Notes under the pieces: generated by a model | The model's database searches: none | The model's input: only the letters and a program-made list of their open reading frames with translations | Told to the model about the DNA's origin: nothing | Translations under genes and position numbers: made by a program | NCBI RefSeq assembly: GCF_000332115.1 | Contig: NC_020156.1 | Location: forward strand, 3,473,501 to 3,537,500 | Direction of reading: 5' to 3' | From: Nonlabens dokdonensis DSW-6 | GTDB taxonomy: Bacteria; Bacteroidota; Bacteroidia; Flavobacteriales; Flavobacteriaceae | Length of the DNA stretch: 64,000 nt | Part shown: positions 1 to 64,000 of the stretch, in pieces | Position numbering within the stretch: the first letter of the stretch is position 1 | Layout of the letters: every line of letters begins with the position of its first letter

Positions 1-1
1 G

Positions 2-751
2 GTACGTAAAGGTAAAAAATACGGCGCTGTCAACTTAAAGAATGAGGTGGTAATACCTTTTCAATATGACTATTTAAAACGCCTTTCTTACCACAAGCTA
101 TTTAAGGCTCAGAAAAATGAAGCGTATGAAATCATAGGCGTTAATAATGAACCCATTGTAAAAGAAAAATTTGATGAAATAGCAAATTTTGAAATAATGG
201 AAACCTCTTATTACAGTGATAAAACCACTTATAGAGCCTTAACTTTTAAGGATGGTAAAATGCGTGTTATTACAAATGATGGCAAATTTATAAGCAACCC
301 AGTAACTATGGAACTACATCATGGTTATACAACTTTCAATGAATTAAAAGAAACATTAGTAAAGGCATTAAATAGCCCAGAGAACGTATTGCTAAAAGAA
401 TTTGTTGATAAAATTGCGCCGTCTCAACATATATTATTTTATTTGAAGAAAAATATCTTTAATGATCAATCGCTTTCTTTTACCAATATTGATTACATAA
501 AAGAGAAATATCTTAAAGAATTATTGAGGTTCAAATATTCATATTGGAAACCTGAAAATGGAAATGGTTATAATAAATCTTCTCTTAATAAAGTTAACGA
601 TTACACTATATATAATAGTAACATAGTTACTAATAAGAGATATATAGATCATGCCTTTGGCAACACAAAATACATGGAGAAATTTCTAAGAAATTCTATA
701 AAGGTAAATGGCTACTGGATCAGTACCTATTTTATGAAACGTGGATTTTGA
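2..751 (+). CDS. WG-repeat protein, 5' end outside the window
   Basis: The reading frame is already open at base 2, so the gene begins before the window; the internal GTG at 47 is not a credible start. The first residues visible (RKGKKYGAVNLKNEVVIPF) have the pattern of a WG/KWG beta-repeat, a family that forms beta-propeller or solenoid surfaces and is common in Bacteroidota envelope and surface proteins. The remaining roughly 230 residues are lysine- and tyrosine-rich, show no membrane segment and no enzyme motif I recognise, and end in KRGF. The protein is a probable secreted or surface-exposed repeat protein of unknown function. The N-terminus and any signal peptide cannot be seen. Confidence 0.6.
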   Translation, partial: VRKGKKYGAVNLKNEVVIPFQYDYLKRLSYHKLFKAQKNEAYEIIGVNNEPIVKEKFDEIANFEIMETSYYSDKTTYRALTFKDGKMRVITNDGKFISNPVTMELHHGYTTFNELKETLVKALNSPENVLLKEFVDKIAPSQHILFYLKKNIFNDQSLSFTNIDYIKEKYLKELLRFKYSYWKPENGNGYNKSSLNKVNDYTIYNSNIVTNKRYIDHAFGNTKYMEKFLRNSIKVNGYWISTYFMKRGF

Positions 752-860
752 AGGGAAATTTCTACTTTTAAAAATGGGGAATAAACTCTTTACCTAATAA
801 ATTCTAAAATCTCAAGTTTCACAAGTTTGTTGATTCAAACTATAATGTTGATAAAAGTTC

Positions 861-1097
861 ATGAAAAAACTAAGATTTGCCGAGTTGATCAATAAACGCA
901 GCATTTCTGGATTAAAACGATTGGTTTTCATCATCGGTGGACCTTATGGATTTTCTCCTGATGTGTACTCTAGAGCCAATTCAAAATTGTCATTAAGCGA
1001 TATGACTTTTTCTCATCAAATGGTACGCTTATTTGCTGTAGAACAGATTTATAGAGCGTTTACTATACTTAGAAACGAACCATATCATCATGAGTAA
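861..1097 (+). CDS. rlmH: C-terminal half of RlmH (23S rRNA pseudouridine-1915 N3-methyltransferase), likely remnant
   Basis: The 78 residues match the second half of the SPOUT methyltransferase RlmH: GGPYG at residues 26-30 (SAM-binding knot), the SLSDMTFSHQMVR stretch, EQIYRA, and the family's C-terminal end PYHHE. Full RlmH is about 155-157 residues; roughly the first 75 are absent. The 109 bases upstream are AT-rich noncoding sequence and the WG gene lies before that, so the missing half is not simply in another frame. The fragment still holds the knotted cofactor site but lacks the N-terminal part of the domain, so it is probably an inactive remnant of a duplication or rearrangement. A truncated expressed protein cannot be excluded because the frame is intact and has an ATG. 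Confidence 0.72.
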   Translation: MKKLRFAELINKRSISGLKRLVFIIGGPYGFSPDVYSRANSKLSLSDMTFSHQMVRLFAVEQIYRAFTILRNEPYHHE

Positions 1098-1127
1098 TCG
1101 AGTTTTTCCAATCTTTAAATTATCCTA

Positions 1128-1964
1128 ATGTTCCAAGGAAGAAAACTTGTCATTGCAACAAAGCATCGTAAAGAAGAGGTCATCGCTCCTTTATTAGAAG
1201 AAGCCTTACAAGTTAAATGCTTTGTGAACGAAGGTTTTGACACCGATATTTTAGGTACATTTTCTGGTGAAGTAGAACGTAAAGAAGACCCCATTTCAAC
1301 GGCAAGACAAAAATGCCTCATGGCAATGGAAGCAAGCGATTGCGATCTTGGTATTGCAAGTGAAGGTTCTTTTGGTGCGCATCCATCTGCTTTTTTTGCT
1401 AGTGCAGACGATGAATTCCTCATCTTCATCGATAAAAAAAATAATCTAGAAATCGTCGCAAGAGAGTTGAGCATGGAAACCAATTTTAATGGTCAAGAAA
1501 TTACATCATTAAAAGAACTGATTGAATTTGCTAAGGAAGCTCAATTTCCTTCACATGCTTTAATCTTACGTAGATCCAAAGATGACACTACGGATATCAT
1601 AAAAGGAATCACCAATGATGTTCAATTACAGGAAGCGTTTGAACAGCTTAGCACCATTTCAAACAAAGTTTACGTAGAAACAGATATGAGAGCGATGCAT
1701 AATCCGAGTCGCATGAAAGTTATTGAAGCTGCAACTAAAAAAATTATCAAAAAAATTCAAACTGCATGTCCTAAATGCAATATGCCTGGTTTTGATATTA
1801 CTGAGATTAAAAAGGGTTTACCTTGTGATCTTTGCAGTCAGCCTACTAATTCTATACTAAGCCATTTAAGTATGTGTAAGCATTGTTCTTTTACAAAAGA
1901 AGAGTTTTACCCTAATGATAAGCAAACAGAGGATCCCATGTATTGTGATTTTTGTAATCCATAA
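1128..1964 (+). CDS. DUF6671-type protein with C-terminal zinc ribbons
   Basis: This 278-residue cytoplasmic protein starts 30 bp after the RlmH fragment. Its N-terminal half (about residues 5-110) carries conserved-looking motifs: LVIATKH, FDTDILGTFSGEV and LGIASEGSFGAHP, with acidic and glycine-rich loops reminiscent of nucleotide-triphosphate pyrophosphatase folds. The last 70 residues contain four CxxC pairs (CPKC, CDLC, CKHC, CDFC), which should bind zinc as one or two ribbons. I assign it to the DUF6671 family from memory of that architecture. No activity is established, and the link to ITPase/YjjX-like enzymes is only a resemblance of motifs. Confidence 0.6.
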   Translation: MFQGRKLVIATKHRKEEVIAPLLEEALQVKCFVNEGFDTDILGTFSGEVERKEDPISTARQKCLMAMEASDCDLGIASEGSFGAHPSAFFASADDEFLIFIDKKNNLEIVARELSMETNFNGQEITSLKELIEFAKEAQFPSHALILRRSKDDTTDIIKGITNDVQLQEAFEQLSTISNKVYVETDMRAMHNPSRMKVIEAATKKIIKKIQTACPKCNMPGFDITEIKKGLPCDLCSQPTNSILSHLSMCKHCSFTKEEFYPNDKQTEDPMYCDFCNP

Positions 1965-2269
1965 ATTGGAGTAGTTTGTATAAATCTTATAAACCTTTTA
2001 AAATTCAAACTTTAATTAGAGTTTGTTATCAAATTCAGATTTGAGATCAAGTTCGAGTTAGATTCTAAACTCAAAATCTTTGGGGTTGTCTTACTTTCTT
2101 CTAGAAAACACCTACTTCTTGCTAAGGCGATACTTCACAGGTTAGCTAACGATTTTTTTAAATTTGAGTTCAAATTCTAGTTCGAGTTCAAGTTCATTCA
2201 TTTGCTTCCTTAATTTATTCTAAAAAGCCTCAATTAAAATTCCCGCTGGCTTACTTTTGTAGAACTTTT
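1965..2269. repeat. Intergenic spacer with two degenerate hexamer arrays
   Basis: This 305-bp spacer contains no convincing ORF. Two blocks keep a strict 6-bp register: 2029-2064 (TCAAAT, TCAGAT, TTGAGA, TCAAGT, TCGAGT, TAGATT) and 2164-2199 (TTGAGT, TCAAAT, TCTAGT, TCGAGT, TCAAGT, TCATTC). The same unit recurs before satD at 27559-27612. The 100 bp between the blocks is not repetitive. The distal end carries the mutS2 promoter. Confidence 0.7.
2252..2259 (+). promoter_or_regulatory. -7 promoter box of mutS2
   Basis: TACTTTTG matches the Bacteroidota -7 consensus TAnnTTTG and ends 10 bp before the mutS2 ATG, predicting a leader of only a few bases. No TTG is seen at the ideal -33 spacing. 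Confidence 0.5.
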
Positions 2270-4453
2270 ATGAAAAAAATATCTACAAAAACAATTGAAG
2301 ATTTAGAATTTGATGTAGTTCTTACTCAGGCTAGTGCTTATTGCGTTACAGAAGATGGAAAAGCAGCTATTACAAAACTACAGCCTTTCACGACTAAATT
2401 CCTAATTAATAGAGAACTTGCCTATACTAATGAGTATTTATGGTCCTTTTCTAGCGAGCACAGAATCCCTAATCATGGTTTTGATGTTATAGATAAGGAG
2501 CTTCAGTTGTTAGGTATTGAAAATAGCACCTTAGAAAAAGAAAGCATTAGAAAACTAGCCGTTTTACCACGCACCGTAAATGAGCATATCAAGTTTTTTA
2601 AAAAACTACAAGAGTATTTCCCACAACTACATAAAAGACTAGAACATATTGCCTATAACGAGATCATCCCAAATCAGGTAGATGCCGTAATGGACCGTTT
2701 TGGCGAGATCAAGGATGACGCTTCTCCTCTATTAAAGAATCTTAGAAGAGAAATGAACATTGTACGAGGGCAGCTCAATGGTAGTTTTGGCCAGGCATTG
2801 AGTCATTACAGCCAGCTGGATTATCTAGATGAAATAAGAGAAAGTGTTGTAGAAAACCGCCGTGTACTAGCTGTAAAAGCTATGTATAGACGCAAGGTAA
2901 AAGGTAAAATGATGGGAAGCTCTAGGACTGGAAGCATCTCCTATATTGAACCAGAGCGTGTGTTAACGCTTTCGCGAAAGCTGTCTGAATTAGAAATTGA
3001 AGAACTAGAAGAAATACAACGAATTTTAAAAGAGCTCACAGAGTTTTTAAGAGCTTTTATTCCAGAATTTGAAGAGTACAAAGAATATTTAACGCACACC
3101 GATGTGATTGCTGCCAAAGCAAAATACGGTAGGAAAATCAAAGGATGTTTACCCATGATGGTAGATCATCAAGAGCTGGAATTAGTAGATGCTTATCATC
3201 CACTGCTTTGGGTTGCTAATAATGAGCGAGGAGAAAAAACGTATCCACAAACGATACGACTAGCGCCAGATAATCGCATTATCGTGATCTCTGGTCCTAA
3301 CGCTGGTGGTAAATCCATAACCTTAAAAACTATCGGTCTACTGCAGCTCATGATTCAAACCGGGATGCTGATACCAGTTCATGAGAAAAGTAGGATATGT
3401 ATTTTTGAACATGTATTGACAGATATTGGTGATAATCAAAGTATTGATAATCATTTGAGCACCTACAGTTACCGACTTAAAAACATGCGTGGTTTCTTAA
3501 GAATCGCAAATGATAAAACGCTGTTTTTAATTGACGAATTTGGAACAGGATCTGATCCAGAATTAGGTGGAGCGCTGGCAGAAAGTATGCTGGAAGAGCT
3601 CAACGAGCGTAAATCTTATGGCATTATTACAACCCATTATACCAACCTTAAAATGCTGGCAAATGAGTTGCCAGAAATGACTAATGCAAACATGTTGTTC
3701 GACTCCAGATCGCTAGAACCTGTCTATCAATTACAATTAGGAGAAGCTGGAAGCTCTTTTACGTTTGAAGTTGCACAAAAGAATGGTATTCCTTATTCTT
3801 TAATTAATAAAGCCAAAAAGAAAGTAGAACGAGGCAAAATACGTTTTGATAAATCTATTGCCGCTCTACAAAAAGAGCGATCCAACTTAAGACGTAATAA
3901 TGACAAGTTGCGAGATAAAGAGGTTCAAGCCACACAACGTGCAAATAAACTAGAAGATACTCAAGAAAGAGTGCATCAAAAGTTACAAGACTTTCAAGAG
4001 TTGTATGATGGTTACCAGCGTTTTATACAGTTAGGAAAGAAATTTGACAGCATTGCAGAAAACTTTGAAAACAATAAGAAAAAGAAACTTCTTGTGGACG
4101 AGTTGATGAAATTAGTCATCACTGAAAATATCAAGCGCAAGCCTAAGCAAAAGAAGAAAACTACGAATTCCAAGAAGGAAAAAGCTGTTAAAGGAAAGCA
4201 AAAACAAGTAGAAAACGAGGTGATTCAAAAAGTTCAAAAAATAAGAACCGAAAGAAAAAAGGCTAAAGTAGAAGAAGTAAAAAAAGAAGAAGAAAAGCCA
4301 CAAATACCTTTAAAAATAAATGATAAAGTACGCCTAGCCGATTCTAAGTCGGTAGGTACTATCGATAGTATAAGTAAAGGAAAAGTAACTATTAATTATG
4401 GTTTTTTCACGACTATTGCGCCCATCGAGCAATTAGAAAAAGTAGGGAAATAA
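2270..4453 (+). CDS. mutS2: MutS2-family ATPase without Smr nuclease domain
   Basis: This 727-residue MutS-family ATPase has the MutS core and lever helices (about 1-320), Walker A GPNAGGKS near residue 342, Walker B LFLIDEFGTGSDPE near 420 and a following TTHY switch motif. A long charged coiled coil (about 510-620) and a lysine-rich linker follow. The protein ends in a small KOW-like beta domain (KINDKVRLADSKSVGTIDS). The N-terminal mismatch-recognition domain of MutS is absent, so it belongs to MutS2, which acts on recombination intermediates and collided ribosomes in other bacteria. The C-terminal Smr endonuclease domain found in Bacillus MutS2 is missing. The DCC gene begins at the base after its stop. 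One palindrome copy lies in frame at 2967-2982. Confidence 0.9.
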   Translation: MKKISTKTIEDLEFDVVLTQASAYCVTEDGKAAITKLQPFTTKFLINRELAYTNEYLWSFSSEHRIPNHGFDVIDKELQLLGIENSTLEKESIRKLAVLPRTVNEHIKFFKKLQEYFPQLHKRLEHIAYNEIIPNQVDAVMDRFGEIKDDASPLLKNLRREMNIVRGQLNGSFGQALSHYSQLDYLDEIRESVVENRRVLAVKAMYRRKVKGKMMGSSRTGSISYIEPERVLTLSRKLSELEIEELEEIQRILKELTEFLRAFIPEFEEYKEYLTHTDVIAAKAKYGRKIKGCLPMMVDHQELELVDAYHPLLWVANNERGEKTYPQTIRLAPDNRIIVISGPNAGGKSITLKTIGLLQLMIQTGMLIPVHEKSRICIFEHVLTDIGDNQSIDNHLSTYSYRLKNMRGFLRIANDKTLFLIDEFGTGSDPELGGALAESMLEELNERKSYGIITTHYTNLKMLANELPEMTNANMLFDSRSLEPVYQLQLGEAGSSFTFEVAQKNGIPYSLINKAKKKVERGKIRFDKSIAALQKERSNLRRNNDKLRDKEVQATQRANKLEDTQERVHQKLQDFQELYDGYQRFIQLGKKFDSIAENFENNKKKKLLVDELMKLVITENIKRKPKQKKKTTNSKKEKAVKGKQKQVENEVIQKVQKIRTERKKAKVEEVKKEEEKPQIPLKINDKVRLADSKSVGTIDSISKGKVTINYGFFTTIAPIEQLEKVGK
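2967..2982. repeat. Palindrome copy inside mutS2
   Basis: CGCTTTCGCGAAAGCT has a 14-bp perfect core (2968-2981) plus one flanking mismatch. It is read in frame as LSRK within helical coil sequence. Confidence 0.85.
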
Positions 4454-4855
4454 ATGAATAAAGATCAAGATATCGTGTTATTTGATGGAGTTTGCAACCT
4501 TTGCAATGGCGCTGTCTTGTTCATCATAAAGCATGATAAAAAGGATCGTTTTCGTTTTGCAGCCTTAGAAAGTAAAATAGGTGAAGAGCTACTTGCTAGG
4601 CATCAAATAGACCCAACAAAGATAGATTCTATCGTATTGATTAGTGGAGATACCGCTTTCGCGAAAGCGGGAGCAGCATTACGCATCTCAAAACATTTAA
4701 GTGGTTTGTGGCCATTACTTTATGCATTTATCATTGTCCCTAAATTTATTGCTAATGCCGTATATGATTTCATTGCAAGAAACCGGTACAAATGGTTTGG
4801 AAAAAAGGAAAGTTGTATGATTCCTACGCCAGAATTGAAATCTAAATTTCTGTAA
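4454..4855 (+). CDS. DCC-family thiol-disulfide oxidoreductase (DUF393)
   Basis: The 133-residue protein opens with the family signature FDGVCNLCNG (residues 10-18), giving the DxxCxxC redox motif of the DCC family, followed by the FRFAALES stretch typical of it. The fold is thioredoxin-like; no substrate is known. The ATG follows the mutS2 stop directly (TAA at 4451-4453, ATG at 4454), so the two are co-transcribed and probably translationally coupled. Residues 67-72 (TAFAKA) are encoded by an in-frame 18-bp palindrome. Confidence 0.85.
   Translation: MNKDQDIVLFDGVCNLCNGAVLFIIKHDKKDRFRFAALESKIGEELLARHQIDPTKIDSIVLISGDTAFAKAGAALRISKHLSGLWPLLYAFIIVPKFIANAVYDFIARNRYKWFGKKESCMIPTPELKSKFL
4653..4670. 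repeat. Palindrome copy inside the DCC gene, 18 bp perfect
   Basis: CCGCTTTCGCGAAAGCGG is a perfect 18-bp palindrome, translated as AFAKA with the flanking T and G. Confidence 0.9.
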
Positions 4856-4914
4856 TTCTACACCATAGCAAACAATTAGATTTATCATAGTATATTTAAC
4901 CCAAAATATACAAA

Positions 4915-5970
4915 TTGAGAAATTTTTTAACGGGACTAATTGTTTTTGCCTTATACGGTGTAGGTTGTTTATTTCTCATTAATACTGTTTTTTACGAAGA
5001 AATTGATGCTGTTAACGAAACAGCATCAATAGAGAATCATGCTGAGAACCTAAAGACTGCCAAAGAAAAACTTTCTAGCAAAACAAAGCAATCAGAATAC
5101 TCACCACCGAAGTCTAATGAACCTTCACCTGAGACAGAACTTAATATAATAAACACAAAGGCTGTTGAAAATAATCTTCCTATTGAAAGTACTTCAAATG
5201 ATTACGTAGCAAAAACTTTTTCTGTTTATTCAAAAAAGGGAACAACTGTCATCACTTGTGACTATTATGCTACGATTTTTAAAAATACTGCAACCGTTAC
5301 CATTCCATATAGATGCGTGAACTATGGAAATCAAATTAAAAATATTCTGGCTAGCGATTCTACCGCAACGCTCTCAATTAAAGGATTTTATTCACCTCAG
5401 GAAAATTCTAATATAGGTAAAAAAAGGGCGGATTACATTAAGAAATTGCTTGTAAGCATAGGAATTGATTCATCAAAAATTACCACTAATCAAGTAAAGC
5501 AACCTATACAATTTGTGAATAGTAAAGCCCAAGGAGGAATATTAATGGAATTGAATAGCGACTTTACTGCCACAACTCATGCAAAATTAAGTTCTACCAG
5601 CTCCATTCCAACATCACAAAATGTTGCAAGTATTCAAAAAAGTTTACCAAAGGTTTTTAAAAGTAAAAAGTTTATTGAAGGGTTTAAAAATCAGTATTTT
5701 GTTGGGAATAATGAGTTTGACAGCTATCTGAAGTCTTTAAATAGACATTTAAAAAATTACCCTTATCAAAAGGTCAATGTCACTATTTTTCAAAAATCAA
5801 ACAGCGATGATAAAGAGAAAGCTTACATCTCTCAAGTAAACGCTTTGAACGTTCAAAAAATGATGGCGCAAAAGGGAATTTCTCGCAAAAAAGTGATTCT
5901 GATTCAAAGTTCAAAACAAGAGGAAGAAAGCGACACATCTAGTAATTATATATTTATTTCAGTTAAATAA
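4915..5970 (+). CDS. Membrane-anchored protein with two OmpA-like domains
   Basis: The start is TTG at 4915; no ATG gives the hydrophobic N-terminus. Residues 4-26 form a membrane anchor, followed by a low-complexity Lys/Glu/Ser/Thr linker. Two regions (about 140-215 and 275-345) each look like OmpA C-terminal folds: a SIKGFYSP-like strand followed by a RADYIKKLLVSIGID helix, and a second NALNVQKMMAQKGIS segment. The Asp/Arg pair that binds diaminopimelate is not clearly retained. This suggests a periplasmic, possibly peptidoglycan-associated protein. It lies 10 bp before the next gene, also membrane anchored, so they probably work together. The function is not known. Confidence 0.55.
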   Translation: MRNFLTGLIVFALYGVGCLFLINTVFYEEIDAVNETASIENHAENLKTAKEKLSSKTKQSEYSPPKSNEPSPETELNIINTKAVENNLPIESTSNDYVAKTFSVYSKKGTTVITCDYYATIFKNTATVTIPYRCVNYGNQIKNILASDSTATLSIKGFYSPQENSNIGKKRADYIKKLLVSIGIDSSKITTNQVKQPIQFVNSKAQGGILMELNSDFTATTHAKLSSTSSIPTSQNVASIQKSLPKVFKSKKFIEGFKNQYFVGNNEFDSYLKSLNRHLKNYPYQKVNVTIFQKSNSDDKEKAYISQVNALNVQKMMAQKGISRKKVILIQSSKQEEESDTSSNYIFISVK

Positions 5971-5980
5971 CACTAAAACC

Positions 5981-6505
5981 ATGGAAACATTAATTACTAA
6001 TTGGATACTTTTTGTAGTGCTGTTTTTGATGCTTTTAGGCGCATATATCATAGGCTTTTTCTTTGGAAACAAAAAGAAACTTTCTACTATAAATTCAAGA
6101 GTAAAAGATGTAGAAATAAAGCATAATCATAAAGAAGGAGCTATAATCATTGAAGATCACCAACCTGGAAAAATAAGAGCTACAAAAACAAGAGAACGAG
6201 CTGGAATGTTAAGTGAAAGTTCTCCATTAAATAAAGAACAACTTCCAGAGACTGAAAATCAAAATATAGATGTTGAAGTCAATCAAAATGATCCTAAAGA
6301 AAAAGATGATCTAACATTGATTGTAGGTATCAATGATGATATTCAAAATAAGCTTAGGGATTTTGGGATTCATTCGTTTTCTCAAATCTCCAAATTAAGT
6401 AGTGAAGAAATAAGAAATTTATCCAAAGAAATTGATATTTTCCCTGGTAGAATACACCGCGATGACTGGAAAGGTCAAGCGAAAGAATTGATGAGAAAGG
6501 AATAG
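5981..6505 (+). CDS. Anchored protein with C-terminal helix-hairpin-helix-like domain
   Basis: This 174-residue protein has one N-terminal membrane segment (about residues 8-28, ending FFFGNKKK), a charged cytoplasmic linker rich in Glu, Asn and Lys, and a C-terminal domain of about 60 residues (LTLIVGINDDIQNKLRDFGI ... DWKGQAKEL). That domain matches the short helix-hairpin-helix module often found at the tail of membrane or ribosome-linked proteins in Bacteroidota, where the usual pattern is GIGPKI-x-LL-x-GI. Its partner upstream faces the other side of the membrane. The two could form an envelope-spanning pair; this is inference from gene order. Confidence 0.5.
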   Translation: METLITNWILFVVLFLMLLGAYIIGFFFGNKKKLSTINSRVKDVEIKHNHKEGAIIIEDHQPGKIRATKTRERAGMLSESSPLNKEQLPETENQNIDVEVNQNDPKEKDDLTLIVGINDDIQNKLRDFGIHSFSQISKLSSEEIRNLSKEIDIFPGRIHRDDWKGQAKELMRKE

Positions 6506-6614
6506 TTTATAATTTATTTATGTGATCTAAAAGGCCTTTCTAGTGTAGTCACAGGATATTTTTAAAAACAAAAATCAATTGCAATTCTTCATCAAATTAA
6601 TGATTATAAAAAAT

Positions 6615-6657
6615 AAACGCTTGCTGTTGATTTATAATATTCCAACAGCAAACGTTT
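6615..6657 (-). terminator. Rho-independent terminator of the btuB-like gene
   Basis: A 15-bp stem with one mismatch (AAACGCTTGCTGTTG pairing with CAACAGCAAACGTTT) surrounds a 13-base AT-rich loop. Read on the minus strand it is followed by a T-rich tract and sits just after the receptor stop codon. Confidence 0.8.
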
Positions 6658-6677
6658 TAAACTTTTTAACTCCCGAT

Positions 6678-8642
6678 TTATAAACCTAGCCTCACTCCTA
6701 CTTTATAATTTCTGCCTCGAGTTTGAAATCCTACAATTTCTTGAAAGTCTTCATTTAATACATTTGAAATTCCTGCAAAAAACGTCACATCTTTATTTTT
6801 GAGTTTATAAGTACCGTCTAGATCAACTAGCTGGTAACTATCTAGCTCGACATTTTGTGTTGTAAAAGTGTTAGCATCAAAGAAAGCATCACCACGCTGG
6901 TGATTGTACTGGTATCGTAGTGTAAAAAATGCTCCTTGAAACGCTTCTATTCTTGCACTCGCGTTTACTTTATGCTTAGGAATACGTCTTAGTAAAGGCT
7001 CACTATCTCTTTCGGTAAAAGTGTAGTTTGCTGTAAGGTTCAATTTGTCAAAAAGCAATGTTTGCCCCATGATCTCTACTCCTCTTGCGGTTAGATCCTT
7101 ATCTTCATTTTGATATTGCGAGATGAAATTTACTGGATCAATAGTAATGAATTGTACGAGGTTTTTTTCTTGTCTTTGAAATACAGTTAATTCTAGACTA
7201 GAGTTCTTTTTACTCCAATAAACACCAGCTTCTAGTGTTGCATTTTCTTCTGGTTCTAGTTCTTCATTACCAAAACCGCTAGCATACAATTGAAACAATG
7301 ACGGCGTGATATAAGCCGTACTGTAACTAGCATAAGCTTTCAATACATTTTCCCCTAGATTAAATCGATAAGAAGGATTTACATTGTAAACCAGTTTACC
7401 ATCATAATTACTATGAAAATTATAACGTGCACCAACATTAACATTAAAGCCTTTACCAGATAAATAAACAACATTAAAGTAAGGATCATAAATCTGAAAG
7501 TTTACATCATCCTTATCGGCATTTTGAACAAATTCACTACTACCAAAAGGAATACTAAAATCCTCATAGGTCTGATTATTAAAATTAAAACCTACTATAG
7601 TCTTTAAACTAGCGTCATTCTCTAGGTCAAAAGTGTATTTGTTATAAAGGTCAAGAGAATAACCATCTGCATTAAAAAGCGACGGGAAATTGCTTCTTGT
7701 ATCTCTACGTGTATGCGTGCTAACATCTGTGTAAACTAGTTCTCCTTTTTCAGAATAGTTCCAATTCATGTTAGTTCCCCATCTTACCTGACGATTATAA
7801 GTCTCGTTATCTCCGTCAACAAAAGCACCATTGTCAAATTCGGCTACGTTCTCATCAAAAGACAAATAACTCGTTATTTTAAAGTCTTTGTTATTGTTGT
7901 AACCTATTCGGCCTAGGATATTAATTCTATTGAATTCGTCTGGTTCAAATTGTTCGTTTTCGTTTGCACTTTCTGCGGCACTTAAACCGTTTGTACTTTG
8001 GTGGTTTAATCCTAAACCGTAAGTCAGTCCATTATTTGCTGTTCCTTGAATTTGAATACTATTATTGTACTCATCAAGACCATTATTTGCTTGCTCCGCA
8101 CTTTTATTAGTTCCTATAAACGAGGCAACATTTACTCGTACACCGCTTTTAGGCGCCTTGCGCAGTTTAATATTGATGACTGCGGTGCTCGCATTTGCTC
8201 CATAAAGTGTGCTAGCTGCACCTTTTAATATTTCAATTTCTTCAATTTGATCAATATCTATTAATCGCAAATCAAATTCGCTAGAAATATTACTTGGGTC
8301 GTTAACTTGCGCACCATCGATTAAAATGGAAACCTGACGGCTGCTTCCACCTCGCACAAAGTAACTTTGATTTTGTCCAGCATTACTACGTGCACCATTG
8401 ATTTCAATTCCTGCGTATTGATTAAGAAGATCTGCAATATTTGCACTGCGTTGTGCTTCAATATCTGATCGAGTGATTTTAATGACAGGTTTACCGCTGT
8501 CTTTGCGTTGCAGGTCAAATTTTGACGAAGCTGTGACGATCACTTCTTCCAGTTTTGTTGCTGTGGAGTCTTGGACTACCTGTGCTTTTCCCGACACAGT
8601 TACAGCAATCATAGCGCTCAAGGCGATGATTTGTTTTTTCAT
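6678..8642 (-). CDS. btuB: TonB-dependent outer-membrane vitamin B12 receptor (BtuB type)
   Basis: The 654-residue precursor has a signal peptide (about residues 1-20, cut after KAQ), then the N-terminal EEVIVTAS stretch typical of TonB-dependent receptors, a plug domain (ADLLNQYAGIEING, YFVRGGSSRQVSILIDGAQV, LKGAASTLYGANASTAVINI) and a 22-strand-type barrel ending in an aromatic-poor but typical YKVGVRLGL. Length fits BtuB. The strongest functional evidence is position: a cobalamin riboswitch lies in its 5' leader and a BtuF-like lipoprotein is divergently encoded. It should take up cobalamin or a corrinoid across the outer membrane using TonB energy, and be shut down when B12 is plentiful. 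Confidence 0.88.
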   Translation of the reverse strand: MKKQIIALSAMIAVTVSGKAQVVQDSTATKLEEVIVTASSKFDLQRKDSGKPVIKITRSDIEAQRSANIADLLNQYAGIEINGARSNAGQNQSYFVRGGSSRQVSILIDGAQVNDPSNISSEFDLRLIDIDQIEEIEILKGAASTLYGANASTAVINIKLRKAPKSGVRVNVASFIGTNKSAEQANNGLDEYNNSIQIQGTANNGLTYGLGLNHQSTNGLSAAESANENEQFEPDEFNRINILGRIGYNNNKDFKITSYLSFDENVAEFDNGAFVDGDNETYNRQVRWGTNMNWNYSEKGELVYTDVSTHTRRDTRSNFPSLFNADGYSLDLYNKYTFDLENDASLKTIVGFNFNNQTYEDFSIPFGSSEFVQNADKDDVNFQIYDPYFNVVYLSGKGFNVNVGARYNFHSNYDGKLVYNVNPSYRFNLGENVLKAYASYSTAYITPSLFQLYASGFGNEELEPEENATLEAGVYWSKKNSSLELTVFQRQEKNLVQFITIDPVNFISQYQNEDKDLTARGVEIMGQTLLFDKLNLTANYTFTERDSEPLLRRIPKHKVNASARIEAFQGAFFTLRYQYNHQRGDAFFDANTFTTQNVELDSYQLVDLDGTYKLKNKDVTFFAGISNVLNEDFQEIVGFQTRGRNYKVGVRLGL

Positions 8643-8787
8643 TTGTAATAAATTAATACGGGAAAAGAAGTTGAGGAGAATTTACGCAAGCTAGAAAACA
8701 TGCAATAAAGAGGTCATGACTGCGCTCGACCTGACATATAAAAACCCATCGCTATCTCTATCCCGAAGATGAACAATTAATTGAATC

Positions 8788-8942
8788 ATGGCAGGTCTCC
8801 TGACTTCAAAATAAAACCGCCTTCCCAAGAATGTACTCAGTGGCATTGATGATTTTATCCTAAAAATTTTAGGACGTTTCTAATAAACGTTTTGTCTACA
8901 GTTGCGGGAACAGTTCTAGAATCACACTAGATTCCCTTTTAA
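8788..8942 (-). promoter_or_regulatory. Cobalamin riboswitch upstream of btuB
   Basis: On the minus strand the conserved core ACTGTTCCCGCAACTGTA (8897-8914) and the distal box ending GGAGACCTGCC (about 8790-8800) are present in the right order, together with the 5' GGGAATC segment near 8930. This is the cobalamin (B12) riboswitch layout. A short GGTC/GACC hairpin at 8711-8732, between the aptamer and the btuB ATG, may belong to the expression platform. Confidence 0.92.
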
Positions 8943-8962
8943 TTCAAGTTCTTTTTTAATTC

Positions 8963-8978
8963 CGCTTTCGCGAAAGCG
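8963..8978. repeat. Intergenic palindrome copy near the riboswitch
   Basis: This is a perfect 16-mer CGCTTTCGCGAAAGCG, 20 bp beyond the 5' end of the riboswitch, in the divergent btuB/btuF spacer. The preceding AATTC is shared with the copy at 24062. Confidence 0.9.
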
Positions 8979-9109
8979 AGATCAACAAAAAACTAAAAAC
9001 CATATTTCAAGCCACAATATTAGTCTATTTAGAAACTTATCGTAATCATTTTACAGATTATTTTATTCAAAATGGAAGGTGAAAATGAATTCTTCCTGAA
9101 GTAATGTTT

Positions 9110-9117
9110 TACTTTTG
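9110..9117 (+). promoter_or_regulatory. -7 promoter box of the BtuF-like gene
   Basis: TACTTTTG matches TAnnTTTG and ends 7 bp before the ATG at 9125, so the transcript would be nearly leaderless. No second riboswitch precedes this gene. Confidence 0.5.
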
Positions 9118-9124
9118 AAGGCTT

Positions 9125-10276
9125 ATGAAAAAGAACTTTTTATATTTATTGATAGTTGCAGGATGTCTACAATCTTGTAAGAAGGTTGAAGATCAATCAA
9201 ATGCACTGGAAAGGCAAGTTGAAGTAAACGATCAAATTGAAATTAAATACGCCAAAGGTTTTCAAATTGAAACCACAGCAACTGGTTATAAAATAAGTAT
9301 TAGAAACCCATGGCCAGAGAGTGCTGAGAGATTCACCTTTGAGTTATTGCATGCGAAAGATGATGATTTTTGGAATAGCAACAATGTTTCTAACGCCATT
9401 CACATTCCTATAAAATCTATCGTCTTAACATCAACCACTCACATTCCACCATTAGTTTTATTAAATGAAGAAAAAAGTTTAAAAGGTTTTCCTTCTACCG
9501 ATTATATAAGCGCTCCAGAGGTGAGAACTTTAATTGAAGATGGAAAAGTGGAAGAGTTGGGCGCCAATGAAACAATGAATGTAGAACGTACTATAATGCT
9601 GGCGCCAGACCTGGTAATGGGTTTTAGTATCGACGCAAGTAATCCTGTTTATCAAAAAATAGAAAAAGTAGGAATACCAGTAATTTATAACGGAGAATGG
9701 GTGGAAAAACATCCGCTAGCAAAAGCAGAATGGATCAAGCTATTTGGCGTTTTGTATGGAAAAGAACAACAAGCTGACTCCATATTTCAATCAATTGAAA
9801 ATGAATATTTGAACACATTAGAGCTTGTTAAAAATGTGAAACGTCCCAAAGTGATAAGCGGTGCGACATGGAAAGAGCAATGGTATTTACCTTATGGAGA
9901 TTCCTGGCAAGGAAAAATTTTAAATGATGCTGGTGCAAATTACATTTACCAAGAAACAACAGGAACAGGTTCTCTTGCCTATAATATTGAAAAAGTTCTC
10001 GTGGACGGAAACGATGCCGCTTTCTGGATTGCACCTGCACAATACACGAGTTATTCAAAAATGATAGAAGATAATAAGTCCTATCAATTATTTGATGCTT
10101 TTAAAAACAAACAAGTTTATACACATGCACTTACAGTGGGCGCAAAAGGTGGCGTCACCTATTATGAAGAAGCGAGTATGCGTCCCGATCTTGTCTTAAA
10201 GGACCTTGTTAAGATCTTGCATCCAGAATTAGAAATGGAACATGAACTGTATTTCTTCAAACCTTTAAAGGAATAA
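9125..10276 (+). CDS. BtuF-like corrinoid/metal-chelate-binding lipoprotein
   Basis: The 383-residue lipoprotein precursor has a lipobox LQSC near residue 18. The rest matches the helical-backbone periplasmic binding proteins (BtuF/FepB class): an N-terminal lobe with PEVRTLIEDGKVEELG and ERTIMLAPDLVMGF, a long linking helix, and a C-terminal lobe ending with SMRPDLVLKDLVKILHPE. It should bind cobalamin or another chelate in the periplasm and pass it to an ABC importer, whose BtuC and BtuD genes are not adjacent. Divergence from the riboswitch-controlled btuB gene favours a corrinoid ligand; a siderophore cannot be excluded by sequence alone. Confidence 0.8.
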   Translation: MKKNFLYLLIVAGCLQSCKKVEDQSNALERQVEVNDQIEIKYAKGFQIETTATGYKISIRNPWPESAERFTFELLHAKDDDFWNSNNVSNAIHIPIKSIVLTSTTHIPPLVLLNEEKSLKGFPSTDYISAPEVRTLIEDGKVEELGANETMNVERTIMLAPDLVMGFSIDASNPVYQKIEKVGIPVIYNGEWVEKHPLAKAEWIKLFGVLYGKEQQADSIFQSIENEYLNTLELVKNVKRPKVISGATWKEQWYLPYGDSWQGKILNDAGANYIYQETTGTGSLAYNIEKVLVDGNDAAFWIAPAQYTSYSKMIEDNKSYQLFDAFKNKQVYTHALTVGAKGGVTYYEEASMRPDLVLKDLVKILHPELEMEHELYFFKPLKE

Positions 10277-10424
10277 ATTCAATTCCAAAAAAGAGAATAG
10301 TTAGAGTAAAATATTTTTGATAAGGTTAAATTAAAAGTCTGAATTAAAAAGCTTTACCTAATTCATGGTTAGAAATACTAGACAGACCTTATTTTTGATA
10401 TTCTATAAAAAACGTTACTAGCCC

Positions 10425-13400
10425 ATGACTTTTAAAATTATAAAGCGCATTGTCCTTTGGGTTTTTGTAGTACCCATTTTTATTTTTATCACAATTATTG
10501 CTGTTGCTTATTTGAAGCAAGACGCAATTGTACAATCTCAAATAAAAGAGCTCAATTCCAACTATGATGGTAAAATTATAGTTGGAGACTCTCATTTAGC
10601 TCCATTTGCAAATTTCCCAGACATTGCCGTTAAAATAGATAGTGTTAAGATTTACGAAAGTAAAGAAGACAAGGCTGCTGTGATTTTAGATGTGGCAGAT
10701 ATTTATATGGGTTTTAATTTTTGGGACATCATAGCCAGTAATTACGATATTCATTCCTTAATAGTCGAAGATGGAGTTTTTGATTTGGTACTGCATGAGG
10801 ATGGAACAACTAATCTAGAAAATGCATTAGCTAGTAGCACAAAAAACACAGAAGAACCTCCTTTAAATATACATCTTCAAAAAATAGAACTTAAAAATTT
10901 AGATATCCACCAGAGAGAAGAAGCTACAAATATGGATATAGAAACATTCATATACTGGGCTAAAGGTGGATTTAAAACAAGTAATGGATCTATCGCTGCT
11001 CACGTAGATAGTGAGTTTGAACTGAATGTGATTCAGGATAGGGACACTACTTACTTTAAGCACAAGCACTTTGAATTTCATACGGACCTGATTTATAATG
11101 AAAAAAGTGGAGTGTTGGACTTTGAACCGTCTGGTATCACAATGGAGCATGGTGATTTTGAGATTCAAGGAAGTATAGATACTAAAAACGATATGAGCGT
11201 AGACATAACTCTTAATGGGACAAAGCCCAATTTTGATATGTTTATAGCTTTTGCTCCTACAGAAATTATTCCTGTTCTAGAGCGATATGAAAATGAAGGT
11301 AATATTTACTTAAACGCAACAATTAAAGGTCCTACCACTAAAGGGCGACAGCCTTTAATAGATGCTAGATTTGGAGCATCAGAAGCTTATTTAGAAAACT
11401 TTACAGTAAACAAACGGATTGACGAGTTAGGGTTTTCAGGTTATTTTACCAATGGCGCATCTAGAAATTTTCAAACTATGGAGATTTCTCTGAATGATTT
11501 TTCAGGGAAACTAGACAGAGGAAATTTTATAGGCAGTATTGTTGTAAAAAACTTTGAAGCACCAGAGATAGATATGCAGCTCAATGCAGATTTTGACATT
11601 CCTTTCTTGGTTGGTTTTTTGAATCTTACTGATGTTAAAAATACAAGTGGAAGTGTTGCAATGGAGCTTAAATTTCATGATATTATCGATTTAGATCATC
11701 CAGAAAGAGTACTTAGTGATTTGAACCAAGCGTATTTTGCAGAGCTAAAAATTGAAAATCTAACTTTTGATTCTAACGAGTTACCTGCACCATTAAAAGA
11801 TCTCGATGCACATTTAATAATGAACGGTACAGAGGCTCAGTTAGATGTATTCCATATAACTCTAGGAGATTCTGACCTTTCATTGAACGGAACAGTATCT
11901 GATCTTCCTGCAATTGTTCACCATTCTGAGAGACCTGTGAAAGTCTCACTAGGTATTACTTCTAATGTAATAGATATTACAGAGCTTACTAGCTATTCAA
12001 AAGCTGATAGTTTAGGAATAGATGAGCGTATTGAAAACCTAAAATTAGATCTTTCATTTAACGCATTAGCAAATTCGTTTACTGAATCTGTCAATTTACC
12101 AAAAGGAGAGTTTTTTATTGAGAACTTCTATGCAGACTTAAAAAATTATCCGCACACGCTTCATGACTTTAAAGCAGACATTTTAATAAACGATACAGAT
12201 TTGAGTATAGTGGATTTTTCAGGTTTTATTGATACTTCTGACTTTCATATCAATGGTAATGTATATGACTATGCCTCGTTGATGCAAGAAGAAATCAACG
12301 GAGATGTAGATTTTGATATTTCTTTGCAATCCGATTTAGTCAAATTTGAAAATTTATTTGCTTATCAAGGTGAGAACTATGTGCCAGAAGATTACCGTCA
12401 TGAAGAAATAAAGAAATTACAATTGCATTTTAATAGCGTTTTACATTATCAGTCAGACGAATTGAACAGCATCAACCTGAACCTAGATAAATTTCAAGGC
12501 AAGATGAAAGTTCACCCATTAAAATTTGAAAACTTCAATGGTACTTTTCAATATGAAGACGATCATCTAATAGTGAACAACTTTAAAGGCAAAATAGGTC
12601 GCACTAATTTTGAAATTGGGCTCAATTATTACCTTGGAGAAGATCAAAGTATTAAGAAAAGAGATAATTCATTTAGCATAAAGTCTCCATTTATTGATTT
12701 TGATGCACTTTCAAATTACAATCTAAAAACAGACGTGCCTTCCAAGGTAAATACATCTCTAACAAGTAAAACGGCCGTGTCTGCACATGAGGAAGCTTTC
12801 AATATTTATGAAATTCCATTTACTGATATGCAATTCAATGTTGATGTAGGACATTTTATTTATCATAGACTTGATTTGAAAAATATGAAAGGTCAGTTGC
12901 GTACAACTCCAGATCATTTCATCTACGTAGATACGTTGAGCATGAATACCGCAGGCGGAGAAATAGCTTTGAACGGATTCTTAAATGGTAGCGATCCTAA
13001 AAATATTTTCTTAGAGCCTAACTTACAACTAACAGACGTAGACTTGGATCAACTATTATTCAAATTTGAAAACTTTGGACAAGATGTTATTCTATCAGAA
13101 AATTTACATGGGAAATTAACTGCTGCTATTACTGGTAAAATACGTGTTTATCCAGATATGACTGCAGATATTGATGAGTCAGAAGTTCACTTAGATGCTC
13201 AAGTTTTAAAAGGACGTTTAGAAAACTACGCGCCAGTATTAATGCTTTCAGATTACTTTGGTGATAAAGATTTAACTAAAGTCCGGTTTGACACGCTTCA
13301 AAATCATATGGATATTACCAATGGAAAATTATCGATTCCTAAAATGACTATTGAGTCTACTTTGGGTCATATGGAGATTTCTGGTTCACAAGATGTTGAT

Positions 13401-13610
13401 GGTGAAATTGACTATTATTTACGCGTTCCTTGGCGAGTAGTTCTCAAAGCTACAAAAAACAGAATATTTGGAGCAAAAGAAAATGATCCTGATGTAGAAG
13501 ATGAAATAATTAAAGTGAATACTAAAAAAAGAACCAGATACCTTAATTTGAATATCACTGGAACCCTTGAAGAATATGATATCAAATTGAAAAAAGATAA
13601 AACGAAATAA
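10425..13610 (+). CDS. AsmA-family inner-membrane-anchored protein
   Basis: The 1061-residue protein has one N-terminal membrane segment (about residues 10-30) and a very long periplasmic part rich in beta-strands, with AsmA-type repeats such as LNGTVSDLPAIV, NGNVYDYASL and GEIALNGFL and a C-terminal AsmA-like region (TNGKLSIPKMTIESTLGHMEISG). The family forms lipid-transport grooves bridging inner and outer membranes (TamB/YhdP relatives) and is commonly about this size in Bacteroidota. The terminal 40 residues are basic, which is unusual for a periplasmic end and may face the outer membrane. It stands alone, with 148 bp before it and 120 bp after it. Confidence 0.75.
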   Translation: MTFKIIKRIVLWVFVVPIFIFITIIAVAYLKQDAIVQSQIKELNSNYDGKIIVGDSHLAPFANFPDIAVKIDSVKIYESKEDKAAVILDVADIYMGFNFWDIIASNYDIHSLIVEDGVFDLVLHEDGTTNLENALASSTKNTEEPPLNIHLQKIELKNLDIHQREEATNMDIETFIYWAKGGFKTSNGSIAAHVDSEFELNVIQDRDTTYFKHKHFEFHTDLIYNEKSGVLDFEPSGITMEHGDFEIQGSIDTKNDMSVDITLNGTKPNFDMFIAFAPTEIIPVLERYENEGNIYLNATIKGPTTKGRQPLIDARFGASEAYLENFTVNKRIDELGFSGYFTNGASRNFQTMEISLNDFSGKLDRGNFIGSIVVKNFEAPEIDMQLNADFDIPFLVGFLNLTDVKNTSGSVAMELKFHDIIDLDHPERVLSDLNQAYFAELKIENLTFDSNELPAPLKDLDAHLIMNGTEAQLDVFHITLGDSDLSLNGTVSDLPAIVHHSERPVKVSLGITSNVIDITELTSYSKADSLGIDERIENLKLDLSFNALANSFTESVNLPKGEFFIENFYADLKNYPHTLHDFKADILINDTDLSIVDFSGFIDTSDFHINGNVYDYASLMQEEINGDVDFDISLQSDLVKFENLFAYQGENYVPEDYRHEEIKKLQLHFNSVLHYQSDELNSINLNLDKFQGKMKVHPLKFENFNGTFQYEDDHLIVNNFKGKIGRTNFEIGLNYYLGEDQSIKKRDNSFSIKSPFIDFDALSNYNLKTDVPSKVNTSLTSKTAVSAHEEAFNIYEIPFTDMQFNVDVGHFIYHRLDLKNMKGQLRTTPDHFIYVDTLSMNTAGGEIALNGFLNGSDPKNIFLEPNLQLTDVDLDQLLFKFENFGQDVILSENLHGKLTAAITGKIRVYPDMTADIDESEVHLDAQVLKGRLENYAPVLMLSDYFGDKDLTKVRFDTLQNHMDITNGKLSIPKMTIESTLGHMEISGSQDVDGEIDYYLRVPWRVVLKATKNRIFGAKENDPDVEDEIIKVNTKKRTRYLNLNITGTLEEYDIKLKKDKTK

Positions 13611-13730
13611 AATCATCATTCCTAAAGAAGTCAATCGCTACTTTGTAACGAGCTGTATGCACAAATGCAAAAAATCTCATGTCCATCCTTTTGCCTGAAA
13701 CACTAGAAGAACTATTTTTTATAAAATAAA

Positions 13731-14459
13731 ATGAATTCGCTTCAAAAAACATATCAAAATCTATCTGATGACGAGCTTCTTAAAGTTCTAGCAGAATCTC
13801 ATAAATTCAACAAAGAAGCTATTCTTGTTGCAAAAGAAGAGTTTCATAAAAGAGCTCTTGACCCAAATCAGATTGAACTTGCTAAAGAGAAAATAAGTCT
13901 TAGATCAAGTAAAGTAAGTTTGTTTTCTAAAAAGAAAGAAACACAAAATATAGATAGTGATTTTGAAAAGTGGAATTCAGAGCATACTCTTGAAAAGAAA
14001 CCACAGCTTCAAAGTCAGATCATAGTTATAGGTGTGTTTTCTATTCTTATTTCTATTTCTAACTGGTTCAACAACTGGTATCTATTGCTTAATGAATGGG
14101 CATTTGATTTAAATCATATCTTTTTAATAGAACCGCTGGTAAACATGTTTTTACTTCCTATCGCCGCTTTATTATTCTTACAAAAATATACTAGCGGCTG
14201 GGTCATATTAACATTCATTTATCTCAGAGCCTTGCTTCATGGAGTATTTTACATTGCATTTATGTATGAAGGAGATTACAGTATATATGCTCTTATTAGC
14301 GTTGGCTACTGTTTAGTTTACGGACTTGTGATTTGGTTTCTATTGGACCATAAAATGAAGACGACTTTCTCAGTAAATCAGACCACTTCATGTTTTACCG
14401 CGATATTTTCATTAATTTTCAGTTTTATAACGCTTCTTTTGATAGCTACTCAACATTAA
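13731..14459 (+). CDS. Membrane protein of unknown function
   Basis: The 242-residue protein has an N-terminal cytoplasmic helical part (about 1-80; LSDDELLKVLAESHKFNKEA is typical of short regulatory helices seen before Bacteroidota membrane domains) followed by four or five membrane segments from about residue 98 to the C-terminus. I recognise no enzyme motif. The next gene begins 4 bp after its stop and encodes another membrane protein, so they form a small operon with the lipoprotein gene that follows. Confidence 0.5.
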   Translation: MNSLQKTYQNLSDDELLKVLAESHKFNKEAILVAKEEFHKRALDPNQIELAKEKISLRSSKVSLFSKKKETQNIDSDFEKWNSEHTLEKKPQLQSQIIVIGVFSILISISNWFNNWYLLLNEWAFDLNHIFLIEPLVNMFLLPIAALLFLQKYTSGWVILTFIYLRALLHGVFYIAFMYEGDYSIYALISVGYCLVYGLVIWFLLDHKMKTTFSVNQTTSCFTAIFSLIFSFITLLLIATQH

Positions 14460-14463
14460 TAGA

Positions 14464-14829
14464 ATGACTTATTTAGTAAACATTTCAATAGGTGCGATAG
14501 CATTGCTCCATTTGTACATCATGTATTTTGAAATGTTTGCTTGGGAAACTAAAGGTCGTAAAGTATTCCGTAATTTTCCTAAAGAATTTTTTAGTCAGAC
14601 TACCGTTATGGCAGCAAATCAAGGATTGTATAACGGTTTTCTCGCCGTAGGATTGATCTGGACCTATTTTATAGAAAACGAAGAGTGGAAATTCAATGTA
14701 TCTCTATTTTTTCTAGGTTGTGTAGCAATTGCAGGTATCTATGGAGCTTTTACGGCAAGCAAGAAAATCCTATTTGTACAAACACTTCCTGCGGTGATTG
14801 CTATGATACTTTTACTACTTACTAGATGA
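14464..14829 (+). CDS. DUF1304 membrane protein
   Basis: This 121-residue protein has four membrane segments and the DUF1304 signatures: YIMYFEMFAWETKGRKVF in the first loop and AANQGLYNGFLAVGL in the second helix. The function of this family is not established. It overlaps the following lipoprotein gene by four bases (ATGA at 14826-14829), a clear sign of translational coupling. Confidence 0.8.
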   Translation: MTYLVNISIGAIALLHLYIMYFEMFAWETKGRKVFRNFPKEFFSQTTVMAANQGLYNGFLAVGLIWTYFIENEEWKFNVSLFFLGCVAIAGIYGAFTASKKILFVQTLPAVIAMILLLLTR

Positions 14830-15518
14830 AAAACAACTATTTTCTTATAATGCTAGTATTGCTCTTATTATCTAGCTGTCAAAAGCAAATAACCAAGAGT
14901 GATGTGTTGGATACAGAACAATCAAAATATTCAATTAGAACGATTGATACTTTGATCAATTCAAAAGACTATCTAATATTAGGACATGAAAATGCAAAAA
15001 TTAAAATTATAAATATTCAAGAGCGTGAAAATTTTCCAGATTTTAGAATCGTCGATCAGAAAAATAGTATCCTCATCATTGCAAAAAATTTAAATAATTC
15101 AAAACTTGAAATTTTTGAAAAATGGAATCCAAAATATAATTTTAATTATTATAAATCTTCCGTTTTTAAAGGAAAGTTAGCTGAGCCTGATTTCAATTCA
15201 AATCCTGCAGCTAAAAGATTTATTACAAGAATAAACGAGGAGTGTAAAAAGGGAATAAATTTTGCCGGAAAATATACACTAGTAATATGGGGATGTGGTA
15301 CATCTTGTCAAAATGGAGTCATTGTAAATAGAATAAATGGTGAAATTTACGATGGTTATTCTTCTACTTTAGGGTCAAAGTTTAAAAAGGATAGTAAATT
15401 GATATTGTTCAATTCAAAACTTATTAATGAAGAAACGAAACTTATAAAATTCCATAATATGGTAGATTTAAGAATAGAAACCTGGAACGGATCTAAATTT
15501 GTAAAGGAAAGTAATTAA
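14826..15518 (+). CDS. Lipoprotein with WGCGTSCQ motif
   Basis: The 230-residue precursor has a lipobox LSSC near residue 18. The C-terminal half contains FAGKYTLVIWGCGTSCQNG, a short cysteine motif found in secreted Bacteroidota proteins of unknown function; the two cysteines are likely to form a disulfide. No catalytic residues can be assigned. It is the last gene of a three-gene run beginning at 13731. Confidence 0.55.
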   Translation: MKNNYFLIMLVLLLLSSCQKQITKSDVLDTEQSKYSIRTIDTLINSKDYLILGHENAKIKIINIQERENFPDFRIVDQKNSILIIAKNLNNSKLEIFEKWNPKYNFNYYKSSVFKGKLAEPDFNSNPAAKRFITRINEECKKGINFAGKYTLVIWGCGTSCQNGVIVNRINGEIYDGYSSTLGSKFKKDSKLILFNSKLINEETKLIKFHNMVDLRIETWNGSKFVKESN

Positions 15519-15634
15519 ATTTCTTATCGCTCATTTGTAAAACATGTTTCCTTTACTCAATAATACTTAAAAAAAAGTCAATATTTCAATAATTAAGATA
15601 GATCTAAAAGCAAACAAATAATTGTTACAACAAA

Positions 15635-15663
15635 AAAACGTCTCACAAATAGTGAGACGTTTT
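15635..15663 (-). terminator. Terminator of rpmE2
   Basis: A perfect 12-bp stem (AAAACGTCTCAC with GTGAGACGTTTT) encloses a 5-base loop and is followed on the minus strand by a T run. It lies 25 bp past the rpmE2 stop and would also terminate the converging lipoprotein operon. Confidence 0.88.
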
Positions 15664-15687
15664 AATTTCAGTTCAATGAAATAATAA

Positions 15688-15939
15688 TTACTTCTTGAAT
15701 TTTTTGTATTTGTTCTTAAACTTGTCAATACGTCCTGCAGTATCGATAAGTTTGCTTTCTCCAGTATAAAATGGATGAGAAGTACGAGAGATTTCCATTT
15801 TAATTAACGGATACTCAGTTCCTTCGTGCTCAATAGTTTCATTTGAATTAGCAGTAGACTTCGTAATGAAAATATCATCATTAGACATATCTTTAAATGC
15901 TACTAATCTATAATTTTCTGGGTGTATTCCTTTTTGCAT
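15688..15939 (-). CDS. rpmE2: 50S ribosomal protein L31 type B
   Basis: The 83-residue protein is a complete type B L31: [17 protein letters not shown], the central [11 protein letters not shown] and the basic C-terminus [10 protein letters not shown]. The zinc-binding cysteines of type A L31 are absent, so it is the zinc-independent paralogue. It is monocistronic between its own promoter and a strong terminator. Confidence 0.95.
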
Positions 15940-15966
15940 GACTTAAATCTTATTCTTTTGCGGCTG

Positions 15967-15996
15967 CAAATTTAACAATTTTACTTTAAATAACAA
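15967..15996 (-). promoter_or_regulatory. rpmE2 promoter
   Basis: On the minus strand a TTG (15996-15994) is followed after exactly 19 bp by TAAATTTG (15974-15967), the Bacteroidota -33/-7 arrangement. The transcribed start continues GCAGCCG, as in the rpmH promoter. Confidence 0.75.
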
Positions 15997-16087
15997 CCTT
16001 TTAATTCTAATTTAATTTTAAGCAAATCTAAACTATAAAAGCACATCTCCTAGCTTTATATTTGTGCTTTCTTAAAAGAAGTTATTT

Positions 16088-16612
16088 GTGGAACAATCTA
16101 TTAAAAGAAATTCATTCATTATAGGTCTCATTGGAGCAGCTATCACATTTAGTATATACATCTATATGTGGCAGGCTCAAGATTATCTGAACTCCTTAGT
16201 AAATACTTCCATTTACATTTATCCTATAATACTAGGTGTCATCGCTCAAGTATGGGCACGATTTGTAATGAAAGGGAATGTATCCTTTAAACAAGTTATA
16301 CTTGCTTATTTTATATGTATAGTGATGGTTTTTTTAACTGAGTCAATTACCTATTACACATTACTCAACTATGTAGATGTTAACGCAAAAGAGATTTTAT
16401 TGAACGCATGGAGAGGTATTTCAGAACAAGGAACAAGCGACCTAGCACAAACTAAAGTGTTTAAAGAACCTACATTTAGCTTTTCAGAATTTGCTTTAGG
16501 ATTTGCAACTAAAAGTCTTATGTTCACCGTTCCTGGACTGATAACTGGCCTTGTTATAAGTAAAATTCCGCAAGTAAATCAAGTAAACACTACGCATAAA
16601 GTACAAGACTAA
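16088..16612 (+). CDS. DUF4199 membrane protein
   Basis: The 174-residue protein starts at GTG 16088, shortly after a TATATTTG -7 box at 16057-16064. It has four membrane segments (about 10-30, 38-58, 68-92, 140-160) with the DUF4199 layout, including the loop before the last helix (FSEFALGFATKSL). DUF4199 proteins are commonly encoded directly before a dolichyl-phosphate-type glycosyltransferase in Flavobacteriia, as here, so it may support that enzyme in the membrane. The function is not established. Confidence 0.75.
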   Translation: MEQSIKRNSFIIGLIGAAITFSIYIYMWQAQDYLNSLVNTSIYIYPIILGVIAQVWARFVMKGNVSFKQVILAYFICIVMVFLTESITYYTLLNYVDVNAKEILLNAWRGISEQGTSDLAQTKVFKEPTFSFSEFALGFATKSLMFTVPGLITGLVISKIPQVNQVNTTHKVQD

Positions 16613-16658
16613 TAAGAAGCGACTTATCTTTACTTTTGAAAAAACAAATCACACAAGT

Positions 16659-17636
16659 TTGAATCATATCGACCTATCCATTATCATTCCTCTTCTTAAT
16701 GAGGCAGATTCTCTTCCTGAACTTCAGGAATGGATTGATCGTGTTATGAAATCTAGGAGTTTATCCTACGAAGTAATTTATATCGACGACGGTAGCACAG
16801 ATTCTAGTTGGGAGATTATAAGTTCGCTTTCGCGAAAGCGAGATACAACAAACTCACCTAACCCTATTAAAGGCATTAAGTTTCAAGCCAACTATGGTAA
16901 ATCACAAGCGCTTCATGCAGGTTTTAATCAAGCCGATGGAAACGTAGTGATCACTATGGATGCAGATTTACAAGATTCTCCAGACGAGATTCCAGAACTT
17001 TATGCAATGATTGCAGAGCAGAATTATGATCTGGTAAGCGGCTGGAAGAAAAAACGTTATGATAGTGTCATTTCAAAAAATTTACCCAGTAAGCTATTTA
17101 ATTGGGCGGCTAGAAAGACAAGTGGTGTGCAATTAAATGATTTTAATTGTGGATTAAAAGCATATAACAGTCAGGTAATCAAAAATATAGATGTCCACGG
17201 TGAAATGCACCGCTATATTCCTGTATTGGCTAAAAACGCTGGCTTCACAAAAATCACACAAAAAGAAGTCATCCATCAAGCACGTAAATATGGTACGACT
17301 AAATTTGGCTATGAGCGTTTCATAAACGGATTTCTAGACCTAATTACTATTGCTTTCATTTCAAAATATGGTAAGCGTCCTATGCATCTTTTTGGATCTT
17401 TAGGTGTGATCATGTTTCTTATAGGTTTTACAACTGCTGGATATGTAGGTGGTTCAAAACTATATAGAATGTACAACGACATTCCGTATCGTCTTGTAAC
17501 TGACAATCCATGGTTCTACATCGCATTAACGACCATGATATTAGGTACACTTTTCTTTATCGCTGGTTTCTTAGGGGAGTTGATACTGAGAAACGGTAAT
17601 CAGAAAGATCGATATAATATCTCTGAGAGAATTTAG
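16659..17636 (+). CDS. Family 2 glycosyltransferase, DPM/undecaprenyl-phosphate type
   Basis: The 325-residue enzyme starts at TTG 16659, 20 bp after a TACTTTTG box. The GT-A domain holds IIPLLNEADSLPEL, YIDDGSTDSSW, ITMDADLQDSPDEIP (DxD-like metal site) and the NCGLKAY segment; two membrane helices fill the C-terminal 90 residues. This matches transferases that load a sugar onto a polyprenyl phosphate at the inner membrane. Residues LSRKRD after DDGSTDSSWEIISS come from an in-frame palindrome lying in the variable loop after the first helix, so the enzyme core is not disturbed. Confidence 0.85.
   Translation: MNHIDLSIIIPLLNEADSLPELQEWIDRVMKSRSLSYEVIYIDDGSTDSSWEIISSLSRKRDTTNSPNPIKGIKFQANYGKSQALHAGFNQADGNVVITMDADLQDSPDEIPELYAMIAEQNYDLVSGWKKKRYDSVISKNLPSKLFNWAARKTSGVQLNDFNCGLKAYNSQVIKNIDVHGEMHRYIPVLAKNAGFTKITQKEVIHQARKYGTTKFGYERFINGFLDLITIAFISKYGKRPMHLFGSLGVIMFLIGFTTAGYVGGSKLYRMYNDIPYRLVTDNPWFYIALTTMILGTLFFIAGFLGELILRNGNQKDRYNISERI
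16824..16841. repeat. Palindrome copy inside the glycosyltransferase gene, 18 bp perfect
   Basis: TCGCTTTCGCGAAAGCGA is an 18-bp perfect palindrome read as SLSRKR, in the LSRK frame. Confidence 0.9.
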
Positions 17637-17646
17637 TAGGTTTAAG

Positions 17647-17760
17647 TTTGCAGTCGCAGTTTGCAGTCGCAGTTTTAAGCAAAGCTAAAAACTTCTTTAT
17701 GATATACTTTTCAAAAGAAAATACTGTGACTGAGACTGAATACTGATCACTGAGACTGCC
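17647..17760. repeat. Facing hexamer-type repeats in the spacer before the phosphohexomutase
   Basis: A 13-bp unit (TTTGCAGTCGCAG) is repeated twice at 17647-17672. At 17729-17760 a phased run of ACTGAG/ACTGAA/ACTGAG/ACTGCC follows. The two blocks are largely reverse complements (GCAGTCGCAGT against ACTGAGACTGC, one mismatch), so the transcript could fold into a long-looped stem. Confidence 0.65.
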
Positions 17761-17802
17761 TACTTATTCCTATATTTGTGTAAGAACTTTTATAGAACAG
17801 AC

Positions 17803-19515
17803 ATGAACAAAGACCATATCCTTAAAACTGCACAGTCCTGGACTCAAGCACCATTTGACGAGGCGACTATAACTCGTACATTAGCTTTAATAACCGCAAA
17901 TAATGATGAATTCCAAGAATCTTTCTATAAAAATTTGGAATTTGGTACTGGCGGAATGCGCGGTATTATGGGTGTCGGCACTAACCGTATAAATAAATAT
18001 ACGTTAGGAAAGAACACACAAGGACTTTCTCAATATTTAAACGCTCAATTTCCAGATGAGCAAGTAAAAGTAGCTATTGCCTATGATTGCCGTCGCAATT
18101 CTAAGGAACTGGCACAGGTCGTTGCAGATGTATTTAGCGCAAATGGTATTCATGTATACCTGTTTGCAGAGTTGCGCCCTACTCCACTACTCTCTTATAC
18201 CGTTAAAGCAAAAAACTGTCATGCTGGAATAGTATTGACTGCAAGTCATAATCCGCCAGAGTACAATGGTTATAAGGTATACTGGCAAGATGGCGGGCAA
18301 TTAGTGCCACCACAAGACCAAGAAATTCTAGATCTAATCAGTTTATTAGACTTTAAAGACATCAATTTCAACGGGAAACCAGAATTAATAGAATTGCTAA
18401 CAGAAGATGATGACAACGCCTTTATTGAAGACAGTATCAAAGCTGGTAAAATCGCTGGTGATGTAGATCGTTCTCGATTAAAAATAGTATTTACCAGTCT
18501 TCATGGTACGAGCATCACGCTTATTCCAGAAACCTTGAAACGTGCTGGATATTCTGATTTACATGTGGTTAAAGAACAAGCCTTTCCAGATGGAGAATTC
18601 CCAACGGTAAAATCTCCTAATCCAGAAGAGCCAGAAGCACTAAAAATGGCAGTAGATCTTGCTAACAAAGTGAATGCTGACATCGTGATAGGAACTGATC
18701 CTGACTCTGACCGTTTAGGTGTTGCCGTGAGGGATAATGATGGAAACATGGTATTGCTTAATGGTAATCAAACCATGATTGCCATGACCGACTTTTTATT
18801 AAAACAAACTGATTTAAAATCCCTTAACGATCCATTTATAGGTTCTACCATTGTTTCTACGCCTATGATGCACGATCTAGCCAGATCTTATAATGTAGAA
18901 TGTAAAGAAGGATTAACTGGTTTTAAATGGATTGCCAAAATGATTAAAGACCATCCACAACAAGATTTTGTAGGTGGTGGCGAGGAAAGCTTTGGTTATA
19001 TGGTAGGTGATTTTGTACGTGACAAAGATGCTGTGACCGCTTGTTTATTAGCTTGTGAGATGTACGCTTTCGCGAAAGAAAACAACTCCACCGTCTATAA
19101 AGAATTAATGAAGCTCTACGTAGAGCATGGTGTTTATCAAGAAAAGTTGGTATCACTAGTTAAGAAAGGAATTTCTGGCGCGGCAGAAATCAAACAAATG
19201 ATGGTAGATTTAAGGGAAAATCCGCCGGCGCAAATAGGAGGACAAGATGTCACTATCGTAGAAGATTATGCTGCAAGTACTAGAGAAAACAAGCAATTGC
19301 AAAAAACAGAAACTATAGGTATTCCTAAATCTAACGTTTTAATCTTCTATCTAGCAGATGGCTCAAAGATTGCAGCACGACCTAGCGGGACAGAACCTAA
19401 AATAAAATTCTACATCTCAGTTAAATCAACGCTAGACCATGTGGATGATTATTCTAAAGTTCAAGGCCAACTAGAAGAAAAAATAAATGGCATTCTTGCC
19501 AGTTTTGACATGTAA
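17803..19515 (+). CDS. Phosphoglucomutase/phosphomannomutase
   Basis: The start is set at ATG 17803 (MNKDHILK), giving 570 residues; the earlier in-frame TTG lies inside the TATATTTG -7 box at 17771-17778. All four motifs of the alpha-D-phosphohexomutases are present: the phosphoserine loop TASHNP near residue 146, the metal loop DPDSDR near 299, the sugar loop GGGEESFGY near 391 and the phosphate loop RPSGTEPK near 526. The enzyme interconverts hexose 1- and 6-phosphates for glycolysis and sugar-nucleotide synthesis. It is the long Bacteroidota form often annotated phospho-sugar mutase. Residues YAFAK near 424 derive from a palindrome copy. Confidence 0.9.
   Translation: MNKDHILKTAQSWTQAPFDEATITRTLALITANNDEFQESFYKNLEFGTGGMRGIMGVGTNRINKYTLGKNTQGLSQYLNAQFPDEQVKVAIAYDCRRNSKELAQVVADVFSANGIHVYLFAELRPTPLLSYTVKAKNCHAGIVLTASHNPPEYNGYKVYWQDGGQLVPPQDQEILDLISLLDFKDINFNGKPELIELLTEDDDNAFIEDSIKAGKIAGDVDRSRLKIVFTSLHGTSITLIPETLKRAGYSDLHVVKEQAFPDGEFPTVKSPNPEEPEALKMAVDLANKVNADIVIGTDPDSDRLGVAVRDNDGNMVLLNGNQTMIAMTDFLLKQTDLKSLNDPFIGSTIVSTPMMHDLARSYNVECKEGLTGFKWIAKMIKDHPQQDFVGGGEESFGYMVGDFVRDKDAVTACLLACEMYAFAKENNSTVYKELMKLYVEHGVYQEKLVSLVKKGISGAAEIKQMMVDLRENPPAQIGGQDVTIVEDYAASTRENKQLQKTETIGIPKSNVLIFYLADGSKIAARPSGTEPKIKFYISVKSTLDHVDDYSKVQGQLEEKINGILASFDM
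19065..19078. repeat. Palindrome copy inside the phosphohexomutase gene
   Basis: CGCTTTCGCGAAAG has a perfect 12-bp core (CTTTCGCGAAAG) and an intact left arm; the right arm has drifted to AA. It is read as AFAKE. Confidence 0.85.
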
Positions 19516-19519
19516 ATTA

Positions 19520-21340
19520 ATGAATTATTTTAAAGAGATTCTTAAGTATGCTAAGCCCTATAAAAGCTATGCGGTTCTTAATATAATCAGTAATGTTTTT
19601 TATGCACTTTTTGGTGCGCTAAGTTTTGTTTCCTTAATTCCCATGCTCGATGTTCTTTTTGATAAGACTCAAGCAGTTAATGTTGCACCAGCCTGGGAAG
19701 GAATCAACAACACCATGGATTACATAAAAGGATATTTAGGTTATTACATCACCACTCAAACTGATGGAAAAGAACAGGCTTTAATCATTGTAATCGCTCT
19801 CGTGTTAATTTTATTTTTTCTCAAAAATCTATTTGGTTATTTAGGAATGTATTTTATCGCCTACCTAAGAAATGGTGTTCTTAGAGACATACGCGATGAT
19901 TTATTTAAAAAGATAGTACACCTACCTATTTCTTTCTTCTCTGAGAAACGTAAAGGAGATGTGATTGCTAGAACTAGTGCTGATGTATTACAAATTCAAA
20001 ATAGCTTTTTGTCCATATTAGAGTTGATCATAAAAGAGCCTTTAAACATCATTTTTACACTAGCCATAATGCTAGTAATGAGTGCAAAGCTTACTATCTT
20101 CATGCTTATCTTCTTACCTATTTCAGGATTTTTAATTTCTCGATTAGGTAAAAAGCTCAAAAAGCGTAGTGGCCAGGTTCAAAAAGAGCAAGGCTATTTT
20201 CTATCCCTATTAGAAGAGACATTGAGTGGCTTGAAGGTTATTAAAGGTTTTAATGCAGAAGATCGTTTGACAGAGAGTTTTCAAAACAGTACGAACAGAA
20301 TGTATCGTTTTGCTGTGAAATTAAATCATCGTAAAGGTTTTGCCAGTCCTGTAAGTGAGTTTTTAGGTATTTTAGTTATAGGAATTCTGTTATGGTTTGG
20401 TGGTCGTTTAGTATTGATTGAGGAATCAATTGATCCTACAACATTCATAGGATTCATGGTACTTGCTTATAATATATTAACTCCTGCAAAGGCACTTTCT
20501 AAGGCGAGTTATCAAATTAAAGAAGGTAATGCGAGTGCTGAGCGTGTTCTAGAAATACTCCATACGAAGAACGAAATTGAAGATAAAAAGGGTGCTATTG
20601 CTGTTCTCGCTTTCGCGAAAGCGATACAAGTCAACAATGTTACTTTTTCTTATGAAGAAGAACCTGTTTTAAAGAACTTCTCCTTAGATATTCCAAAAGG
20701 AACCAGTGTTGCGTTAGTAGGACAAAGTGGTTCTGGAAAAAGTACGATTGCAAATTTACTCACCAGGTTCTACGACGTTGAGAATGGAACTATTACGATA
20801 GATGGTACTAATATAAAAGATGTCACGCTCCAAAGTTTACGTGATCAAATGGCGCTTGTGACACAAGATTCTATTCTTTTTAACGATACGATCGCTACAA
20901 ACGTGGCGTTGAGTGATAAAACTGCAAGCGAAGAACAAATCGTAGACGCATTAAAAATTGCTAACGCTTGGGAATTTGTAAAAGATCTTCCTAAAGGGAT
21001 TCATACTAACATAGGTGATAGTGGTGGAAAATTAAGCGGTGGACAAAAGCAACGTCTATCTATTGCTCGTGCGGTTCTTAAAAACGCTCCTATATTAATT
21101 CTAGACGAGGCAACCAGCGCACTAGATACAGAAAGTGAACGTCTAGTACAAGATGCGCTAGAAAAAGTAATGAAGAACAGAACTTCCATTATTATAGCTC
21201 ACCGACTGAGTACCATTCAGAATGCAGATCATATCGTAGTCATGAAAAAAGGAGAGATCGTAGAGCAAGGAACACATACAGATTTGTTAGCAAAAGAAGG
21301 TCTGTATCATGGACTTGTAGGGATGCAGAGTCTGGCTTAA
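19520..21340 (+). CDS. ABC exporter, fused membrane and ATPase domains (MsbA-like)
   Basis: The start is taken as ATG 19520 (MNYFKEILK), 4 bp after the mutase stop; the upstream in-frame ATG lies inside the mutase gene. The 606 residues comprise six membrane helices (about 20-330) and a C-terminal ATPase with Walker A GQSGSGKST near 400, signature LSGGQKQR near 505, Walker B ILILDEATSALD near 524 and H-loop AHRLST. This is a homodimeric half-exporter of the MsbA/LmrA class; lipid or peptide cargo cannot be told from sequence. A palindrome encodes LAFAKA at the junction between the two domains. Confidence 0.88.
   Translation: MNYFKEILKYAKPYKSYAVLNIISNVFYALFGALSFVSLIPMLDVLFDKTQAVNVAPAWEGINNTMDYIKGYLGYYITTQTDGKEQALIIVIALVLILFFLKNLFGYLGMYFIAYLRNGVLRDIRDDLFKKIVHLPISFFSEKRKGDVIARTSADVLQIQNSFLSILELIIKEPLNIIFTLAIMLVMSAKLTIFMLIFLPISGFLISRLGKKLKKRSGQVQKEQGYFLSLLEETLSGLKVIKGFNAEDRLTESFQNSTNRMYRFAVKLNHRKGFASPVSEFLGILVIGILLWFGGRLVLIEESIDPTTFIGFMVLAYNILTPAKALSKASYQIKEGNASAERVLEILHTKNEIEDKKGAIAVLAFAKAIQVNNVTFSYEEEPVLKNFSLDIPKGTSVALVGQSGSGKSTIANLLTRFYDVENGTITIDGTNIKDVTLQSLRDQMALVTQDSILFNDTIATNVALSDKTASEEQIVDALKIANAWEFVKDLPKGIHTNIGDSGGKLSGGQKQRLSIARAVLKNAPILILDEATSALDTESERLVQDALEKVMKNRTSIIIAHRLSTIQNADHIVVMKKGEIVEQGTHTDLLAKEGLYHGLVGMQSLA
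20607..20624. repeat. Palindrome copy inside the ABC exporter gene, 18 bp perfect
   Basis: TCGCTTTCGCGAAAGCGA is a perfect 18-bp palindrome, read as AFAKA in the linker just before the ATPase domain. Confidence 0.9.
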
Positions 21341-21362
21341 TAATAATATTAAATCTTTTATC

Positions 21363-21875
21363 ATGAGAAAATTCACTTTACTTTTCGCTTTATTAATTGG
21401 GTCTTCTACAGTAGCAAACGCCCAAGAAACCGTTGAGGTTCTAATGGAAGACGCTTTGAATGAAGCCGCAGAGTCTAACAAGCATGTTTTAGTGAAATTT
21501 GAAGCGTCTTGGTGTGGCTGGTGTCATAGAATGACAAGACAAATCAAGGATCAAAAAGTAAGTACTTATTTCTCTGACAACTACGTGGTTTTACCAATTG
21601 TAGTCTTTGAAAACGGTGATAAGGTAAAATTAGAAAACCCTGGTTCAAGAGAATTAATTGCCAAATATAAAGGCGCTAATGCCGGTTTACCATTTTGGGT
21701 AATATTAGATGCCACAGGAAAAATAGTTACCGACTCTTTTAATGAAAAAGCACAGAACTTAGGTTGTCCAGCATCCAAAGAAGAAGTAGCCGTTTTTATA
21801 GAAAAACTTAAGGCAACTTCAGAAATGACTGAAAAAGATGTAAAAAATGTAAAGCTAGTTTTTACAGATAAATAA
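21363..21875 (+). CDS. Secreted thioredoxin-family protein
   Basis: The 170-residue precursor has a signal peptide ending ANAQ near residue 21 and a thioredoxin-like domain with the active site WCGWCHRM near residues 50-57. The family (thioredoxin_7 type) acts as a periplasmic disulfide reductase or isomerase. A cis-proline-containing segment (NAGLPFWVI) is visible. It lies 22 bp downstream of the ABC exporter gene and faces the sensor kinase gene, with only 20 bp between their stops. Confidence 0.83.
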   Translation: MRKFTLLFALLIGSSTVANAQETVEVLMEDALNEAAESNKHVLVKFEASWCGWCHRMTRQIKDQKVSTYFSDNYVVLPIVVFENGDKVKLENPGSRELIAKYKGANAGLPFWVILDATGKIVTDSFNEKAQNLGCPASKEEVAVFIEKLKATSEMTEKDVKNVKLVFTDK

Positions 21876-21895
21876 AACATCAGCGATAACTATAC

Positions 21896-23977
21896 TTAAA
21901 AAGTAACCTTTTCTCCGCGAGTTTTGAGATATTTCTTGAATATATTTTCAATTGTTTTCGGCTTGATTGGTTTGGTAATAAAATCATCAGCACCAGCTTT
22001 AAAAGCTTGTTCCCTATCTTCTGCGGTGGAATAAGCCGTTTGGATAATAATAGGAATACTAGGATGGCTTTTTTTAATAGCGGTTGTGGCTTGATAGCCG
22101 TCCATAACTGGCATCTGGATATCCATGAAAATTATATCTATATCCTTTTCTCTCAGTACTAAGTCTATTGCCTCTTGTCCATTCACAGCTCTGATGAATT
22201 GAAAATCAAAATCTACAACTTTATCCAATAGAGATTTAAGAAACAAATAGTTGAGATTTACATCTTCAGCAATTAAAACTTTATGAAAGGAATGTGACCT
22301 CTCTTGAGGTTCCATCTCTTCTTTTTCACATAATTGTTGTTGATCTATAACATCTACAGGAAGATAAACGTTTACAGTAGTTCCTTTACCTAATTCTGAG
22401 TCTATATTTATTTTACCATTTAACAAGCTCACATAGGCTTTACAAATAGTAAGTCCGAGACCTAAACCATCATACAAATCTTTCATATCTAGATTTGATT
22501 TTGAATAACCGTCGTAAACAGTCTTTAGTCGTTCTTCTGAGATACCTATTCCAGTGTCTGTAATTGTAATAATTAATGTGTCACCATCGATTGTTGAGTT
22601 AAACGTTACTTCACCTTTTGACGTGAATTTGATCGCATTGTCAAGTAAATTATCAACTATCTTTTGGAGCTTGCTTTGATCCATCACCACACAATTCTGT
22701 TCTTCAGAAATGTCAATAACACAATTACAATCAATTTTTTTTAATTTGACATTCTCTTCATGTTTATAAACGACGGTTTTTAATAAATCATCAAGTAACA
22801 CAGTGTTCTTTTGGACAGATACATCACCTGTTTGAAGTAAGGAGACTTCAAGTACATTGTCCATCATGTTCATTAACCTTAAACAGGCATTATTAATGAT
22901 CTCTAGGTAATTACTTCTTTGAGTGTCGGTCAGTACTTCTTTACTTAACAAACCAGAAAACCCCATTATAGCGTTCATAGGTGTACGCATTTCATGAGTG
23001 ATATTATTAATAAAAGATGTTTTTAATTTATTGTTCCTTTCTGCTATAGTCTTAGCCTTTTCAAGCTCTTTTGTATTTTCTCGTATGACGTATTTCAAAT
23101 AGCGGTTGATTCCTAAAATAATTATCATTAAAAAAATAGCAATACCTAATAGTACGATCCAGAAAAAAGATTTTTTGTAGAATGGTCTTTTAAATTGAGA
23201 TAACCATCTATCTTTAATTTCTTTTTTCTCTTCATAACTTACGCTCTGAACGAGGTTATAAATGACATCGTTCAACATGGAATCATCCTTAACTACCGCT
23301 AAGGAAGGTTGATAATCTTTGCCTAAATTCTTTATGATTTTTAAATTACTTAGGTTATTGGACTCGATATGGTAATTAGTAACTGCTCGCGGTCCTATAA
23401 AAAAAGCATCATTTTTTTGAGCAATCATTTTCAAACAATCAAGATCATCTTTACACGGACTAGAAATTTTTGCATTTGGAAATTGTATTTTCAAATTTTC
23501 AACTATAGCAACATCCTCTGGTAAGTAAAACGTTGCCGTTTCAAAGTCTTTCCTTGATTTAGGAATATTAGGAGTCTTTTTACCAACTATCACGTACGGC
23601 GACTCAAAGAGCTTAGAGTAAAAATTTAAATACTTATTTCTTGAAGGAGTTTCTTGGATTTCTAAAATCAGATCTAACTCTCCAGCTTTTGCATCATTCA
23701 TAAGAGCAGTAAAATTATCATACTCTTTAATTTGAAATTTATAAGCTGCTTTTTTCTCAATTAGTTCAAGGTAATCCATTAAAATCCCTTCAGAATCTCC
23801 GTTTTTGTCTTTAAAAAGATAGGGAGGATAATTATAATTTGGATAAACAGCTACTATGATTTCTTCTTTTCCATTGATCCATTTGCGCTCCTCTTCGTTA
23901 AGAATATCTTGTTCTTGACACGACATCAACGACAATAGCATTAATAGGAATAACGAGAGAAAATTAGTATTCTTCAT
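21896..23977 (-). CDS. Hybrid sensor histidine kinase with periplasmic solute-binding domain
   Basis: I prefer the start at 23977 (MKNTNF), which gives a normal signal sequence; an ATG at 23992 is also in frame. The order is: signal peptide with lipobox-like LMSC, a periplasmic SBP_bac_3-type domain (about 30-255), one membrane helix (about 267-290), HisKA with the phospho-histidine in THEMRTP near 327, HATPase with DTGIGIS and GLGLGLTICK, and a C-terminal receiver with the phospho-aspartate in FMDIQMPVMDG near 618 and the lysine in KPI. This resembles EvgS/BvgS. It should sense a small periplasmic ligand; no response regulator with DNA-binding domain is adjacent. Confidence 0.85.
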   Translation of the reverse strand: MKNTNFLSLFLLMLLSLMSCQEQDILNEEERKWINGKEEIIVAVYPNYNYPPYLFKDKNGDSEGILMDYLELIEKKAAYKFQIKEYDNFTALMNDAKAGELDLILEIQETPSRNKYLNFYSKLFESPYVIVGKKTPNIPKSRKDFETATFYLPEDVAIVENLKIQFPNAKISSPCKDDLDCLKMIAQKNDAFFIGPRAVTNYHIESNNLSNLKIIKNLGKDYQPSLAVVKDDSMLNDVIYNLVQSVSYEEKKEIKDRWLSQFKRPFYKKSFFWIVLLGIAIFLMIIILGINRYLKYVIRENTKELEKAKTIAERNNKLKTSFINNITHEMRTPMNAIMGFSGLLSKEVLTDTQRSNYLEIINNACLRLMNMMDNVLEVSLLQTGDVSVQKNTVLLDDLLKTVVYKHEENVKLKKIDCNCVIDISEEQNCVVMDQSKLQKIVDNLLDNAIKFTSKGEVTFNSTIDGDTLIITITDTGIGISEERLKTVYDGYSKSNLDMKDLYDGLGLGLTICKAYVSLLNGKINIDSELGKGTTVNVYLPVDVIDQQQLCEKEEMEPQERSHSFHKVLIAEDVNLNYLFLKSLLDKVVDFDFQFIRAVNGQEAIDLVLREKDIDIIFMDIQMPVMDGYQATTAIKKSHPSIPIIIQTAYSTAEDREQAFKAGADDFITKPIKPKTIENIFKKYLKTRGEKVTF

Positions 23978-24061
23978 TTTAAGAATTTGCATATCTTAAT
24001 GTACAAAAAGATAATCAACTTAACAAGGGTAACAGTAGGTATAAAGAATTGGTATTAATTC

Positions 24062-24077
24062 CGCTTTCGCGAAAGCG
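24062..24077. repeat. Intergenic palindrome copy before the RluA-type gene
   Basis: This is a perfect 16-mer CGCTTTCGCGAAAGCG between the divergent kinase and pseudouridine synthase genes, preceded by AATTC as at 8963. Confidence 0.9.
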
Positions 24078-24123
24078 AACTAATCATCTTACTCTTATGA
24101 GTCAGTAACTTGTCTTTACGCAG

Positions 24124-24131
24124 TATATTTG
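24124..24131 (+). promoter_or_regulatory. -7 box of the pseudouridine synthase gene
   Basis: TATATTTG is an exact TAnnTTTG match 22 bp before the ATG. The -33 TTG is not at the ideal distance. Confidence 0.5.
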
Positions 24132-24153
24132 TCCTCTTAATTGAGTAATTTAA

Positions 24154-25827
24154 ATGGCCTCTATTTTTCATTTTTTCGATTTAGATAAAGGGTTTCATTT
24201 ACCTGAGAAATTCACATTTCCATTTCTTTATGAACCGCATCCACTCGCTGTAGAAGCGGCTGAGCAATTAAAATCATACTTAGATAGTTTTGATAATTGG
24301 TTCTATGATTTAAACTTGGGACCAGAAAATTACCAGCATCCGTTGGGGAAAATGTTTGGGGTTCTTGTGGTTCAAGATCAAGATGGCAATTTGGGGCATC
24401 TTTGGGCCTATTCTGGTGTGATTACTGGCGAGCAGAAGGATTCTCAATTTGTGCCTCTAGTTTTTAATATGTTTGCTGAGGACAGTTTATATGCGCGAGA
24501 GAATTCAAAACTGGACGACCTCAATGCTCAAATAAATGTTTTGGTAAACGATTCTGACTACTTAAAAACATTAAAAGCTTTAAAAAACCTAAAAAAAGAA
24601 AACGAGCTCCTACTCTACAATCAGCGTAAAAAGCATGCTAACCTTAAAGCAATCCGTAAAGCCGAAAGACAAAAGGCTTCAGAAACTTTAAGCGATCAAG
24701 CATATAAAAAATTACTTGATCAACATCAAACGCAAGGAATGCATGCTAAGTTTTTGCTTAAAGAATATAAAATCTACCTTGAGAACAAAATTTTACCTTT
24801 AGAACACTTTATTTCTAAACGAGAAAATGAAATTAAGGAACTCAAACAGCAACGTAAAAATTTATCTAACCAACTGCAAAAATGGATTTTTGAACAATAC
24901 AGTTTTTTAAATGCAAAGGGCGATCGCAAAAACGCAATGGAGCTTTTCCAGAACATTCCGCCATATGTACCACCATCTGGAACTGGAGATTGTGCCGCAC
25001 CTAAATTACTTCAATACGCTTATCTCCACGATTTAAAACCACTCGCAATGGCCGAATTTTGGTACGGAGAATCCTTACGTTCACAAATTAGAAAACACGG
25101 TCATTTTTATCCTTCTTGTCGATCTAAATGTGAACCAATTCTAGAACATATGTTGCAAGGCCTTGAGGTAGATGACAATCCCATGCTAGAAAATCCTGCT
25201 GAAGACAAGGAACTTCATTTGATATATGAAGATGATTATATTATGGCAGTCAACAAGCCAGAAGAATTTCTCTCGGTAAGAGGTAAAACCATCGAAGATT
25301 CTGTAGAGACCAGAATGAAGCAACGTTTTCCTGGTGCGTCTGGACCTTTGATTGTTCATCGATTAGACATGAGTACTTCTGGGATTTTAGTACTTACTAA
25401 ATCACTTGCAGTTCATAAAAAACTACAAAATCAGTTTGAAAAACGCACCGTTAAAAAACGATATGTAGCGCTACTTGATGGATTAGTAAAAGACGATAGT
25501 GGTTTTATAGATCTGGCTTTACGAGTAGATCTGGACAACAGGCCGTTCCAATTAGTAGATGCAGAAAATGGAAAAAGTGCTAGAACTCGTTATGAAGTCA
25601 TCGAGCGTAAAGATGGTAAAACCAGAGTTCACTTCTACCCTATTACTGGTCGCACGCACCAGTTGCGCGTTCATGCGGCGCATCCATTAGGATTAAATTG
25701 TCCTATAATCGGTGATGATCTTTATGGTCATAAAAAAGACCGATTATATCTTCATGCAGAGCAACTGGTATTTATCCATCCGGTAACTTTAAAGCCAGTG
25801 GTACTAAAAGTTCCTACGCCGTTTTAG
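24154..25827 (+). CDS. RluA-family pseudouridine synthase with long N-terminal extension
   Basis: This 557-residue protein has a C-terminal RluA catalytic domain (about 350-557) with the catalytic aspartate in HRLDMSTSG near 403, the RTHQLRVH motif and the YLHAEQL end. The first 350 residues hold an N-terminal globular part, a long charged coiled coil (about 110-250) and a conserved-looking segment GTGDCAAPKLLQYA. The extended architecture recurs in Bacteroidota and some Gammaproteobacteria and is normally annotated as an rRNA/tRNA pseudouridine synthase; the extension's target is not known. I see no S4 RNA-binding domain. Confidence 0.82.
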   Translation: MASIFHFFDLDKGFHLPEKFTFPFLYEPHPLAVEAAEQLKSYLDSFDNWFYDLNLGPENYQHPLGKMFGVLVVQDQDGNLGHLWAYSGVITGEQKDSQFVPLVFNMFAEDSLYARENSKLDDLNAQINVLVNDSDYLKTLKALKNLKKENELLLYNQRKKHANLKAIRKAERQKASETLSDQAYKKLLDQHQTQGMHAKFLLKEYKIYLENKILPLEHFISKRENEIKELKQQRKNLSNQLQKWIFEQYSFLNAKGDRKNAMELFQNIPPYVPPSGTGDCAAPKLLQYAYLHDLKPLAMAEFWYGESLRSQIRKHGHFYPSCRSKCEPILEHMLQGLEVDDNPMLENPAEDKELHLIYEDDYIMAVNKPEEFLSVRGKTIEDSVETRMKQRFPGASGPLIVHRLDMSTSGILVLTKSLAVHKKLQNQFEKRTVKKRYVALLDGLVKDDSGFIDLALRVDLDNRPFQLVDAENGKSARTRYEVIERKDGKTRVHFYPITGRTHQLRVHAAHPLGLNCPIIGDDLYGHKKDRLYLHAEQLVFIHPVTLKPVVLKVPTPF

Positions 25828-25912
25828 ATAAAATCTATTCTTGTGAATAACTCAGACAGATTCTTATTTTAAGCAAGGATAGAGGATTGTATTTTTACAT
25901 AAATCTTCTTTT

Positions 25913-27370
25913 ATGTCTTCAGAAATTTCTTGGTTGCTATTCTTATTATTAGGTGTTGTCATAGGTGCTGTTGTGGCATGGTTTTTTGCTAAAACTCGTT
26001 TCTCTGGAAGTTTAAACCTATTAGAATCTGAAAAAAGTCAGTTGAATGCACAGCTTTCTCAATTGCAACCTGCTATTGAAGAACGTGATAAATTACGTCA
26101 TGAAAACAGTCAGTACAGCGCGCAATTAGAGCAAAGAATAGAAAGTAATCAGGAGTTGAGTGCCCGATTACAAAAGCTGGACAAAGAATATCGAGATGTC
26201 GCTATTGAGAAAGAAAACCTAAATGTGTTACTGGCTGAGCAACGTACCGCTTTCGCGAAAGCGGAAGAAAAACATACTGAAGCCCAAGGAGAGATCGAGA
26301 AATTAAACGAAAAATTCACCAAAGAGTTTGAAAATCTCGCTAACAAAATCCTAGACGAGAAAAGCACCAAATTTACCGATCAAAACAAGAAAAACATCGA
26401 GCAGATTTTAAGCCCGCTGCAGGATAAAATCAAAAGTTTTGAAAAGCGCGTAGAAGATACTCACAAAGATACTATCGATAGGCAAAGTGCTTTGAGACAG
26501 CAAATTATAGGACTGAAAGAAATGAACCAGCAAATGAGTAAGGAAACAACTAACCTTACCAAAGCCTTGAAAGGAGATGCTAAAATGCGTGGTAATTGGG
26601 GTGAGCTAGTTCTAGAGCGCGTTCTTGAAAAATCTGGATTGACTAAAGGCTCTGAATATGAAGTCCAGCAAACGATTAAAACTGATGAAGGAAAAACCTT
26701 GTTTCCTGACGTGGTGATCAATCTGCCTGGCGGCAAGAAAATGGTTATCGATTCTAAGGTATCACTTAATGCTTATGAACGATTTATCAATGAAGAAGAT
26801 GACTCCTTACAAGAACGATATTTAAAAGAACACGTTGCTTCACTTAAAAAACACGTCTCAGATTTATCCGGTAAAAGTTATCATGATTATCAAATCGACA
26901 GCCCTGATTTTGTTTTGCTTTTTGTGCCTATAGAACCAGCTTTTGCCATGGCTTTAAATCACGATAGCAATTTATATAGTGATGCATTTGACAAGAATAT
27001 AGTAATTGTTACACCTACTACGCTATTGGCAACATTACGCACCATTGATACCATGTGGCAAAATGAAAAACAACAAAAAAACGCATTAGATATTGCGACT
27101 GCAGCTGGTGCATTATACGATAAGTTTGTAGGACTGACTGAAGATTTAATCAAAGTTGGTTCTCAACTGGATACGGTAAAAAAATCTTATTCTTCTAGCA
27201 TGAACAAGCTTACTGAAGGTTCTGGAAATTTAGTAGGACGCATCGAGCGATTAAAAAGACTAGGTGCCAAAGCAAATAAATCTCTAAATGAAAAGCTTGT
27301 AAATCGTGCTATAGATAGCGATCCTGACTTTTTAGAGGCCAGCGATGAAGAAGGTAGGTTGAATTTGTAG
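25913..27370 (+). CDS. rmuC: DNA recombination protein RmuC
   Basis: The 485-residue protein has an N-terminal membrane anchor (about 5-26), a coiled coil (about 35-200) and the RmuC nuclease-like domain (about 210-420) with MRGNWGELVLERVLE, FPDVVINLPGGKKMVIDSKVSL and the FVPIEPAFAMAL segment. RmuC limits inversions between short inverted repeats in E. coli and has a restriction-endonuclease-like core. An 18-bp palindrome encodes TAFAKA in the coiled coil. The stop codon at 27368-27370 is immediately followed by an octamer tandem array. Confidence 0.9.
   Translation: MSSEISWLLFLLLGVVIGAVVAWFFAKTRFSGSLNLLESEKSQLNAQLSQLQPAIEERDKLRHENSQYSAQLEQRIESNQELSARLQKLDKEYRDVAIEKENLNVLLAEQRTAFAKAEEKHTEAQGEIEKLNEKFTKEFENLANKILDEKSTKFTDQNKKNIEQILSPLQDKIKSFEKRVEDTHKDTIDRQSALRQQIIGLKEMNQQMSKETTNLTKALKGDAKMRGNWGELVLERVLEKSGLTKGSEYEVQQTIKTDEGKTLFPDVVINLPGGKKMVIDSKVSLNAYERFINEEDDSLQERYLKEHVASLKKHVSDLSGKSYHDYQIDSPDFVLLFVPIEPAFAMALNHDSNLYSDAFDKNIVIVTPTTLLATLRTIDTMWQNEKQQKNALDIATAAGALYDKFVGLTEDLIKVGSQLDTVKKSYSSSMNKLTEGSGNLVGRIERLKRLGAKANKSLNEKLVNRAIDSDPDFLEASDEEGRLNL
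26247..26264. repeat. Palindrome copy inside rmuC, 18 bp perfect
   Basis: CCGCTTTCGCGAAAGCGG is a perfect 18-bp palindrome read as AFAKA in the coiled-coil region. Confidence 0.9.
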
Positions 27371-27472
27371 TTGTTAGGTTGTTAGGTTGTTAGGTTGTTA
27401 GGTTGTTAGGTTGTTAGGTTGTTAGGTTGTTAGGTTGTTAGGTTGTTAGGTTGTTAGGTTGTTAGGTTGTTA
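27371..27472. repeat. Perfect tandem array of the octamer TTGTTAGG, 12.75 copies
   Basis: The array begins at the base after the rmuC stop codon and runs 102 bp with no substitution. The unit is strand-asymmetric (no C on the plus strand). Perfect identity suggests recent expansion by slippage. It is noncoding in context. Confidence 0.97.
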
Positions 27473-27527
27473 AAGTTTGAAAAAAATGATCCTTATGAAA
27501 ATTTAACTAGTTAAAATTTCAATTCCT

Positions 27528-27549
27528 AAAGCGGAATTTATTCCGCCTT
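27528..27549. repeat. Imperfect inverted repeat AAAGCGGAAT-TT-ATTCCGCCTT
   Basis: A 10-bp stem with one mismatch can form a hairpin in the rmuC/satD spacer. Its arms equal the outer halves of the dispersed palindrome placed in swapped order. Confidence 0.6.
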
Positions 27550-27558
27550 GCATCGTGT

Positions 27559-27612
27559 TCAGATTCGATTTCAAATTCAAATTCAAGTTCAAGTTCAAGT
27601 TCAAATTCAAGT
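27559..27612. repeat. Hexamer array, nine units of TCAAGT/TCAAAT type
   Basis: The nine units keep strict 6-bp register: TCAGAT, TCGATT, TCAAAT twice, TCAAGT three times, TCAAAT, TCAAGT. The same unit occurs at 2029-2064 and 2164-2199. Confidence 0.85.
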
Positions 27613-27625
27613 TCTACTTTTAAAA

Positions 27626-27733
27626 TTATTACATATTTACGTAATAAAGTATATTTATTACGCTTTTACGTAATAATATAGAGTATTACATAATAATGTA
27701 ATATATTTGATTTATTACGCTTTTACGTAATAA
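27626..27733 (+). promoter_or_regulatory. Array of four phased inverted repeats (operator array) before satD
   Basis: Four sites have the form TTATTAC-N8-GTAATAA: 27626-27647, 27655-27676, 27683-27704 (outermost pair lost) and 27712-27733. Starts are 29, 28 and 29 bp apart. Sites 2 and 4 are identical over 27 bp (27654-27680 and 27711-27737). The last ends 15 bp before the satD ATG. Even arms and fixed spacing point to a dimeric regulator binding cooperatively, most simply SatD itself. Confidence 0.85.
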
Positions 27734-27748
27734 TATAATTAGTCGTAT

Positions 27749-28369
27749 ATGGAAGTAGTACTTGCTGGTGATATTATTGGTTCTAAAAAGAACCAGCCTA
27801 ATGATTATTTGACAATCATTGAGCCTATTTTGAAGAAACATTCTAAGAAAGGAATGTATCAAATTTATCGTGGGGATAGTTTTCAATCCTGGATGGAGGA
27901 TCCACTATTGGCGCTTGATTGCGCTATTGAACTAAAAGCTGCACTAAAACGATCATCTACTCTAGATGTACGTATCGCCATAGGGCTCGGTAGAATAAAT
28001 TTAATAGAAAATAATATTGCCAAATCAAATGGTAGCGCACTGACATACTCTGGAGAACTACTTGATCAATTAAAATCAAAAGAACAAGAAATAATGGTAC
28101 GTAGCGGTAATGAATTAGATCATTACATGAATATTATTTTAAAACTAGCTTTGCTATATATGAACAGCTGGACAGAAAATGGTGCTGCTACTATTTATGA
28201 AATGTTTAAAACTCCTCATATTACCCAAGAAGAATTAGGGAAAAAACTAGGTGTCCAACAGGCTACCGCAAGTCGCAGACTAGACCGAGCAAACTGGCAA
28301 GAGACCCAAGAGTTACTAAATACCTATAAAAGATTTTATAAAGATGTGAGCCATGGAAATACTAATTAA
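27749..28369 (+). CDS. SatD-family protein with C-terminal helix-turn-helix
   Basis: The 206-residue protein matches the SatD family. Residues 5-115 carry motifs that resemble a class III nucleotide cyclase or GGDEF-like core: AGDIIGS, YRGDSFQ, VRIAIGLG and SNGSALTYSG. Residues about 155-180 form a helix-turn-helix (TQEELGKKLGVQQATASRRL) followed by a C-terminal helix. Whether the N-terminal part binds or converts a nucleotide is unknown; the cyclase likeness is inference from motif order. It overlaps the DUF3307 gene by 17 bp, and the phased operator array directly before it suggests autoregulation. Confidence 0.75.
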   Translation: MEVVLAGDIIGSKKNQPNDYLTIIEPILKKHSKKGMYQIYRGDSFQSWMEDPLLALDCAIELKAALKRSSTLDVRIAIGLGRINLIENNIAKSNGSALTYSGELLDQLKSKEQEIMVRSGNELDHYMNIILKLALLYMNSWTENGAATIYEMFKTPHITQEELGKKLGVQQATASRRLDRANWQETQELLNTYKRFYKDVSHGNTN

Positions 28370-29060
28370 ACTACTCATTGTTCATTTTCTAGGTGATTTT
28401 GTCTTACAGACAGACAAATTCAATAAAAAGAAAGAAAAACACAAGCTGCGTTCTTATCACCTTTATATTCATGCCTTAATTCACGGATTATTATCTTGGT
28501 TGTTATTATGGAAACTAGAATACTGGTACATTGGACTCCTCATATTTATCACACATCTAATCATAGATGCTGGAAAACTGTACTTCAGTACTAAAAAGAA
28601 TCAACGCTGGTTATTTGCATTAGATCAATTGGCGCACATTATTATCATAGTATTGCTTGCGTCATCCGTCTCGCAAATCAACTTTATAATAAGTGATCGC
28701 GTATTAGAATTCATATGGCCATTGCTTCTTTGTGTTGTATTTCTGACCAGTCCTGTGGCCATAATGCTCAAGGTATTCTTTACCAGATGGAAATTGACAG
28801 ATGATGATACTGGTATTTATGGCTTAAAGAATGCTGGGAGATGGATCGGTATGATCGAACGGTTACTCATCTTTCTATTTATAATAACAGATAACTTTAG
28901 TGCGGTAGGTTTACTCCTGACTGCAAAATCAGTGTTTAGATTTGGTGATTTGAGTAAAGCGAAAAATATGAAGTTAACAGAGTATGTATTAATAGGCACA
29001 TTGCTTAGCTTTGGCATCGCAATTCTCATAGGGCTGCTATTCAAAAACTATATGATATGA
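28353..29060 (+). CDS. DUF3307 integral membrane protein
   Basis: The 235-residue protein has five or six membrane helices and begins with the DUF3307 pattern LIVHFLGDFVLQTDKF, followed by SYHLYIHALIHG and FITHLIIDAGKLY. Conserved Asp and His residues within helices hint at metal or proton binding. DUF3307 genes are typically paired with satD. It overlaps satD upstream and the next gene by four bases (ATGA at 29057), so satD, DUF3307 and the 122-residue gene form one translationally coupled operon. Confidence 0.8.
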   Translation: MEILIKLLIVHFLGDFVLQTDKFNKKKEKHKLRSYHLYIHALIHGLLSWLLLWKLEYWYIGLLIFITHLIIDAGKLYFSTKKNQRWLFALDQLAHIIIIVLLASSVSQINFIISDRVLEFIWPLLLCVVFLTSPVAIMLKVFFTRWKLTDDDTGIYGLKNAGRWIGMIERLLIFLFIITDNFSAVGLLLTAKSVFRFGDLSKAKNMKLTEYVLIGTLLSFGIAILIGLLFKNYMI

Positions 29061-29425
29061 AAAAGATTTTAGGAGTTATACTGGCCACTATTTTAATCAT
29101 GATGGTGTTATGGTATACCGCCATATATTTTATCAATTATTCAACTGGAGAGCGCAGTGGCGAGTTAATTAAATTCTCCCATAAAGGTTTTGTAGTAAAA
29201 ACGTGGGAAGGAGAAATTTCTCAAGGAATAAGTGGTGCTCAAATATTTTCTTTTTCTGTGATGGATAATCAGCCAGAGGTAATTGAAGCACTGAAAGAGT
29301 ATCAAGGAGAATATGTAAAATTAAGGTATGAAGAGAAGTTTGGTACGTTTTTCTTTTGGGGCGATACCAAATACTTCATTACGGAAGTCACGAGAGAACA
29401 AAGCCCTCATTTTAATCGCAATTAA
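29057..29425 (+). CDS. Small anchored protein of a conserved Bacteroidota family
   Basis: This 122-residue protein has one N-terminal membrane segment (about 4-26) and a compact beta-rich extracytoplasmic part with YSTGERSGELIKFSHKG, KTWEGE and YEEKFGTFFFWGDTKY. Members are sometimes annotated as 6-phosphogluconate dehydrogenase, but the length and absence of any Rossmann motif rule that out. Function unknown. It is the last gene of the satD operon. Confidence 0.6.
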   Translation: MKKILGVILATILIMMVLWYTAIYFINYSTGERSGELIKFSHKGFVVKTWEGEISQGISGAQIFSFSVMDNQPEVIEALKEYQGEYVKLRYEEKFGTFFFWGDTKYFITEVTREQSPHFNRN

Positions 29426-29434
29426 ATAGTGTGG

Positions 29435-29500
29435 TTCTCGCTTTCTATTTTATTTCTAAATAGAAGTTTATCATGAGGTAGCTCAGGGCGAAAGCGAGAA
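29435..29500. repeat. Palindrome copy split by a 42-bp insert
   Basis: TTCTCGCTTTC (29435-29445) and GCGAAAGCGAGAA (29488-29500) would join into a 24-bp perfect palindrome of the dispersed family. Exactly at its centre lie 42 bp of unrelated AT-rich sequence. Confidence 0.75.
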
Positions 29501-29528
29501 TAACAATATCTACTTTTAACTATTCAAA

Positions 29529-30074
29529 ATGAAAGACCAATTCAAATCTCCAGAACAGTCCAGAGTAATGTTATCCTTGCTCATGTTACCGTCACATGCA
29601 AATTTTTCGGGCAAAATTCATGGTGGTTACGTATTATCTCTCATTGATCAAATAGCATTTGCTTGTGCGTCAAAACATTGTGGGAATTACTGCGTCACGG
29701 CTAGCGTAGATGTGGTTGATTTTCTAGCACCTATTGAAGTAGGCGAAATGCTTACACTCAGAGCCTCGGTCAACTACGTTGGTAACTCTTCTATAGTTGT
29801 AGGAATACGTGTGGATGCAGAAAATATTCAAACTGGAGTTACAAAACACTGTAATTCTTCGTTTTTAACGATGGTTGCCAAGGATGAAAATGGAAACACG
29901 GTTCCAGTTCCTGGACTTAAAATAAGTAGTGAAACTCATGTTAGAAGATTTGCTAGAGCCATCAAACGAAAAGAAATCAAACAGCACAGTAATTCTGAAA
30001 TTGCAGCTGCTAATTTCTCCGATCCTAAATACAGGGAACAATTAAAGAAATATAAGGTGGAGATCAACCTTTAA
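29529..30074 (+). CDS. Acyl-CoA thioesterase, hotdog fold (YciA/ACOT type)
   Basis: The 181-residue enzyme has the hotdog pattern of this group: SGKIHGGYVLSLIDQIAFACASKH near residues 27-50, the VDVVDFLAPIEVGEM strand and a VGIRVDAEN strand. It should hydrolyse medium- or long-chain acyl-CoA in the cytoplasm. The C-terminal 45 residues are charged and probably helical. Its stop overlaps the end of the converging aspartate kinase gene by four bases. Confidence 0.82.
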   Translation: MKDQFKSPEQSRVMLSLLMLPSHANFSGKIHGGYVLSLIDQIAFACASKHCGNYCVTASVDVVDFLAPIEVGEMLTLRASVNYVGNSSIVVGIRVDAENIQTGVTKHCNSSFLTMVAKDENGNTVPVPGLKISSETHVRRFARAIKRKEIKQHSNSEIAAANFSDPKYREQLKKYKVEINL

Positions 30075-31405
30075 AATTCTACCAGTTCTTCCTGCGATTC
30101 AAACACATAACCTTGAAGTTTGCGTAAAGTCTCTTTTTTATCTGCTGTGTTGATAAGTAGCGATATGTTGTTATTACTACCGCCATAGGCTATCATCCTT
30201 ACAGATACATCCTGCAGAATTTGAAATAAACGTGGCGTGTCATGATGGTAAATAATATTATTACCTACCAGACAAACGATGCTCATAGCCTCATCTACTT
30301 CCACAGTGGCTATTTTTTCTAAATCTTGAACAATAGCATCTAAATACAATGCATTATCAATGGTAAGTGAAACCGCAATTTCTGAAGTGGTCACCATATC
30401 TATAGGCGTCTCGTATTTTTCAAAAACTTCAAATACACGTTTAAGAAAACCATGCGCCTGAAGCATTCTAGCAGATTTAATTTTTATGGCATAAATACCA
30501 TCTTTAGCAGCTATAGCTTTAATCCCTTCTCCGTGAACCTCTTGTGTAATTAATGTTCCAAAAGAATCTGGCGACAAGGTGTTTTTTAATCGCACAGGAA
30601 TATTAAGAGCTCGTACTGGCATCACCGTTTGTGGATGTAAAATTTTTGCTCCGAAATAAGCCAGCTCTGCCGCTTCATCAAAAGAAATCTGAGAAATAGC
30701 TGTAGTATTTTCAACAAAACGTGGATCGTTATTATGGAAACCATCAATATCTGTCCAGATCTGTACTTCTTCTGCTTTGATTGCAGCTCCTATTATTGAA
30801 GCAGTGTAATCACTTCCACCACGCTGTAAGTTGGAGATTTGCCCTTGAACATCAAGGCAAATAAAACCTTGTGTAATAAAAATATCTATTTCGTTATTAT
30901 CGTTTAGAATCCGTTGAAGGTTCTGTTTGATATAGAATGCATCTGGTTCATTATTGTTATCTACTCGCATAAAATCAAGTGCAGGAAGTAATGCTGCATT
31001 AATTCCTTCTTGAATCAAAAACCTACTAAACAAAAAAGTAGAAAGCAATTCTCCTTGAGCTACAATTTTATTATAGATCAACTCTGTATGATCTAAATCA
31101 ACTAGCTTTTTTAAATCCTCAAAAACTGCGCTTACATAATTTTGGGTTTCAATTGCTAATTCATGATTCTGAAGTAATTGATTTATGGTTACTAGATATT
31201 CATGGTGTAATTCATTAATGAGCTCAAAAGCTGCTTCTACTTTTTGCTCTCGTATATATTCTGATAGTTCTACTAAGGCATTTGTCGTTCCTGACATGGC
31301 AGATAGTACTACTACTTTCTTAGAGCCGTCTGCAATAATATTTTTTACATGATTCATGTTTTTTACAGAACCTACTGATGTACCACCAAATTTTTGAACT
31401 AGCAT
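30071..31405 (-). CDS. lysC: Monofunctional aspartate kinase
   Basis: This 444-residue enzyme begins MLVQKFGGTSVGSVKN, the aspartokinase signature, with RGGSDYTASIIGAAI and the WTDIDGFHNNDPR motif, and ends with two ACT domains (about 300-440). It makes aspartyl phosphate for lysine/diaminopimelate, threonine and methionine. A second aspartokinase is fused in ThrA at 59327, so this one probably serves the lysine branch. A TATGTTTG -7 box (31423-31430 on the minus strand) precedes it, and an ACT-type gene diverges from the same 101-bp spacer. The symbol is by analogy. Confidence 0.9.
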   Translation of the reverse strand: MLVQKFGGTSVGSVKNMNHVKNIIADGSKKVVVLSAMSGTTNALVELSEYIREQKVEAAFELINELHHEYLVTINQLLQNHELAIETQNYVSAVFEDLKKLVDLDHTELIYNKIVAQGELLSTFLFSRFLIQEGINAALLPALDFMRVDNNNEPDAFYIKQNLQRILNDNNEIDIFITQGFICLDVQGQISNLQRGGSDYTASIIGAAIKAEEVQIWTDIDGFHNNDPRFVENTTAISQISFDEAAELAYFGAKILHPQTVMPVRALNIPVRLKNTLSPDSFGTLITQEVHGEGIKAIAAKDGIYAIKIKSARMLQAHGFLKRVFEVFEKYETPIDMVTTSEIAVSLTIDNALYLDAIVQDLEKIATVEVDEAMSIVCLVGNNIIYHHDTPRLFQILQDVSVRMIAYGGSNNNISLLINTADKKETLRKLQGYVFESQEELVEF

Positions 31406-31506
31406 TTAAATCAATTTTTGCGCAAACATACACTTGCGAATGGCACAAATTGAAAAGATTAATAAAATTAATGTAATTTTACACAACTTGTTAAATAGTT
31501 AACAAC

Positions 31507-32157
31507 ATGAAAACAGTTGCAGATTGTGTTGAAGAGATTCTTGTCACACAACCATTTCTTGAAGAAGCACTTTCCAGACGGATTATTAACTTCTCTGCGC
31601 TTGCAGAAGAATTGCAAAATACTATCAGTGAGATGCTTAGAAAGCCTGTTAAAACTGGGGCAATTATGATGGCTTTAAGACGCTATCATCCACCCAAAGA
31701 TTTAAGGCATTCTAACAATTTAAAATCGATATTAAAGAATCTCGGAGATATTACCGTTAGATCTAGCCTGACTGATTTTACTTTTAAAAATTCTAATACC
31801 TTAATCTTGAATCATAGCAAGGTTTTAGAAACCATAAATCCTAATGTTTTCTATGGTTTTTCTAGAGGGGTTCATGAAAGTAATTTGGTGATCTCTACAA
31901 GTGAAAAGGAACACATTTTAAGTGAATTTAAGAACGAAACCATGACCAGTATGCAAGATAATTTATGTGCCATAAGCCTTGCTTTACCTACTAATAATAC
32001 TCAAATACCAGGTTTATACTATCAGATTTTCAAGCGCTTTGCTTGGGAAGGTATTTCCTTACATGAAGTCATTTCCACGACTAATGAGTTTAGCGTTTTA
32101 GTAGAAGATCATGCTGTTGATAAGGCATTTTCTGCCATTAAAAAGCTAGGTAATTAA
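31507..32157 (+). CDS. ACT-domain regulator-like protein beside aspartate kinase
   Basis: The 216-residue protein has an N-terminal helical domain (MKTVADCVEEILVTQPFLEEALSRRII; about 1-65) with a predicted HTH-like GAIMMALRRYHPP end, and a C-terminal half with two weak ACT-like repeats (NLCAISLALPTNNTQIPGLYYQIF ... NEFSVLVEDHAVDKAFSAIKKL). No kinase motif is present. Divergent placement next to the aspartate kinase gene suggests it senses an amino acid and regulates that enzyme or gene; this is inference. Confidence 0.55.
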   Translation: MKTVADCVEEILVTQPFLEEALSRRIINFSALAEELQNTISEMLRKPVKTGAIMMALRRYHPPKDLRHSNNLKSILKNLGDITVRSSLTDFTFKNSNTLILNHSKVLETINPNVFYGFSRGVHESNLVISTSEKEHILSEFKNETMTSMQDNLCAISLALPTNNTQIPGLYYQIFKRFAWEGISLHEVISTTNEFSVLVEDHAVDKAFSAIKKLGN

Positions 32158-32174
32158 GAGTTAGCATTTATACT

Positions 32175-32846
32175 ATGAAAATAATCTTCCGAATATTTAT
32201 TCTTACTTTTCTTTGTAGTTGTAACGACTCTGTACAGAAAAACAAACCTGAAGAAAGTTTAACACCTTCAGGAAAACTTATTCAGACGAACGAGGAAACC
32301 TCATTGAAAATTTACGATTTCGATACCCTTTTGACTAATGGATATCACTTAAGATTTGATGTATATGAAAAATCAAACGAAAAAAGTTTAGCACAGTCCC
32401 TTACTTTAATGAAGGGCGAAACTACAATACAAAAACTAAATGAGACGTCCTACCCATCGCTTTCTAAGAATTTAGGTTACATAGGTGCAGATTTCAAAAA
32501 CCATTTTCTTTTTGTTCAGTCTTATGGCTCTGGAAATCCGAATTTATTTCAACTAATCGAGAAACGAACAGGAAACGAAATCGTAGAAGGAACTTTTGTC
32601 GATGTAGATGAAAAACAAGAGGTTTTCCTATATATTAAGGATGAACATTCTGATCATGTAAAAACTTTTCTATATGACTTGCGAAATGGAAATGAAAGGA
32701 GATTAAAGGAATTTGAGAATAAAGAATGTTCTGGTGCTATCACTAGTATAAGAAATTGTATAGAAATTGTAACAGCTGATGAGAATGAAGTTGTAGTAGA
32801 ATGGAAGAACCAAAATGAAAAACGGCGCGAAACGTACAACCGCTAA
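32175..32846 (+). CDS. Lipoprotein of unknown function
   Basis: The 223-residue precursor has a short signal sequence and lipobox FLCSC near residue 15. The mature part alternates strands and acidic turns and contains two cysteines late in the protein (KECSGAITSIRNC) that probably form a disulfide. I recognise no family. It follows the ACT-type gene by 17 bp and may share its transcript. Confidence 0.5.
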   Translation: MKIIFRIFILTFLCSCNDSVQKNKPEESLTPSGKLIQTNEETSLKIYDFDTLLTNGYHLRFDVYEKSNEKSLAQSLTLMKGETTIQKLNETSYPSLSKNLGYIGADFKNHFLFVQSYGSGNPNLFQLIEKRTGNEIVEGTFVDVDEKQEVFLYIKDEHSDHVKTFLYDLRNGNERRLKEFENKECSGAITSIRNCIEIVTADENEVVVEWKNQNEKRRETYNR

Positions 32847-32897
32847 TACAGGCTATACTGTTACAAGCAGTAATTATTTTAGTTGTTGTTTAAAATC

Positions 32898-32915
32898 CCG
32901 CTTTCGCGAAAGCGG
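32898..32915. repeat. Intergenic palindrome copy, 18 bp perfect
   Basis: CCGCTTTCGCGAAAGCGG lies between two converging genes, 22 bp before the stop of the DUF5777 gene, where it may also act as a bidirectional hairpin in RNA. Confidence 0.9.
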
Positions 32916-32937
32916 AATAAAAAAGCAAATTTTCACT

Positions 32938-33783
32938 CTAAAATACGCGTACTAGATTGAACCCAAAGTAAAACCTGCCATCCAACCAATCGCCAGTGCC
33001 TTGACTTAAGAAACCATTAGTAAGCATAGGTTGCGCATTTGTGAAATGCATTTGAAACACGTGTCCACCAGTTTCTAGATCTACACCTATACTTAGTGGG
33101 TTAACGAAAGGACTACCGTCTGCTCTATTCAAATGAGCTCCATAATCTGCATTGAGACTCCATCGATTTGTCAATTTGTAACGTGCACCTATACCTAAAG
33201 CATACTGCGTATTATCTTGAGGATCAAAAGGAACAAAGTTTTGATGAAAAAATGTAGGACTTATTTGGGCTGATAATCTCTTGGATATTTTTCTAGCGAT
33301 GATTAATTGAGCCGTGTAGCCCAATCGATCGACAAATTCTAATTTTGGAAAAATTGCGTCGTCTAAATCTGTATTTGCATCAATGGCAGTAAATAATGCT
33401 ATTGAGAAAGGGAAGCCTTCTTTTTCTTGACGTTTTAGTTTAAATTTTGAAGCCAATTGATAGGTTTTATTAAAACCACTACGACTCGCTTCTATATGCA
33501 TCCAGTCAGTTAATCCATAAACAAATTGAAATCTAGTTACTGCATTATCAAGGCCAAATAGATCGTCTATCCCATTCTCTACACTACCAAAACGGTGCGA
33601 TATAACTACTTGAAGTTCCTTGGGAGCGACTAACTTAGTGGTTTCAAAGTTGACCACTTTTAGCGATTTCCAGGTAGATGTTACCTCGTTGTCTTCTTCT
33701 ATTTCTATTCCTTCCAGTAGGTCTTCTTGAGCAACTGCAATGGATGCGAGTAATGCAAATAATATGGTATATAGATATTTCAT
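32938..33783 (-). CDS. DUF5777 outer-membrane beta-barrel protein
   Basis: The start is placed at ATG 33783 (MKYLYTILF), giving 281 residues with a signal peptide ending VAQ. The longer in-frame start at 33819 is inside the terminator hairpin of the preceding gene. The mature protein has the DUF5777 pattern: SLKVVNFETTKLVAPKELQVVISHRFG, then alternating amphipathic strands (RFQFVYGLTDWMHIEAS) and a terminal aromatic FNLVRVF. It is probably a small outer-membrane barrel. It is the last gene of a minus-strand trio with an OB-fold protein and a heme-motif protein. Confidence 0.75.
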   Translation of the reverse strand: MKYLYTILFALLASIAVAQEDLLEGIEIEEDNEVTSTWKSLKVVNFETTKLVAPKELQVVISHRFGSVENGIDDLFGLDNAVTRFQFVYGLTDWMHIEASRSGFNKTYQLASKFKLKRQEKEGFPFSIALFTAIDANTDLDDAIFPKLEFVDRLGYTAQLIIARKISKRLSAQISPTFFHQNFVPFDPQDNTQYALGIGARYKLTNRWSLNADYGAHLNRADGSPFVNPLSIGVDLETGGHVFQMHFTNAQPMLTNGFLSQGTGDWLDGRFYFGFNLVRVF

Positions 33784-33792
33784 AATAACAAA

Positions 33793-33816
33793 AAAGCCGC
33801 CTGATGGAGCGGCTTT
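33793..33816 (-). terminator. Terminator between the heme-motif gene and the DUF5777 gene
   Basis: An 8-bp stem AAAGCCGC/GCGGCTTT with an 8-base loop is followed by a T run on the minus strand. It may attenuate rather than end transcription, since the DUF5777 gene follows 10 bp on. Confidence 0.75.
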
Positions 33817-33832
33817 CAATAAAGATTAATAT

Positions 33833-34600
33833 TTATTTCTTTATAAATTTCTGTGTAGAAATTTTATCATCTACAAGTACTTGACTTATATAGACTCCAG
33901 TAGAAAGTGAGGATACATCAATTTGATTTTGTCTTCCTATTTTACTGCGCAACACCGGTTGACCGCTCATATTATAGATAAGTAATTCTCCATCTTCAGA
34001 ATGTGCAAGTTCTATATTGATATCACTAACTGCGTGCGTAGGGAAAAGCTTAAAAGAACTGATGATCGCTTCTTCATTTGTAAGTATGGCGTTAGACTGA
34101 CCAGAAACCATTTGATCACCGCCATTACCATTTGCGTTATTTGCCTGAATAGTTGCGTAGTAAAAGGTCACATCACCTAAGTCCGATGCTGGAGCTGTCC
34201 AAGAAAGGTTCCAGTTATTACTAGCACTTCCTGAACTATTATGAGTTAATCCATTACTATCTGACCTTAAACGTGTTCCTGTACCAGCGGTCCAGCTTCC
34301 TACTTTTGTTCCACCAGCTGTTTCTGCAGTGATATTGAAGCCAAATTTAGAAACGGAAGAACCATTAATAGCAAGGTTTAAATTATAGGTTTGACCAGCT
34401 GCATAGGCAGTCGGTACATTAGTTAAAGCTGGTGTCCCACCATGATTTGCTCCAGGTGCGTGACAATTTGTACAGGTACTACCGCCATCACCTGGCGATC
34501 CAGAAAACTGGCCTGGTTGTCCACCAGTAAAAGCTACTAATGCAAATAGAGCAATTGGGATTGCTGTTAATATGCTGTAAAAAGGGTAATTTTTTTTCAT
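33833..34600 (-). CDS. Secreted heme-motif protein with Reeler-like domain and T9SS sorting tail
   Basis: This 255-residue precursor has a signal peptide (about 1-25), a single c-type heme motif CTNCH near residue 38, a Reeler/choice-of-anchor-V-type beta domain (about 60-165; FGFNITAETAGG, WNLSWTAPAS) and a C-terminal type A T9SS sorting domain (SFKLFPTHAVSDINIEL ... GVYISQVLVDDKISTQKFIKK). It should be exported by the type IX system to the cell surface. Heme attachment is likely but not proven; the sixth ligand is unclear. Neighbours carry a second heme motif and YceI. Confidence 0.8.
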   Translation of the reverse strand: MKKNYPFYSILTAIPIALFALVAFTGGQPGQFSGSPGDGGSTCTNCHAPGANHGGTPALTNVPTAYAAGQTYNLNLAINGSSVSKFGFNITAETAGGTKVGSWTAGTGTRLRSDSNGLTHNSSGSASNNWNLSWTAPASDLGDVTFYYATIQANNANGNGGDQMVSGQSNAILTNEEAIISSFKLFPTHAVSDINIELAHSEDGELLIYNMSGQPVLRSKIGRQNQIDVSSLSTGVYISQVLVDDKISTQKFIKK

Positions 34601-34606
34601 TTCATT

Positions 34607-35014
34607 TTATTTAGGGTTCTCATTTTCTAATATAGCTTGATCCATTTTTACTTCTTCTAAAAGATCATCATATCCCAGGCAACGTCCTTTAATGGTGTAT
34701 GTCTCGTTAACTTTAAATATATATTTAAAAGTCTCATCATCTTTATGATTAAATTCGATGAAAATTTTATCGTCTAAAGTAACTGTATAGGCAGATTTAC
34801 TAGTAGCCACTCCAGTTATCAAAATTACTTGGTCTAAGATTTCTTTGTCGTTCTCGATATCTGCATCTTGAAATATGCTTAATAGTTCGCTAGAGTTAAA
34901 GGAGTTTGTGGCAACTGTTGCGTTTACATCTCTGTGGTCTTGGTACAAATAGAGGTAACCTGCTATGAAAATAAACAGGAATAGAAGTATTATTACAGAT
35001 ACAATTTTCTTCAT
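34607..35014 (-). CDS. Anchored OB-fold (tRNA_anti-like) protein
   Basis: The 135-residue protein has one N-terminal membrane segment (about 4-24) and an OB-fold-like domain with DQVILITGVATSKSAYTVTLDD, IFIEFNHKDDE and the TYTIKGRCLGYDDLLEEVKMDQA end. This matches the tRNA_anti-like family found in Bacteroidota next to YceI and cytochrome genes. It should face the periplasm, and nucleic acid is an unlikely partner there. First gene of the minus-strand trio; a 74-bp divergent spacer separates it from the cytochrome-like gene. Confidence 0.65.
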   Translation of the reverse strand: MKKIVSVIILLFLFIFIAGYLYLYQDHRDVNATVATNSFNSSELLSIFQDADIENDKEILDQVILITGVATSKSAYTVTLDDKIFIEFNHKDDETFKYIFKVNETYTIKGRCLGYDDLLEEVKMDQAILENENPK

Positions 35015-35088
35015 GAAAAAACAAAGTATGAGTAAATTTAAACTATAAATATCACAGTATTGTTGATATTTATGAATTATATTGCTTT

Positions 35089-35445
35089 ATGAAAAAGATT
35101 ACAATACTTTTATTTTCAATCATTTTGTCAGTTTCTTGTAGTGAAACAAGCCCAGAAGACCTTATTGATGATACTCCTATTACTGAAACTGTAAAATATA
35201 CAACAGACGTTTTTCCTATTGTTCAAAGTCAATGTTTATCTTGTCACAACGATAATTTTTCATCTGGAAATAATAGTTACAGTTCTTATAGCCAGTTTAG
35301 AGATGCGACAGAAAATGGTAACGTTATTGATCGTATAACAAGAAGTGTTGGTGATCCATTATTGATGCCTCAAGGAGGTCAACTGCCCCAAAATAGTATC
35401 AACCTGATTTTGCAATGGCAAACAGATGGTTATCTAGAAAACTAA
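35089..35445 (+). CDS. Small c-type cytochrome lipoprotein
   Basis: This 118-residue lipoprotein has lipobox SVSC near residue 17, a heme-binding motif CLSCH near residues 49-53 and a possible distal methionine in LLMPQGGQLP near 100, with the typical final helix INLILQWQTDGYLEN. It matches the single-heme cytochrome-like domain found on Bacteroidota outer-membrane or periplasmic lipoproteins. It is probably an electron carrier working with the YceI protein encoded 5 bp downstream and the heme-motif protein on the other strand. Confidence 0.78.
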   Translation: MKKITILLFSIILSVSCSETSPEDLIDDTPITETVKYTTDVFPIVQSQCLSCHNDNFSSGNNSYSSYSQFRDATENGNVIDRITRSVGDPLLMPQGGQLPQNSINLILQWQTDGYLEN

Positions 35446-35450
35446 AACTT

Positions 35451-36014
35451 ATGAAAACTATCCTATTTTCCATTCTGTCTTTGCTATTAATATCTAATAG
35501 TTCATCTGATAATATTACAGAAAGATTTCAAACTCGCACAGGAACAGTTGCTTTCAAAGCTTCTGTAGGTACTTTTGAACCTATAGAGGCCGTAAATAAA
35601 AGCACGACTATAGTGTTAGATGTTAACTCAGGTAATATCGCTGCTTTAGCTCTTGTGAATGGATTTCGTTTTCCAGTAGCACTGATGCAAGAACATTTTA
35701 ATGAAAACTACTTAGAAAGCGATGAATTTCCTAAAGCCGTTATAAAAGGAAAATTATCAGGATTTAAAGCAACAGCAATTACTCAAAACTTTTCTAAAAC
35801 ATATATTTTAGATGGAACACTAAAACTGCATGGAGTAACTCAAATCATTTCCATACCAGTTAATGTAAATAGAACAGGCAAAAGTATTATTATAAGTTCC
35901 AATTTCATCATCAGGCCACAAGATTATAATATCGTAATTCCAAAAATAGTTTCCGATAAAATTGCAGATGAAGTCTTAGTAAACGTTAATGCCGAATTAT
36001 TTAAAGACTATTAG
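35451..36014 (+). CDS. YceI-family periplasmic protein
   Basis: The start is set at ATG 35451 (MKTILFSIL), 5 bp after the cytochrome stop, giving 187 residues and a normal signal peptide; an upstream in-frame ATG at 35415 lies in the cytochrome gene. The mature protein has the YceI lipocalin pattern: GTVAFKASVGTFEPIEAVN, YLESDEFPKAVIKG and LDGTLKLHGVTQIISIPV. YceI proteins bind polyisoprenoid or amphiphilic lipids in the periplasm. Co-expression with a c-type cytochrome suggests a role in a redox or quinone-linked process; this is inference. Confidence 0.85.
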   Translation: MKTILFSILSLLLISNSSSDNITERFQTRTGTVAFKASVGTFEPIEAVNKSTTIVLDVNSGNIAALALVNGFRFPVALMQEHFNENYLESDEFPKAVIKGKLSGFKATAITQNFSKTYILDGTLKLHGVTQIISIPVNVNRTGKSIIISSNFIIRPQDYNIVIPKIVSDKIADEVLVNVNAELFKDY

Positions 36015-37537
36015 TCCATTACTTTTTTTGCATTCAATTCATGCATTAAAAAGTCATCGTTTGGAATATCAAAAGAAATCCCTGTAACATTATTATATGC
36101 ATCTTTCTCAAATTCTACTGTTCCGAAACTAAACCATACTTGTGGATGATCCCACACAATTTCATAGGCATCGTAATTAAAATGCTTCAACGTACTACTG
36201 AGCAAAGGACTGTGTTCCCAAGTCAATTTTAACTTACCATCCGCTTCTTTTACATAAAAATTTCCATAGGCTGGTGTATAATAAGTACCTGTTATTTGTT
36301 CCTTTGGTAAAGATGGTACCGTATTTTGAACTTGCTTTGCTTTTTTATCTGCGATTCGTGTATCGCCTTTTTTCCAGTCGTCATAACCTTTAAGCATTTC
36401 TTTACTCCAGTCTTTTTGATCCCTACCTAAAAACCGATCAAAAATATAATAGGCAATTGCGTTAGTCGGAGCCTTGACTCCATTAGTTAGAACTACTACA
36501 CCTAGGTTTTCGTCAGGTAACATTTGTACAGTAGATATCATTCCATCATAACCACCGCCGTGTCTTACTCTATAATGACCGTGATAATCTCCTATAAACC
36601 ATCCTAGACCATAACCAGAATAATGCATTCCTGCACTGTTGCGATTTACCTGATCAGTACCAAAAGAATTATTGATGTTCCACATTCTATTGCGACTATT
36701 GGTATTAAATAAGGTATCGTTTTGTGAAGTAACGCCATGATTCATATTAAAAATCATCCATTTACTCATATCATGAACACTAGAAATAATTCCTCCAGTA
36801 GATTGAACGTTATCCCAAGCCACATATGGTATCGCATAATTTTTACCATCTTTCAATCCGTGAGGCGTCGCAACATTTGTGTTTGAACCAAAATCGTTTA
36901 CACTTACCACGGTACGATCCATTTCTAGAGGTTGTAGAAAACGCTCTGTGACATTAGCTTTAAAACTTTTACCAGTTACTTTTTCAATAAGGTCTCCAGC
37001 CGTGATAAACATAAGGTTAGAATAGCCATAACCATCTCTAAATTCGTAAGCTGGTTTAAAATATTTAATTCGTTTTACAATTTCTTCGGTAGTCAAATCG
37101 CTTTTATACCATATGGCATCGCCAGAAAAAGTCCCTAATCCTACATTATGACTTAATAAATCCTCAATAGTTACCATTCTACTAATCGCTGGATCATAAA
37201 CGTCAAAGTAGGGTAAATAATCTTGTACCTTATCTTTCCAATTAATTTTTCCTTCTTCAACTAGTTGAGCAATAATAGCAGCTGTAAAAGCCTTTGTATT
37301 ACTAGCAATAGCATAAAGCGTATGCTCGTCTGGTGTACGACTTTCGTTTACATTCATTTTACCATAACCACGTTCAAAAACAATCTTGCCATCTTTAACT
37401 ACAGCAACACTCAATCCAGGAATATTCCAGTCCTTTTGAGTTTGTGAGATGTATTTATCTAATTTTTTATAGTCAACTTTTTGTGCAAATAAAGCCGTAG
37501 AGATGAATAATACCGAAAGAAACAGAACTTTTTTCAT
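36011..37537 (-). CDS. Serine hydrolase, class C beta-lactamase/DD-peptidase family
   Basis: The 508-residue secreted enzyme has a signal peptide (ends LFAQ, about residue 18), the SxxK motif in SNTKAF near residue 80, the YxN-type motif in YGYSNLMF near 172, and the third-box HGGGYDG near 328. A C-terminal DUF3471-like beta domain (about 400-508) follows. It belongs to the PF00144 family, which includes esterases, DD-peptidases and beta-lactamases; the motifs do not tell which. Its stop overlaps that of the YceI gene by four bases. Confidence 0.85.
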   Translation of the reverse strand: MKKVLFLSVLFISTALFAQKVDYKKLDKYISQTQKDWNIPGLSVAVVKDGKIVFERGYGKMNVNESRTPDEHTLYAIASNTKAFTAAIIAQLVEEGKINWKDKVQDYLPYFDVYDPAISRMVTIEDLLSHNVGLGTFSGDAIWYKSDLTTEEIVKRIKYFKPAYEFRDGYGYSNLMFITAGDLIEKVTGKSFKANVTERFLQPLEMDRTVVSVNDFGSNTNVATPHGLKDGKNYAIPYVAWDNVQSTGGIISSVHDMSKWMIFNMNHGVTSQNDTLFNTNSRNRMWNINNSFGTDQVNRNSAGMHYSGYGLGWFIGDYHGHYRVRHGGGYDGMISTVQMLPDENLGVVVLTNGVKAPTNAIAYYIFDRFLGRDQKDWSKEMLKGYDDWKKGDTRIADKKAKQVQNTVPSLPKEQITGTYYTPAYGNFYVKEADGKLKLTWEHSPLLSSTLKHFNYDAYEIVWDHPQVWFSFGTVEFEKDAYNNVTGISFDIPNDDFLMHELNAKKVMD

Positions 37538-37572
37538 GAGTTTGATTTATGGTATGAAGATAGTGGTTGTTT

Positions 37573-37588
37573 CGCTTTCGCGAAAGTG
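37573..37588. repeat. Intergenic palindrome copy, right arm degraded
   Basis: CGCTTTCGCGAAAGTG retains a perfect 12-bp core and lies 35 bp upstream of the serine hydrolase start. Confidence 0.8.
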
Positions 37589-37764
37589 TACAACCTTACA
37601 AAAACGAAGTTACTTTGCTTAAGTAATTAAAATAGTGAAGGTATATACTATTTAAGGCAACATAGGCTAACAATTTTTATTCATCTTATCTGCATAAAAA
37701 CAGCCTAGATCTAGAATACACATTGTAAGAAACATCGTGTTTAAAATACCTAGGAACACAACTT

Positions 37765-38349
37765 TTAGCCATGGTCAATATCATCCGAAGTAAGCCCTAT
37801 TAAGTAAAGATGTAGATAATAAAACCCTTTATTAGTTAAGCTATATTCTATTTTTTTAGACGATCCGTTTTGGTGTTCAGAACTTTGTATTATTTGTCGA
37901 GATAAAAATAATTTTATTAAAGCACTATTATATTTTGTTCTTTTGAAATCTTCTCGTTCAATGTAGCTTACCACTTTAATAAATTCTGTTAAAAACCCTT
38001 CTTCTTTTTTATAAACAGTCCATTCACGATACCATTCTATTTGTTCATCGTTATTTATATTATTTTGATTATTTGAGTGGTTAAATCTAATAAGATTCTT
38101 TAGCTCATCGTTTTTGATTGCTTCTGTTAATGATGTAGCGTTCTCAACCCTAAAATGATCTGTAATAAATTTCATTTGTTCTTTTAACATATTCAGTTCA
38201 GAAATTGTTTCGTCCCTCCGATTTCTTAAACTAGACTTTTCAATTTTGTTGTTTTTTAAATCAGCATAGCTTTTTATCACCTCGGCATTCAAGTTGGAAT
38301 TAGCCTCTTCTAAATTAATATTTTTCTCTTGTATTTTTGAAAAATCCAA
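37765..38349 (-). CDS. C-terminal part of a frameshifted coiled-coil membrane protein
   Basis: The first possible start is a TTG at 38349, but the frame is open back to 38388 and encodes more coiled coil (AEVTKELSKRTLDF). The part continues the heptad pattern of the upstream ORF for about 75 residues, then enters a Trp- and Tyr-containing globular domain (EQIEWYREWTVYKKEEG, EREDFKRTKYNSALIKLFLSRQ) ending like a winged helix (KKIEYSLTNKGFYYLHLYLIG). I recognise no family. I read it as the 3' half of one gene with 38382-38888, separated by a two-base shift. Confidence 0.6.
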   Translation of the reverse strand: MDFSKIQEKNINLEEANSNLNAEVIKSYADLKNNKIEKSSLRNRRDETISELNMLKEQMKFITDHFRVENATSLTEAIKNDELKNLIRFNHSNNQNNINNDEQIEWYREWTVYKKEEGFLTEFIKVVSYIEREDFKRTKYNSALIKLFLSRQIIQSSEHQNGSSKKIEYSLTNKGFYYLHLYLIGLTSDDIDHG

Positions 38350-38381
38350 AGTTCTTTTAGAAAGTTCCTTTGTAACCTCGG

Positions 38382-38391
38382 CTATATTCTA
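38382..38391 (-). other. Probable frameshift site (TA duplication)
   Basis: The minus strand reads AGAATATAGCC. The upstream frame stops at TAG (38384-38382); the downstream frame has its own stop at 38391-38389, only 7 bases earlier. Removing one TA joins the two frames into an unbroken coiled coil (YADRI-AEVTKEL). Confidence 0.6.
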
Positions 38392-38888
38392 TCAGCATAC
38401 TTATTTACATCCTCTGATAAAGCGTTTATACTATTGTCTTTTACCTCAATTTCATTTCTTAAAACTTCAATCTTATCATTTAAAGATTTAGTACTAAGCT
38501 TACCAGATCTCTCTTGTTCTAAATCAAAGTCTTTTTGCGCAACTTTAATTTTACGACCGTAATCTGCAATTTGTAATTCATTTAACAAATCTTTACGCTT
38601 AGTATTTGACCATTTTGTTGAAAAGTCAAAACCGTACATTAGAAAAGGTAGAGCAACTAGGTAAAATGTAGCTACCAATAACGGAATTATTAAATTACTC
38701 CACCAACTGACATAGTTTTCATCAATAAAGATAATTTTTTCCTTTATAATATCATTTGAAAAAATAAAGTAACTTATTGTTTTCCAGTTAAATACAATCC
38801 AAGATATTAAGAACGATCCAATAAAAGGATTCTTTAAGCGATCGCTTGTAGTGGTAAGTATGTTATTAACTATTTCAGAAAATGTCAT
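38382..38888 (-). CDS. N-terminal membrane and coiled-coil part of the same frameshifted protein
   Basis: This 168-residue ORF starts with a short amphipathic segment (TFSEIVNNILTTTSDRLKNPF), two membrane helices (about 24-42 and 62-86) and then a coiled coil with regular heptads (about 110-168) that stops abruptly at KYADRI. The next ORF resumes the coil in another frame. The intact protein would be about 370 residues: two membrane helices, a long cytoplasmic coil and a C-terminal winged-helix-like domain. The region is more AT-rich than its neighbours, with no partner gene, so it may be an acquired gene that is decaying. Confidence 0.6.
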   Translation of the reverse strand: MTFSEIVNNILTTTSDRLKNPFIGSFLISWIVFNWKTISYFIFSNDIIKEKIIFIDENYVSWWSNLIIPLLVATFYLVALPFLMYGFDFSTKWSNTKRKDLLNELQIADYGRKIKVAQKDFDLEQERSGKLSTKSLNDKIEVLRNEIEVKDNSINALSEDVNKYADRI

Positions 38889-39013
38889 TTTTAATCTTAA
38901 GCTTGTTAACTGTGAATTTATACATTTTTTAACTATTTAATTTTAAGTTTTAATAATCTCCTAAAAAAATTAACAAATAATAAGATTGTTCTAAATTGAA
39001 TAAGACTAAAAAC

Positions 39014-39040
39014 CCTCTAAAAAATACTAATTTTTAGAGG
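39014..39040 (-). terminator. Terminator of the carB/porin unit
   Basis: A perfect 10-bp stem CCTCTAAAAA/TTTTTAGAGG with a 7-base loop is followed on the minus strand by GTTTTTAG, downstream of the porin stop at 39117. Confidence 0.85.
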
Positions 39041-39116
39041 TATTTCTGTTTAAAAATATTAACCAACGTCGTTAACTGCACCATTGATTTAATAAATTTA
39101 ACCAACTTAAAGGTTG

Positions 39117-39722
39117 CTATTCTTCAAAAATTGAATACGACACATTAAAATTGATGTAGGTATTTCTAACATTCAGACCGGAATCACCTCTAAAAGCAGG
39201 ACCAAATTCAAATAAATTAGTAAAACCTTGATAAAAAAAGCTTTCTACTCGTATTCTACCAAAATCATAACCAAATCCAAGATTAGCTCCTAAATCTAAC
39301 GCACTTTCTGGATCACCAAAATCATAGTTATTTGTTTTGTAGTCTAGTAAAACATTTACCTGTGGCCCTAAAAAAACATAAAATTTATTGAAAAACTTAA
39401 CATTTAAAGGTATCGATAAATAGCTTAATCTATAGTCCACATTATCGATAGACACACGGTCTCTTCTGTCGTCATTTTTACGGTCACCAATTTGAATATA
39501 TTGAAATTTCCCGTATAAACTAATCGTTTCATTTATTGAGTAATTAGCATATCCACCTAAACTTATTCCAGGATCATTTAAATTAAAATAAGAACCATTA
39601 ATGGTTTCAAATTCATTAGAAAATCTAGAGCTGTTAATACCGGCAGTTACTCCATACTCTAATTGAGCACTTGCTTGAATAACAAAAGCAAAAACTAAAC
39701 TAATTAATAATAGCTTCTTCAT
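39117..39722 (-). CDS. Porin-family outer-membrane beta-barrel protein
   Basis: The 201-residue precursor has a signal peptide ending ASAQ near residue 20 and the PorT/OMP_b-brl pattern: YGVTAGINSSRFS near the start, alternating strands (SLYGKFQYIQIGDRKN, RLSYLSIPLNVKFF, VFLGPQVNVLLDYK) and a C-terminal strand ending SIFEE. It is probably an eight-stranded outer-membrane barrel of unknown function. It lies 15 bp after carB and before a strong terminator, so it is probably co-transcribed with carB, though no functional link is known. Confidence 0.8.
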   Translation of the reverse strand: MKKLLLISLVFAFVIQASAQLEYGVTAGINSSRFSNEFETINGSYFNLNDPGISLGGYANYSINETISLYGKFQYIQIGDRKNDDRRDRVSIDNVDYRLSYLSIPLNVKFFNKFYVFLGPQVNVLLDYKTNNYDFGDPESALDLGANLGFGYDFGRIRVESFFYQGFTNLFEFGPAFRGDSGLNVRNTYINFNVSYSIFEE

Positions 39723-39737
39723 ATTATTTCTAATAAT

Positions 39738-42590
39738 TTACTTACTCAAATACATTCTACGTCTCGAATACAAATCGTAAAACGCATCGTCTTTTAAACT
39801 ATCTATAAATAAAATACTTTCTCCAGTAGATTTCATTTCTGGCCCTAGACGTTTATCAACGTTAGGGAATTTGTTAAATGAAAATACCGGTTGCTTGATG
39901 GCATAACCGTCTAACTTAGGGTTAAAGTCAAAATCTGTTACTTTATTATGACCTAACATTATTTTAGTAGCATAGTTCACATAAGGTTCACCGTAAGCTT
40001 TTGCGATAAAAGGAACCGTACGCGACGCACGCGGATTTGCCTCAATAATATAAACTTTATCGTCCTTCACGGCAAACTGGATATTAATTAATCCTACTGT
40101 TTCTAAGGCAAGAGCAATTCTTTTAGTGTGATCCTTTATTTGTTGCATCACCAAATCACCTAATGTAAACGGTGGTAACAAAGCATTGGAATCTCCAGAG
40201 TGAACACCGCAAGGCTCAATATGCTCCATTATCCCTATGATGTAAACATTCTCTCCATCACAAATAGCGTCAGCCTCTGCTTCTATCGCTCCATCGAGAT
40301 AATGATCAAGAAGTAGTACATTATTAGGTATTTTCCTTAGAATATCTACCACATGCTCTTCTAACTCATCTTTATTAATCACGATTTTCATTCCTTGCCC
40401 ACCTAAAACATAAGAAGGTCTTACAAGAATAGGAAAGTCTAATTTATCTGCGGCGGCAAGAGCTTCTGCTGGTGTTGTCGCAGTAGCAAATTCTGGATAA
40501 GGGATATTATTTTCTTGTAACATTCTAGAAAACTCTCCTCTATCTTCTGCAAGATCCAGCGCTTTGTAGCTGGTTCCCATAATTTTTATTCCATAGCGAT
40601 CAAGTTTTTCCGCAAGCTTTAATGCCGTCTGACCACCTAATTGAACGATTACTCCTTCTGGCTTTTCATGACGTATGATGTCATAAATATGTTCCCAGAA
40701 AACTGGCTCGAAATACAATTTATCTGCCGTATCAAAATCAGTTGAAACTGTTTCTGGATTACAATTGATCATGATGGTTTCATAACCACATTCTTGCGCC
40801 GCATAAACTCCATGCACACAACAGTAATCAAATTCAATCCCTTGACCTATCCTATTAGGACCAGATCCTAAAACAATTACTTTCTTTTTATCAGAAACGA
40901 TGCTCTCATTCTGAACGTGGCGCTTCCCATCTGCTGTTTCAATATCTGCTTCAAAAGTGGAATAATAATAAGGTGTGTTTGCAGTAAATTCTGCTGCACA
41001 AGTATCAACGAGTTTATAAACTCGATTTACGTTCATTTCCTCACGTAAGTTATACACTTCTGACTCCAGACATCCTAGCATATGCGCGATTTGACGATCT
41101 GCAAATCCCTTTTGTTTAGCTTCTAGTAGTAGCTTTCGCGAAAGCGTGCCTACATCATACTTCTCTATCTCTTTTTCTAGCAAGAAGAGTTCTTCAAACT
41201 GTTTCAAGTACCACATGTCTATTTTAGTGATATCGTGGATACGGTTTAACGAGATTCCCATTGCAACCGCATCATACAAGGCAAAGACACGATCCCAACT
41301 TGCGTTAGTAAGCTTTTCAATTACCTGATTGTAATCGGTATAACCTTTCCCATCTGCGCCTAGACCATTGCGCTTTATTTCCAAAGATTGAGTTGCTTTA
41401 TGCAGTGCTTCTTGGAAAGAACGACCTATTCCCATAACCTCTCCTACAGCTTTCATCTGAAGACCTAAAGTACGGTCAGACCCTTCAAATTTATCAAAAT
41501 TCCATCGAGGGATTTTAACAATTACATAGTCTAATGTAGGTTCAAAAAGTGCAGACGTATTTCCAGTAATTTGATTATTTAACTCATCAAGCGTATAACC
41601 TAGAGCTAATTTAGTGGCTACTTTTGCAATTGGGTAACCGGTTGCTTTACTCGCTAAGGCAGAAGATCGAGATACACGAGGATTGATTTCAATCGCTATA
41701 ATATCTTCTTTTTCGTCGGGACTTACGGCAAATTGTACATTACAACCACCTTCAAATTCTCCTATACTACGCATCATATGAATGGCCATATCGCGCATTT
41801 TTTGAAAGGTGCGATCTGACAATGTCATTGCTGGAGCTACTGTTATGGAATCTCCTGTATGGATTCCCATAGGATCCATATTTTCTATAGTACAAATGAT
41901 TACGACATTATCATTTTTATCACGAAGCAATTCTAACTCATATTCTTTCCAGCCTAATAATGCTTTGTCAATCATAACTTCATGAATGGGAGAAACCTCA
42001 AGACCCAAAGTCAGTAACTCGTCATAGTCTTCTTCTTTATGAACAATGGCTGCTCCAGCACCACCGAGTGTAAATGAAGAACGTATACATAAAGGAAAAC
42101 CAAATTCTTGAGCAATTTCTTTACCCTTCAAGAACGAAGTAGCTGTAGCTTGAGGAGCCATTCCTACTCCTATTTTACCCATTAGTTCTCTGAATTTTTC
42201 TCTATCCTCAGTAATATTGATAGCGTCTATATCTACTCCTATTAAATCAACATTATGATCTTGCCATATTCCTTTTTCTTGAGCTTCAATACATAGATTT
42301 AATGCCGTCTGTCCACCCATGGTAGGTAAAACCGCATCAATTTGAGGATGCTCTGAAAGGATTTCCCTTAAGGAGTTTGTGGTAAGAGGTAAAAGGTACA
42401 CATGATCTGCCATGCTAGGATCTGTCATGATCGTTGCTGGATTAGAATTGATTAAGATGGTTTCAATTCCTTCTTCTCTTAATGATCTTAATGATTGTGA
42501 GCCAGCATAATCAAATTCACATGCTTGACCGATTATAATAGGTCCACTACCGATTAATAATACGGATTTGAGGTCTTTTCTTTTTGGCAT
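39738..42590 (-). CDS. carB: Carbamoyl-phosphate synthase large subunit, without regulatory MGS domain
   Basis: The 950-residue enzyme has the duplicated architecture of CarB: carboxyphosphate half with LLIGSGPIIIGQACEFDYAG and an ATP-grasp (about 125-330), the oligomerisation region (400-545), and carbamoyl-phosphate half with VLGSGPNRIGQGIEFDYCC and a second ATP-grasp (about 675-860). It makes carbamoyl phosphate from glutamine-derived ammonia, bicarbonate and two ATP for arginine and pyrimidines. E. coli CarB is about 1073 residues; the missing 120 residues are the C-terminal allosteric domain that binds UMP, IMP and ornithine. carA is not adjacent. A palindrome encodes TLSRKL at about residues 482-487. 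Confidence 0.95.
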   Translation of the reverse strand: MPKRKDLKSVLLIGSGPIIIGQACEFDYAGSQSLRSLREEGIETILINSNPATIMTDPSMADHVYLLPLTTNSLREILSEHPQIDAVLPTMGGQTALNLCIEAQEKGIWQDHNVDLIGVDIDAINITEDREKFRELMGKIGVGMAPQATATSFLKGKEIAQEFGFPLCIRSSFTLGGAGAAIVHKEEDYDELLTLGLEVSPIHEVMIDKALLGWKEYELELLRDKNDNVVIICTIENMDPMGIHTGDSITVAPAMTLSDRTFQKMRDMAIHMMRSIGEFEGGCNVQFAVSPDEKEDIIAIEINPRVSRSSALASKATGYPIAKVATKLALGYTLDELNNQITGNTSALFEPTLDYVIVKIPRWNFDKFEGSDRTLGLQMKAVGEVMGIGRSFQEALHKATQSLEIKRNGLGADGKGYTDYNQVIEKLTNASWDRVFALYDAVAMGISLNRIHDITKIDMWYLKQFEELFLLEKEIEKYDVGTLSRKLLLEAKQKGFADRQIAHMLGCLESEVYNLREEMNVNRVYKLVDTCAAEFTANTPYYYSTFEADIETADGKRHVQNESIVSDKKKVIVLGSGPNRIGQGIEFDYCCVHGVYAAQECGYETIMINCNPETVSTDFDTADKLYFEPVFWEHIYDIIRHEKPEGVIVQLGGQTALKLAEKLDRYGIKIMGTSYKALDLAEDRGEFSRMLQENNIPYPEFATATTPAEALAAADKLDFPILVRPSYVLGGQGMKIVINKDELEEHVVDILRKIPNNVLLLDHYLDGAIEAEADAICDGENVYIIGIMEHIEPCGVHSGDSNALLPPFTLGDLVMQQIKDHTKRIALALETVGLINIQFAVKDDKVYIIEANPRASRTVPFIAKAYGEPYVNYATKIMLGHNKVTDFDFNPKLDGYAIKQPVFSFNKFPNVDKRLGPEMKSTGESILFIDSLKDDAFYDLYSRRRMYLSK
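41132..41145. repeat. Palindrome copy inside carB
   Basis: GCTTTCGCGAAAGC is a 14-bp perfect palindrome read on the minus strand as LSRK, in the middle of the oligomerisation region. Confidence 0.9.
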
Positions 42591-42639
42591 TATGGGTTGT
42601 TTTTCAGGAGCTTAAATATCGTGTTTTTGGATACAAAAA

Positions 42640-42668
42640 AAGGCGTCAATTCTAAGAATTAACGCCTT
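42640..42668 (-). terminator. Terminator of rpmH
   Basis: A stem AAGGCGT-x-AATTCT/AGAATT-x-ACGCCTT with a very short loop and a T run on the minus strand lies 22 bp past the rpmH stop and 50 bp before the carB start. Confidence 0.85.
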
Positions 42669-42690
42669 ATATATTAACAATAATTGAACA

Positions 42691-42855
42691 TTATCGTTTG
42701 TGTCTTCTTTCAGTAGAAACAGATAGTTTTTTACGTCCTTTTGCTCTTCGACGTGCAAGAACCTTACGACCGCTCACAGAAGCCATGCGCTCTCTGAAAC
42801 CGTGCTTGTTTCTTCTTTTTCTTTTACTTGGTTGGTATGTTCTTTTCTGTGCCAT
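42691..42855 (-). CDS. rpmH: 50S ribosomal protein L34
   Basis: A 54-residue ORF too short for most ORF listings: [19 protein letters not shown], then [23 protein letters not shown] in continuation. This is a complete L34 with its hallmark [10 protein letters not shown] start and a typical Bacteroidota C-terminal extension ([11 protein letters not shown]). It is located in the exit region of the 50S subunit. It is transcribed alone from the promoter at 42915-42944. The usual neighbours dnaA and rnpA are not here, which is normal for Bacteroidota. Confidence 0.96.
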
Positions 42856-42914
42856 AGCTTGAAATCTGTATCAGTATATAAAAAGGTTTGAACCTTAATT
42901 TTTAATCGGCTGCA

Positions 42915-42944
42915 AATATAACAGTTCTTATTTTACCTACAATA
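42915..42944 (-). promoter_or_regulatory. rpmH promoter
   Basis: On the minus strand TTG (42944-42942), 19 bp, then TATATTTG (42922-42915): an exact Bacteroidota promoter, followed by CAGCCG as in rpmE2. It predicts a leader of about 60 bases. The remaining spacer to 43204 shows nothing else except a TATCTTTG box for the plus-strand gene. Confidence 0.8.
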
Positions 42945-43173
42945 GCTAATTAAATATTTTTTGAAAATAATTTACTGCAATACAACTTAGTGAAAAAGGT
43001 ATTTACTGGCTCATTATCCTGCAGTCGTTTTTTCATGGTAGTAAATGCTCTGGCACATTGTAAAGTTTTGAAATTACAACATACTTAGATTTATGAAGGT
43101 TGTGAGTAAAGAACTGGCCTTATCCTAACTAAAAACTGTGTCTGTGACTATAACCTAAAACCTACTAAATACT

Positions 43174-43181
43174 TATCTTTG
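43174..43181 (+). promoter_or_regulatory. -7 box of the TPR-type gene
   Basis: TATCTTTG is an exact TAnnTTTG match, followed by CAAAC, 23 bp before the ATG at 43205. Confidence 0.5.
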
Positions 43182-43204
43182 CAAACTTTAAAATACACCT
43201 TATA

Positions 43205-43720
43205 ATGTTCAACAAGAATATCAAATTAGTTATTACTGCTTTAATAGTAGCCTATGCTATATATCAATTTACTAGGAATGAGATCATGACAGGAATTTTC
43301 TTAATTCTCTTTTCTGGTATATTTATCTTTTTATATTTTAAAAACGAGTTGATACTTCTAGCATTTTGGAAATTAAGAAAACAAGATTTTCCAGGAGCAA
43401 AAAAATGGCTGGACAAAATTTCAAATCCAGAAACCGCTTTAGTTCAAAAGCAACAGGGATATTACAACTACCTTCACGGACTAATGATTTCACAGGAAAA
43501 CATGACTAAAGCAGAGAAGTACTTTAAAAAAGCGATCTCATTAGGACTTTCTATGGATCAAGATTTGGCTGTTGCAAAACTTAATCTTGCTGGAATATCT
43601 ATGATGAAAAGGCGTAAAAGGGAAGCAACTATGCTTCTCGCTGAAGCAAAAAAGCTGGACAAACACGGGATGCTAAACGATCAAATCAAAATGATGAAGC
43701 AGCAAATGAAAAAGATTTAA
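43205..43720 (+). CDS. Small membrane protein with TPR-like C-terminus
   Basis: The 171-residue protein has two closely spaced N-terminal membrane helices (about 7-23 and 28-46) and a cytoplasmic helical part with TPR-like repeats: FPGAKKWLDKI, YYNYLHGLMISQENMTKAEKYFKKAISLG and LAVAKLNLAGISMMKRRKREATMLLAEAKKLD. It should serve as a membrane-linked protein-interaction module. It stands alone between rpmH and ndk, closed by two terminators. Confidence 0.6.
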   Translation: MFNKNIKLVITALIVAYAIYQFTRNEIMTGIFLILFSGIFIFLYFKNELILLAFWKLRKQDFPGAKKWLDKISNPETALVQKQQGYYNYLHGLMISQENMTKAEKYFKKAISLGLSMDQDLAVAKLNLAGISMMKRRKREATMLLAEAKKLDKHGMLNDQIKMMKQQMKKI

Positions 43721-43762
43721 AATCTAGGTCATATAAATCAACTTTACAATCTAAATAATAGG

Positions 43763-43788
43763 AAAGCCCGATCTTACGATCGGGCTTT
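43763..43788 (+). terminator. Terminator after the TPR-type gene
   Basis: A perfect 11-bp stem AAAGCCCGATC/GATCGGGCTTT with a 4-base loop is 43 bp past the stop; the T run is short. Confidence 0.8.
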
Positions 43789-43826
43789 GTTGTTACTGAT
43801 CATGAATCGAGTAACTGATAAAGATT

Positions 43827-43866
43827 AAAAAAAAGCTCAATGGTTATAAAACATTGAGCTTTTTTG
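43827..43866 (-). terminator. Bidirectional terminator between the TPR-type gene and ndk
   Basis: The stem AAAAAAGCTCAATG/CATTGAGCTTTTTT carries A and T runs on both sides and so can end transcription in both directions. It lies 59 bp past the ndk stop. Confidence 0.85.
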
Positions 43867-43924
43867 TAAAATTATTTTCAAATAGCAAAAAGCTGATTTG
43901 TAAATAAATTAAAATAATTATTCC

Positions 43925-44344
43925 TTAAAACATTTCACGACCTGAGAAATGAAATGCGCTTTCAATTGCTGCATTTTCATCACTATCACTACCGTGAACA
44001 GCATTTTCTCCCATGCTTTTTGCAAACATCTTTCTGATGGTACCATCAGCAGCATCTGCTGGGTTTGTTGCACCAATTAAAGTACGGAAATCTGCAACAG
44101 CATTTTCTTTCTCTAAAACTGCAGCAACTATAGGACCTCTAGTCATAAACTCTACTAATTCACCAAAAAACGGACGCTCGTTGTGAACTGCATAAAATTC
44201 CTGAGCATCAGCAACAGTCATTTGTGTTTTTTTAAGAGCTACGATTCTAAAACCGCTTGCTGTAATCTTTTCAAGTATAGCACCTGTGTGACCGTCTTCA
44301 ACGCCGTCAGGCTTAATCATTGTAAATGTTCTATTAGTTGCCAT
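43925..44344 (-). CDS. ndk: Nucleoside-diphosphate kinase
   Basis: This complete 139-residue Ndk starts with [14 protein letters not shown], has the [18 protein letters not shown] loop and the catalytic histidine in [12 protein letters not shown] near residue 117. It transfers the terminal phosphate between nucleoside triphosphates and diphosphates. A TATTTTTG -7 box followed by CAGC precedes it (44371-44378 on the minus strand), giving a short leader. It diverges from the NrnA gene. Confidence 0.96.
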
Positions 44345-44537
44345 TTTTATATCTTTTTTAAAATGCGCTGCAAAAATAAGTCTTTTACTACGTTTACGAT
44401 CTCGTTACTGACTGTTTTTTATGATCATATCATAGAAAACGTTTAAATTATGAATGAATTCCACAAAATTACAATTCAAAAAACTCAACGCTCTAACCTA
44501 TTCTAAATAATGAGTAAATAACTACATTTGCTACCCT

Positions 44538-45563
44538 ATGAATGAAGAACAAATTCTAAATTTAAAAAAAGAGCTTTCTAGCCCAAAGAAAATAGTAATT
44601 GTGCCTCATAAAAATCCTGATGGGGACGCTGTAGGATCTGTTACGGCTTTGTACGGATACCTTATTCAATCGGGACATCATGTTGCAATGGTCAGTCCAA
44701 ATGACTTTCCGTTATTTCTCAAATGGATGGAATACAGCGACCTATTCATTAATTATGAGCAAGATCAATTAAAAGCAGATACATTGTTACAAGAAGCAGA
44801 TCTTATTTTTAATCTTGACCATAATGCATTTCATCGAGCAGGAATGATGGAAAAAGCACTTGAAGAAGCAACTTCCACTTTTGTAATGATCGATCATCAC
44901 CAGCAACCAGATGACTTTGCTACTTATATGTATAGCGATACGTCTATGAGCTCTACTTGTGAAATGATATATCATTTTCTTGATATGATGGAAGACACTG
45001 ACAAAATAACTCCTGAGATGGCTACCGCTATGTATACAGGGATATTAACCGATACCGGGAGTTTTAAGTATAAATCTACTACTTCTACAACTTTACGAGT
45101 TGCTGCTCATCTTGTAGACAATGGAGCTAATAGTGAAGACATAAATCGAAAGATTTATGATGTCAACACTCCTTCTAGAATGAAACTTCTAGGTGTCGCT
45201 TTGAGTAACTTAGTAATATTAGAAAAATACCGTACGGCTTATATCACACTTTCTCAAAAAGAGTTAGACGATAATAACTTTAGAAAAGGAGATACCGAAG
45301 GGTTTGTGAATTATGCGTTAAGCTTAGACGGAATCGTTTTTGCTCAAATTTTTATTGAAAAAGCTAGCGAATCAATTATTAAAACTTCCTTGAGATCAAA
45401 AGGAGATTTTGACGTGAACAAAATGGCTCGTGAAAACTGGGATGGCGGTGGTCATCAAAACGCTGCTGGTGGTAAATCTGAACTCTCTATGGAGGAAACG
45501 GTGAACAAATTAATTAGTATCTTGCCTACTTATGAAAATGAGCTCCATGCAGTGGTTATATAA
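44538..45563 (+). CDS. nrnA: DHH-family phosphoesterase, NrnA-like
   Basis: The 341-residue enzyme has the DHH layout: HKNPDGDAVGS near residues 24-32, NLDHNAFHR near 93, the DHHQQPDD triad near 118 and the C-terminal DHHA1 domain with WDGGGHQNAAGG near 312. NrnA enzymes degrade oligoribonucleotides and pAp in the cytoplasm. A TACATTTG box ends 7 bp before the ATG (44523-44530), so the mRNA is nearly leaderless. It overlaps gldI by 32 bp. Confidence 0.88.
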   Translation: MNEEQILNLKKELSSPKKIVIVPHKNPDGDAVGSVTALYGYLIQSGHHVAMVSPNDFPLFLKWMEYSDLFINYEQDQLKADTLLQEADLIFNLDHNAFHRAGMMEKALEEATSTFVMIDHHQQPDDFATYMYSDTSMSSTCEMIYHFLDMMEDTDKITPEMATAMYTGILTDTGSFKYKSTTSTTLRVAAHLVDNGANSEDINRKIYDVNTPSRMKLLGVALSNLVILEKYRTAYITLSQKELDDNNFRKGDTEGFVNYALSLDGIVFAQIFIEKASESIIKTSLRSKGDFDVNKMARENWDGGGHQNAAGGKSELSMEETVNKLISILPTYENELHAVVI

Positions 45564-46107
45564 CGCAGTGAAAATCGTTTTTGTGTTGGTTTTGCTTCCA
45601 GGTTGTTCTAATAAAGTAGAGCCTAGAAAACCTATCACAAACTCGTCTAGTTCTACAATAGAGCAGTCTATTGAAGATAATAAGAAAAGGTATGCCGCCG
45701 AAGAAAAAGCTATTGAAAAGATTCTAGAAACCATAGACACTACAAGAACCTATCAACGTAGTGCAAATGGTTTTTACTATACATTTATCAGAAAAGATTC
45801 TACAAATGGAGACTTTCCCAAATTTGGAGATCGTGTTACTTTTGAATATGATGCGGTCGCTTTAAATGGAGACACCATTTACACAAAAGAAGAATTGTCA
45901 CCTATTACGAAAAGTCTTGATCAAGAATATGGAATTTTCAGGGGCATGCGAGCATCTTTGAAATTAATGAAAACCGGTGATGAAATGATAGTGTATTTCC
46001 CTTCCTATGCAGCTTACGGTTATTATGGTGATAATAATAGAATAGGCGCAAATACTCCTTTCAAAAGCCGAGTTAAATTATTAGGAATCAATTTAGAAGA
46101 AAAATAA
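45532..46107 (+). CDS. gldI: Gliding-motility-type lipoprotein peptidyl-prolyl isomerase GldI
   Basis: The 191-residue lipoprotein has lipobox LLPGC near residue 25, a helical spacer and an FKBP domain (about 85-190) with FGDRVTFEYDAVALNGDTIY and the typical KTGDEMIVYFPSYAAYGYYG loop. The architecture and its place between NrnA and a second PPIase match GldI of gliding Flavobacteriia, which assists folding of motility and type IX secretion components in the periplasm. The start at 45532 lies inside nrnA; a later ATG at 45541 is also possible. Confidence 0.78.
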   Translation: MKMSSMQWLYNAVKIVFVLVLLPGCSNKVEPRKPITNSSSSTIEQSIEDNKKRYAAEEKAIEKILETIDTTRTYQRSANGFYYTFIRKDSTNGDFPKFGDRVTFEYDAVALNGDTIYTKEELSPITKSLDQEYGIFRGMRASLKLMKTGDEMIVYFPSYAAYGYYGDNNRIGANTPFKSRVKLLGINLEEK

Positions 46108-46136
46108 ATCAATTATAATTAAAATAAAAAAGTAAA

Positions 46137-47258
46137 ATGAGAAAAATTCACGGACTCCTAGCCATCTTAGCCCTAGTACTTATGGCGTCTTCATGCGAGG
46201 ATAAATATCCTGATGTAGCAGATGGAATCTACGCAGAAATTGAAACAAATAAAGGAACCATGTTTGCAGAATTGTACTATGAAGCAGCACCAGTGACTAG
46301 TGCAAACTTTGTTGCTTTGGCTGAAGGGAAACATCCTTTAGTAAATGATACTCTCAAAGGGAAACCTTTCTATGATGGTTTGATTTTTCATAGAGTAATG
46401 AAAGATTTTATGATTCAAGGAGGAGACATGACAGGAACTGGATCTGGAGATGTAGGTTATAAATATGATCAAGAAGTAAACGATACCTTAAAGCATGATG
46501 CAAAAGGAGTATTATCTACCGCAAACAGTGGACCTGATACTAATGGAAGTCAATTTTTTATTATGCATAAGGAAAGTCCTGATCTTGACATGCGTTACAA
46601 TGTTTTTGGTAAGGTAATTAAGGGATTAGAAGTGATTGACTCCATTGCATTGACTCCTGTAAATCAAACACGGCCTGTTGATTCCATGATTATGAAAAAG
46701 ATCTCTATCATAAGAAAAGGTAAAGAGGCTAGAAAATGGGATGCTGTACAAACTTTCTTAGATGGTCAAGAAGCTTCAAAACTAAAAAAAGAAGAAAAAG
46801 CCAGAAAACTTGCAGAAGTAACGGAGCAAAAAGCTAAAGAACTTGCTGAATACAAAAGCAAGGCTATCAAATTACCTAATAGTGATGTGATGGTATATGT
46901 AAAAAAGAAAGGAGAAGGCGGTACACCAGAAAATAATGCACAAGTACTTTTAGATTATAGTGGCTACTTTGAAAGCGGTAAATTATTTGATTCTTCTATC
47001 CTTGAAGTTGCTGAACAATTTGATAATGTAAATATGCAAAAGGTAAAAATGAATGCATATAAACCACTTCCATTACAATATAGTCCTTCAGTAGGAATGG
47101 TTCAAGGTTTTAAAGATGCGATGTTGAGTATGGATTATGGCGATGAAATTGTAGCTTTTATTCCATCAGGATTAGCTTATGGAGAGCGCGGTGCAGGTGG
47201 AGTAATTCCTCCTAATACTGATCTTGTTTTTGAGATGAAATTAAACGACAAACAATAA
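46137..47258 (+). CDS. Lipoprotein with fused cyclophilin and FKBP isomerase domains
   Basis: The 373-residue lipoprotein has lipobox MASSC near residue 20, a cyclophilin domain (about 30-200; FYDGLIFHRVMKDFMIQGGD, NGSQFFIMHK) and, after a charged helical linker (about 205-245), an FKBP domain (about 250-373; AQVLLDYSGYFESGKLFDSS, YGDEIVAFIPSGLAYGERGAGGVIPPNTDL). Two structurally unrelated prolyl isomerases on one chain should act on the same periplasmic clients. It lies 29 bp after gldI in the same operon and is closed by a terminator. Confidence 0.85.
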   Translation: MRKIHGLLAILALVLMASSCEDKYPDVADGIYAEIETNKGTMFAELYYEAAPVTSANFVALAEGKHPLVNDTLKGKPFYDGLIFHRVMKDFMIQGGDMTGTGSGDVGYKYDQEVNDTLKHDAKGVLSTANSGPDTNGSQFFIMHKESPDLDMRYNVFGKVIKGLEVIDSIALTPVNQTRPVDSMIMKKISIIRKGKEARKWDAVQTFLDGQEASKLKKEEKARKLAEVTEQKAKELAEYKSKAIKLPNSDVMVYVKKKGEGGTPENNAQVLLDYSGYFESGKLFDSSILEVAEQFDNVNMQKVKMNAYKPLPLQYSPSVGMVQGFKDAMLSMDYGDEIVAFIPSGLAYGERGAGGVIPPNTDLVFEMKLNDKQ

Positions 47259-47274
47259 AATTTTAATTAAGTTA

Positions 47275-47303
47275 AAAAAAGTGTGTTACATCCCGTGACA
47301 CAC
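47275..47303 (+). terminator. Terminator of the nrnA-gldI-PPIase operon
   Basis: The stem GTGTGTTAC/GTGACACAC (one G-T pair) with a 5-base loop has an upstream A run and is followed by TTTTTT (to about 47309). Confidence 0.85.
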
Positions 47304-47383
47304 TTTTTTCATTTACAACGGCTCGACACACTTGGGCTTTTAAAAATGAGTAGATTAATTACATTACATGATAACTAAGAATT

Positions 47384-47782
47384 ATGAAAAGAATTATTTA
47401 TACAGATCTTGCTCCTAAACCTATAGGACCTTATAATCAAGCTGTCTATTATAAAAACGATTATGAAGCTACGCTTTACACAAGCGGTCAGATTGCTATG
47501 GATCCTCAAACAGGAGAATTAAAAATCGAGGATCTTAAAGAAGAGACACACTTAGTAATGAAACATTTAAACAGTTTATTGAGTCAGGTAGGAATGACTT
47601 TTGAACATGTCCTTAAAACGACAATTTTCTTAAGTGATATGAATAACTTCTCCATAGTAAATGAAGTATATGGTAGCTATTTTAATGAAAGTACAGCTCC
47701 CGCAAGAGAAACTGTAGAAGTGGCTAACTTGCCTAAGTACGTTAACGTGGAGATTTCACTCATCGCAAAACTAGAGTTATAA
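47384..47782 (+). CDS. ridA: RidA-family 2-iminobutanoate/2-iminopropanoate deaminase
   Basis: This 132-residue protein matches RidA/YjgF: PIGPYNQAV near residue 13, LYTSGQIAMDPQTGE, and the conserved arginine in PARETVEV near 107. It hydrolyses reactive imines released by PLP enzymes such as threonine dehydratase. One intervening base separates its stop from the next gene's ATG, so the pair forms an operon. Confidence 0.9.
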   Translation: MKRIIYTDLAPKPIGPYNQAVYYKNDYEATLYTSGQIAMDPQTGELKIEDLKEETHLVMKHLNSLLSQVGMTFEHVLKTTIFLSDMNNFSIVNEVYGSYFNESTAPARETVEVANLPKYVNVEISLIAKLEL

Positions 47783-47783
47783 T

Positions 47784-48650
47784 ATGCCCATAGCAAATTC
47801 AGAATTAATCATAAATCCAGATGGAAGTATTTACCATCTAAATTTGAAGCCATATCAACTAGCCCAGACCATTATCACTGTAGGAGATCCTGAGCGTGTG
47901 AAGGAGATTTCAAAACACTTTGATGTTATAGAGCTCAAAGTAGGAAAAAGAGAATTCCATACACATACTGGAATTTATAAAAATAAACGCATCAGTGTTA
48001 TTTCTACTGGAATTGGTACCGATAATATCGATATTGTTTTCAATGAGTTAGATGCATTGGTCAATGTAGATTTTAACACGAGAGAAGTTAAAAAAGAGCT
48101 TACCCAACTTGATATTGTTAGAGTGGGAACAAGTGGTGCTGTTCAAAGTGATATTCCTGTAGATAGCTTTTTATTGTCTCAACGAGGTATCGGTTTTGAC
48201 AGTTTGATGCACTGGTATGATAGTGATGGTGGTGATCTCGCTTTCGCGAAAGCGGTATCTCAACAAATAAAAAGATCAAATGTTCATGCTGCACCTTATG
48301 TAGTTTCCTGCAACAAAGACTTAGCAAAGAAATTCCAAACCATAGAAATGCAAAATGGTAATACCATAACAAACGTAGGATTCTATGGACCTCAAAGTCG
48401 CAAAATACGATTAGAACCAGCAGAAAAAGATCTCAATTCACAAATTGCAGATTTCAACTATGAAGGAAGCAAAATAACAAACCTGGAAATGGAAACCGCT
48501 GGTATTTACGCCATGGCTTCTCTTTTAGGCCATAGAGCAGTATCACTCAATGCAATTTTGGCAAATAGAGCAACCGGTGAGTTTTCTGATAAACCGAAGG
48601 ATACAGTCGAGAAATTAATCAAGTTCACGTTGGACTGTCTAGTTGCATAA
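47784..48650 (+). CDS. Nucleoside phosphorylase (uridine-phosphorylase type)
   Basis: The 288-residue enzyme has the PNP/UDP family motifs: ITVGDPERVKEIS near residue 31, ISTGIGTDNIDI near 73, VRVGTSGAVQ near 113 and the ribose-binding NLEMETAGIYAMASLLG near 233. It cleaves uridine or a related nucleoside with phosphate in the salvage pathway. Residues LAFAKAVS near 151-158 derive from an in-frame palindrome, in a helix before KRSNVHAAPY. Confidence 0.87.
   Translation: MPIANSELIINPDGSIYHLNLKPYQLAQTIITVGDPERVKEISKHFDVIELKVGKREFHTHTGIYKNKRISVISTGIGTDNIDIVFNELDALVNVDFNTREVKKELTQLDIVRVGTSGAVQSDIPVDSFLLSQRGIGFDSLMHWYDSDGGDLAFAKAVSQQIKRSNVHAAPYVVSCNKDLAKKFQTIEMQNGNTITNVGFYGPQSRKIRLEPAEKDLNSQIADFNYEGSKITNLEMETAGIYAMASLLGHRAVSLNAILANRATGEFSDKPKDTVEKLIKFTLDCLVA
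48239..48254. repeat. Palindrome copy inside the nucleoside phosphorylase gene
   Basis: This is a perfect 16-mer CGCTTTCGCGAAAGCG read as AFAKA. Confidence 0.9.
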
Positions 48651-48797
48651 AGTGAAAATTTGAAGTAGTATTACAAAGAAGATTCCTTAATATTTTGTCT
48701 TTAAAAATGAACGTATTAAGCGCAACACTTAAACAAATAATGTTTTTTTAACGTCGCTTTATCTATACGAGTTAGTAAATGTGATTATTTTCAATTT

Positions 48798-50849
48798 ATG
48801 AATAAGACCGATAAATTTCCTTTACAACATCGTGACATCAACTGGTTAAGTTTTAATGACCGCGTATTGCAGGAAGCAGCAGATGAGTCAAATCCGCTAT
48901 ACGAGCGATTGAAATTTATTGCCATATTTTCATCAAATCTAGACGAATATTTTAGAGTACGTGTCTCACAATTGCGTCAATTAAAGCGAGTAGATAAAAG
49001 CATAAGAAAAAAACTTGCGCTGCGCCCTTCTAAGTTTGTAAAACAGCTTCTGGTTAAAGTGGCAGCTCAACAAGAAGAATTAGGCACAATTTTCTTTGAC
49101 CAAATTGTTCCTGAATTAAAAGAAAACAACATTCATTTGATGGATTTTGAAACGCTTCAAGGAAAGTATGAGAAACTTGCTCAAAAATACTATCTCGATC
49201 AACTCAAAAAGTCACTTCATATAGACATTGTTGAGGCTTCAAAAAGCAGTGAAATATTTCTAGAAAATCAGCATTTATATTATTTGGTAACCTTTGAGAA
49301 TGAGCAAGAATATGGAATTGTGAATATTCCATCTAGCGATCACGAGCGTTTTATAGAATTAGCTCAGGAGAAAGAAACTCATTTTATTGCCTTTTTAGAT
49401 GATTTGATCAAGCTCAACCTTTTGGACTTGTTTCCTGATAAAGAAATTACCAACTGCTATGAGATTAAATTATCACGAGATGCAGAGTTGTATCTAGATC
49501 AAGAATTAGAAGGTACTCTAGCCGATTTAATTCATGAATCGCTTTCTCAAAGAGATAAAGGACAAGCTACTCGCCTATTGTATGATAAAAGAATGCCTAA
49601 AAAGGTAAAAAAGAATTTGAGAAAAAGTTTGGGCTTAGGTAAAATAGATATGGTTGCGGGCGGCACTTATCATAACTTTGATGATTTCTTTAGTTTTCCT
49701 GACCCCACAAAAAATAAGCAACTTCACGCAGCTCCATTAAAGGTAATAAAACATAAAGCATTAGAAAATGCTACCTCTTATTTTGATTTGATTTCTGAAA
49801 AAGATCAATTGGTTCATTTCCCATTTATGTCTTTTGATTATGTTCAGAACTTTATAGATCAAGCTTCACAAGACGACGCGGTTGAAGAGATTAAAATCTC
49901 ACTCTATCGAGTAGCAGATGAGTCTGCTTTAACAGATGCCTTACTAAGAGCCTTAAAAAATGGTAAAAAAGTTACTGTTTTTGTTGAGGCAAAAGCACGA
50001 TTTGATGAAGAAAACAATATCAAATGGGGACGTATTTTTGAAGAACATGGAGCACGAGTTATTTATAGTTATCCTAGAATTAAGGTACACAGCAAGGTTC
50101 TATTAGTCTTAAGAAATGAAAATGGTAAATTAAAACGATATGCTTACATAGGAACAGGAAATTTTAACGCCAAAACTTCCAAAATTTACTGTGATCATGG
50201 ACTTTTTACGGCACATAAAAAAATTACAAAAGACCTTTTAAGAACTTTTAAAGTTCTTCAAGGTGAACTTATCATTCCTAGAGCTAGCCATTTATTAATA
50301 AGTCCTTTTACTACAAGAAGCACGATAGAAAGTCTTATAAGAAGAGAAATTGAACTTGCTGATACCGGTAAAGGTGGTTTCATAACTGCGAAGATGAATC
50401 AGCTGGAGGATCCTGGAATGATCAAACTACTTTATAAGGCAAGTCAGGCTGGAGTTAAAATAAAACTTATCGTTAGAGGATTTTCTCGTTTAATACCGCA
50501 ACTCACTGGGATTAGTGAGAACATAGAAATGACTTCTATTGTAGATCGATTTTTAGAACACGGCCGAATTTATAAATTTCATAACGATGGCGACCCTATA
50601 ATGTATACTGGTAGTGCAGACTGGATGAGTAGAAATCTAGATCGTAGAATTGAGGTTCTAACACCGGTTTATGATCAAGATATTTTTAAAGAATTAGATG
50701 ATATTTTAAATATTCAACTCCAAGATAATGTTAAGGCTAGACTTCACACTCCTGAAGAAGATAATCCTAAAGTACAAGCTACTACTGATCAAAAAAAGAT
50801 AAGATCTCAGGTAGAAATCTATAATTACCTTTTAGAAAAACATAAGTAA
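48798..50849 (+). CDS. ppk1: Polyphosphate kinase 1
   Basis: The 683-residue enzyme has the Ppk1 domains in order: N-terminal (HRDINWLSFNDRVLQEA, FKFIAIFSSNLDEYFRVR-like), head, and two phospholipase-D-like catalytic domains with the autophosphorylated histidine in KVHSKVLLV near 430 and a second histidine in EHGRIYKFHN near 587. It synthesises polyphosphate from ATP reversibly. The C-terminal 30 residues are a charged extension. It is monocistronic with a 147-bp leader region. Confidence 0.95.
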   Translation: MNKTDKFPLQHRDINWLSFNDRVLQEAADESNPLYERLKFIAIFSSNLDEYFRVRVSQLRQLKRVDKSIRKKLALRPSKFVKQLLVKVAAQQEELGTIFFDQIVPELKENNIHLMDFETLQGKYEKLAQKYYLDQLKKSLHIDIVEASKSSEIFLENQHLYYLVTFENEQEYGIVNIPSSDHERFIELAQEKETHFIAFLDDLIKLNLLDLFPDKEITNCYEIKLSRDAELYLDQELEGTLADLIHESLSQRDKGQATRLLYDKRMPKKVKKNLRKSLGLGKIDMVAGGTYHNFDDFFSFPDPTKNKQLHAAPLKVIKHKALENATSYFDLISEKDQLVHFPFMSFDYVQNFIDQASQDDAVEEIKISLYRVADESALTDALLRALKNGKKVTVFVEAKARFDEENNIKWGRIFEEHGARVIYSYPRIKVHSKVLLVLRNENGKLKRYAYIGTGNFNAKTSKIYCDHGLFTAHKKITKDLLRTFKVLQGELIIPRASHLLISPFTTRSTIESLIRREIELADTGKGGFITAKMNQLEDPGMIKLLYKASQAGVKIKLIVRGFSRLIPQLTGISENIEMTSIVDRFLEHGRIYKFHNDGDPIMYTGSADWMSRNLDRRIEVLTPVYDQDIFKELDDILNIQLQDNVKARLHTPEEDNPKVQATTDQKKIRSQVEIYNYLLEKHK

Positions 50850-51069
50850 AGCTACTTCATTCTCTTTAATTCTATGGTCTAAAACAACTACTTAAATTGT
50901 GGTTTATTGCAAAGTTCTAATTTGCTGTTTTGAATACCTTATGAATTAGCTACGATTATTTCGAGATGGTTTTTTAAAAAAAAGATGCCTTGAAATGTTT
51001 CAAAATAATAGATTAATTACCTCAAATACAAACAAATAGTTCAATGAGAAGACACTTATGACCTTGCTC

Positions 51070-51417
51070 CTATTCTATCGTGAAATTATAGCGATGAATA
51101 AGAATTCTATCGTCTGTTTCAATTGTCCTTATAGTTACAGATTGCAAACCAGTAAATGAATCTAAAGGCTTAAAAGTAAAGAAATTCATTTCTTCACCTT
51201 GGGAATTAGTGATGGTTTTAATTTCACTGATTTCAAACAATTCGGCTTGATTTGTAATACTATGAGTTCTTTGATCTCTTTCTAGACTCAATAAAATTTC
51301 ATATTCTTCGTTGCTATTTATTTTTATATTGGATTCACCCACTATATCATCGGTGCTTCCTGGTGAACAAGACATTATGGTTAAACAAAATAAAAAGAAT
51401 GGTAGTATGTTTTTCAT
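51070..51417 (-). CDS. Small lipoprotein of unknown function
   Basis: The start is set at ATG 51417 (MKNILPFFLF), giving 115 residues with lipobox TIMSC near 16; the longer in-frame start at 51465 would add an unlikely hydrophobic lead. The mature part is beta-rich (EYEILLSLERDQRT, EMNFFTFKPLDSFTGLQSVTIRTIETDDRILIHRYNF split by turns). I recognise no family. It stands alone between Ppk1 and the solute-binding protein gene. Confidence 0.5.
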   Translation of the reverse strand: MKNILPFFLFCLTIMSCSPGSTDDIVGESNIKINSNEEYEILLSLERDQRTHSITNQAELFEISEIKTITNSQGEEMNFFTFKPLDSFTGLQSVTIRTIETDDRILIHRYNFTIE

Positions 51418-51635
51418 AATTATAAACTTAAATAAAAAGAGCGAATATTGAAACCAACAGATCAATTAATGAGCCATACTGCTTAAGATATAAAATAATT
51501 TCTAATGATTATACCATCAATAACTATTGAACTTCATATTTTGTGGATTGAAAAATAATAATTTCAATATCATAAAAGAGTGCTAAATCATCATTTTTAA
51601 AGAGTATAACAAAAGTGAAGTTAAAAGTACTGCAC

Positions 51636-51643
51636 TATCTTTG
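51636..51643 (+). promoter_or_regulatory. -7 box of the substrate-binding protein gene
   Basis: TATCTTTG ends 5 bp before the ATG at 51649, so transcription would begin at or next to the start codon and the mRNA would be effectively leaderless. Confidence 0.55.
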
Positions 51644-51648
51644 CCTCA

Positions 51649-52530
51649 ATGGATAAAAAAACAACCATAAAAATAGGTGGTGTACCAGAGCACTTTAACT
51701 TGCCATGGCACTTAGCTCTTGAGGATGACGCTTTCGCGAAAGCGGGAATAGACCTACAATGGGAAGACATTCCAGAGGGAACTGGTCGCATGAGCAAACT
51801 CCTACGAGAAGAAAAACTAGATGTAGCTTGCATATTAACTGATGGAATAGTGAAGGACATCATTGCTGGCAATAAATCTCGTATTCTTCAAGTTTATGTC
51901 TCCTCTCCTTTACTTTGGGGCGTTCATGCACCAGGGAAAATAGAAGCAGATCGCACAGAGCAGCTAGAAGATGGTAAAATTGCCATAAGCCGATACGGAA
52001 GTGGTTCTCATTTAATGAGTTATCTATTAGCCAAAAAACATGGCTGGGAAACAGAAGAGATTGAATTTGAGTTGATCAACACGCTTGACGGCGCAGTTGA
52101 GGCGTTGAGTAATAATAAAGCGCAACTTTTCCTATGGGAACGTTATATGACACAACCCATAGTAGATCAAGGTGTTTTCAAAAGATTAGAAACTATTGCA
52201 ACGCCATGGCCTAGTTTTGTAATTGCTGCTACTGAGAGTTGTATCAAAGAAAAAGAAGAAGCACTTTCAAAAATGCTGTACATCATCAACACCTACACTG
52301 CAGATTTTAAAAACATACCTAGCATAGACAGAACGATTGCTTCTCATTACGATCTTCAAGTAGGAGATGTACAACAGTGGTTGCTGCGCACAGAATTTAG
52401 TGATGACCAGCTCTGGAAAAGCACGGTAGATACCATTCTAGAAGAATTTACGGCAGTAGGAATTATAGAAAAACAAGTAGCTTTAGAGGATTTGATTTAT
52501 GATTTACCTAAATTTGGTGAGGAAGAATAA
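51649..52530 (+). CDS. Cytosolic NMT1/SsuA-like substrate-binding-fold protein
   Basis: The 293-residue protein has the type II periplasmic-binding fold of the NMT1/THI5/SsuA class: IKIGGVPEHFNLPWHLALED, WEDIPEGTGRMSKLLREEKLDVACILTDG, and KIAISRYGSGSHLMSYLLAKKHGW. There is no signal peptide or lipobox and no ABC transporter gene nearby, so it should work in the cytoplasm, either as an enzyme of this fold (such as those in thiamine or menaquinone pathways) or as a sensor. A palindrome encodes DAFAKAG at residues 27-33, in the first helix. Confidence 0.7.
   Translation: MDKKTTIKIGGVPEHFNLPWHLALEDDAFAKAGIDLQWEDIPEGTGRMSKLLREEKLDVACILTDGIVKDIIAGNKSRILQVYVSSPLLWGVHAPGKIEADRTEQLEDGKIAISRYGSGSHLMSYLLAKKHGWETEEIEFELINTLDGAVEALSNNKAQLFLWERYMTQPIVDQGVFKRLETIATPWPSFVIAATESCIKEKEEALSKMLYIINTYTADFKNIPSIDRTIASHYDLQVGDVQQWLLRTEFSDDQLWKSTVDTILEEFTAVGIIEKQVALEDLIYDLPKFGEEE
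51729..51744. repeat. Palindrome copy inside the substrate-binding-fold gene
   Basis: This is a perfect 16-mer CGCTTTCGCGAAAGCG read as AFAKA near the N-terminus. Confidence 0.9.
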
Positions 52531-52569
52531 ATAAATATTTTTCAACGTTATTAGATTTTATTTCTCATT

Positions 52570-52941
52570 ATGCTCAAGAAAATCTTACTTCAATTACCAG
52601 AATATTACTTTATTATCATGATTTTCTTGGCTGGTTACACACCGCCGTTTTCTATCCAACTGTTTCACATCATTTTAATAGTTATTCTTGCTTTACAGAT
52701 TTACTTTGCTAATATAGTTAGTGGTCTTTTATTTAGTGGATTAATTTTCTTTTTCAATCTGTTTTTTCTGGTTGCAGTCATTTCTGAATTTAACGATTTC
52801 ACAGAATTCAATTCTGAAGCACAACAACTTCTTTTTGTGGGTTTATCCATCTGGATTTTTAATATGATTGCATCTATAGCAATGATGTATCGTTATGGAA
52901 AAATGAAAATTAGGAGTAGCCAAAGGATCAGGTTTAATTAA
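52570..52941 (+). CDS. Small four-helix membrane protein
   Basis: The 123-residue protein is almost entirely membrane-embedded, with four helices (about 12-28, 32-50, 52-75 and 88-110) and a basic C-terminus (YGKMKIRSSQRIRFN). I recognise no family. It lies 39 bp after the solute-binding protein and 14 bp before the YARHG lipoprotein, so these may form one transcript. Confidence 0.45.
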   Translation: MLKKILLQLPEYYFIIMIFLAGYTPPFSIQLFHIILIVILALQIYFANIVSGLLFSGLIFFFNLFFLVAVISEFNDFTEFNSEAQQLLFVGLSIWIFNMIASIAMMYRYGKMKIRSSQRIRFN

Positions 52942-52955
52942 TTAAATTATAATAA

Positions 52956-53972
52956 ATGAACTATAAAATTATTTTCTATTTTTTATTGACTCTAGCTTTC
53001 TTAGGTTGTAAAGACGCTATAGTAAATACAAAACCTAAGGTAATCATAGAATCGGGAACTGAATCAACCTATAACGAAATGGACTCTTTACCTCCAAAAG
53101 AAATTAGAAAATCTATTCCTGTGAAACCTAAAAACCTAGATAAAGGTGAACCTTATACTATTGAAAATGTTTCAATGTGGTCAGGAATGTTTGATAATGC
53201 TAACGAAAACTGGGATAATTCACTGTACGTAGATGAAGGATTTATCTGGAGAAAAAACAACAAAATAACTTTAGTAATTCTTAAAACTACTGACTCAACC
53301 GTTAACGGCTATTCTGTGGTAGCAGGAAATAAAAGACCTTTTAAAGGTATCAGAGAAGCTGTTTACGAAAACGGAAAAATAGCTTATCATAAAAATTTTG
53401 TAAACGAACCTGGAGATGACAAATTTGATGGACAATTTCAGTTCAAGCAATTTGAAGATAAAATAGAAGGAACTTGGGACAGTTACAATGGAGATCTAGA
53501 AGTTAATGAAAGAAAATACGAACTTGTACCAGCTCGTTTCGAATATGATCCTGAACAGAATCTAAGCGAAAATTCACTTTTTGTAGATTGGACTAAATCA
53601 AAATCTAAGTATGAAGAAGTTTATTACGGAGATGACCCTACAGAAGCTGAAATAGAAGAATACACAGAATATGCATCGACAACTGATGCTATTTATGATA
53701 TCAATGCTTCAAATACGATACTAACTAAACGTGATGTAGAAAACTTATCCAAATCAGATTTACGAATTATACGTAACGCAATATTTGCCAGACATGGCTA
53801 TTCCTTTAAAACAAGAGTTTTACGCGTTTACTTTGATGCACAGCCTTGGTATGTACCCATGTCAACAGACGTAAGGCAACAACTAACCGATTTAGAAAAA
53901 CATAACATAGAATTACTTCTCAAATATGAAAAAAATGCTGAGGAATACTACGATTACTTTGGTCGCGGTTAA
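52956..53972 (+). CDS. YARHG-domain lipoprotein
   Basis: The 338-residue lipoprotein has lipobox FLGC near residue 18 and, at about 265-330, a YARHG domain: LSKSDLRIIRNAIFARHGYSFKTRVLRVYFDAQPW (listed here in two overlapping parts: DLRIIRNAIFARHGYSF and YFDAQPWYVP). The domain is common in extracellular peptidase-linked proteins and presumably binds cell-wall or protein targets. The central part (about 50-190) is a separate beta-rich domain seen in Bacteroidota lipoproteins without known function. Confidence 0.78.
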   Translation: MNYKIIFYFLLTLAFLGCKDAIVNTKPKVIIESGTESTYNEMDSLPPKEIRKSIPVKPKNLDKGEPYTIENVSMWSGMFDNANENWDNSLYVDEGFIWRKNNKITLVILKTTDSTVNGYSVVAGNKRPFKGIREAVYENGKIAYHKNFVNEPGDDKFDGQFQFKQFEDKIEGTWDSYNGDLEVNERKYELVPARFEYDPEQNLSENSLFVDWTKSKSKYEEVYYGDDPTEAEIEEYTEYASTTDAIYDINASNTILTKRDVENLSKSDLRIIRNAIFARHGYSFKTRVLRVYFDAQPWYVPMSTDVRQQLTDLEKHNIELLLKYEKNAEEYYDYFGRG

Positions 53973-53986
53973 GCATTAAGAATATT

Positions 53987-54625
53987 TTGAAAAAATATCT
54001 AACCTTACTATACTTCTTTAAAGTCCTGTTATACTTAGTACTCTGTTTCTTTACTTATCTCATGGTACTTATCACATTACAATATGTTCCTATAGATTTT
54101 AAAGCTGCTTTTTTAAGCTTAAAAGAAGAAGAAATAGCACTACCCTATTATCAATGGACATTTTTTGGTCATGTTTACTCTAGTATTTTTGTATTGATTA
54201 TAGGAATGTTTCAATTATCAAAATCGTTTAGAAATCAATTTACATATATTCATCGTCTTTTTGGTAAAGTTTATATTGGATTGATTTTACTAATTGCAGC
54301 TCCTTCTGGATTTGTAATTGGTTATCATGCAAACGGGCATTTATCAAGTCAGTTGTCCTTTATGATTCTTGCAGTTTTATGGTTTTATTTTACTTATAAA
54401 TCTTTTATTCAGGCCAAAAATAAGAACTGGATCAAACATCGTAACTTTATGTGGCGTAGTTATGCATTAACATTGAGCGCTATAAGTTTACGGTTATTTA
54501 AATGGATAATCGTCTCCACAATAGAATTAGGTCCTATGGATACCTATCAAATCGTTTCTTGGACAGGATGGCTCGTCAATTTAATAATTGTAGAAAGCTA
54601 CATTTTATATTTGAGCAAAGACTAA
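53987..54625 (+). CDS. DUF2306 membrane protein
   Basis: The 212-residue protein starts at TTG 53987 (reads LKKYLTLLYFF), 14 bp after the YARHG gene. It has six membrane helices and the DUF2306 pattern: YIHRLFGKVYIGLILLIAAPSG, AVLWFYFTYKSFIQAKNKN and WIKHRNFMWRSYALTLSAISLRLFK. Conserved histidines in the loops suggest heme or metal coordination, but none is proven. The last codons overlap the -7 box of the dus gene. Confidence 0.7.
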   Translation: MKKYLTLLYFFKVLLYLVLCFFTYLMVLITLQYVPIDFKAAFLSLKEEEIALPYYQWTFFGHVYSSIFVLIIGMFQLSKSFRNQFTYIHRLFGKVYIGLILLIAAPSGFVIGYHANGHLSSQLSFMILAVLWFYFTYKSFIQAKNKNWIKHRNFMWRSYALTLSAISLRLFKWIIVSTIELGPMDTYQIVSWTGWLVNLIIVESYILYLSKD

Positions 54626-54630
54626 CTTTG
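54623..54630 (+). promoter_or_regulatory. -7 box of the dus gene
   Basis: TAACTTTG overlaps the stop codon of the DUF2306 gene and lies 16 bp before the dus ATG. No -33 TTG at ideal spacing. Confidence 0.4.
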
Positions 54631-54646
54631 CCATGTAATAAATATC

Positions 54647-55594
54647 ATGTCTTTTACCCTACTTTCATCGCCATTACAAGGTTTTACAGAATTTAGATTC
54701 CGCAATGCAGTGCATGAATTTTTTGGTGGAATTGATACTTTTTACGCGCCTTATATCAGGTTCAATAACAAGCCAGAAATAAGCGCTAAGTACCAACGAG
54801 ATTTACAACTAGAAAACAATCGTGTACCAGAATTAATTCCTCAAGTCATGACTAACGATGCAGAAGAATTTCTTATCGCCGTGCGTTACATTAGATCTTT
54901 AGGTTACAAAGAACTCAACTGGAATTTAGGATGCCCGTATCCTATGGTGACTAAAAAAGGAATGGGATCTGGATTGATTTGCGATCCTAGTAAAATTGAC
55001 CATATTCTAGATCGCGTACATGCAGAAACTGATGTGATCGTTTCTATGAAAATGAGAATGGGGTATCTCGAGCCTACTGAAATTTTGGATACGTTCCCCA
55101 TTCTAGAAAAATACCCCATTAAAAGCATTGCGATTCATGCGCGTATAGGAAAACAACTCTACAAAGGTGGTGTGGACCTTGATTCTTTTCAAACTTGTCT
55201 GGAGACGTCAAAACACAAACTCTATTACAACGGTGACATCACTACGGTAGCCGGTTTTAGAGAAATGCAGGAACGTTTTCCTAAAATAGACCACTGGATG
55301 CTAGGTCGTGGACTCATTGCAGACCCATTCTTACCGAGCATGATTAAAGCAGATACAGAAGAATATCCAGAGAACCGCTGGGAAATCTTCCGTGAATTTC
55401 ACGATACCATATATGGGCAATACGACGCCTTTCTTCAAGGTCCTACACCTATAAAAATGAAGATGCAGGGTTTTTGGGAATACTGGTCTCAAACCTTTCC
55501 TAATCCTCAAAAGGCTTTTAAGGCGATCAAAAAAGCAAACAATCCTAGAGCATATGCCCTAGCGGTAAATGATAATTTGAAGACGGTTTCTTAA
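54647..55594 (+). CDS. tRNA-dihydrouridine synthase
   Basis: The 315-residue flavoenzyme matches the Dus family: SSPLQGFTEFRFRNAV at the FMN site, NWNLGCPYPMVTKKGMGSGLI with the catalytic cysteine near 95, VIVSMKMRMGY, and SIAIHARIGKQLYKGGVDLD. It reduces uridine in tRNA D-loops using NADPH and FMN. The C-terminal helical domain is short. The subclass (DusB or DusC like) cannot be fixed from this sequence. A TAACTTTG box (54623-54630) precedes it, overlapping the upstream stop codon. Confidence 0.87.
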   Translation: MSFTLLSSPLQGFTEFRFRNAVHEFFGGIDTFYAPYIRFNNKPEISAKYQRDLQLENNRVPELIPQVMTNDAEEFLIAVRYIRSLGYKELNWNLGCPYPMVTKKGMGSGLICDPSKIDHILDRVHAETDVIVSMKMRMGYLEPTEILDTFPILEKYPIKSIAIHARIGKQLYKGGVDLDSFQTCLETSKHKLYYNGDITTVAGFREMQERFPKIDHWMLGRGLIADPFLPSMIKADTEEYPENRWEIFREFHDTIYGQYDAFLQGPTPIKMKMQGFWEYWSQTFPNPQKAFKAIKKANNPRAYALAVNDNLKTVS

Positions 55595-55936
55595 AACCTT
55601 ATGATTATTTTATCAACGTTTTACATTATTTGATCATCATATTATTTTGTATGTTTCGATTAAAATACTTTATCATATTGTATTTAAAACAGTGGAAACT
55701 TTTGAATGAGGATTTTTCTACTTACTTTTAGTTATGAATTAGGTTTTATACTTGTCGCTAGTATTGATAATAAATCGCCTAATTTCATTCAATTAACATG
55801 AAGAAGGCAATTGAAATGTAAGTAATTGATCACCTGATGTATTAAAAAAACAGAATTTAGATTAGTTATTTATAATTATAGATGAATTGACAACAAGCAA
55901 ACGTCAGATTTCACCATACTTTTAAAAGAATTAATA
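55595..55936. other. Intergenic region without recognised features
   Basis: This 342-bp AT-rich spacer between the dus gene and a lipoprotein gene shows no ORF above 40 codons with a sensible start, no hairpin with a T run and no member of the palindrome family. A TACTTTTA resembling a -7 box lies about 18 bp before the next ATG. Confidence 0.6.
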
Positions 55937-56695
55937 ATGATAAGATTATCGCATTTCAATAAAAACATACTCAGTCTACTGAGTATATTCATACTATTAG
56001 GTTGCAATAGCGATGATAGCATTGAAGAAAATGAAGAAATTTTAATAAATAATCCTATTAGCGATTATTGGGACGACGCTAGAGAGATTTATCAACTTGA
56101 AATAATTGATGACATAAATCATTTTAATTATGCTCTCGAAGACTTAGACTCCTTACAAATTCTTGAAATTGCTAAAAATATTCGTTCTGTTGATCAACTT
56201 TCTATACCAGAACAAGATAGTATCTTTAATCAATATCAAATTAAACCTAACACAGGTTACAGAAGAACAAGACTTACATTTAAAGCTGTAGACAATGGAA
56301 GTATTGGAGCTCAAGAAACCATTAATTTAATTCTTCCATCGTCAAATGCAAATGAATTGTATAATTTTTATAGTACTAATCCATTTGTTTTCACTCAGTC
56401 TGCTCCTATTATTACCAATTGGGTGGATATAGAATTTCTGGAAAATAAAAACCAGATCTACTTAAAAAATAGGTTAGAAAATATTTCATTTATACCTCAG
56501 GTTATTGTAAGTCCTTCAATTGCAGGAACTTCATCAAAGATTAAGTTTGAAAGATTCCCCAATTTTAACATAATTACCTTTAGAATGGGATGGGGCGATT
56601 GTTTTTCTGGTTGCATCACTAAAAGATACTGGAAATTTGAAACAACTGAACAGTCTGCCGTTCTTATTGATTCCTATTTCGCAAATGATTTCTAG
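55937..56695 (+). CDS. Lipoprotein with C-terminal WGDC motif
   Basis: This 252-residue lipoprotein has lipobox LLGC near residue 24, an acidic linker and a helical segment (NYALEDLDSLQILEIAKNI). The C-terminal 80 residues are beta-rich and contain MGWGDCFSGCITKRYWKF, a cysteine-pair motif seen at the end of other Bacteroidota lipoproteins and loosely like the WGCGTSCQ motif of the protein at 14826. Probably secreted to the cell surface. Function unknown. Confidence 0.5.
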   Translation: MIRLSHFNKNILSLLSIFILLGCNSDDSIEENEEILINNPISDYWDDAREIYQLEIIDDINHFNYALEDLDSLQILEIAKNIRSVDQLSIPEQDSIFNQYQIKPNTGYRRTRLTFKAVDNGSIGAQETINLILPSSNANELYNFYSTNPFVFTQSAPIITNWVDIEFLENKNQIYLKNRLENISFIPQVIVSPSIAGTSSKIKFERFPNFNIITFRMGWGDCFSGCITKRYWKFETTEQSAVLIDSYFANDF

Positions 56696-56751
56696 ATTTT
56701 ATTAGGTCCGTTTAATTTCGATTTCTATATATTTTCAAATTTTACTTGTTT

Positions 56752-56777
56752 GTTTCCGCTTTCGCGAAAGCGGAAAC
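56752..56777. repeat. Intergenic palindrome, longest copy (26 bp perfect)
   Basis: The palindrome spans 56752-56777 without mismatch, with the 16-mer core extended by GTTTC on the left and its complement on the right. It sits immediately upstream of the -7 box of the radical SAM gene, covering the region where the -33 box would be. Confidence 0.95.
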
Positions 56778-56788
56778 ACCACATACCT

Positions 56789-56796
56789 TAAATTTG
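56789..56796 (+). promoter_or_regulatory. -7 box of the radical SAM gene
   Basis: TAAATTTG is an exact match, followed by CAGC, 16 bp before the ATG at 56813. Confidence 0.55.
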
Positions 56797-56812
56797 CAGC
56801 TCACATTTATTC

Positions 56813-59014
56813 ATGCAAAAAGACCTTTTCCTTTTTACGCCTCCTTTTACACAGCTAAATACGCCCTATCCAGCGACGGCGTATATCAAAGGATTTTTGA
56901 ATACAAAGGAAATTGATTCCTATCAAATGGATTTGGGAATTGAAGTGATTTTAAAGTTGTTTTCTAAAACTGGAATGACTGAGCTATTTGATCATGCACT
57001 CGATCAAAATAGTATTGTAAGTGAGAACAGCCAGCGTATCTACACATTAAAAGACGATTACATCAAACCTCTAGATGAAGTCATTTCTTTTTTACAAGGT
57101 CATAACGATACTTTTGCAAGGCAAATTTGTACGGATAACTTTTTACCACAAGCTTCACGTTTTGATCAAGTAGATGATCTGGAATGGGCGTTTGGAACTA
57201 TGGGAATGCAAGACAAGGCAAAACACCTTGCAACGCTATATTTAGAAGACCTTTCTGACTTTATTGTAGATTGTGTGGATTCTCATTTTGGATTTAGTCG
57301 CTACGCAGAGCGTCTAGGCATGAGCGCAAATTCCTTTGACGAACTCTACACAGAGTTACAACAACCGCTTACTTACGTAGATAGAATTACAATTTCTATT
57401 CTCAAAAAACGATTAGTACAAACACAGCCTAAGCTAGTCGTAATGTCAGTTCCTTTTCCTGGTAATTTATATAGCGGTTTTAGATGTGGTCAATACATCA
57501 AAAACAACTTTCCTGATATAAAAATCGCCATGGGCGGCGGATTTCCTAATACGGAATTGCGATCTTTAAAAGATCCTCGTGTATTTGAGTTTGTAGATTT
57601 TATCTGTTTAGATGATGGTGAATTACCTCTGGAACTAGTTACCGATTATGTTTTAAACAACTCTTCAAAACATATTGAAAAGCAAGAGTTTAAAAGAACC
57701 TTTGTTTTAGAGAATGGTAATGTTACGTATAAAAATAATGCCACAAAACCAGATTACAAACAGCTTCAAGTAGGAACACCAGACTATTCTGATTTACTTC
57801 TTGACAAATACATTTCTGTCATAGAAGTCGCAAACCCTATGCACAGTTTATGGAGCGATGGAAGGTGGAATAAACTAACTATGGCGCATGGTTGCTACTG
57901 GGGAAAATGTACCTTTTGCGATATTTCTTTAGATTATATTTCTCTATACGAGCCTGTAGCTGCAAATGTTCTTGTAGACCGCATGGAACAATTGATCAAG
58001 CAAACTGGAGAGCGCGGTTTTCATTTTGTTGATGAAGCAGCGCCACCAGCCTTAATGCGATCGGTCGCTTTAGAAATTTTAAAACGAAATCTTACCGTAA
58101 CCTGGTGGACCAACATACGATTTGAGAAAAATTTCACTCAAGATCTGTGTCATTTATTAAAAGCTTCTGGTTGCATAGCAGTTTCTGGTGGACTAGAAGT
58201 TGCTTCAGATCGACTTTTGAAACTAATTGATAAAGGTGTAACCGTTGAACAAGTAGCTCAAGTGACTAGAAATTTTACTGTAGCTGGGATTATGGTGCAT
58301 TCTTATTTAATGTATGGTTATCCCACGCAAACCATACAAGAGACTATTGATAGTCTAGAAATGACAAGACAGTTGTTTGAATTAGGCATCATTCAAAGTG
58401 GTTTCTGGCATCAATTTGCTTTAACGGCTCACAGTCCTGTGGGAATGAATACTAAGGATTATGGCATTACTCCACATTTAAAAGAAATAGAATTTGCCAA
58501 TAACGACGTGCAATTTACCGATGCTACTGGAATCGATCATGATAAATTTAGTGAAGGATTAAAGAAATCCTTATTCAATTTTATGCATGGAATCGGTTTT
58601 GATATGTCACTGCAAGAATGGTTTGATTTTGAAATTCCGCCTACTAGTATTGAACCATATTATATTGAAGATTGTTTAAATAATGAAAACTTCAAAGCTG
58701 TAAAAAGCAATTCTAAAATCATCTGGTTAGGCAATTTACCCTTGATTGGTTCTTTTGTGAAAACTAAAAAAGGAAAAGAGACCTTGTTTTTAAACATGGT
58801 TTTTCATAATAAAACCAGCTCCTTTGAAATTGCTTTGCCCGAAGAAGAAGGAAACTGGTTACTAGACCAACTAGAATTGTGTGCTCCTAATCAAAAAACT
58901 CTTACTTTTTCCCAGTTAAAAAATTCTTACGAATCGAATTTTGGAGTTTTTGAGCCGTTTTGGTATTCTGAAGAATTGGATATTTTAAGAGCGAATGGTC
59001 TTTTAGTTTTATAA
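56813..59014 (+). CDS. B12-binding-type radical SAM protein
   Basis: The 733-residue protein has an N-terminal Rossmann-like B12-binding-type domain (about 190-290; LVVMSVPFPGN, IKIAMGGGFPNTELR, VDFICLDDGE) and a radical SAM domain (about 350-560) with HGCYWGKCTFC near 360. The cluster cysteines are spaced CX4CX2C rather than the common CX3CX2C. A TIM-barrel half with SGGLEVASDRLLKL and a C-terminal region (600-733) follow. The DxHxxG lower ligand motif of cobalamin is absent, so B12 may bind base-off or not at all. The substrate is unknown. Related proteins act on peptides, lipids or bacteriochlorophyll intermediates. Confidence 0.8.
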   Translation: MQKDLFLFTPPFTQLNTPYPATAYIKGFLNTKEIDSYQMDLGIEVILKLFSKTGMTELFDHALDQNSIVSENSQRIYTLKDDYIKPLDEVISFLQGHNDTFARQICTDNFLPQASRFDQVDDLEWAFGTMGMQDKAKHLATLYLEDLSDFIVDCVDSHFGFSRYAERLGMSANSFDELYTELQQPLTYVDRITISILKKRLVQTQPKLVVMSVPFPGNLYSGFRCGQYIKNNFPDIKIAMGGGFPNTELRSLKDPRVFEFVDFICLDDGELPLELVTDYVLNNSSKHIEKQEFKRTFVLENGNVTYKNNATKPDYKQLQVGTPDYSDLLLDKYISVIEVANPMHSLWSDGRWNKLTMAHGCYWGKCTFCDISLDYISLYEPVAANVLVDRMEQLIKQTGERGFHFVDEAAPPALMRSVALEILKRNLTVTWWTNIRFEKNFTQDLCHLLKASGCIAVSGGLEVASDRLLKLIDKGVTVEQVAQVTRNFTVAGIMVHSYLMYGYPTQTIQETIDSLEMTRQLFELGIIQSGFWHQFALTAHSPVGMNTKDYGITPHLKEIEFANNDVQFTDATGIDHDKFSEGLKKSLFNFMHGIGFDMSLQEWFDFEIPPTSIEPYYIEDCLNNENFKAVKSNSKIIWLGNLPLIGSFVKTKKGKETLFLNMVFHNKTSSFEIALPEEEGNWLLDQLELCAPNQKTLTFSQLKNSYESNFGVFEPFWYSEELDILRANGLLVL

Positions 59015-59326
59015 TCCCTTAAATAACAGTTTGAATATGTGGTATTTACATCTTATTAAAAAATGATTTTTATTTTTTTAAGAAAAAATTTGGATTTAGG
59101 CTGGAGTACGTTACATTTATCCAAGGTTTATACTTAATAATTCTGAATACATTAGCTCGCATATCATCTATTTCTACAACTGTTTGTACAACAGCTACTT
59201 TTAAGTGGAATACAGCTGCCACAAGTAATACCCTTTTGGGTTACTAGCTATTTAATTCCGTCCGTATGATGCAGTTTATCGCATCCTTTTCAAAATAAAA
59301 TTTTCAATTCTTAAAGCTTTTCAATT
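59015..59326 (+). promoter_or_regulatory. thr operon leader region
   Basis: The promoter is TTG (59090-59092), 19 bp, TACATTTA (59112-59119). A frame then runs to TAG at 59245-59247 and encodes a Thr-rich stretch (ISTTVCTTATFKWNTAATS; nine Thr among the last 33 codons). No ATG, GTG or TTG start is present in this frame after the promoter. A GTAA-CCC/GGG-TTAC hairpin (59227-59244) lies at the end of the frame, and GATGC/GCATC followed by CTTTTC (59268-59291) could be a weak terminator. The layout resembles attenuation by threonine. Confidence 0.5.
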
Positions 59327-61771
59327 ATGAAAGTCTTAAAATTCGGTGGTACTTCTGTAGGAAGTGCTCAAAACATAAATCGTGTTATATCAATAGTTGA
59401 AGAATTATCTTCAAATCATCAAATCATTTGTGTTGTAAGCGCTGTAGGTGGCATCACTGATCAATTGCAACAAACGGGACAGTTAGCACAACTAGGTGAC
59501 ACTTCGTATCTAGATATTCTTGCTGATATAGAAAAAAAGCACTTTCAACTACTAGATGAATTAATCCCAGTAAACTCTTATCAAGTAAAAACAGCTTTAG
59601 AAGAAAAACTTAAACACCTCAAAAGTTTACTCAGTGGAATTTACTTGATCAATGAATTGTCACCTAAGACTCTTGATAAATTATTGAGTTTTGGTGAGCA
59701 GCTTTCTTCATTCATTATCAGTGAAACCTTAATCGTTAGAAATCTTGACGCTTCACTTAAAAATACTCAAGACTTAATCCTTACAGACGAAAACTTCATT
59801 AAAGCTCATGTTTTCATAAGAGAAAGTAACGAGAATATTACTAATTACTTTAGATCATCCAAACATAAGATTACCATTTTGCCTGGTTTTGTAGCGCGCT
59901 CTCATAATGGGAATAGCACTACTTTAGGTCGCGGCGGTTCTGATTATACAGCAGCTTTGGTGGCAGCAGCTTTGAAAAGTAAAGAATTAGAGATTTGGAC
60001 AGATGTAAGTGGCATGTACACAGCAAACCCTAAACTGGTAAAACAAGCTTACCCTATTGAACAAATCAATTATCAAGAAGCGATGGAGTTATCGCATTTT
60101 GGTGCAAAGGTTTTGTATCCACCATCCATACAGCCCGTTCTAGAACTGAAGATTCCGATTGTTATTAAAAACACCCTACAACCACAAGATAAAGGAACCT
60201 ACATTTCTTCAAATGCCTATCAATCTGGTCAGAGTGCCACTGGAATAAGCAATATTGATAACATTGCATTATTGACGCTACAAGGATCTGGAATGGTAGG
60301 AATTCCTGGTTTTTCTAAGCGATTATTTGAGCAGTTAGCATTAGATAAAATCAATGTTATACTAATTACCCAGGCATCTTCTGAGCATTCTATTTGTATA
60401 GCCATTGATCAAACCGATATCGCAAAAGCAGAAAGCGGAATCAATCACATGTTTTCCTATGAAATAGAACAAAAGAAATTGAATCCTGTTCTGGTAGAAA
60501 ACGACCTAGCGATCATTGCCTTAGTAGGAAGCAATATGAAGCATTTGCAAGGTATGAGTGGTAAAATGTTCGGTGCTTTAGGAAGAAATAATATCAATAT
60601 TGTTGCCATTGCACAAGGTTCTTCAGAAATTAACATCAGTGCTGTGATTGATCAAAAAGATGTCAAAAAAGGACTGAACACACTTCATGAGCGTTTCTTT
60701 GAGGGCAACCATAAACAAGTTAATTTGTTTATTGCAGGAGTAGGAAATGTAGGAGAAAAACTTATCGCTCAAATCCGACAACAGCGTAAATACCTAAAAG
60801 AAAAACTAAAATTAAATCTCAGAATAATAGGTGTTTCCAATTCTAGAAAAATGTATTTTAATTCTGATGGAATCGATCCTAAAACTTGGAAAGAAGGACT
60901 TCAAAATGGTGAAAATGCTAGTCTTGAGGGCTTTTATGATAGAGCCGTAGAGCTTAATTTACGTAACAGCGTTTTTGTAGATGTTACTGCTAGTGCAGCT
61001 GTAGCACAGCAATATGAACATTATTTAAAAGAAAGTATCGCTGTAGTAGCTTGTAATAAAATCGCTTGTTCTGCTGCTCTTGAAAATTACCAAAAACTTA
61101 AAAACTATTCCTTAAAATACAACGCTCCATTTTTATTTGAAACTAATGTGGGCGCTGGTTTACCCATTATTGATACATTACAAAATCTTATTTCTTCTGG
61201 AGATAAAATTGTTTCTATTCAAGCTGTTTTATCTGGTAGTCTCAATTTTGTGTTCAACAACTTTACAAATGAGACTAAATTTCATGACATCGTAAAACAA
61301 GCGCAAGAACAAGGTTTTACAGAGCCAGATCCTCGTATTGATTTGAGTGGTGTAGATGTAGCAAGAAAGATTTTGATTCTCGCCAGAGAAAGCGGTCTTG
61401 CCATGAATTTGAAAGATATTAAAAACAATTCTTTCCTTACTGATAAGAATAACGCCAGCGACACCGTAGATGATTTTTACCGCACACTGTTAGAAGATGA
61501 GCAGCATTTTCAGTCTTTGTACGCTTCCGCGAAAGCGAAACAACAACAACTCAAATACGTAGCAACACTAACTGAAAATGAAGCCAGCGTAGGTTTACAA
61601 GAAATTCCCGTAGGTCATCCTTTTTACAACCTAAAAGGAAGCGATAACATCGTTATGTTTTATACAGCGAGATATCCTGAGCAACCGCTAATTGTAAAAG
61701 GTGCCGGTGCAGGAGCAGATGTTACAGCATCAGGATTATTTGCAGATATCATAAGAATAGGAAATAACTAA
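59327..61771 (+). CDS. thrA: Bifunctional aspartokinase / homoserine dehydrogenase
   Basis: The 814-residue protein has an aspartokinase domain (KFGGTSVGSAQNI at the start, GRGGSDYTAAL near 203, WTDVSGMYTANP), two ACT regions (about 310-455), and a homoserine dehydrogenase with the nucleotide motif FIAGVGNVGEK near 467, and the ETNVGAGLPIIDT segment near 605. It carries out the first and third steps from aspartate to threonine. It heads the thrABC operon and lies behind the leader. A one-base-variant palindrome (YASAKAK) is near residue 735. Confidence 0.95.
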   Translation: MKVLKFGGTSVGSAQNINRVISIVEELSSNHQIICVVSAVGGITDQLQQTGQLAQLGDTSYLDILADIEKKHFQLLDELIPVNSYQVKTALEEKLKHLKSLLSGIYLINELSPKTLDKLLSFGEQLSSFIISETLIVRNLDASLKNTQDLILTDENFIKAHVFIRESNENITNYFRSSKHKITILPGFVARSHNGNSTTLGRGGSDYTAALVAAALKSKELEIWTDVSGMYTANPKLVKQAYPIEQINYQEAMELSHFGAKVLYPPSIQPVLELKIPIVIKNTLQPQDKGTYISSNAYQSGQSATGISNIDNIALLTLQGSGMVGIPGFSKRLFEQLALDKINVILITQASSEHSICIAIDQTDIAKAESGINHMFSYEIEQKKLNPVLVENDLAIIALVGSNMKHLQGMSGKMFGALGRNNINIVAIAQGSSEINISAVIDQKDVKKGLNTLHERFFEGNHKQVNLFIAGVGNVGEKLIAQIRQQRKYLKEKLKLNLRIIGVSNSRKMYFNSDGIDPKTWKEGLQNGENASLEGFYDRAVELNLRNSVFVDVTASAAVAQQYEHYLKESIAVVACNKIACSAALENYQKLKNYSLKYNAPFLFETNVGAGLPIIDTLQNLISSGDKIVSIQAVLSGSLNFVFNNFTNETKFHDIVKQAQEQGFTEPDPRIDLSGVDVARKILILARESGLAMNLKDIKNNSFLTDKNNASDTVDDFYRTLLEDEQHFQSLYASAKAKQQQLKYVATLTENEASVGLQEIPVGHPFYNLKGSDNIVMFYTARYPEQPLIVKGAGAGADVTASGLFADIIRIGNN
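61522..61537. repeat. Palindrome copy inside thrA, one-base variant
   Basis: CGCTTCCGCGAAAGCG differs from the consensus by one T-to-C change, giving ASAKA in place of AFAKA. Confidence 0.75.
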
Positions 61772-61774
61772 AAG

Positions 61775-62701
61775 ATGAAAGAGATAAGAATATTTGCACC
61801 AGCAACCGTGGCAAATGTTGCCTGCGGATTTGATGTTTTGGGATTTTGCCTAGATTCTGTAGGTGACGAAATGGTAGTAAGACAAGTCGCAAAAAAAGGA
61901 ATAGTAATCACAAAATCTATAGGTTATGATTTGCCAACAGAAATAGAAAATAACGTGGCAGGAGTTGCTGCACAAGCCTTTATTAATGATTTTGATCCAG
62001 ATCTAGGAATAGAAATTGAGATTTATAAAAACATCAAACCAGGTAGCGGTGTAGGAAGCAGTGCCGCCAGTGCTGCTGGAGTTGTAGTGGCTCTTAATGA
62101 ACTATTGGGCAAACCATATAATAAAGAACAATTAACTGCTTTTGCCATGAAAGGAGAAGCGGTTGCCAGTAATTGCGAGCATGCTGATAATATTGCGCCA
62201 GCGATTTATGGCGGTTTTACATTAGTTAAATCTTGTAAGCCAGTAAAAATTCTGGAAATCCCTACTCCATCAAATTTATTTGCCGTAATTATACATCCGC
62301 AAATAGAAATAAAAACTGCCGATTCTCGTGCAGTACTTCCTCAAGAAATACCTTTAAGTCAAGCTATTGAACAATGGGCAAATGTGGGCAGTCTCATTCA
62401 TGCTTTACATACCTCAGATTATGGATTAATTAAAGAGTCTCTTCATGACGTTGTGATTGAAACACATAGAAGTAAATTGATACCTCATTACGATGCTGTA
62501 AAAAAAGCAGCTTTGAAAGCAGGCGCATTGGGCTGTTCTATTTCTGGTTCTGGCCCTAGTATTTTTACTTTAAATAAAGGAAAAGCAACTGCTTTACATG
62601 TAGAACACGCCATGCGTAATGTGTACAAAAAAACAGGGATTGAATTTGAAACCTATATCTCACCTATTAACCAAAATGGAATTAAAGTTCTAAATATGTA
62701 G
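61775..62701 (+). CDS. thrB: Homoserine kinase
   Basis: The 308-residue GHMP kinase has the ATP-binding loop KPGSGVGSSAASAAG near residue 88, ANVACGFDVLGFCLDS at the N-terminus and GCSISGSGPSIFTL near 250. It phosphorylates homoserine for threonine. It lies 3 bp after thrA and 3 bp before thrC. Confidence 0.95.
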   Translation: MKEIRIFAPATVANVACGFDVLGFCLDSVGDEMVVRQVAKKGIVITKSIGYDLPTEIENNVAGVAAQAFINDFDPDLGIEIEIYKNIKPGSGVGSSAASAAGVVVALNELLGKPYNKEQLTAFAMKGEAVASNCEHADNIAPAIYGGFTLVKSCKPVKILEIPTPSNLFAVIIHPQIEIKTADSRAVLPQEIPLSQAIEQWANVGSLIHALHTSDYGLIKESLHDVVIETHRSKLIPHYDAVKKAALKAGALGCSISGSGPSIFTLNKGKATALHVEHAMRNVYKKTGIEFETYISPINQNGIKVLNM

Positions 62702-62704
62702 CTT

Positions 62705-64000
62705 ATGAAATATTACTCATTAAATAAAAAAGCTCCTAAAACTAGTTTTGAACAGGCCGTTGTTAAAGGACTTGCGCCTGATAAAGGTCTTTATTTTCCA
62801 GAAGAGATTCAGCCGCTGGATAAGTCTTTCTTTGATAATATAGAGCAAATAAGCCGTGAAGAAATTGCATTCCAAGCTATTCAACAATTTGTAAGTCCAG
62901 AAATACCAAAAAAAGTTCTACGGCAAATTATTAAAGAAACAATTGATTTTGACTTTCCTATCGTGTCATTGAATAATGAGATTTCTACCCTTGAATTATT
63001 TCACGGCCCTACCATGGCATTTAAAGATGTAGGAGCTCGGTTTATGGCAAGATGTTTAGGCTATTTCAATCAAAATAATAAAGAAGAGATAACAGTACTT
63101 GTAGCTACATCTGGTGATACAGGTGGAGCTGTAGCTCACGGATTTTTAGGTGTAAAAGGAATTAAAGTAGTGATCCTTTACCCTAAAGGAAAAGTAAGCA
63201 ATGTGCAAGAAAAACAGTTAACTACCTTAGGACAGAATATCACAGCATTAGAAGTAGATGGTGTTTTTGATGATTGTCAAGATATGGTTAAACGTGCTTT
63301 CTTAGATCAAGATCTGACCTCAAAAATGCAATTGACCAGCGCCAATTCTATTAACGTGGCACGATGGTTACCTCAAATGTTTTACTTCTTTTTTACCTAT
63401 CAACAGCTAAAAAGTAAATACAAGCAATTGGTCTTTTCAGTACCTAGCGGAAACTTTGGGAATATTTGTGCAGGAATGATTGCAAAAAAACTAGGACTTC
63501 CTATTGAACATTTTATAGCTGCTAATAATGAGAATAATGTGATTACTAAGTTTCTCAAGACAAAAGAATATGTTCCAGAGCCTACTATTGCAACTTTAAG
63601 CAATGCGATGGATGTTTCTAATCCTAGTAATTTTGTACGTATTCAAGAAATTTACGATCAGGATTTTGAAGTTCTAAAAAAAGACCTCACCTCCTATTTT
63701 TACACCGACAAGGCAACCGAGAAAGCATTAATAGAAATCAAAGAGAAATACAATTATATCGCCGATCCTCATGGTGCTATAGGTTATTTAGCTTGTAAAG
63801 ATTATTTAAAAGAAAATGAAAATGTTCATTGTGTTTTTCTAGAAACCGCACATCCAACGAAATTTTTACCTACCGTAGAGCGTGTTCTTAATGAGACCGT
63901 CGCACTTCCAGATCAAATAAAAGAATTAATGAATAAGAAGAAGGTAGCTATAGAAATCAGCAATTATGGTGGTTTAAAGAACTTTCTACTTTCTAAATAG
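62705..64000 (+). CDS. thrC: Threonine synthase
   Basis: The 431-residue enzyme is complete; its TAG is the last codon of the window. PLP binding is shown by the lysine in GPTMAFKDVGARFM near residue 107, with ATSGDTGGAVAHGF near 137 and SANSINVARWLPQ near 210. It converts O-phosphohomoserine to threonine as the last step of the operon. The N-terminal YSLNKKAPKTSFEQAV is typical of the short bacterial form. Confidence 0.95.
   Translation: MKYYSLNKKAPKTSFEQAVVKGLAPDKGLYFPEEIQPLDKSFFDNIEQISREEIAFQAIQQFVSPEIPKKVLRQIIKETIDFDFPIVSLNNEISTLELFHGPTMAFKDVGARFMARCLGYFNQNNKEEITVLVATSGDTGGAVAHGFLGVKGIKVVILYPKGKVSNVQEKQLTTLGQNITALEVDGVFDDCQDMVKRAFLDQDLTSKMQLTSANSINVARWLPQMFYFFFTYQQLKSKYKQLVFSVPSGNFGNICAGMIAKKLGLPIEHFIAANNENNVITKFLKTKEYVPEPTIATLSNAMDVSNPSNFVRIQEIYDQDFEVLKKDLTSYFYTDKATEKALIEIKEKYNYIADPHGAIGYLACKDYLKENENVHCVFLETAHPTKFLPTVERVLNETVALPDQIKELMNKKKVAIEISNYGGLKNFLLSK

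What the first reader, a model, noticed from the sequence alone, without database searches (positions are those of the whole stretch)
2967..61537. A dispersed GC-rich palindrome, CGCTTTCGCGAAAGCG, about every 4 kb
Fourteen perfect TTTCGCGAAA cores are present (cores near 2970, 4657, 8966, 16828, 19068, 20611, 24065, 26251, 32902, 37576, 41134, 48242, 51732, 56760), plus a one-base variant at 61522 and a split copy at 29435-29500. In AT-rich DNA a given 10-mer this GC-balanced should occur well under once in 64 kb. Nine of the perfect copies are inside conserved genes and five between genes, and the palindromic length varies from 12 to 26 bp. It behaves like cyanobacterial HIP1 or a palindromic mobile element of the rickettsial RPE kind, and could be a binding site for a chromosome-organising, methylation or repair protein.
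Basis: seen in the sequence. Interest (0 to 1): 0.88.

Follow-up and report, generated by a model that had tools for sequence, protein, structure and literature searches.

The report
Evenly spaced genome-wide palindromic binding site
A marine bacterium (Nonlabens) carries the same 16-letter DNA palindrome, inside a roughly 50-letter pattern, close to 900 times at unusually even spacing around its chromosome and rarely misspelt, which suggests that an unknown protein needs such a site every few thousand letters.

Summary
TTTCGCGAAA occurs 14 times here (0.16 expected) and 893 times in the genome (reversed control 10). All 23 held genomes of the genus (Nonlabens) have 319-893 copies. Of 237 family genera sampled, three are dense. 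The site is CGCTTTCGCGAAAGCG with G-poor arms of about 17 bp on both sides that prefer A every third base. In the own genome 879 12-mers are exact and 62 have one mismatch; lone half-sites are rare. Spacing is much more regular than random (4.3 kb, CV 0.45). Sites arise mostly by substitution, show no hairpin covariation and do not track C5 methylases or pilus ATPases. Some phage-like contigs carry them; two isolated Nonlabens phages and a 91-kb NRPS region do not. Best reading: binding site of an unidentified symmetric DNA-binding protein, needed in cis every few kb and kept by selection. It behaves like HIP1 and uptake sequences but is neither. No binder was identified. The 12-mer and 14-mer occur in no held paper.

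The parts
2967..2982 (.). site 1, CGCTTTCGCGAAAGCT (15/16), inside mutS2 ORF 2270-4453
4654..4669 (.). site 2, full 16-mer, inside ORF 4454-4855 (no NCBIfam match)
8963..8978 (.). site 3, full 16-mer, between genes
16825..16840 (.). site 4, full 16-mer, inside glycosyltransferase-like ORF 16659-17636 (reads LSRK)
19065..19080 (.). site 5, CGCTTTCGCGAAAGAA, inside phosphohexomutase-like ORF 17776-19515 (reads AFAK)
20608..20623 (.). site 6, full 16-mer, inside MsbA-like ORF 19487-21340 (reads AFAKA); 8 of the 12 Nonlabens rows aligned (window included) carry it
24062..24077 (.). site 7, full 16-mer, between genes
26248..26263 (.). site 8, full 16-mer, inside RmuC-like ORF 25913-27370 (reads AFAKA)
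32899..32914 (.). site 9, full 16-mer, between genes
37573..37588 (.). site 10, CGCTTTCGCGAAAGTG, between genes
41131..41146 (.). site 11, AGCTTTCGCGAAAGCG, inside carB ORF 39738-42590
48239..48254 (.). site 12, full 16-mer, inside nucleoside phosphorylase-like ORF 47784-48650
51729..51744 (.). site 13, full 16-mer, inside ORF 51649-52530
56757..56772 (.). site 14, full 16-mer within a 28-bp perfect palindrome, between genes
61522..61537 (.). one-mismatch variant CGCTTCCGCGAAAGCG
29439..29496 (.). split copy: half-sites CGCTTTC and GAAAGCG separated by 44 bp

Best explanation
Each copy is a binding site, about 50 bp long and two-fold symmetric, for one unidentified DNA-binding protein that binds as a dimer (or higher symmetric oligomer). 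It reads the strict core CTTTCGCGAAAG plus softer outer pairs and both G-poor arms. The bound protein acts on its own DNA over a few kilobases, so selection demands about one good site per 4 kb of chromosome and pays little for a second one nearby. Sites appear and vanish by base substitution while density stays constant. Most likely role: chromosome-wide organisation or maintenance, for example anchoring or loading sites of a nucleoid-structuring or sliding-clamp type protein. Shown: counts, symmetry, arms, regularity, purity in Nonlabens, gain by substitution in two genes, genus-wide abundance, carriage by phage-like DNA. Inferred: existence of the protein, its symmetry, its cis range. Guessed: the cellular role.
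For: Genome count 893 vs 10 control; all 23 held genus genomes 319-893. Exact 12-mer 879, one-mismatch 62, control at up to one mismatch 15. Half-site CGCGAAAG: 208 of 211 occurrences lie inside the palindrome, GCGAAAGCG 185 of 190, CGAAAGCG 185 of 194; the shorter GAAAGCG 185 of 237. Arms: G 2-5% at +11 to +14 against 17.6% background, A-rich at +11, +14, +17, +20, on both sides in coding and non-coding sites (among the 12 sites in frame 0 the A preference is missing on the upstream side) and in two Nonlabens genomes and genus g206. Left and right arms do not covary (6.39 vs 6.53 +/- 0.18), so recognition is of sequence, not of a hairpin. Regular spacing: 111 intervals, CV 0.45, 2.7% under 1 kb vs 20.6% expected (one 91-kb interval dropped); variance/mean of counts per 20 kb 0.27 in 20 stretches. 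In MsbA the five site codons are identical in all 8 site-bearing Nonlabens rows versus 24 of 316 other conserved-residue codons (rows chosen because they carry the site). Intergenic sites: 33 tandem, 17 divergent, 12 convergent of 62, against 64, 23 and 13% of intergenic bases, no strong preference.
Against: No binder gene was found. Outside Nonlabens the purity is lower: in the sampled stretches G227 has 40 exact and 8 one-mismatch 12-mers, G190 has 36 and 25, and G190 has only weak arms. The trait is patchy on one gene tree: g206 groups with a sparse genus. The arm pattern (G avoided but C tolerated on one strand, 3-bp A period) is unusual for an ordinary double-stranded helix-turn-helix reader. 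Two isolated Nonlabens phages and a 91-kb NRPS region have no sites, so the need is not absolute for every DNA in the cell. Regular spacing and substitution turnover also fit uptake-driven or recombination-driven models.
Confidence: 0.55

Rival explanations
1. DNA-uptake sequence: a surface or periplasmic receptor prefers DNA carrying the site, and biased uptake plus recombination drives copies into the chromosome.
For: Even spacing, location in and between genes, origin by point mutation are reported for Haemophilus and Neisseria uptake sequences (passages of PMC1939737 and PMC7811141). Species differ at +9/+10, like the uptake 'dialects' that I recall. Clusters of sites reached other genera with transferred genes.
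Against: Known uptake sequences are not palindromes (passage in PMC1939737). Only 3 of 16 dense genomes tested have a PF00437 ATPase over the cut-off; the own genome has only a sub-cut-off match of 18.8 bits, so a type IV pilus system is unlikely in most. One-mismatch forms are rarer here (62 vs 879) than for an A. pleuropneumoniae uptake sequence (947 vs 438, table in the passage), although that paper also reports 92- and 82-fold drops in over-representation at one mismatch for H. influenzae and N. gonorrhoeae. Phage-like contigs carry sites.
Confidence: 0.14
2. Chi-like recombination signal: the site switches a RecBCD/AddAB-type nuclease; the palindrome lets it work from both directions.
For: Density similar to that of E. 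coli Chi (1008 copies in 4.64 Mb, table in the passage), and presence in phage-like contigs, two of them with recombinase genes. The G-poor 3' arm would suit reading as single strand. Half-core GAAAGCGG resembles the S. aureus Chi GAAGCGG (recalled).
Against: A directional signal would tolerate single half-sites, but only 3 of 211 CGCGAAAG are outside the palindrome. Chi sequences are short and asymmetric (recalled) and not pure: E. coli 1008 exact vs 8855 one-mismatch (table in the passage of PMC1939737). Recombination nucleases of Nonlabens were not searched.
Confidence: 0.1
3. HIP1-like: a DNA methyltransferase and methyl-directed repair create and keep the palindromes.
For: HIP palindromes go with methylases of inner sequences (abstract of PMC4390886); the inner CGCG or TCGCGA could be a target.
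Against: C5-methyltransferase PF00145 is missing from 7 of 16 dense genomes tested, including one with 843 copies (G212). The strict 12-bp core with arms to about 50 bp and the regular spacing are not expected from a short methylase target. N6/N4 methylase families were not tested.
Confidence: 0.08
4. The site works as a single-strand hairpin or RNA stem (priming site, terminator, rolling-circle-like signal).
For: Perfect palindrome with a G-poor 3' arm on each strand.
Against: No compensatory change between the two sides at outer core or arm positions; G-poor arms on both sides whatever the gene strand; intergenic sites only slightly more often between convergent genes than expected, 12 of 62 against 13% of bases.
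Confidence: 0.06
5. Mobile palindromic element (RPE-like) that inserts.
For: High copy number; at the glycosyltransferase site about nine of the printed site-free relatives have short gaps.
Against: No gaps against site-free orthologues in MsbA and GlmM; one-mismatch forms TTACGCGAAA in GlmM of four species rows.
Confidence: 0.02

Closest known systems
HIP1 and alternate HIPs (cyanobacteria)
   Same: Palindrome in very high copy number, lineage-specific, function unsettled (abstract of PMC4390886).
   Different: HIP1 is GCGATCGC with extensions to at most 12 nt in the section read, linked to methylases; here a 16-bp core with arms of about 17 bp on both sides, rarer one-mismatch forms in the own genome (62 vs 879, against 1830 vs 5648 for GGCGATCGCC in Synechocystis, table in the passage; motif lengths differ), regular spacing, Bacteroidota.
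DNA-uptake sequences (USS/DUS) of Pasteurellaceae and Neisseriaceae
   Same: Even spacing, many copies within ORFs (65% in H. influenzae, 35% in N. gonorrhoeae by the passage; 66 of 105 here), origin by point mutation; soft flanks and dialects (recalled).
   Different: Palindromic and symmetric, no PF00437 ATPase over cut-off in 13 of 16 dense genomes, rarer one-mismatch forms, present in phage-like contigs.
Chi
   Same: About one site per 4-5 kb (E. coli 1008 copies).
   Different: Here the palindrome is required whole and has no orientation.
matS, Noc sites, parS (recalled, not compared by tool)
   Same: Palindromes of 13-16 bp bound by dimeric chromosome proteins; parS and Noc sites also have TTTC...GAAA halves.
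   Different: Tens of sites in a domain, not about 900 spread evenly round the chromosome; TTTC-GAAA spacing differs by 2 bp.

Membership tests
HIP1 | Sequence GCGATCGC | tested here: not met
   Core is CGCTTTCGCGAAAGCG
HIP1 / alternate HIP | Matching DNA methyltransferase in high-frequency genomes | tested here: inconclusive
   C5 family PF00145 missing in 7 of 16 dense genomes given; N6/N4 families not tested
HIP1 / alternate HIP | Gross over-representation genome-wide | tested here: met
   893 vs 10 control
DNA uptake sequence | Natural transformation with preference for the sequence | not testable with these tools
   needs uptake assay; ComEC and other competence genes not searched
DNA uptake sequence | Type IV pilus / type II-type ATPase for uptake | tested here: not met
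   PF00437 over cut-off in 3 of 16 dense genomes, not in own
DNA uptake sequence | Non-palindromic core | tested here: not met
   208 of 211 CGCGAAAG half-sites lie inside the palindrome
DNA uptake sequence | Even spacing around the genome | tested here: met
   CV 0.45; variance/mean 0.27
Chi | Asymmetric, orientation-dependent short signal | tested here: not met
Rickettsial palindromic element / mobile repeat | Inserted relative to site-free relatives | tested here: not met
   ungapped alignments in MsbA and GlmM; the glycosyltransferase site has gaps in several relatives; RmuC had no site-free relatives outside the genus
matS / Noc / SlmA-type macrodomain site | Confined to or excluded from an ori or ter domain | tested here: not met
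   3-7 sites in each of 20 stretches of 20 kb spread round the chromosome
REP/hairpin element | Selected as stem (compensatory changes) | tested here: not met
   no excess symmetry over shuffled pairing

The most novel reading that the evidence does not exclude
Nonlabens and two other flavobacterial genera organise the whole chromosome with one undescribed protein system that uses about 400-900 evenly spaced, symmetric, roughly 50-bp sites; the arms, read with a 3-bp and perhaps 6-bp step and strand asymmetry, are contacted by an oligomer (sliding clamp, RecA-like or AAA+-type filament) nucleated at the palindrome, and temperate phages acquire the sites to be handled as self.
Probability: 0.3. 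Interest if true: 0.93.

Novelty: new variant of a known kind. Interest (0 to 1): 0.84.

Why it matters
Genome-wide iterated palindromes have been a puzzle since HIP1. This one has properties that make the question testable: a long and strict target suitable for affinity purification, near-absence in other genera for comparison, a regular spacing that implies a cis range of a few kb, and a culturable marine host genus. A confirmed binder would be a new chromosome-wide DNA-binding system in Bacteroidota. The motif is also a practical tracer of DNA that came from site-dense genera, as in metal-resistance islands of other flavobacteria.

Tried and rejected
Mobile element: rejected on ungapped alignments in MsbA and GlmM, with the reservation given for the glycosyltransferase. 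Hairpin or RNA element: no compensatory changes, no strong gene-orientation preference. Codon artefact for the 3-bp A period: rejected, it is as strong in non-coding halves (0.67 vs 0.35 and 0.42). Analogous palindromes in Aquimarina, Winogradskyella, Gillisia-group and other pools of about 20 kb per genome: none comparable; weak, because all those loci surround msbA. Autoregulated binder gene beside very close site pairs (own 11364/11473 and 493080/493353, two in G199, one in G190): the ORFs there look unrelated between genomes, judged by eye from the starts of the translations. Naming G227 and G190 failed: MsbA is at best 77% and 71% identical to named rows. Literature: searches were searches. 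The 12-mer and 14-mer occur in no held paper; the ten papers holding the 10-mer look unrelated by title and start of abstract (listing only). Papers opened: PMC4390886 (outline, abstract, section 2.4, one term search), PMC7811141, PMC1939737 and PMC5217627 (passages only). Work on HIP1 periodicity (Xu and colleagues) is recalled and was not seen.

Full report
OBSERVATION. Ten of 14 have the full 16-mer, nine are in ORFs, five between; palindromes reach 28 bp. In the whole genome (one contig of 3,914,632 bases; the window is 3473501-3537500) the 10-mer occurs 893 times and its reversed control 10 times.

DISTRIBUTION. All 23 held genomes of the genus carry 319-893 copies, controls 4-16 (the lowest is 78% complete). 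In 199 family genomes 55 have a 12-mer; it is dense in three (879, 586, 445) and at most 19 elsewhere. With the 14-mer in 397 family genomes of 237 genera (a sample of a larger group) 80 have any copy; dense genera are three: Nonlabens (857, 664, 609, 578), g190 (408) and g206 (857), and all other genomes have at most 19. In 395 phylum genomes 22 have a copy; 8 of these are outside the family, with one copy each. At up to two mismatches of the 14-mer in 24 chosen genomes, counts versus control are 956/15 (own), 1281/21 (G227 of g206), 732/48 (G190), with a modest excess in G144 86/20, G349 74/10, G042 69/8, G076 41/5, G051 39/7, G307 38/15, and less or none in the rest. On an MsbA tree of 105 rows G227 sits beside the sparse genus of G144 (support 96), and G190 on a long branch apart, so the dense trait is not one clade on this gene; one gene with long branches is weak evidence. 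Several low-count genomes hold some or all of their copies in short clusters. In G078 and G087 these lie in or beside genes that match CusA/CzcA and heavy-metal P-type ATPase profiles (3 of 5 proteins profiled matched); in G101, G012 and G111 I judged similar ORFs by eye. A pair 933 bp apart recurs in G101, G078, G087, G073, G236 and G160, which points to transferred pieces of a site-dense genome. Not all copies in these genomes are of this kind.

ANATOMY. In 104 own sites the 12-mer is complete in 102, the 14-mer in 96, the 16-mer in 80. Beyond the core, positions +9 to about +26 on each strand are poor in G (2-5% at +11 to +14, rising to 16% at +21; background 17.6%) while C is tolerated, and A peaks at +11, +14, +17, +20. 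G is not avoided at +9 and +10 in the own genome (45% and 28%). The same arms are seen in Nonlabens G199 (64 sites) and G227 (42), weakly in G190 (54); +9/+10 differ by species. In 130 non-coding halves of own plus G199 the A frequency by phase is 0.67, 0.35, 0.42; in 214 coding halves 0.61, 0.36, 0.36. In the 12 own sites in frame 0 the A preference is missing upstream though G stays low. G tolerance seems higher near +15, +21, +27, a possible 6-bp period not tested statistically. Left and right sides do not covary. In 464 kb, half-site CGCGAAAG lies in the palindrome in 208 of 211 cases, GCGAAAGCG in 185 of 190, CGAAAGCG in 185 of 194, the 7-mer GAAAGCG in 185 of 237.

PURITY AND TURNOVER. 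Own genome: exact 12-mers 879, one-mismatch 62, control 15 at up to one mismatch. Samples: own 107 exact and 5 one-mismatch, G199 65 and 6, G227 40 and 8, G190 36 and 25, so the sharp threshold is a Nonlabens property and G190 is looser. For comparison a table in PMC1939737 (passage) gives exact and one-mismatch counts of 5648 and 1830 (Synechocystis GGCGATCGCC), 438 and 947 (A. pleuropneumoniae uptake sequence), 1008 and 8855 (E. coli Chi); motif lengths and genomes differ. Sites arise in place: in MsbA 8 of 12 Nonlabens rows have GCTTTCGCGAAAGC reading AFAKA where site-free relatives have other residues, without gaps; in GlmM 2 of 12 rows have the site and four have the one-mismatch form TTACGCGAAA; in RmuC 4 of 6 rows have it and two lost it by synonymous change; at the glycosyltransferase site 7 of 10 Nonlabens rows have it, and several site-free relatives have short gaps there, so a small insertion cannot be excluded at that place (only the printed rows were inspected). 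In MsbA the five codons are identical in all eight site-bearing rows, against 24 of 316 other conserved-residue codons; the rows were chosen for carrying the site.

SPACING. From the places listed (98 intervals of the first 523 kb, after dropping the one 91-kb interval, plus 13 in the window) the mean is 4339 bp, CV 0.45, 2.7% under 1 kb against 20.6% expected; G190, 99 intervals, CV 0.68. G199, 91 intervals, CV 0.76 but local variation 0.46, where random gives 1. Counts in 20 own stretches of 20 kb have variance/mean 0.27; nine of G199 0.27; seven of G227 0.28. The 91-kb interval holds NRPS genes, probably acquired. Of 105 sites 39 are outside ORFs of 90 aa or more, though such ORFs cover 89%.

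VIRUSES. I selected 16 low-GC contigs, mostly with several copies or G-poor arms; 14 have two or more 10-mers in the part held, one per 3.8-10.3 kb over the 16. The proteins profiled from five of them include portal, head, tail and DnaB-like proteins, and a terminase plus an integrase-like protein (L246) and, from a sixth, a serine recombinase-like protein (L253). The closest annotated relatives of the two proteins searched are in Cellulophaga phages, at 35 and 44% identity. A 25-base extended pattern is found in seven contigs only, all among those selected. Phages P12024L and P12024S, isolated on a Persicivirga strain and now named Nonlabens phages, have no 12-mer within two mismatches.

MECHANISM. 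Symmetry, whole-site requirement, strictness and lack of structural covariation point to a symmetric protein complex reading double-stranded DNA, with the caveat that avoiding G but not C on one strand with a 3-bp step is odd for a duplex reader and might mean that a strand is melted and bound. Regular spacing at constant density with turnover of individual sites points to an action in cis over a few kb. Uptake, Chi and methylation models each meet at least one contrary test, none of them final. A chromosome-organising or maintenance role is the remaining broad class; the exact role is a guess.

LIMITS. Not in print: by the searches only, in an open-licence library.

Noticed in passing
window 27370-27472: Perfect tandem array of the 8-bp unit GTTGTTAG, 12.9 copies, right after the RmuC-like gene; its 10-mer is not in the other sampled own stretches nor in the G199 sample. 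A slippage-prone, possibly phase-variable microsatellite.
   Followed up: partly
window 29439-29496; L302 12005; L306 12675; L296 about 7330 (position 12666 on the reverse strand): Split copies of the palindrome. Two in G199, and perhaps one in G227, hold a hairpin-like insert of about 20 bp (CTGCCTGTCGGCAGAC type); the window copy holds 44 unrelated bp. Small palindromic elements may insert into the sites.
   Followed up: partly
L016-L020 (own genome 131-224 kb): About 90 kb with giant NRPS genes, a penicillin-amidase-like gene and a CmlA-like hydroxylase, without a 10-mer between 131.7 and 222.9 kb.
   Followed up: partly
L001-L006, L009-L011: Gene islands of several flavobacterial genera, with metal-resistance genes where profiled, carry site clusters with a recurring 933-bp spacing, marking transfer from a site-dense donor.
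   Followed up: partly
G144, G349, G042, G076, G051: Moderate excess of degenerate copies (up to two mismatches) over control: remnants of a lost system or scattered imports.
   Followed up: no
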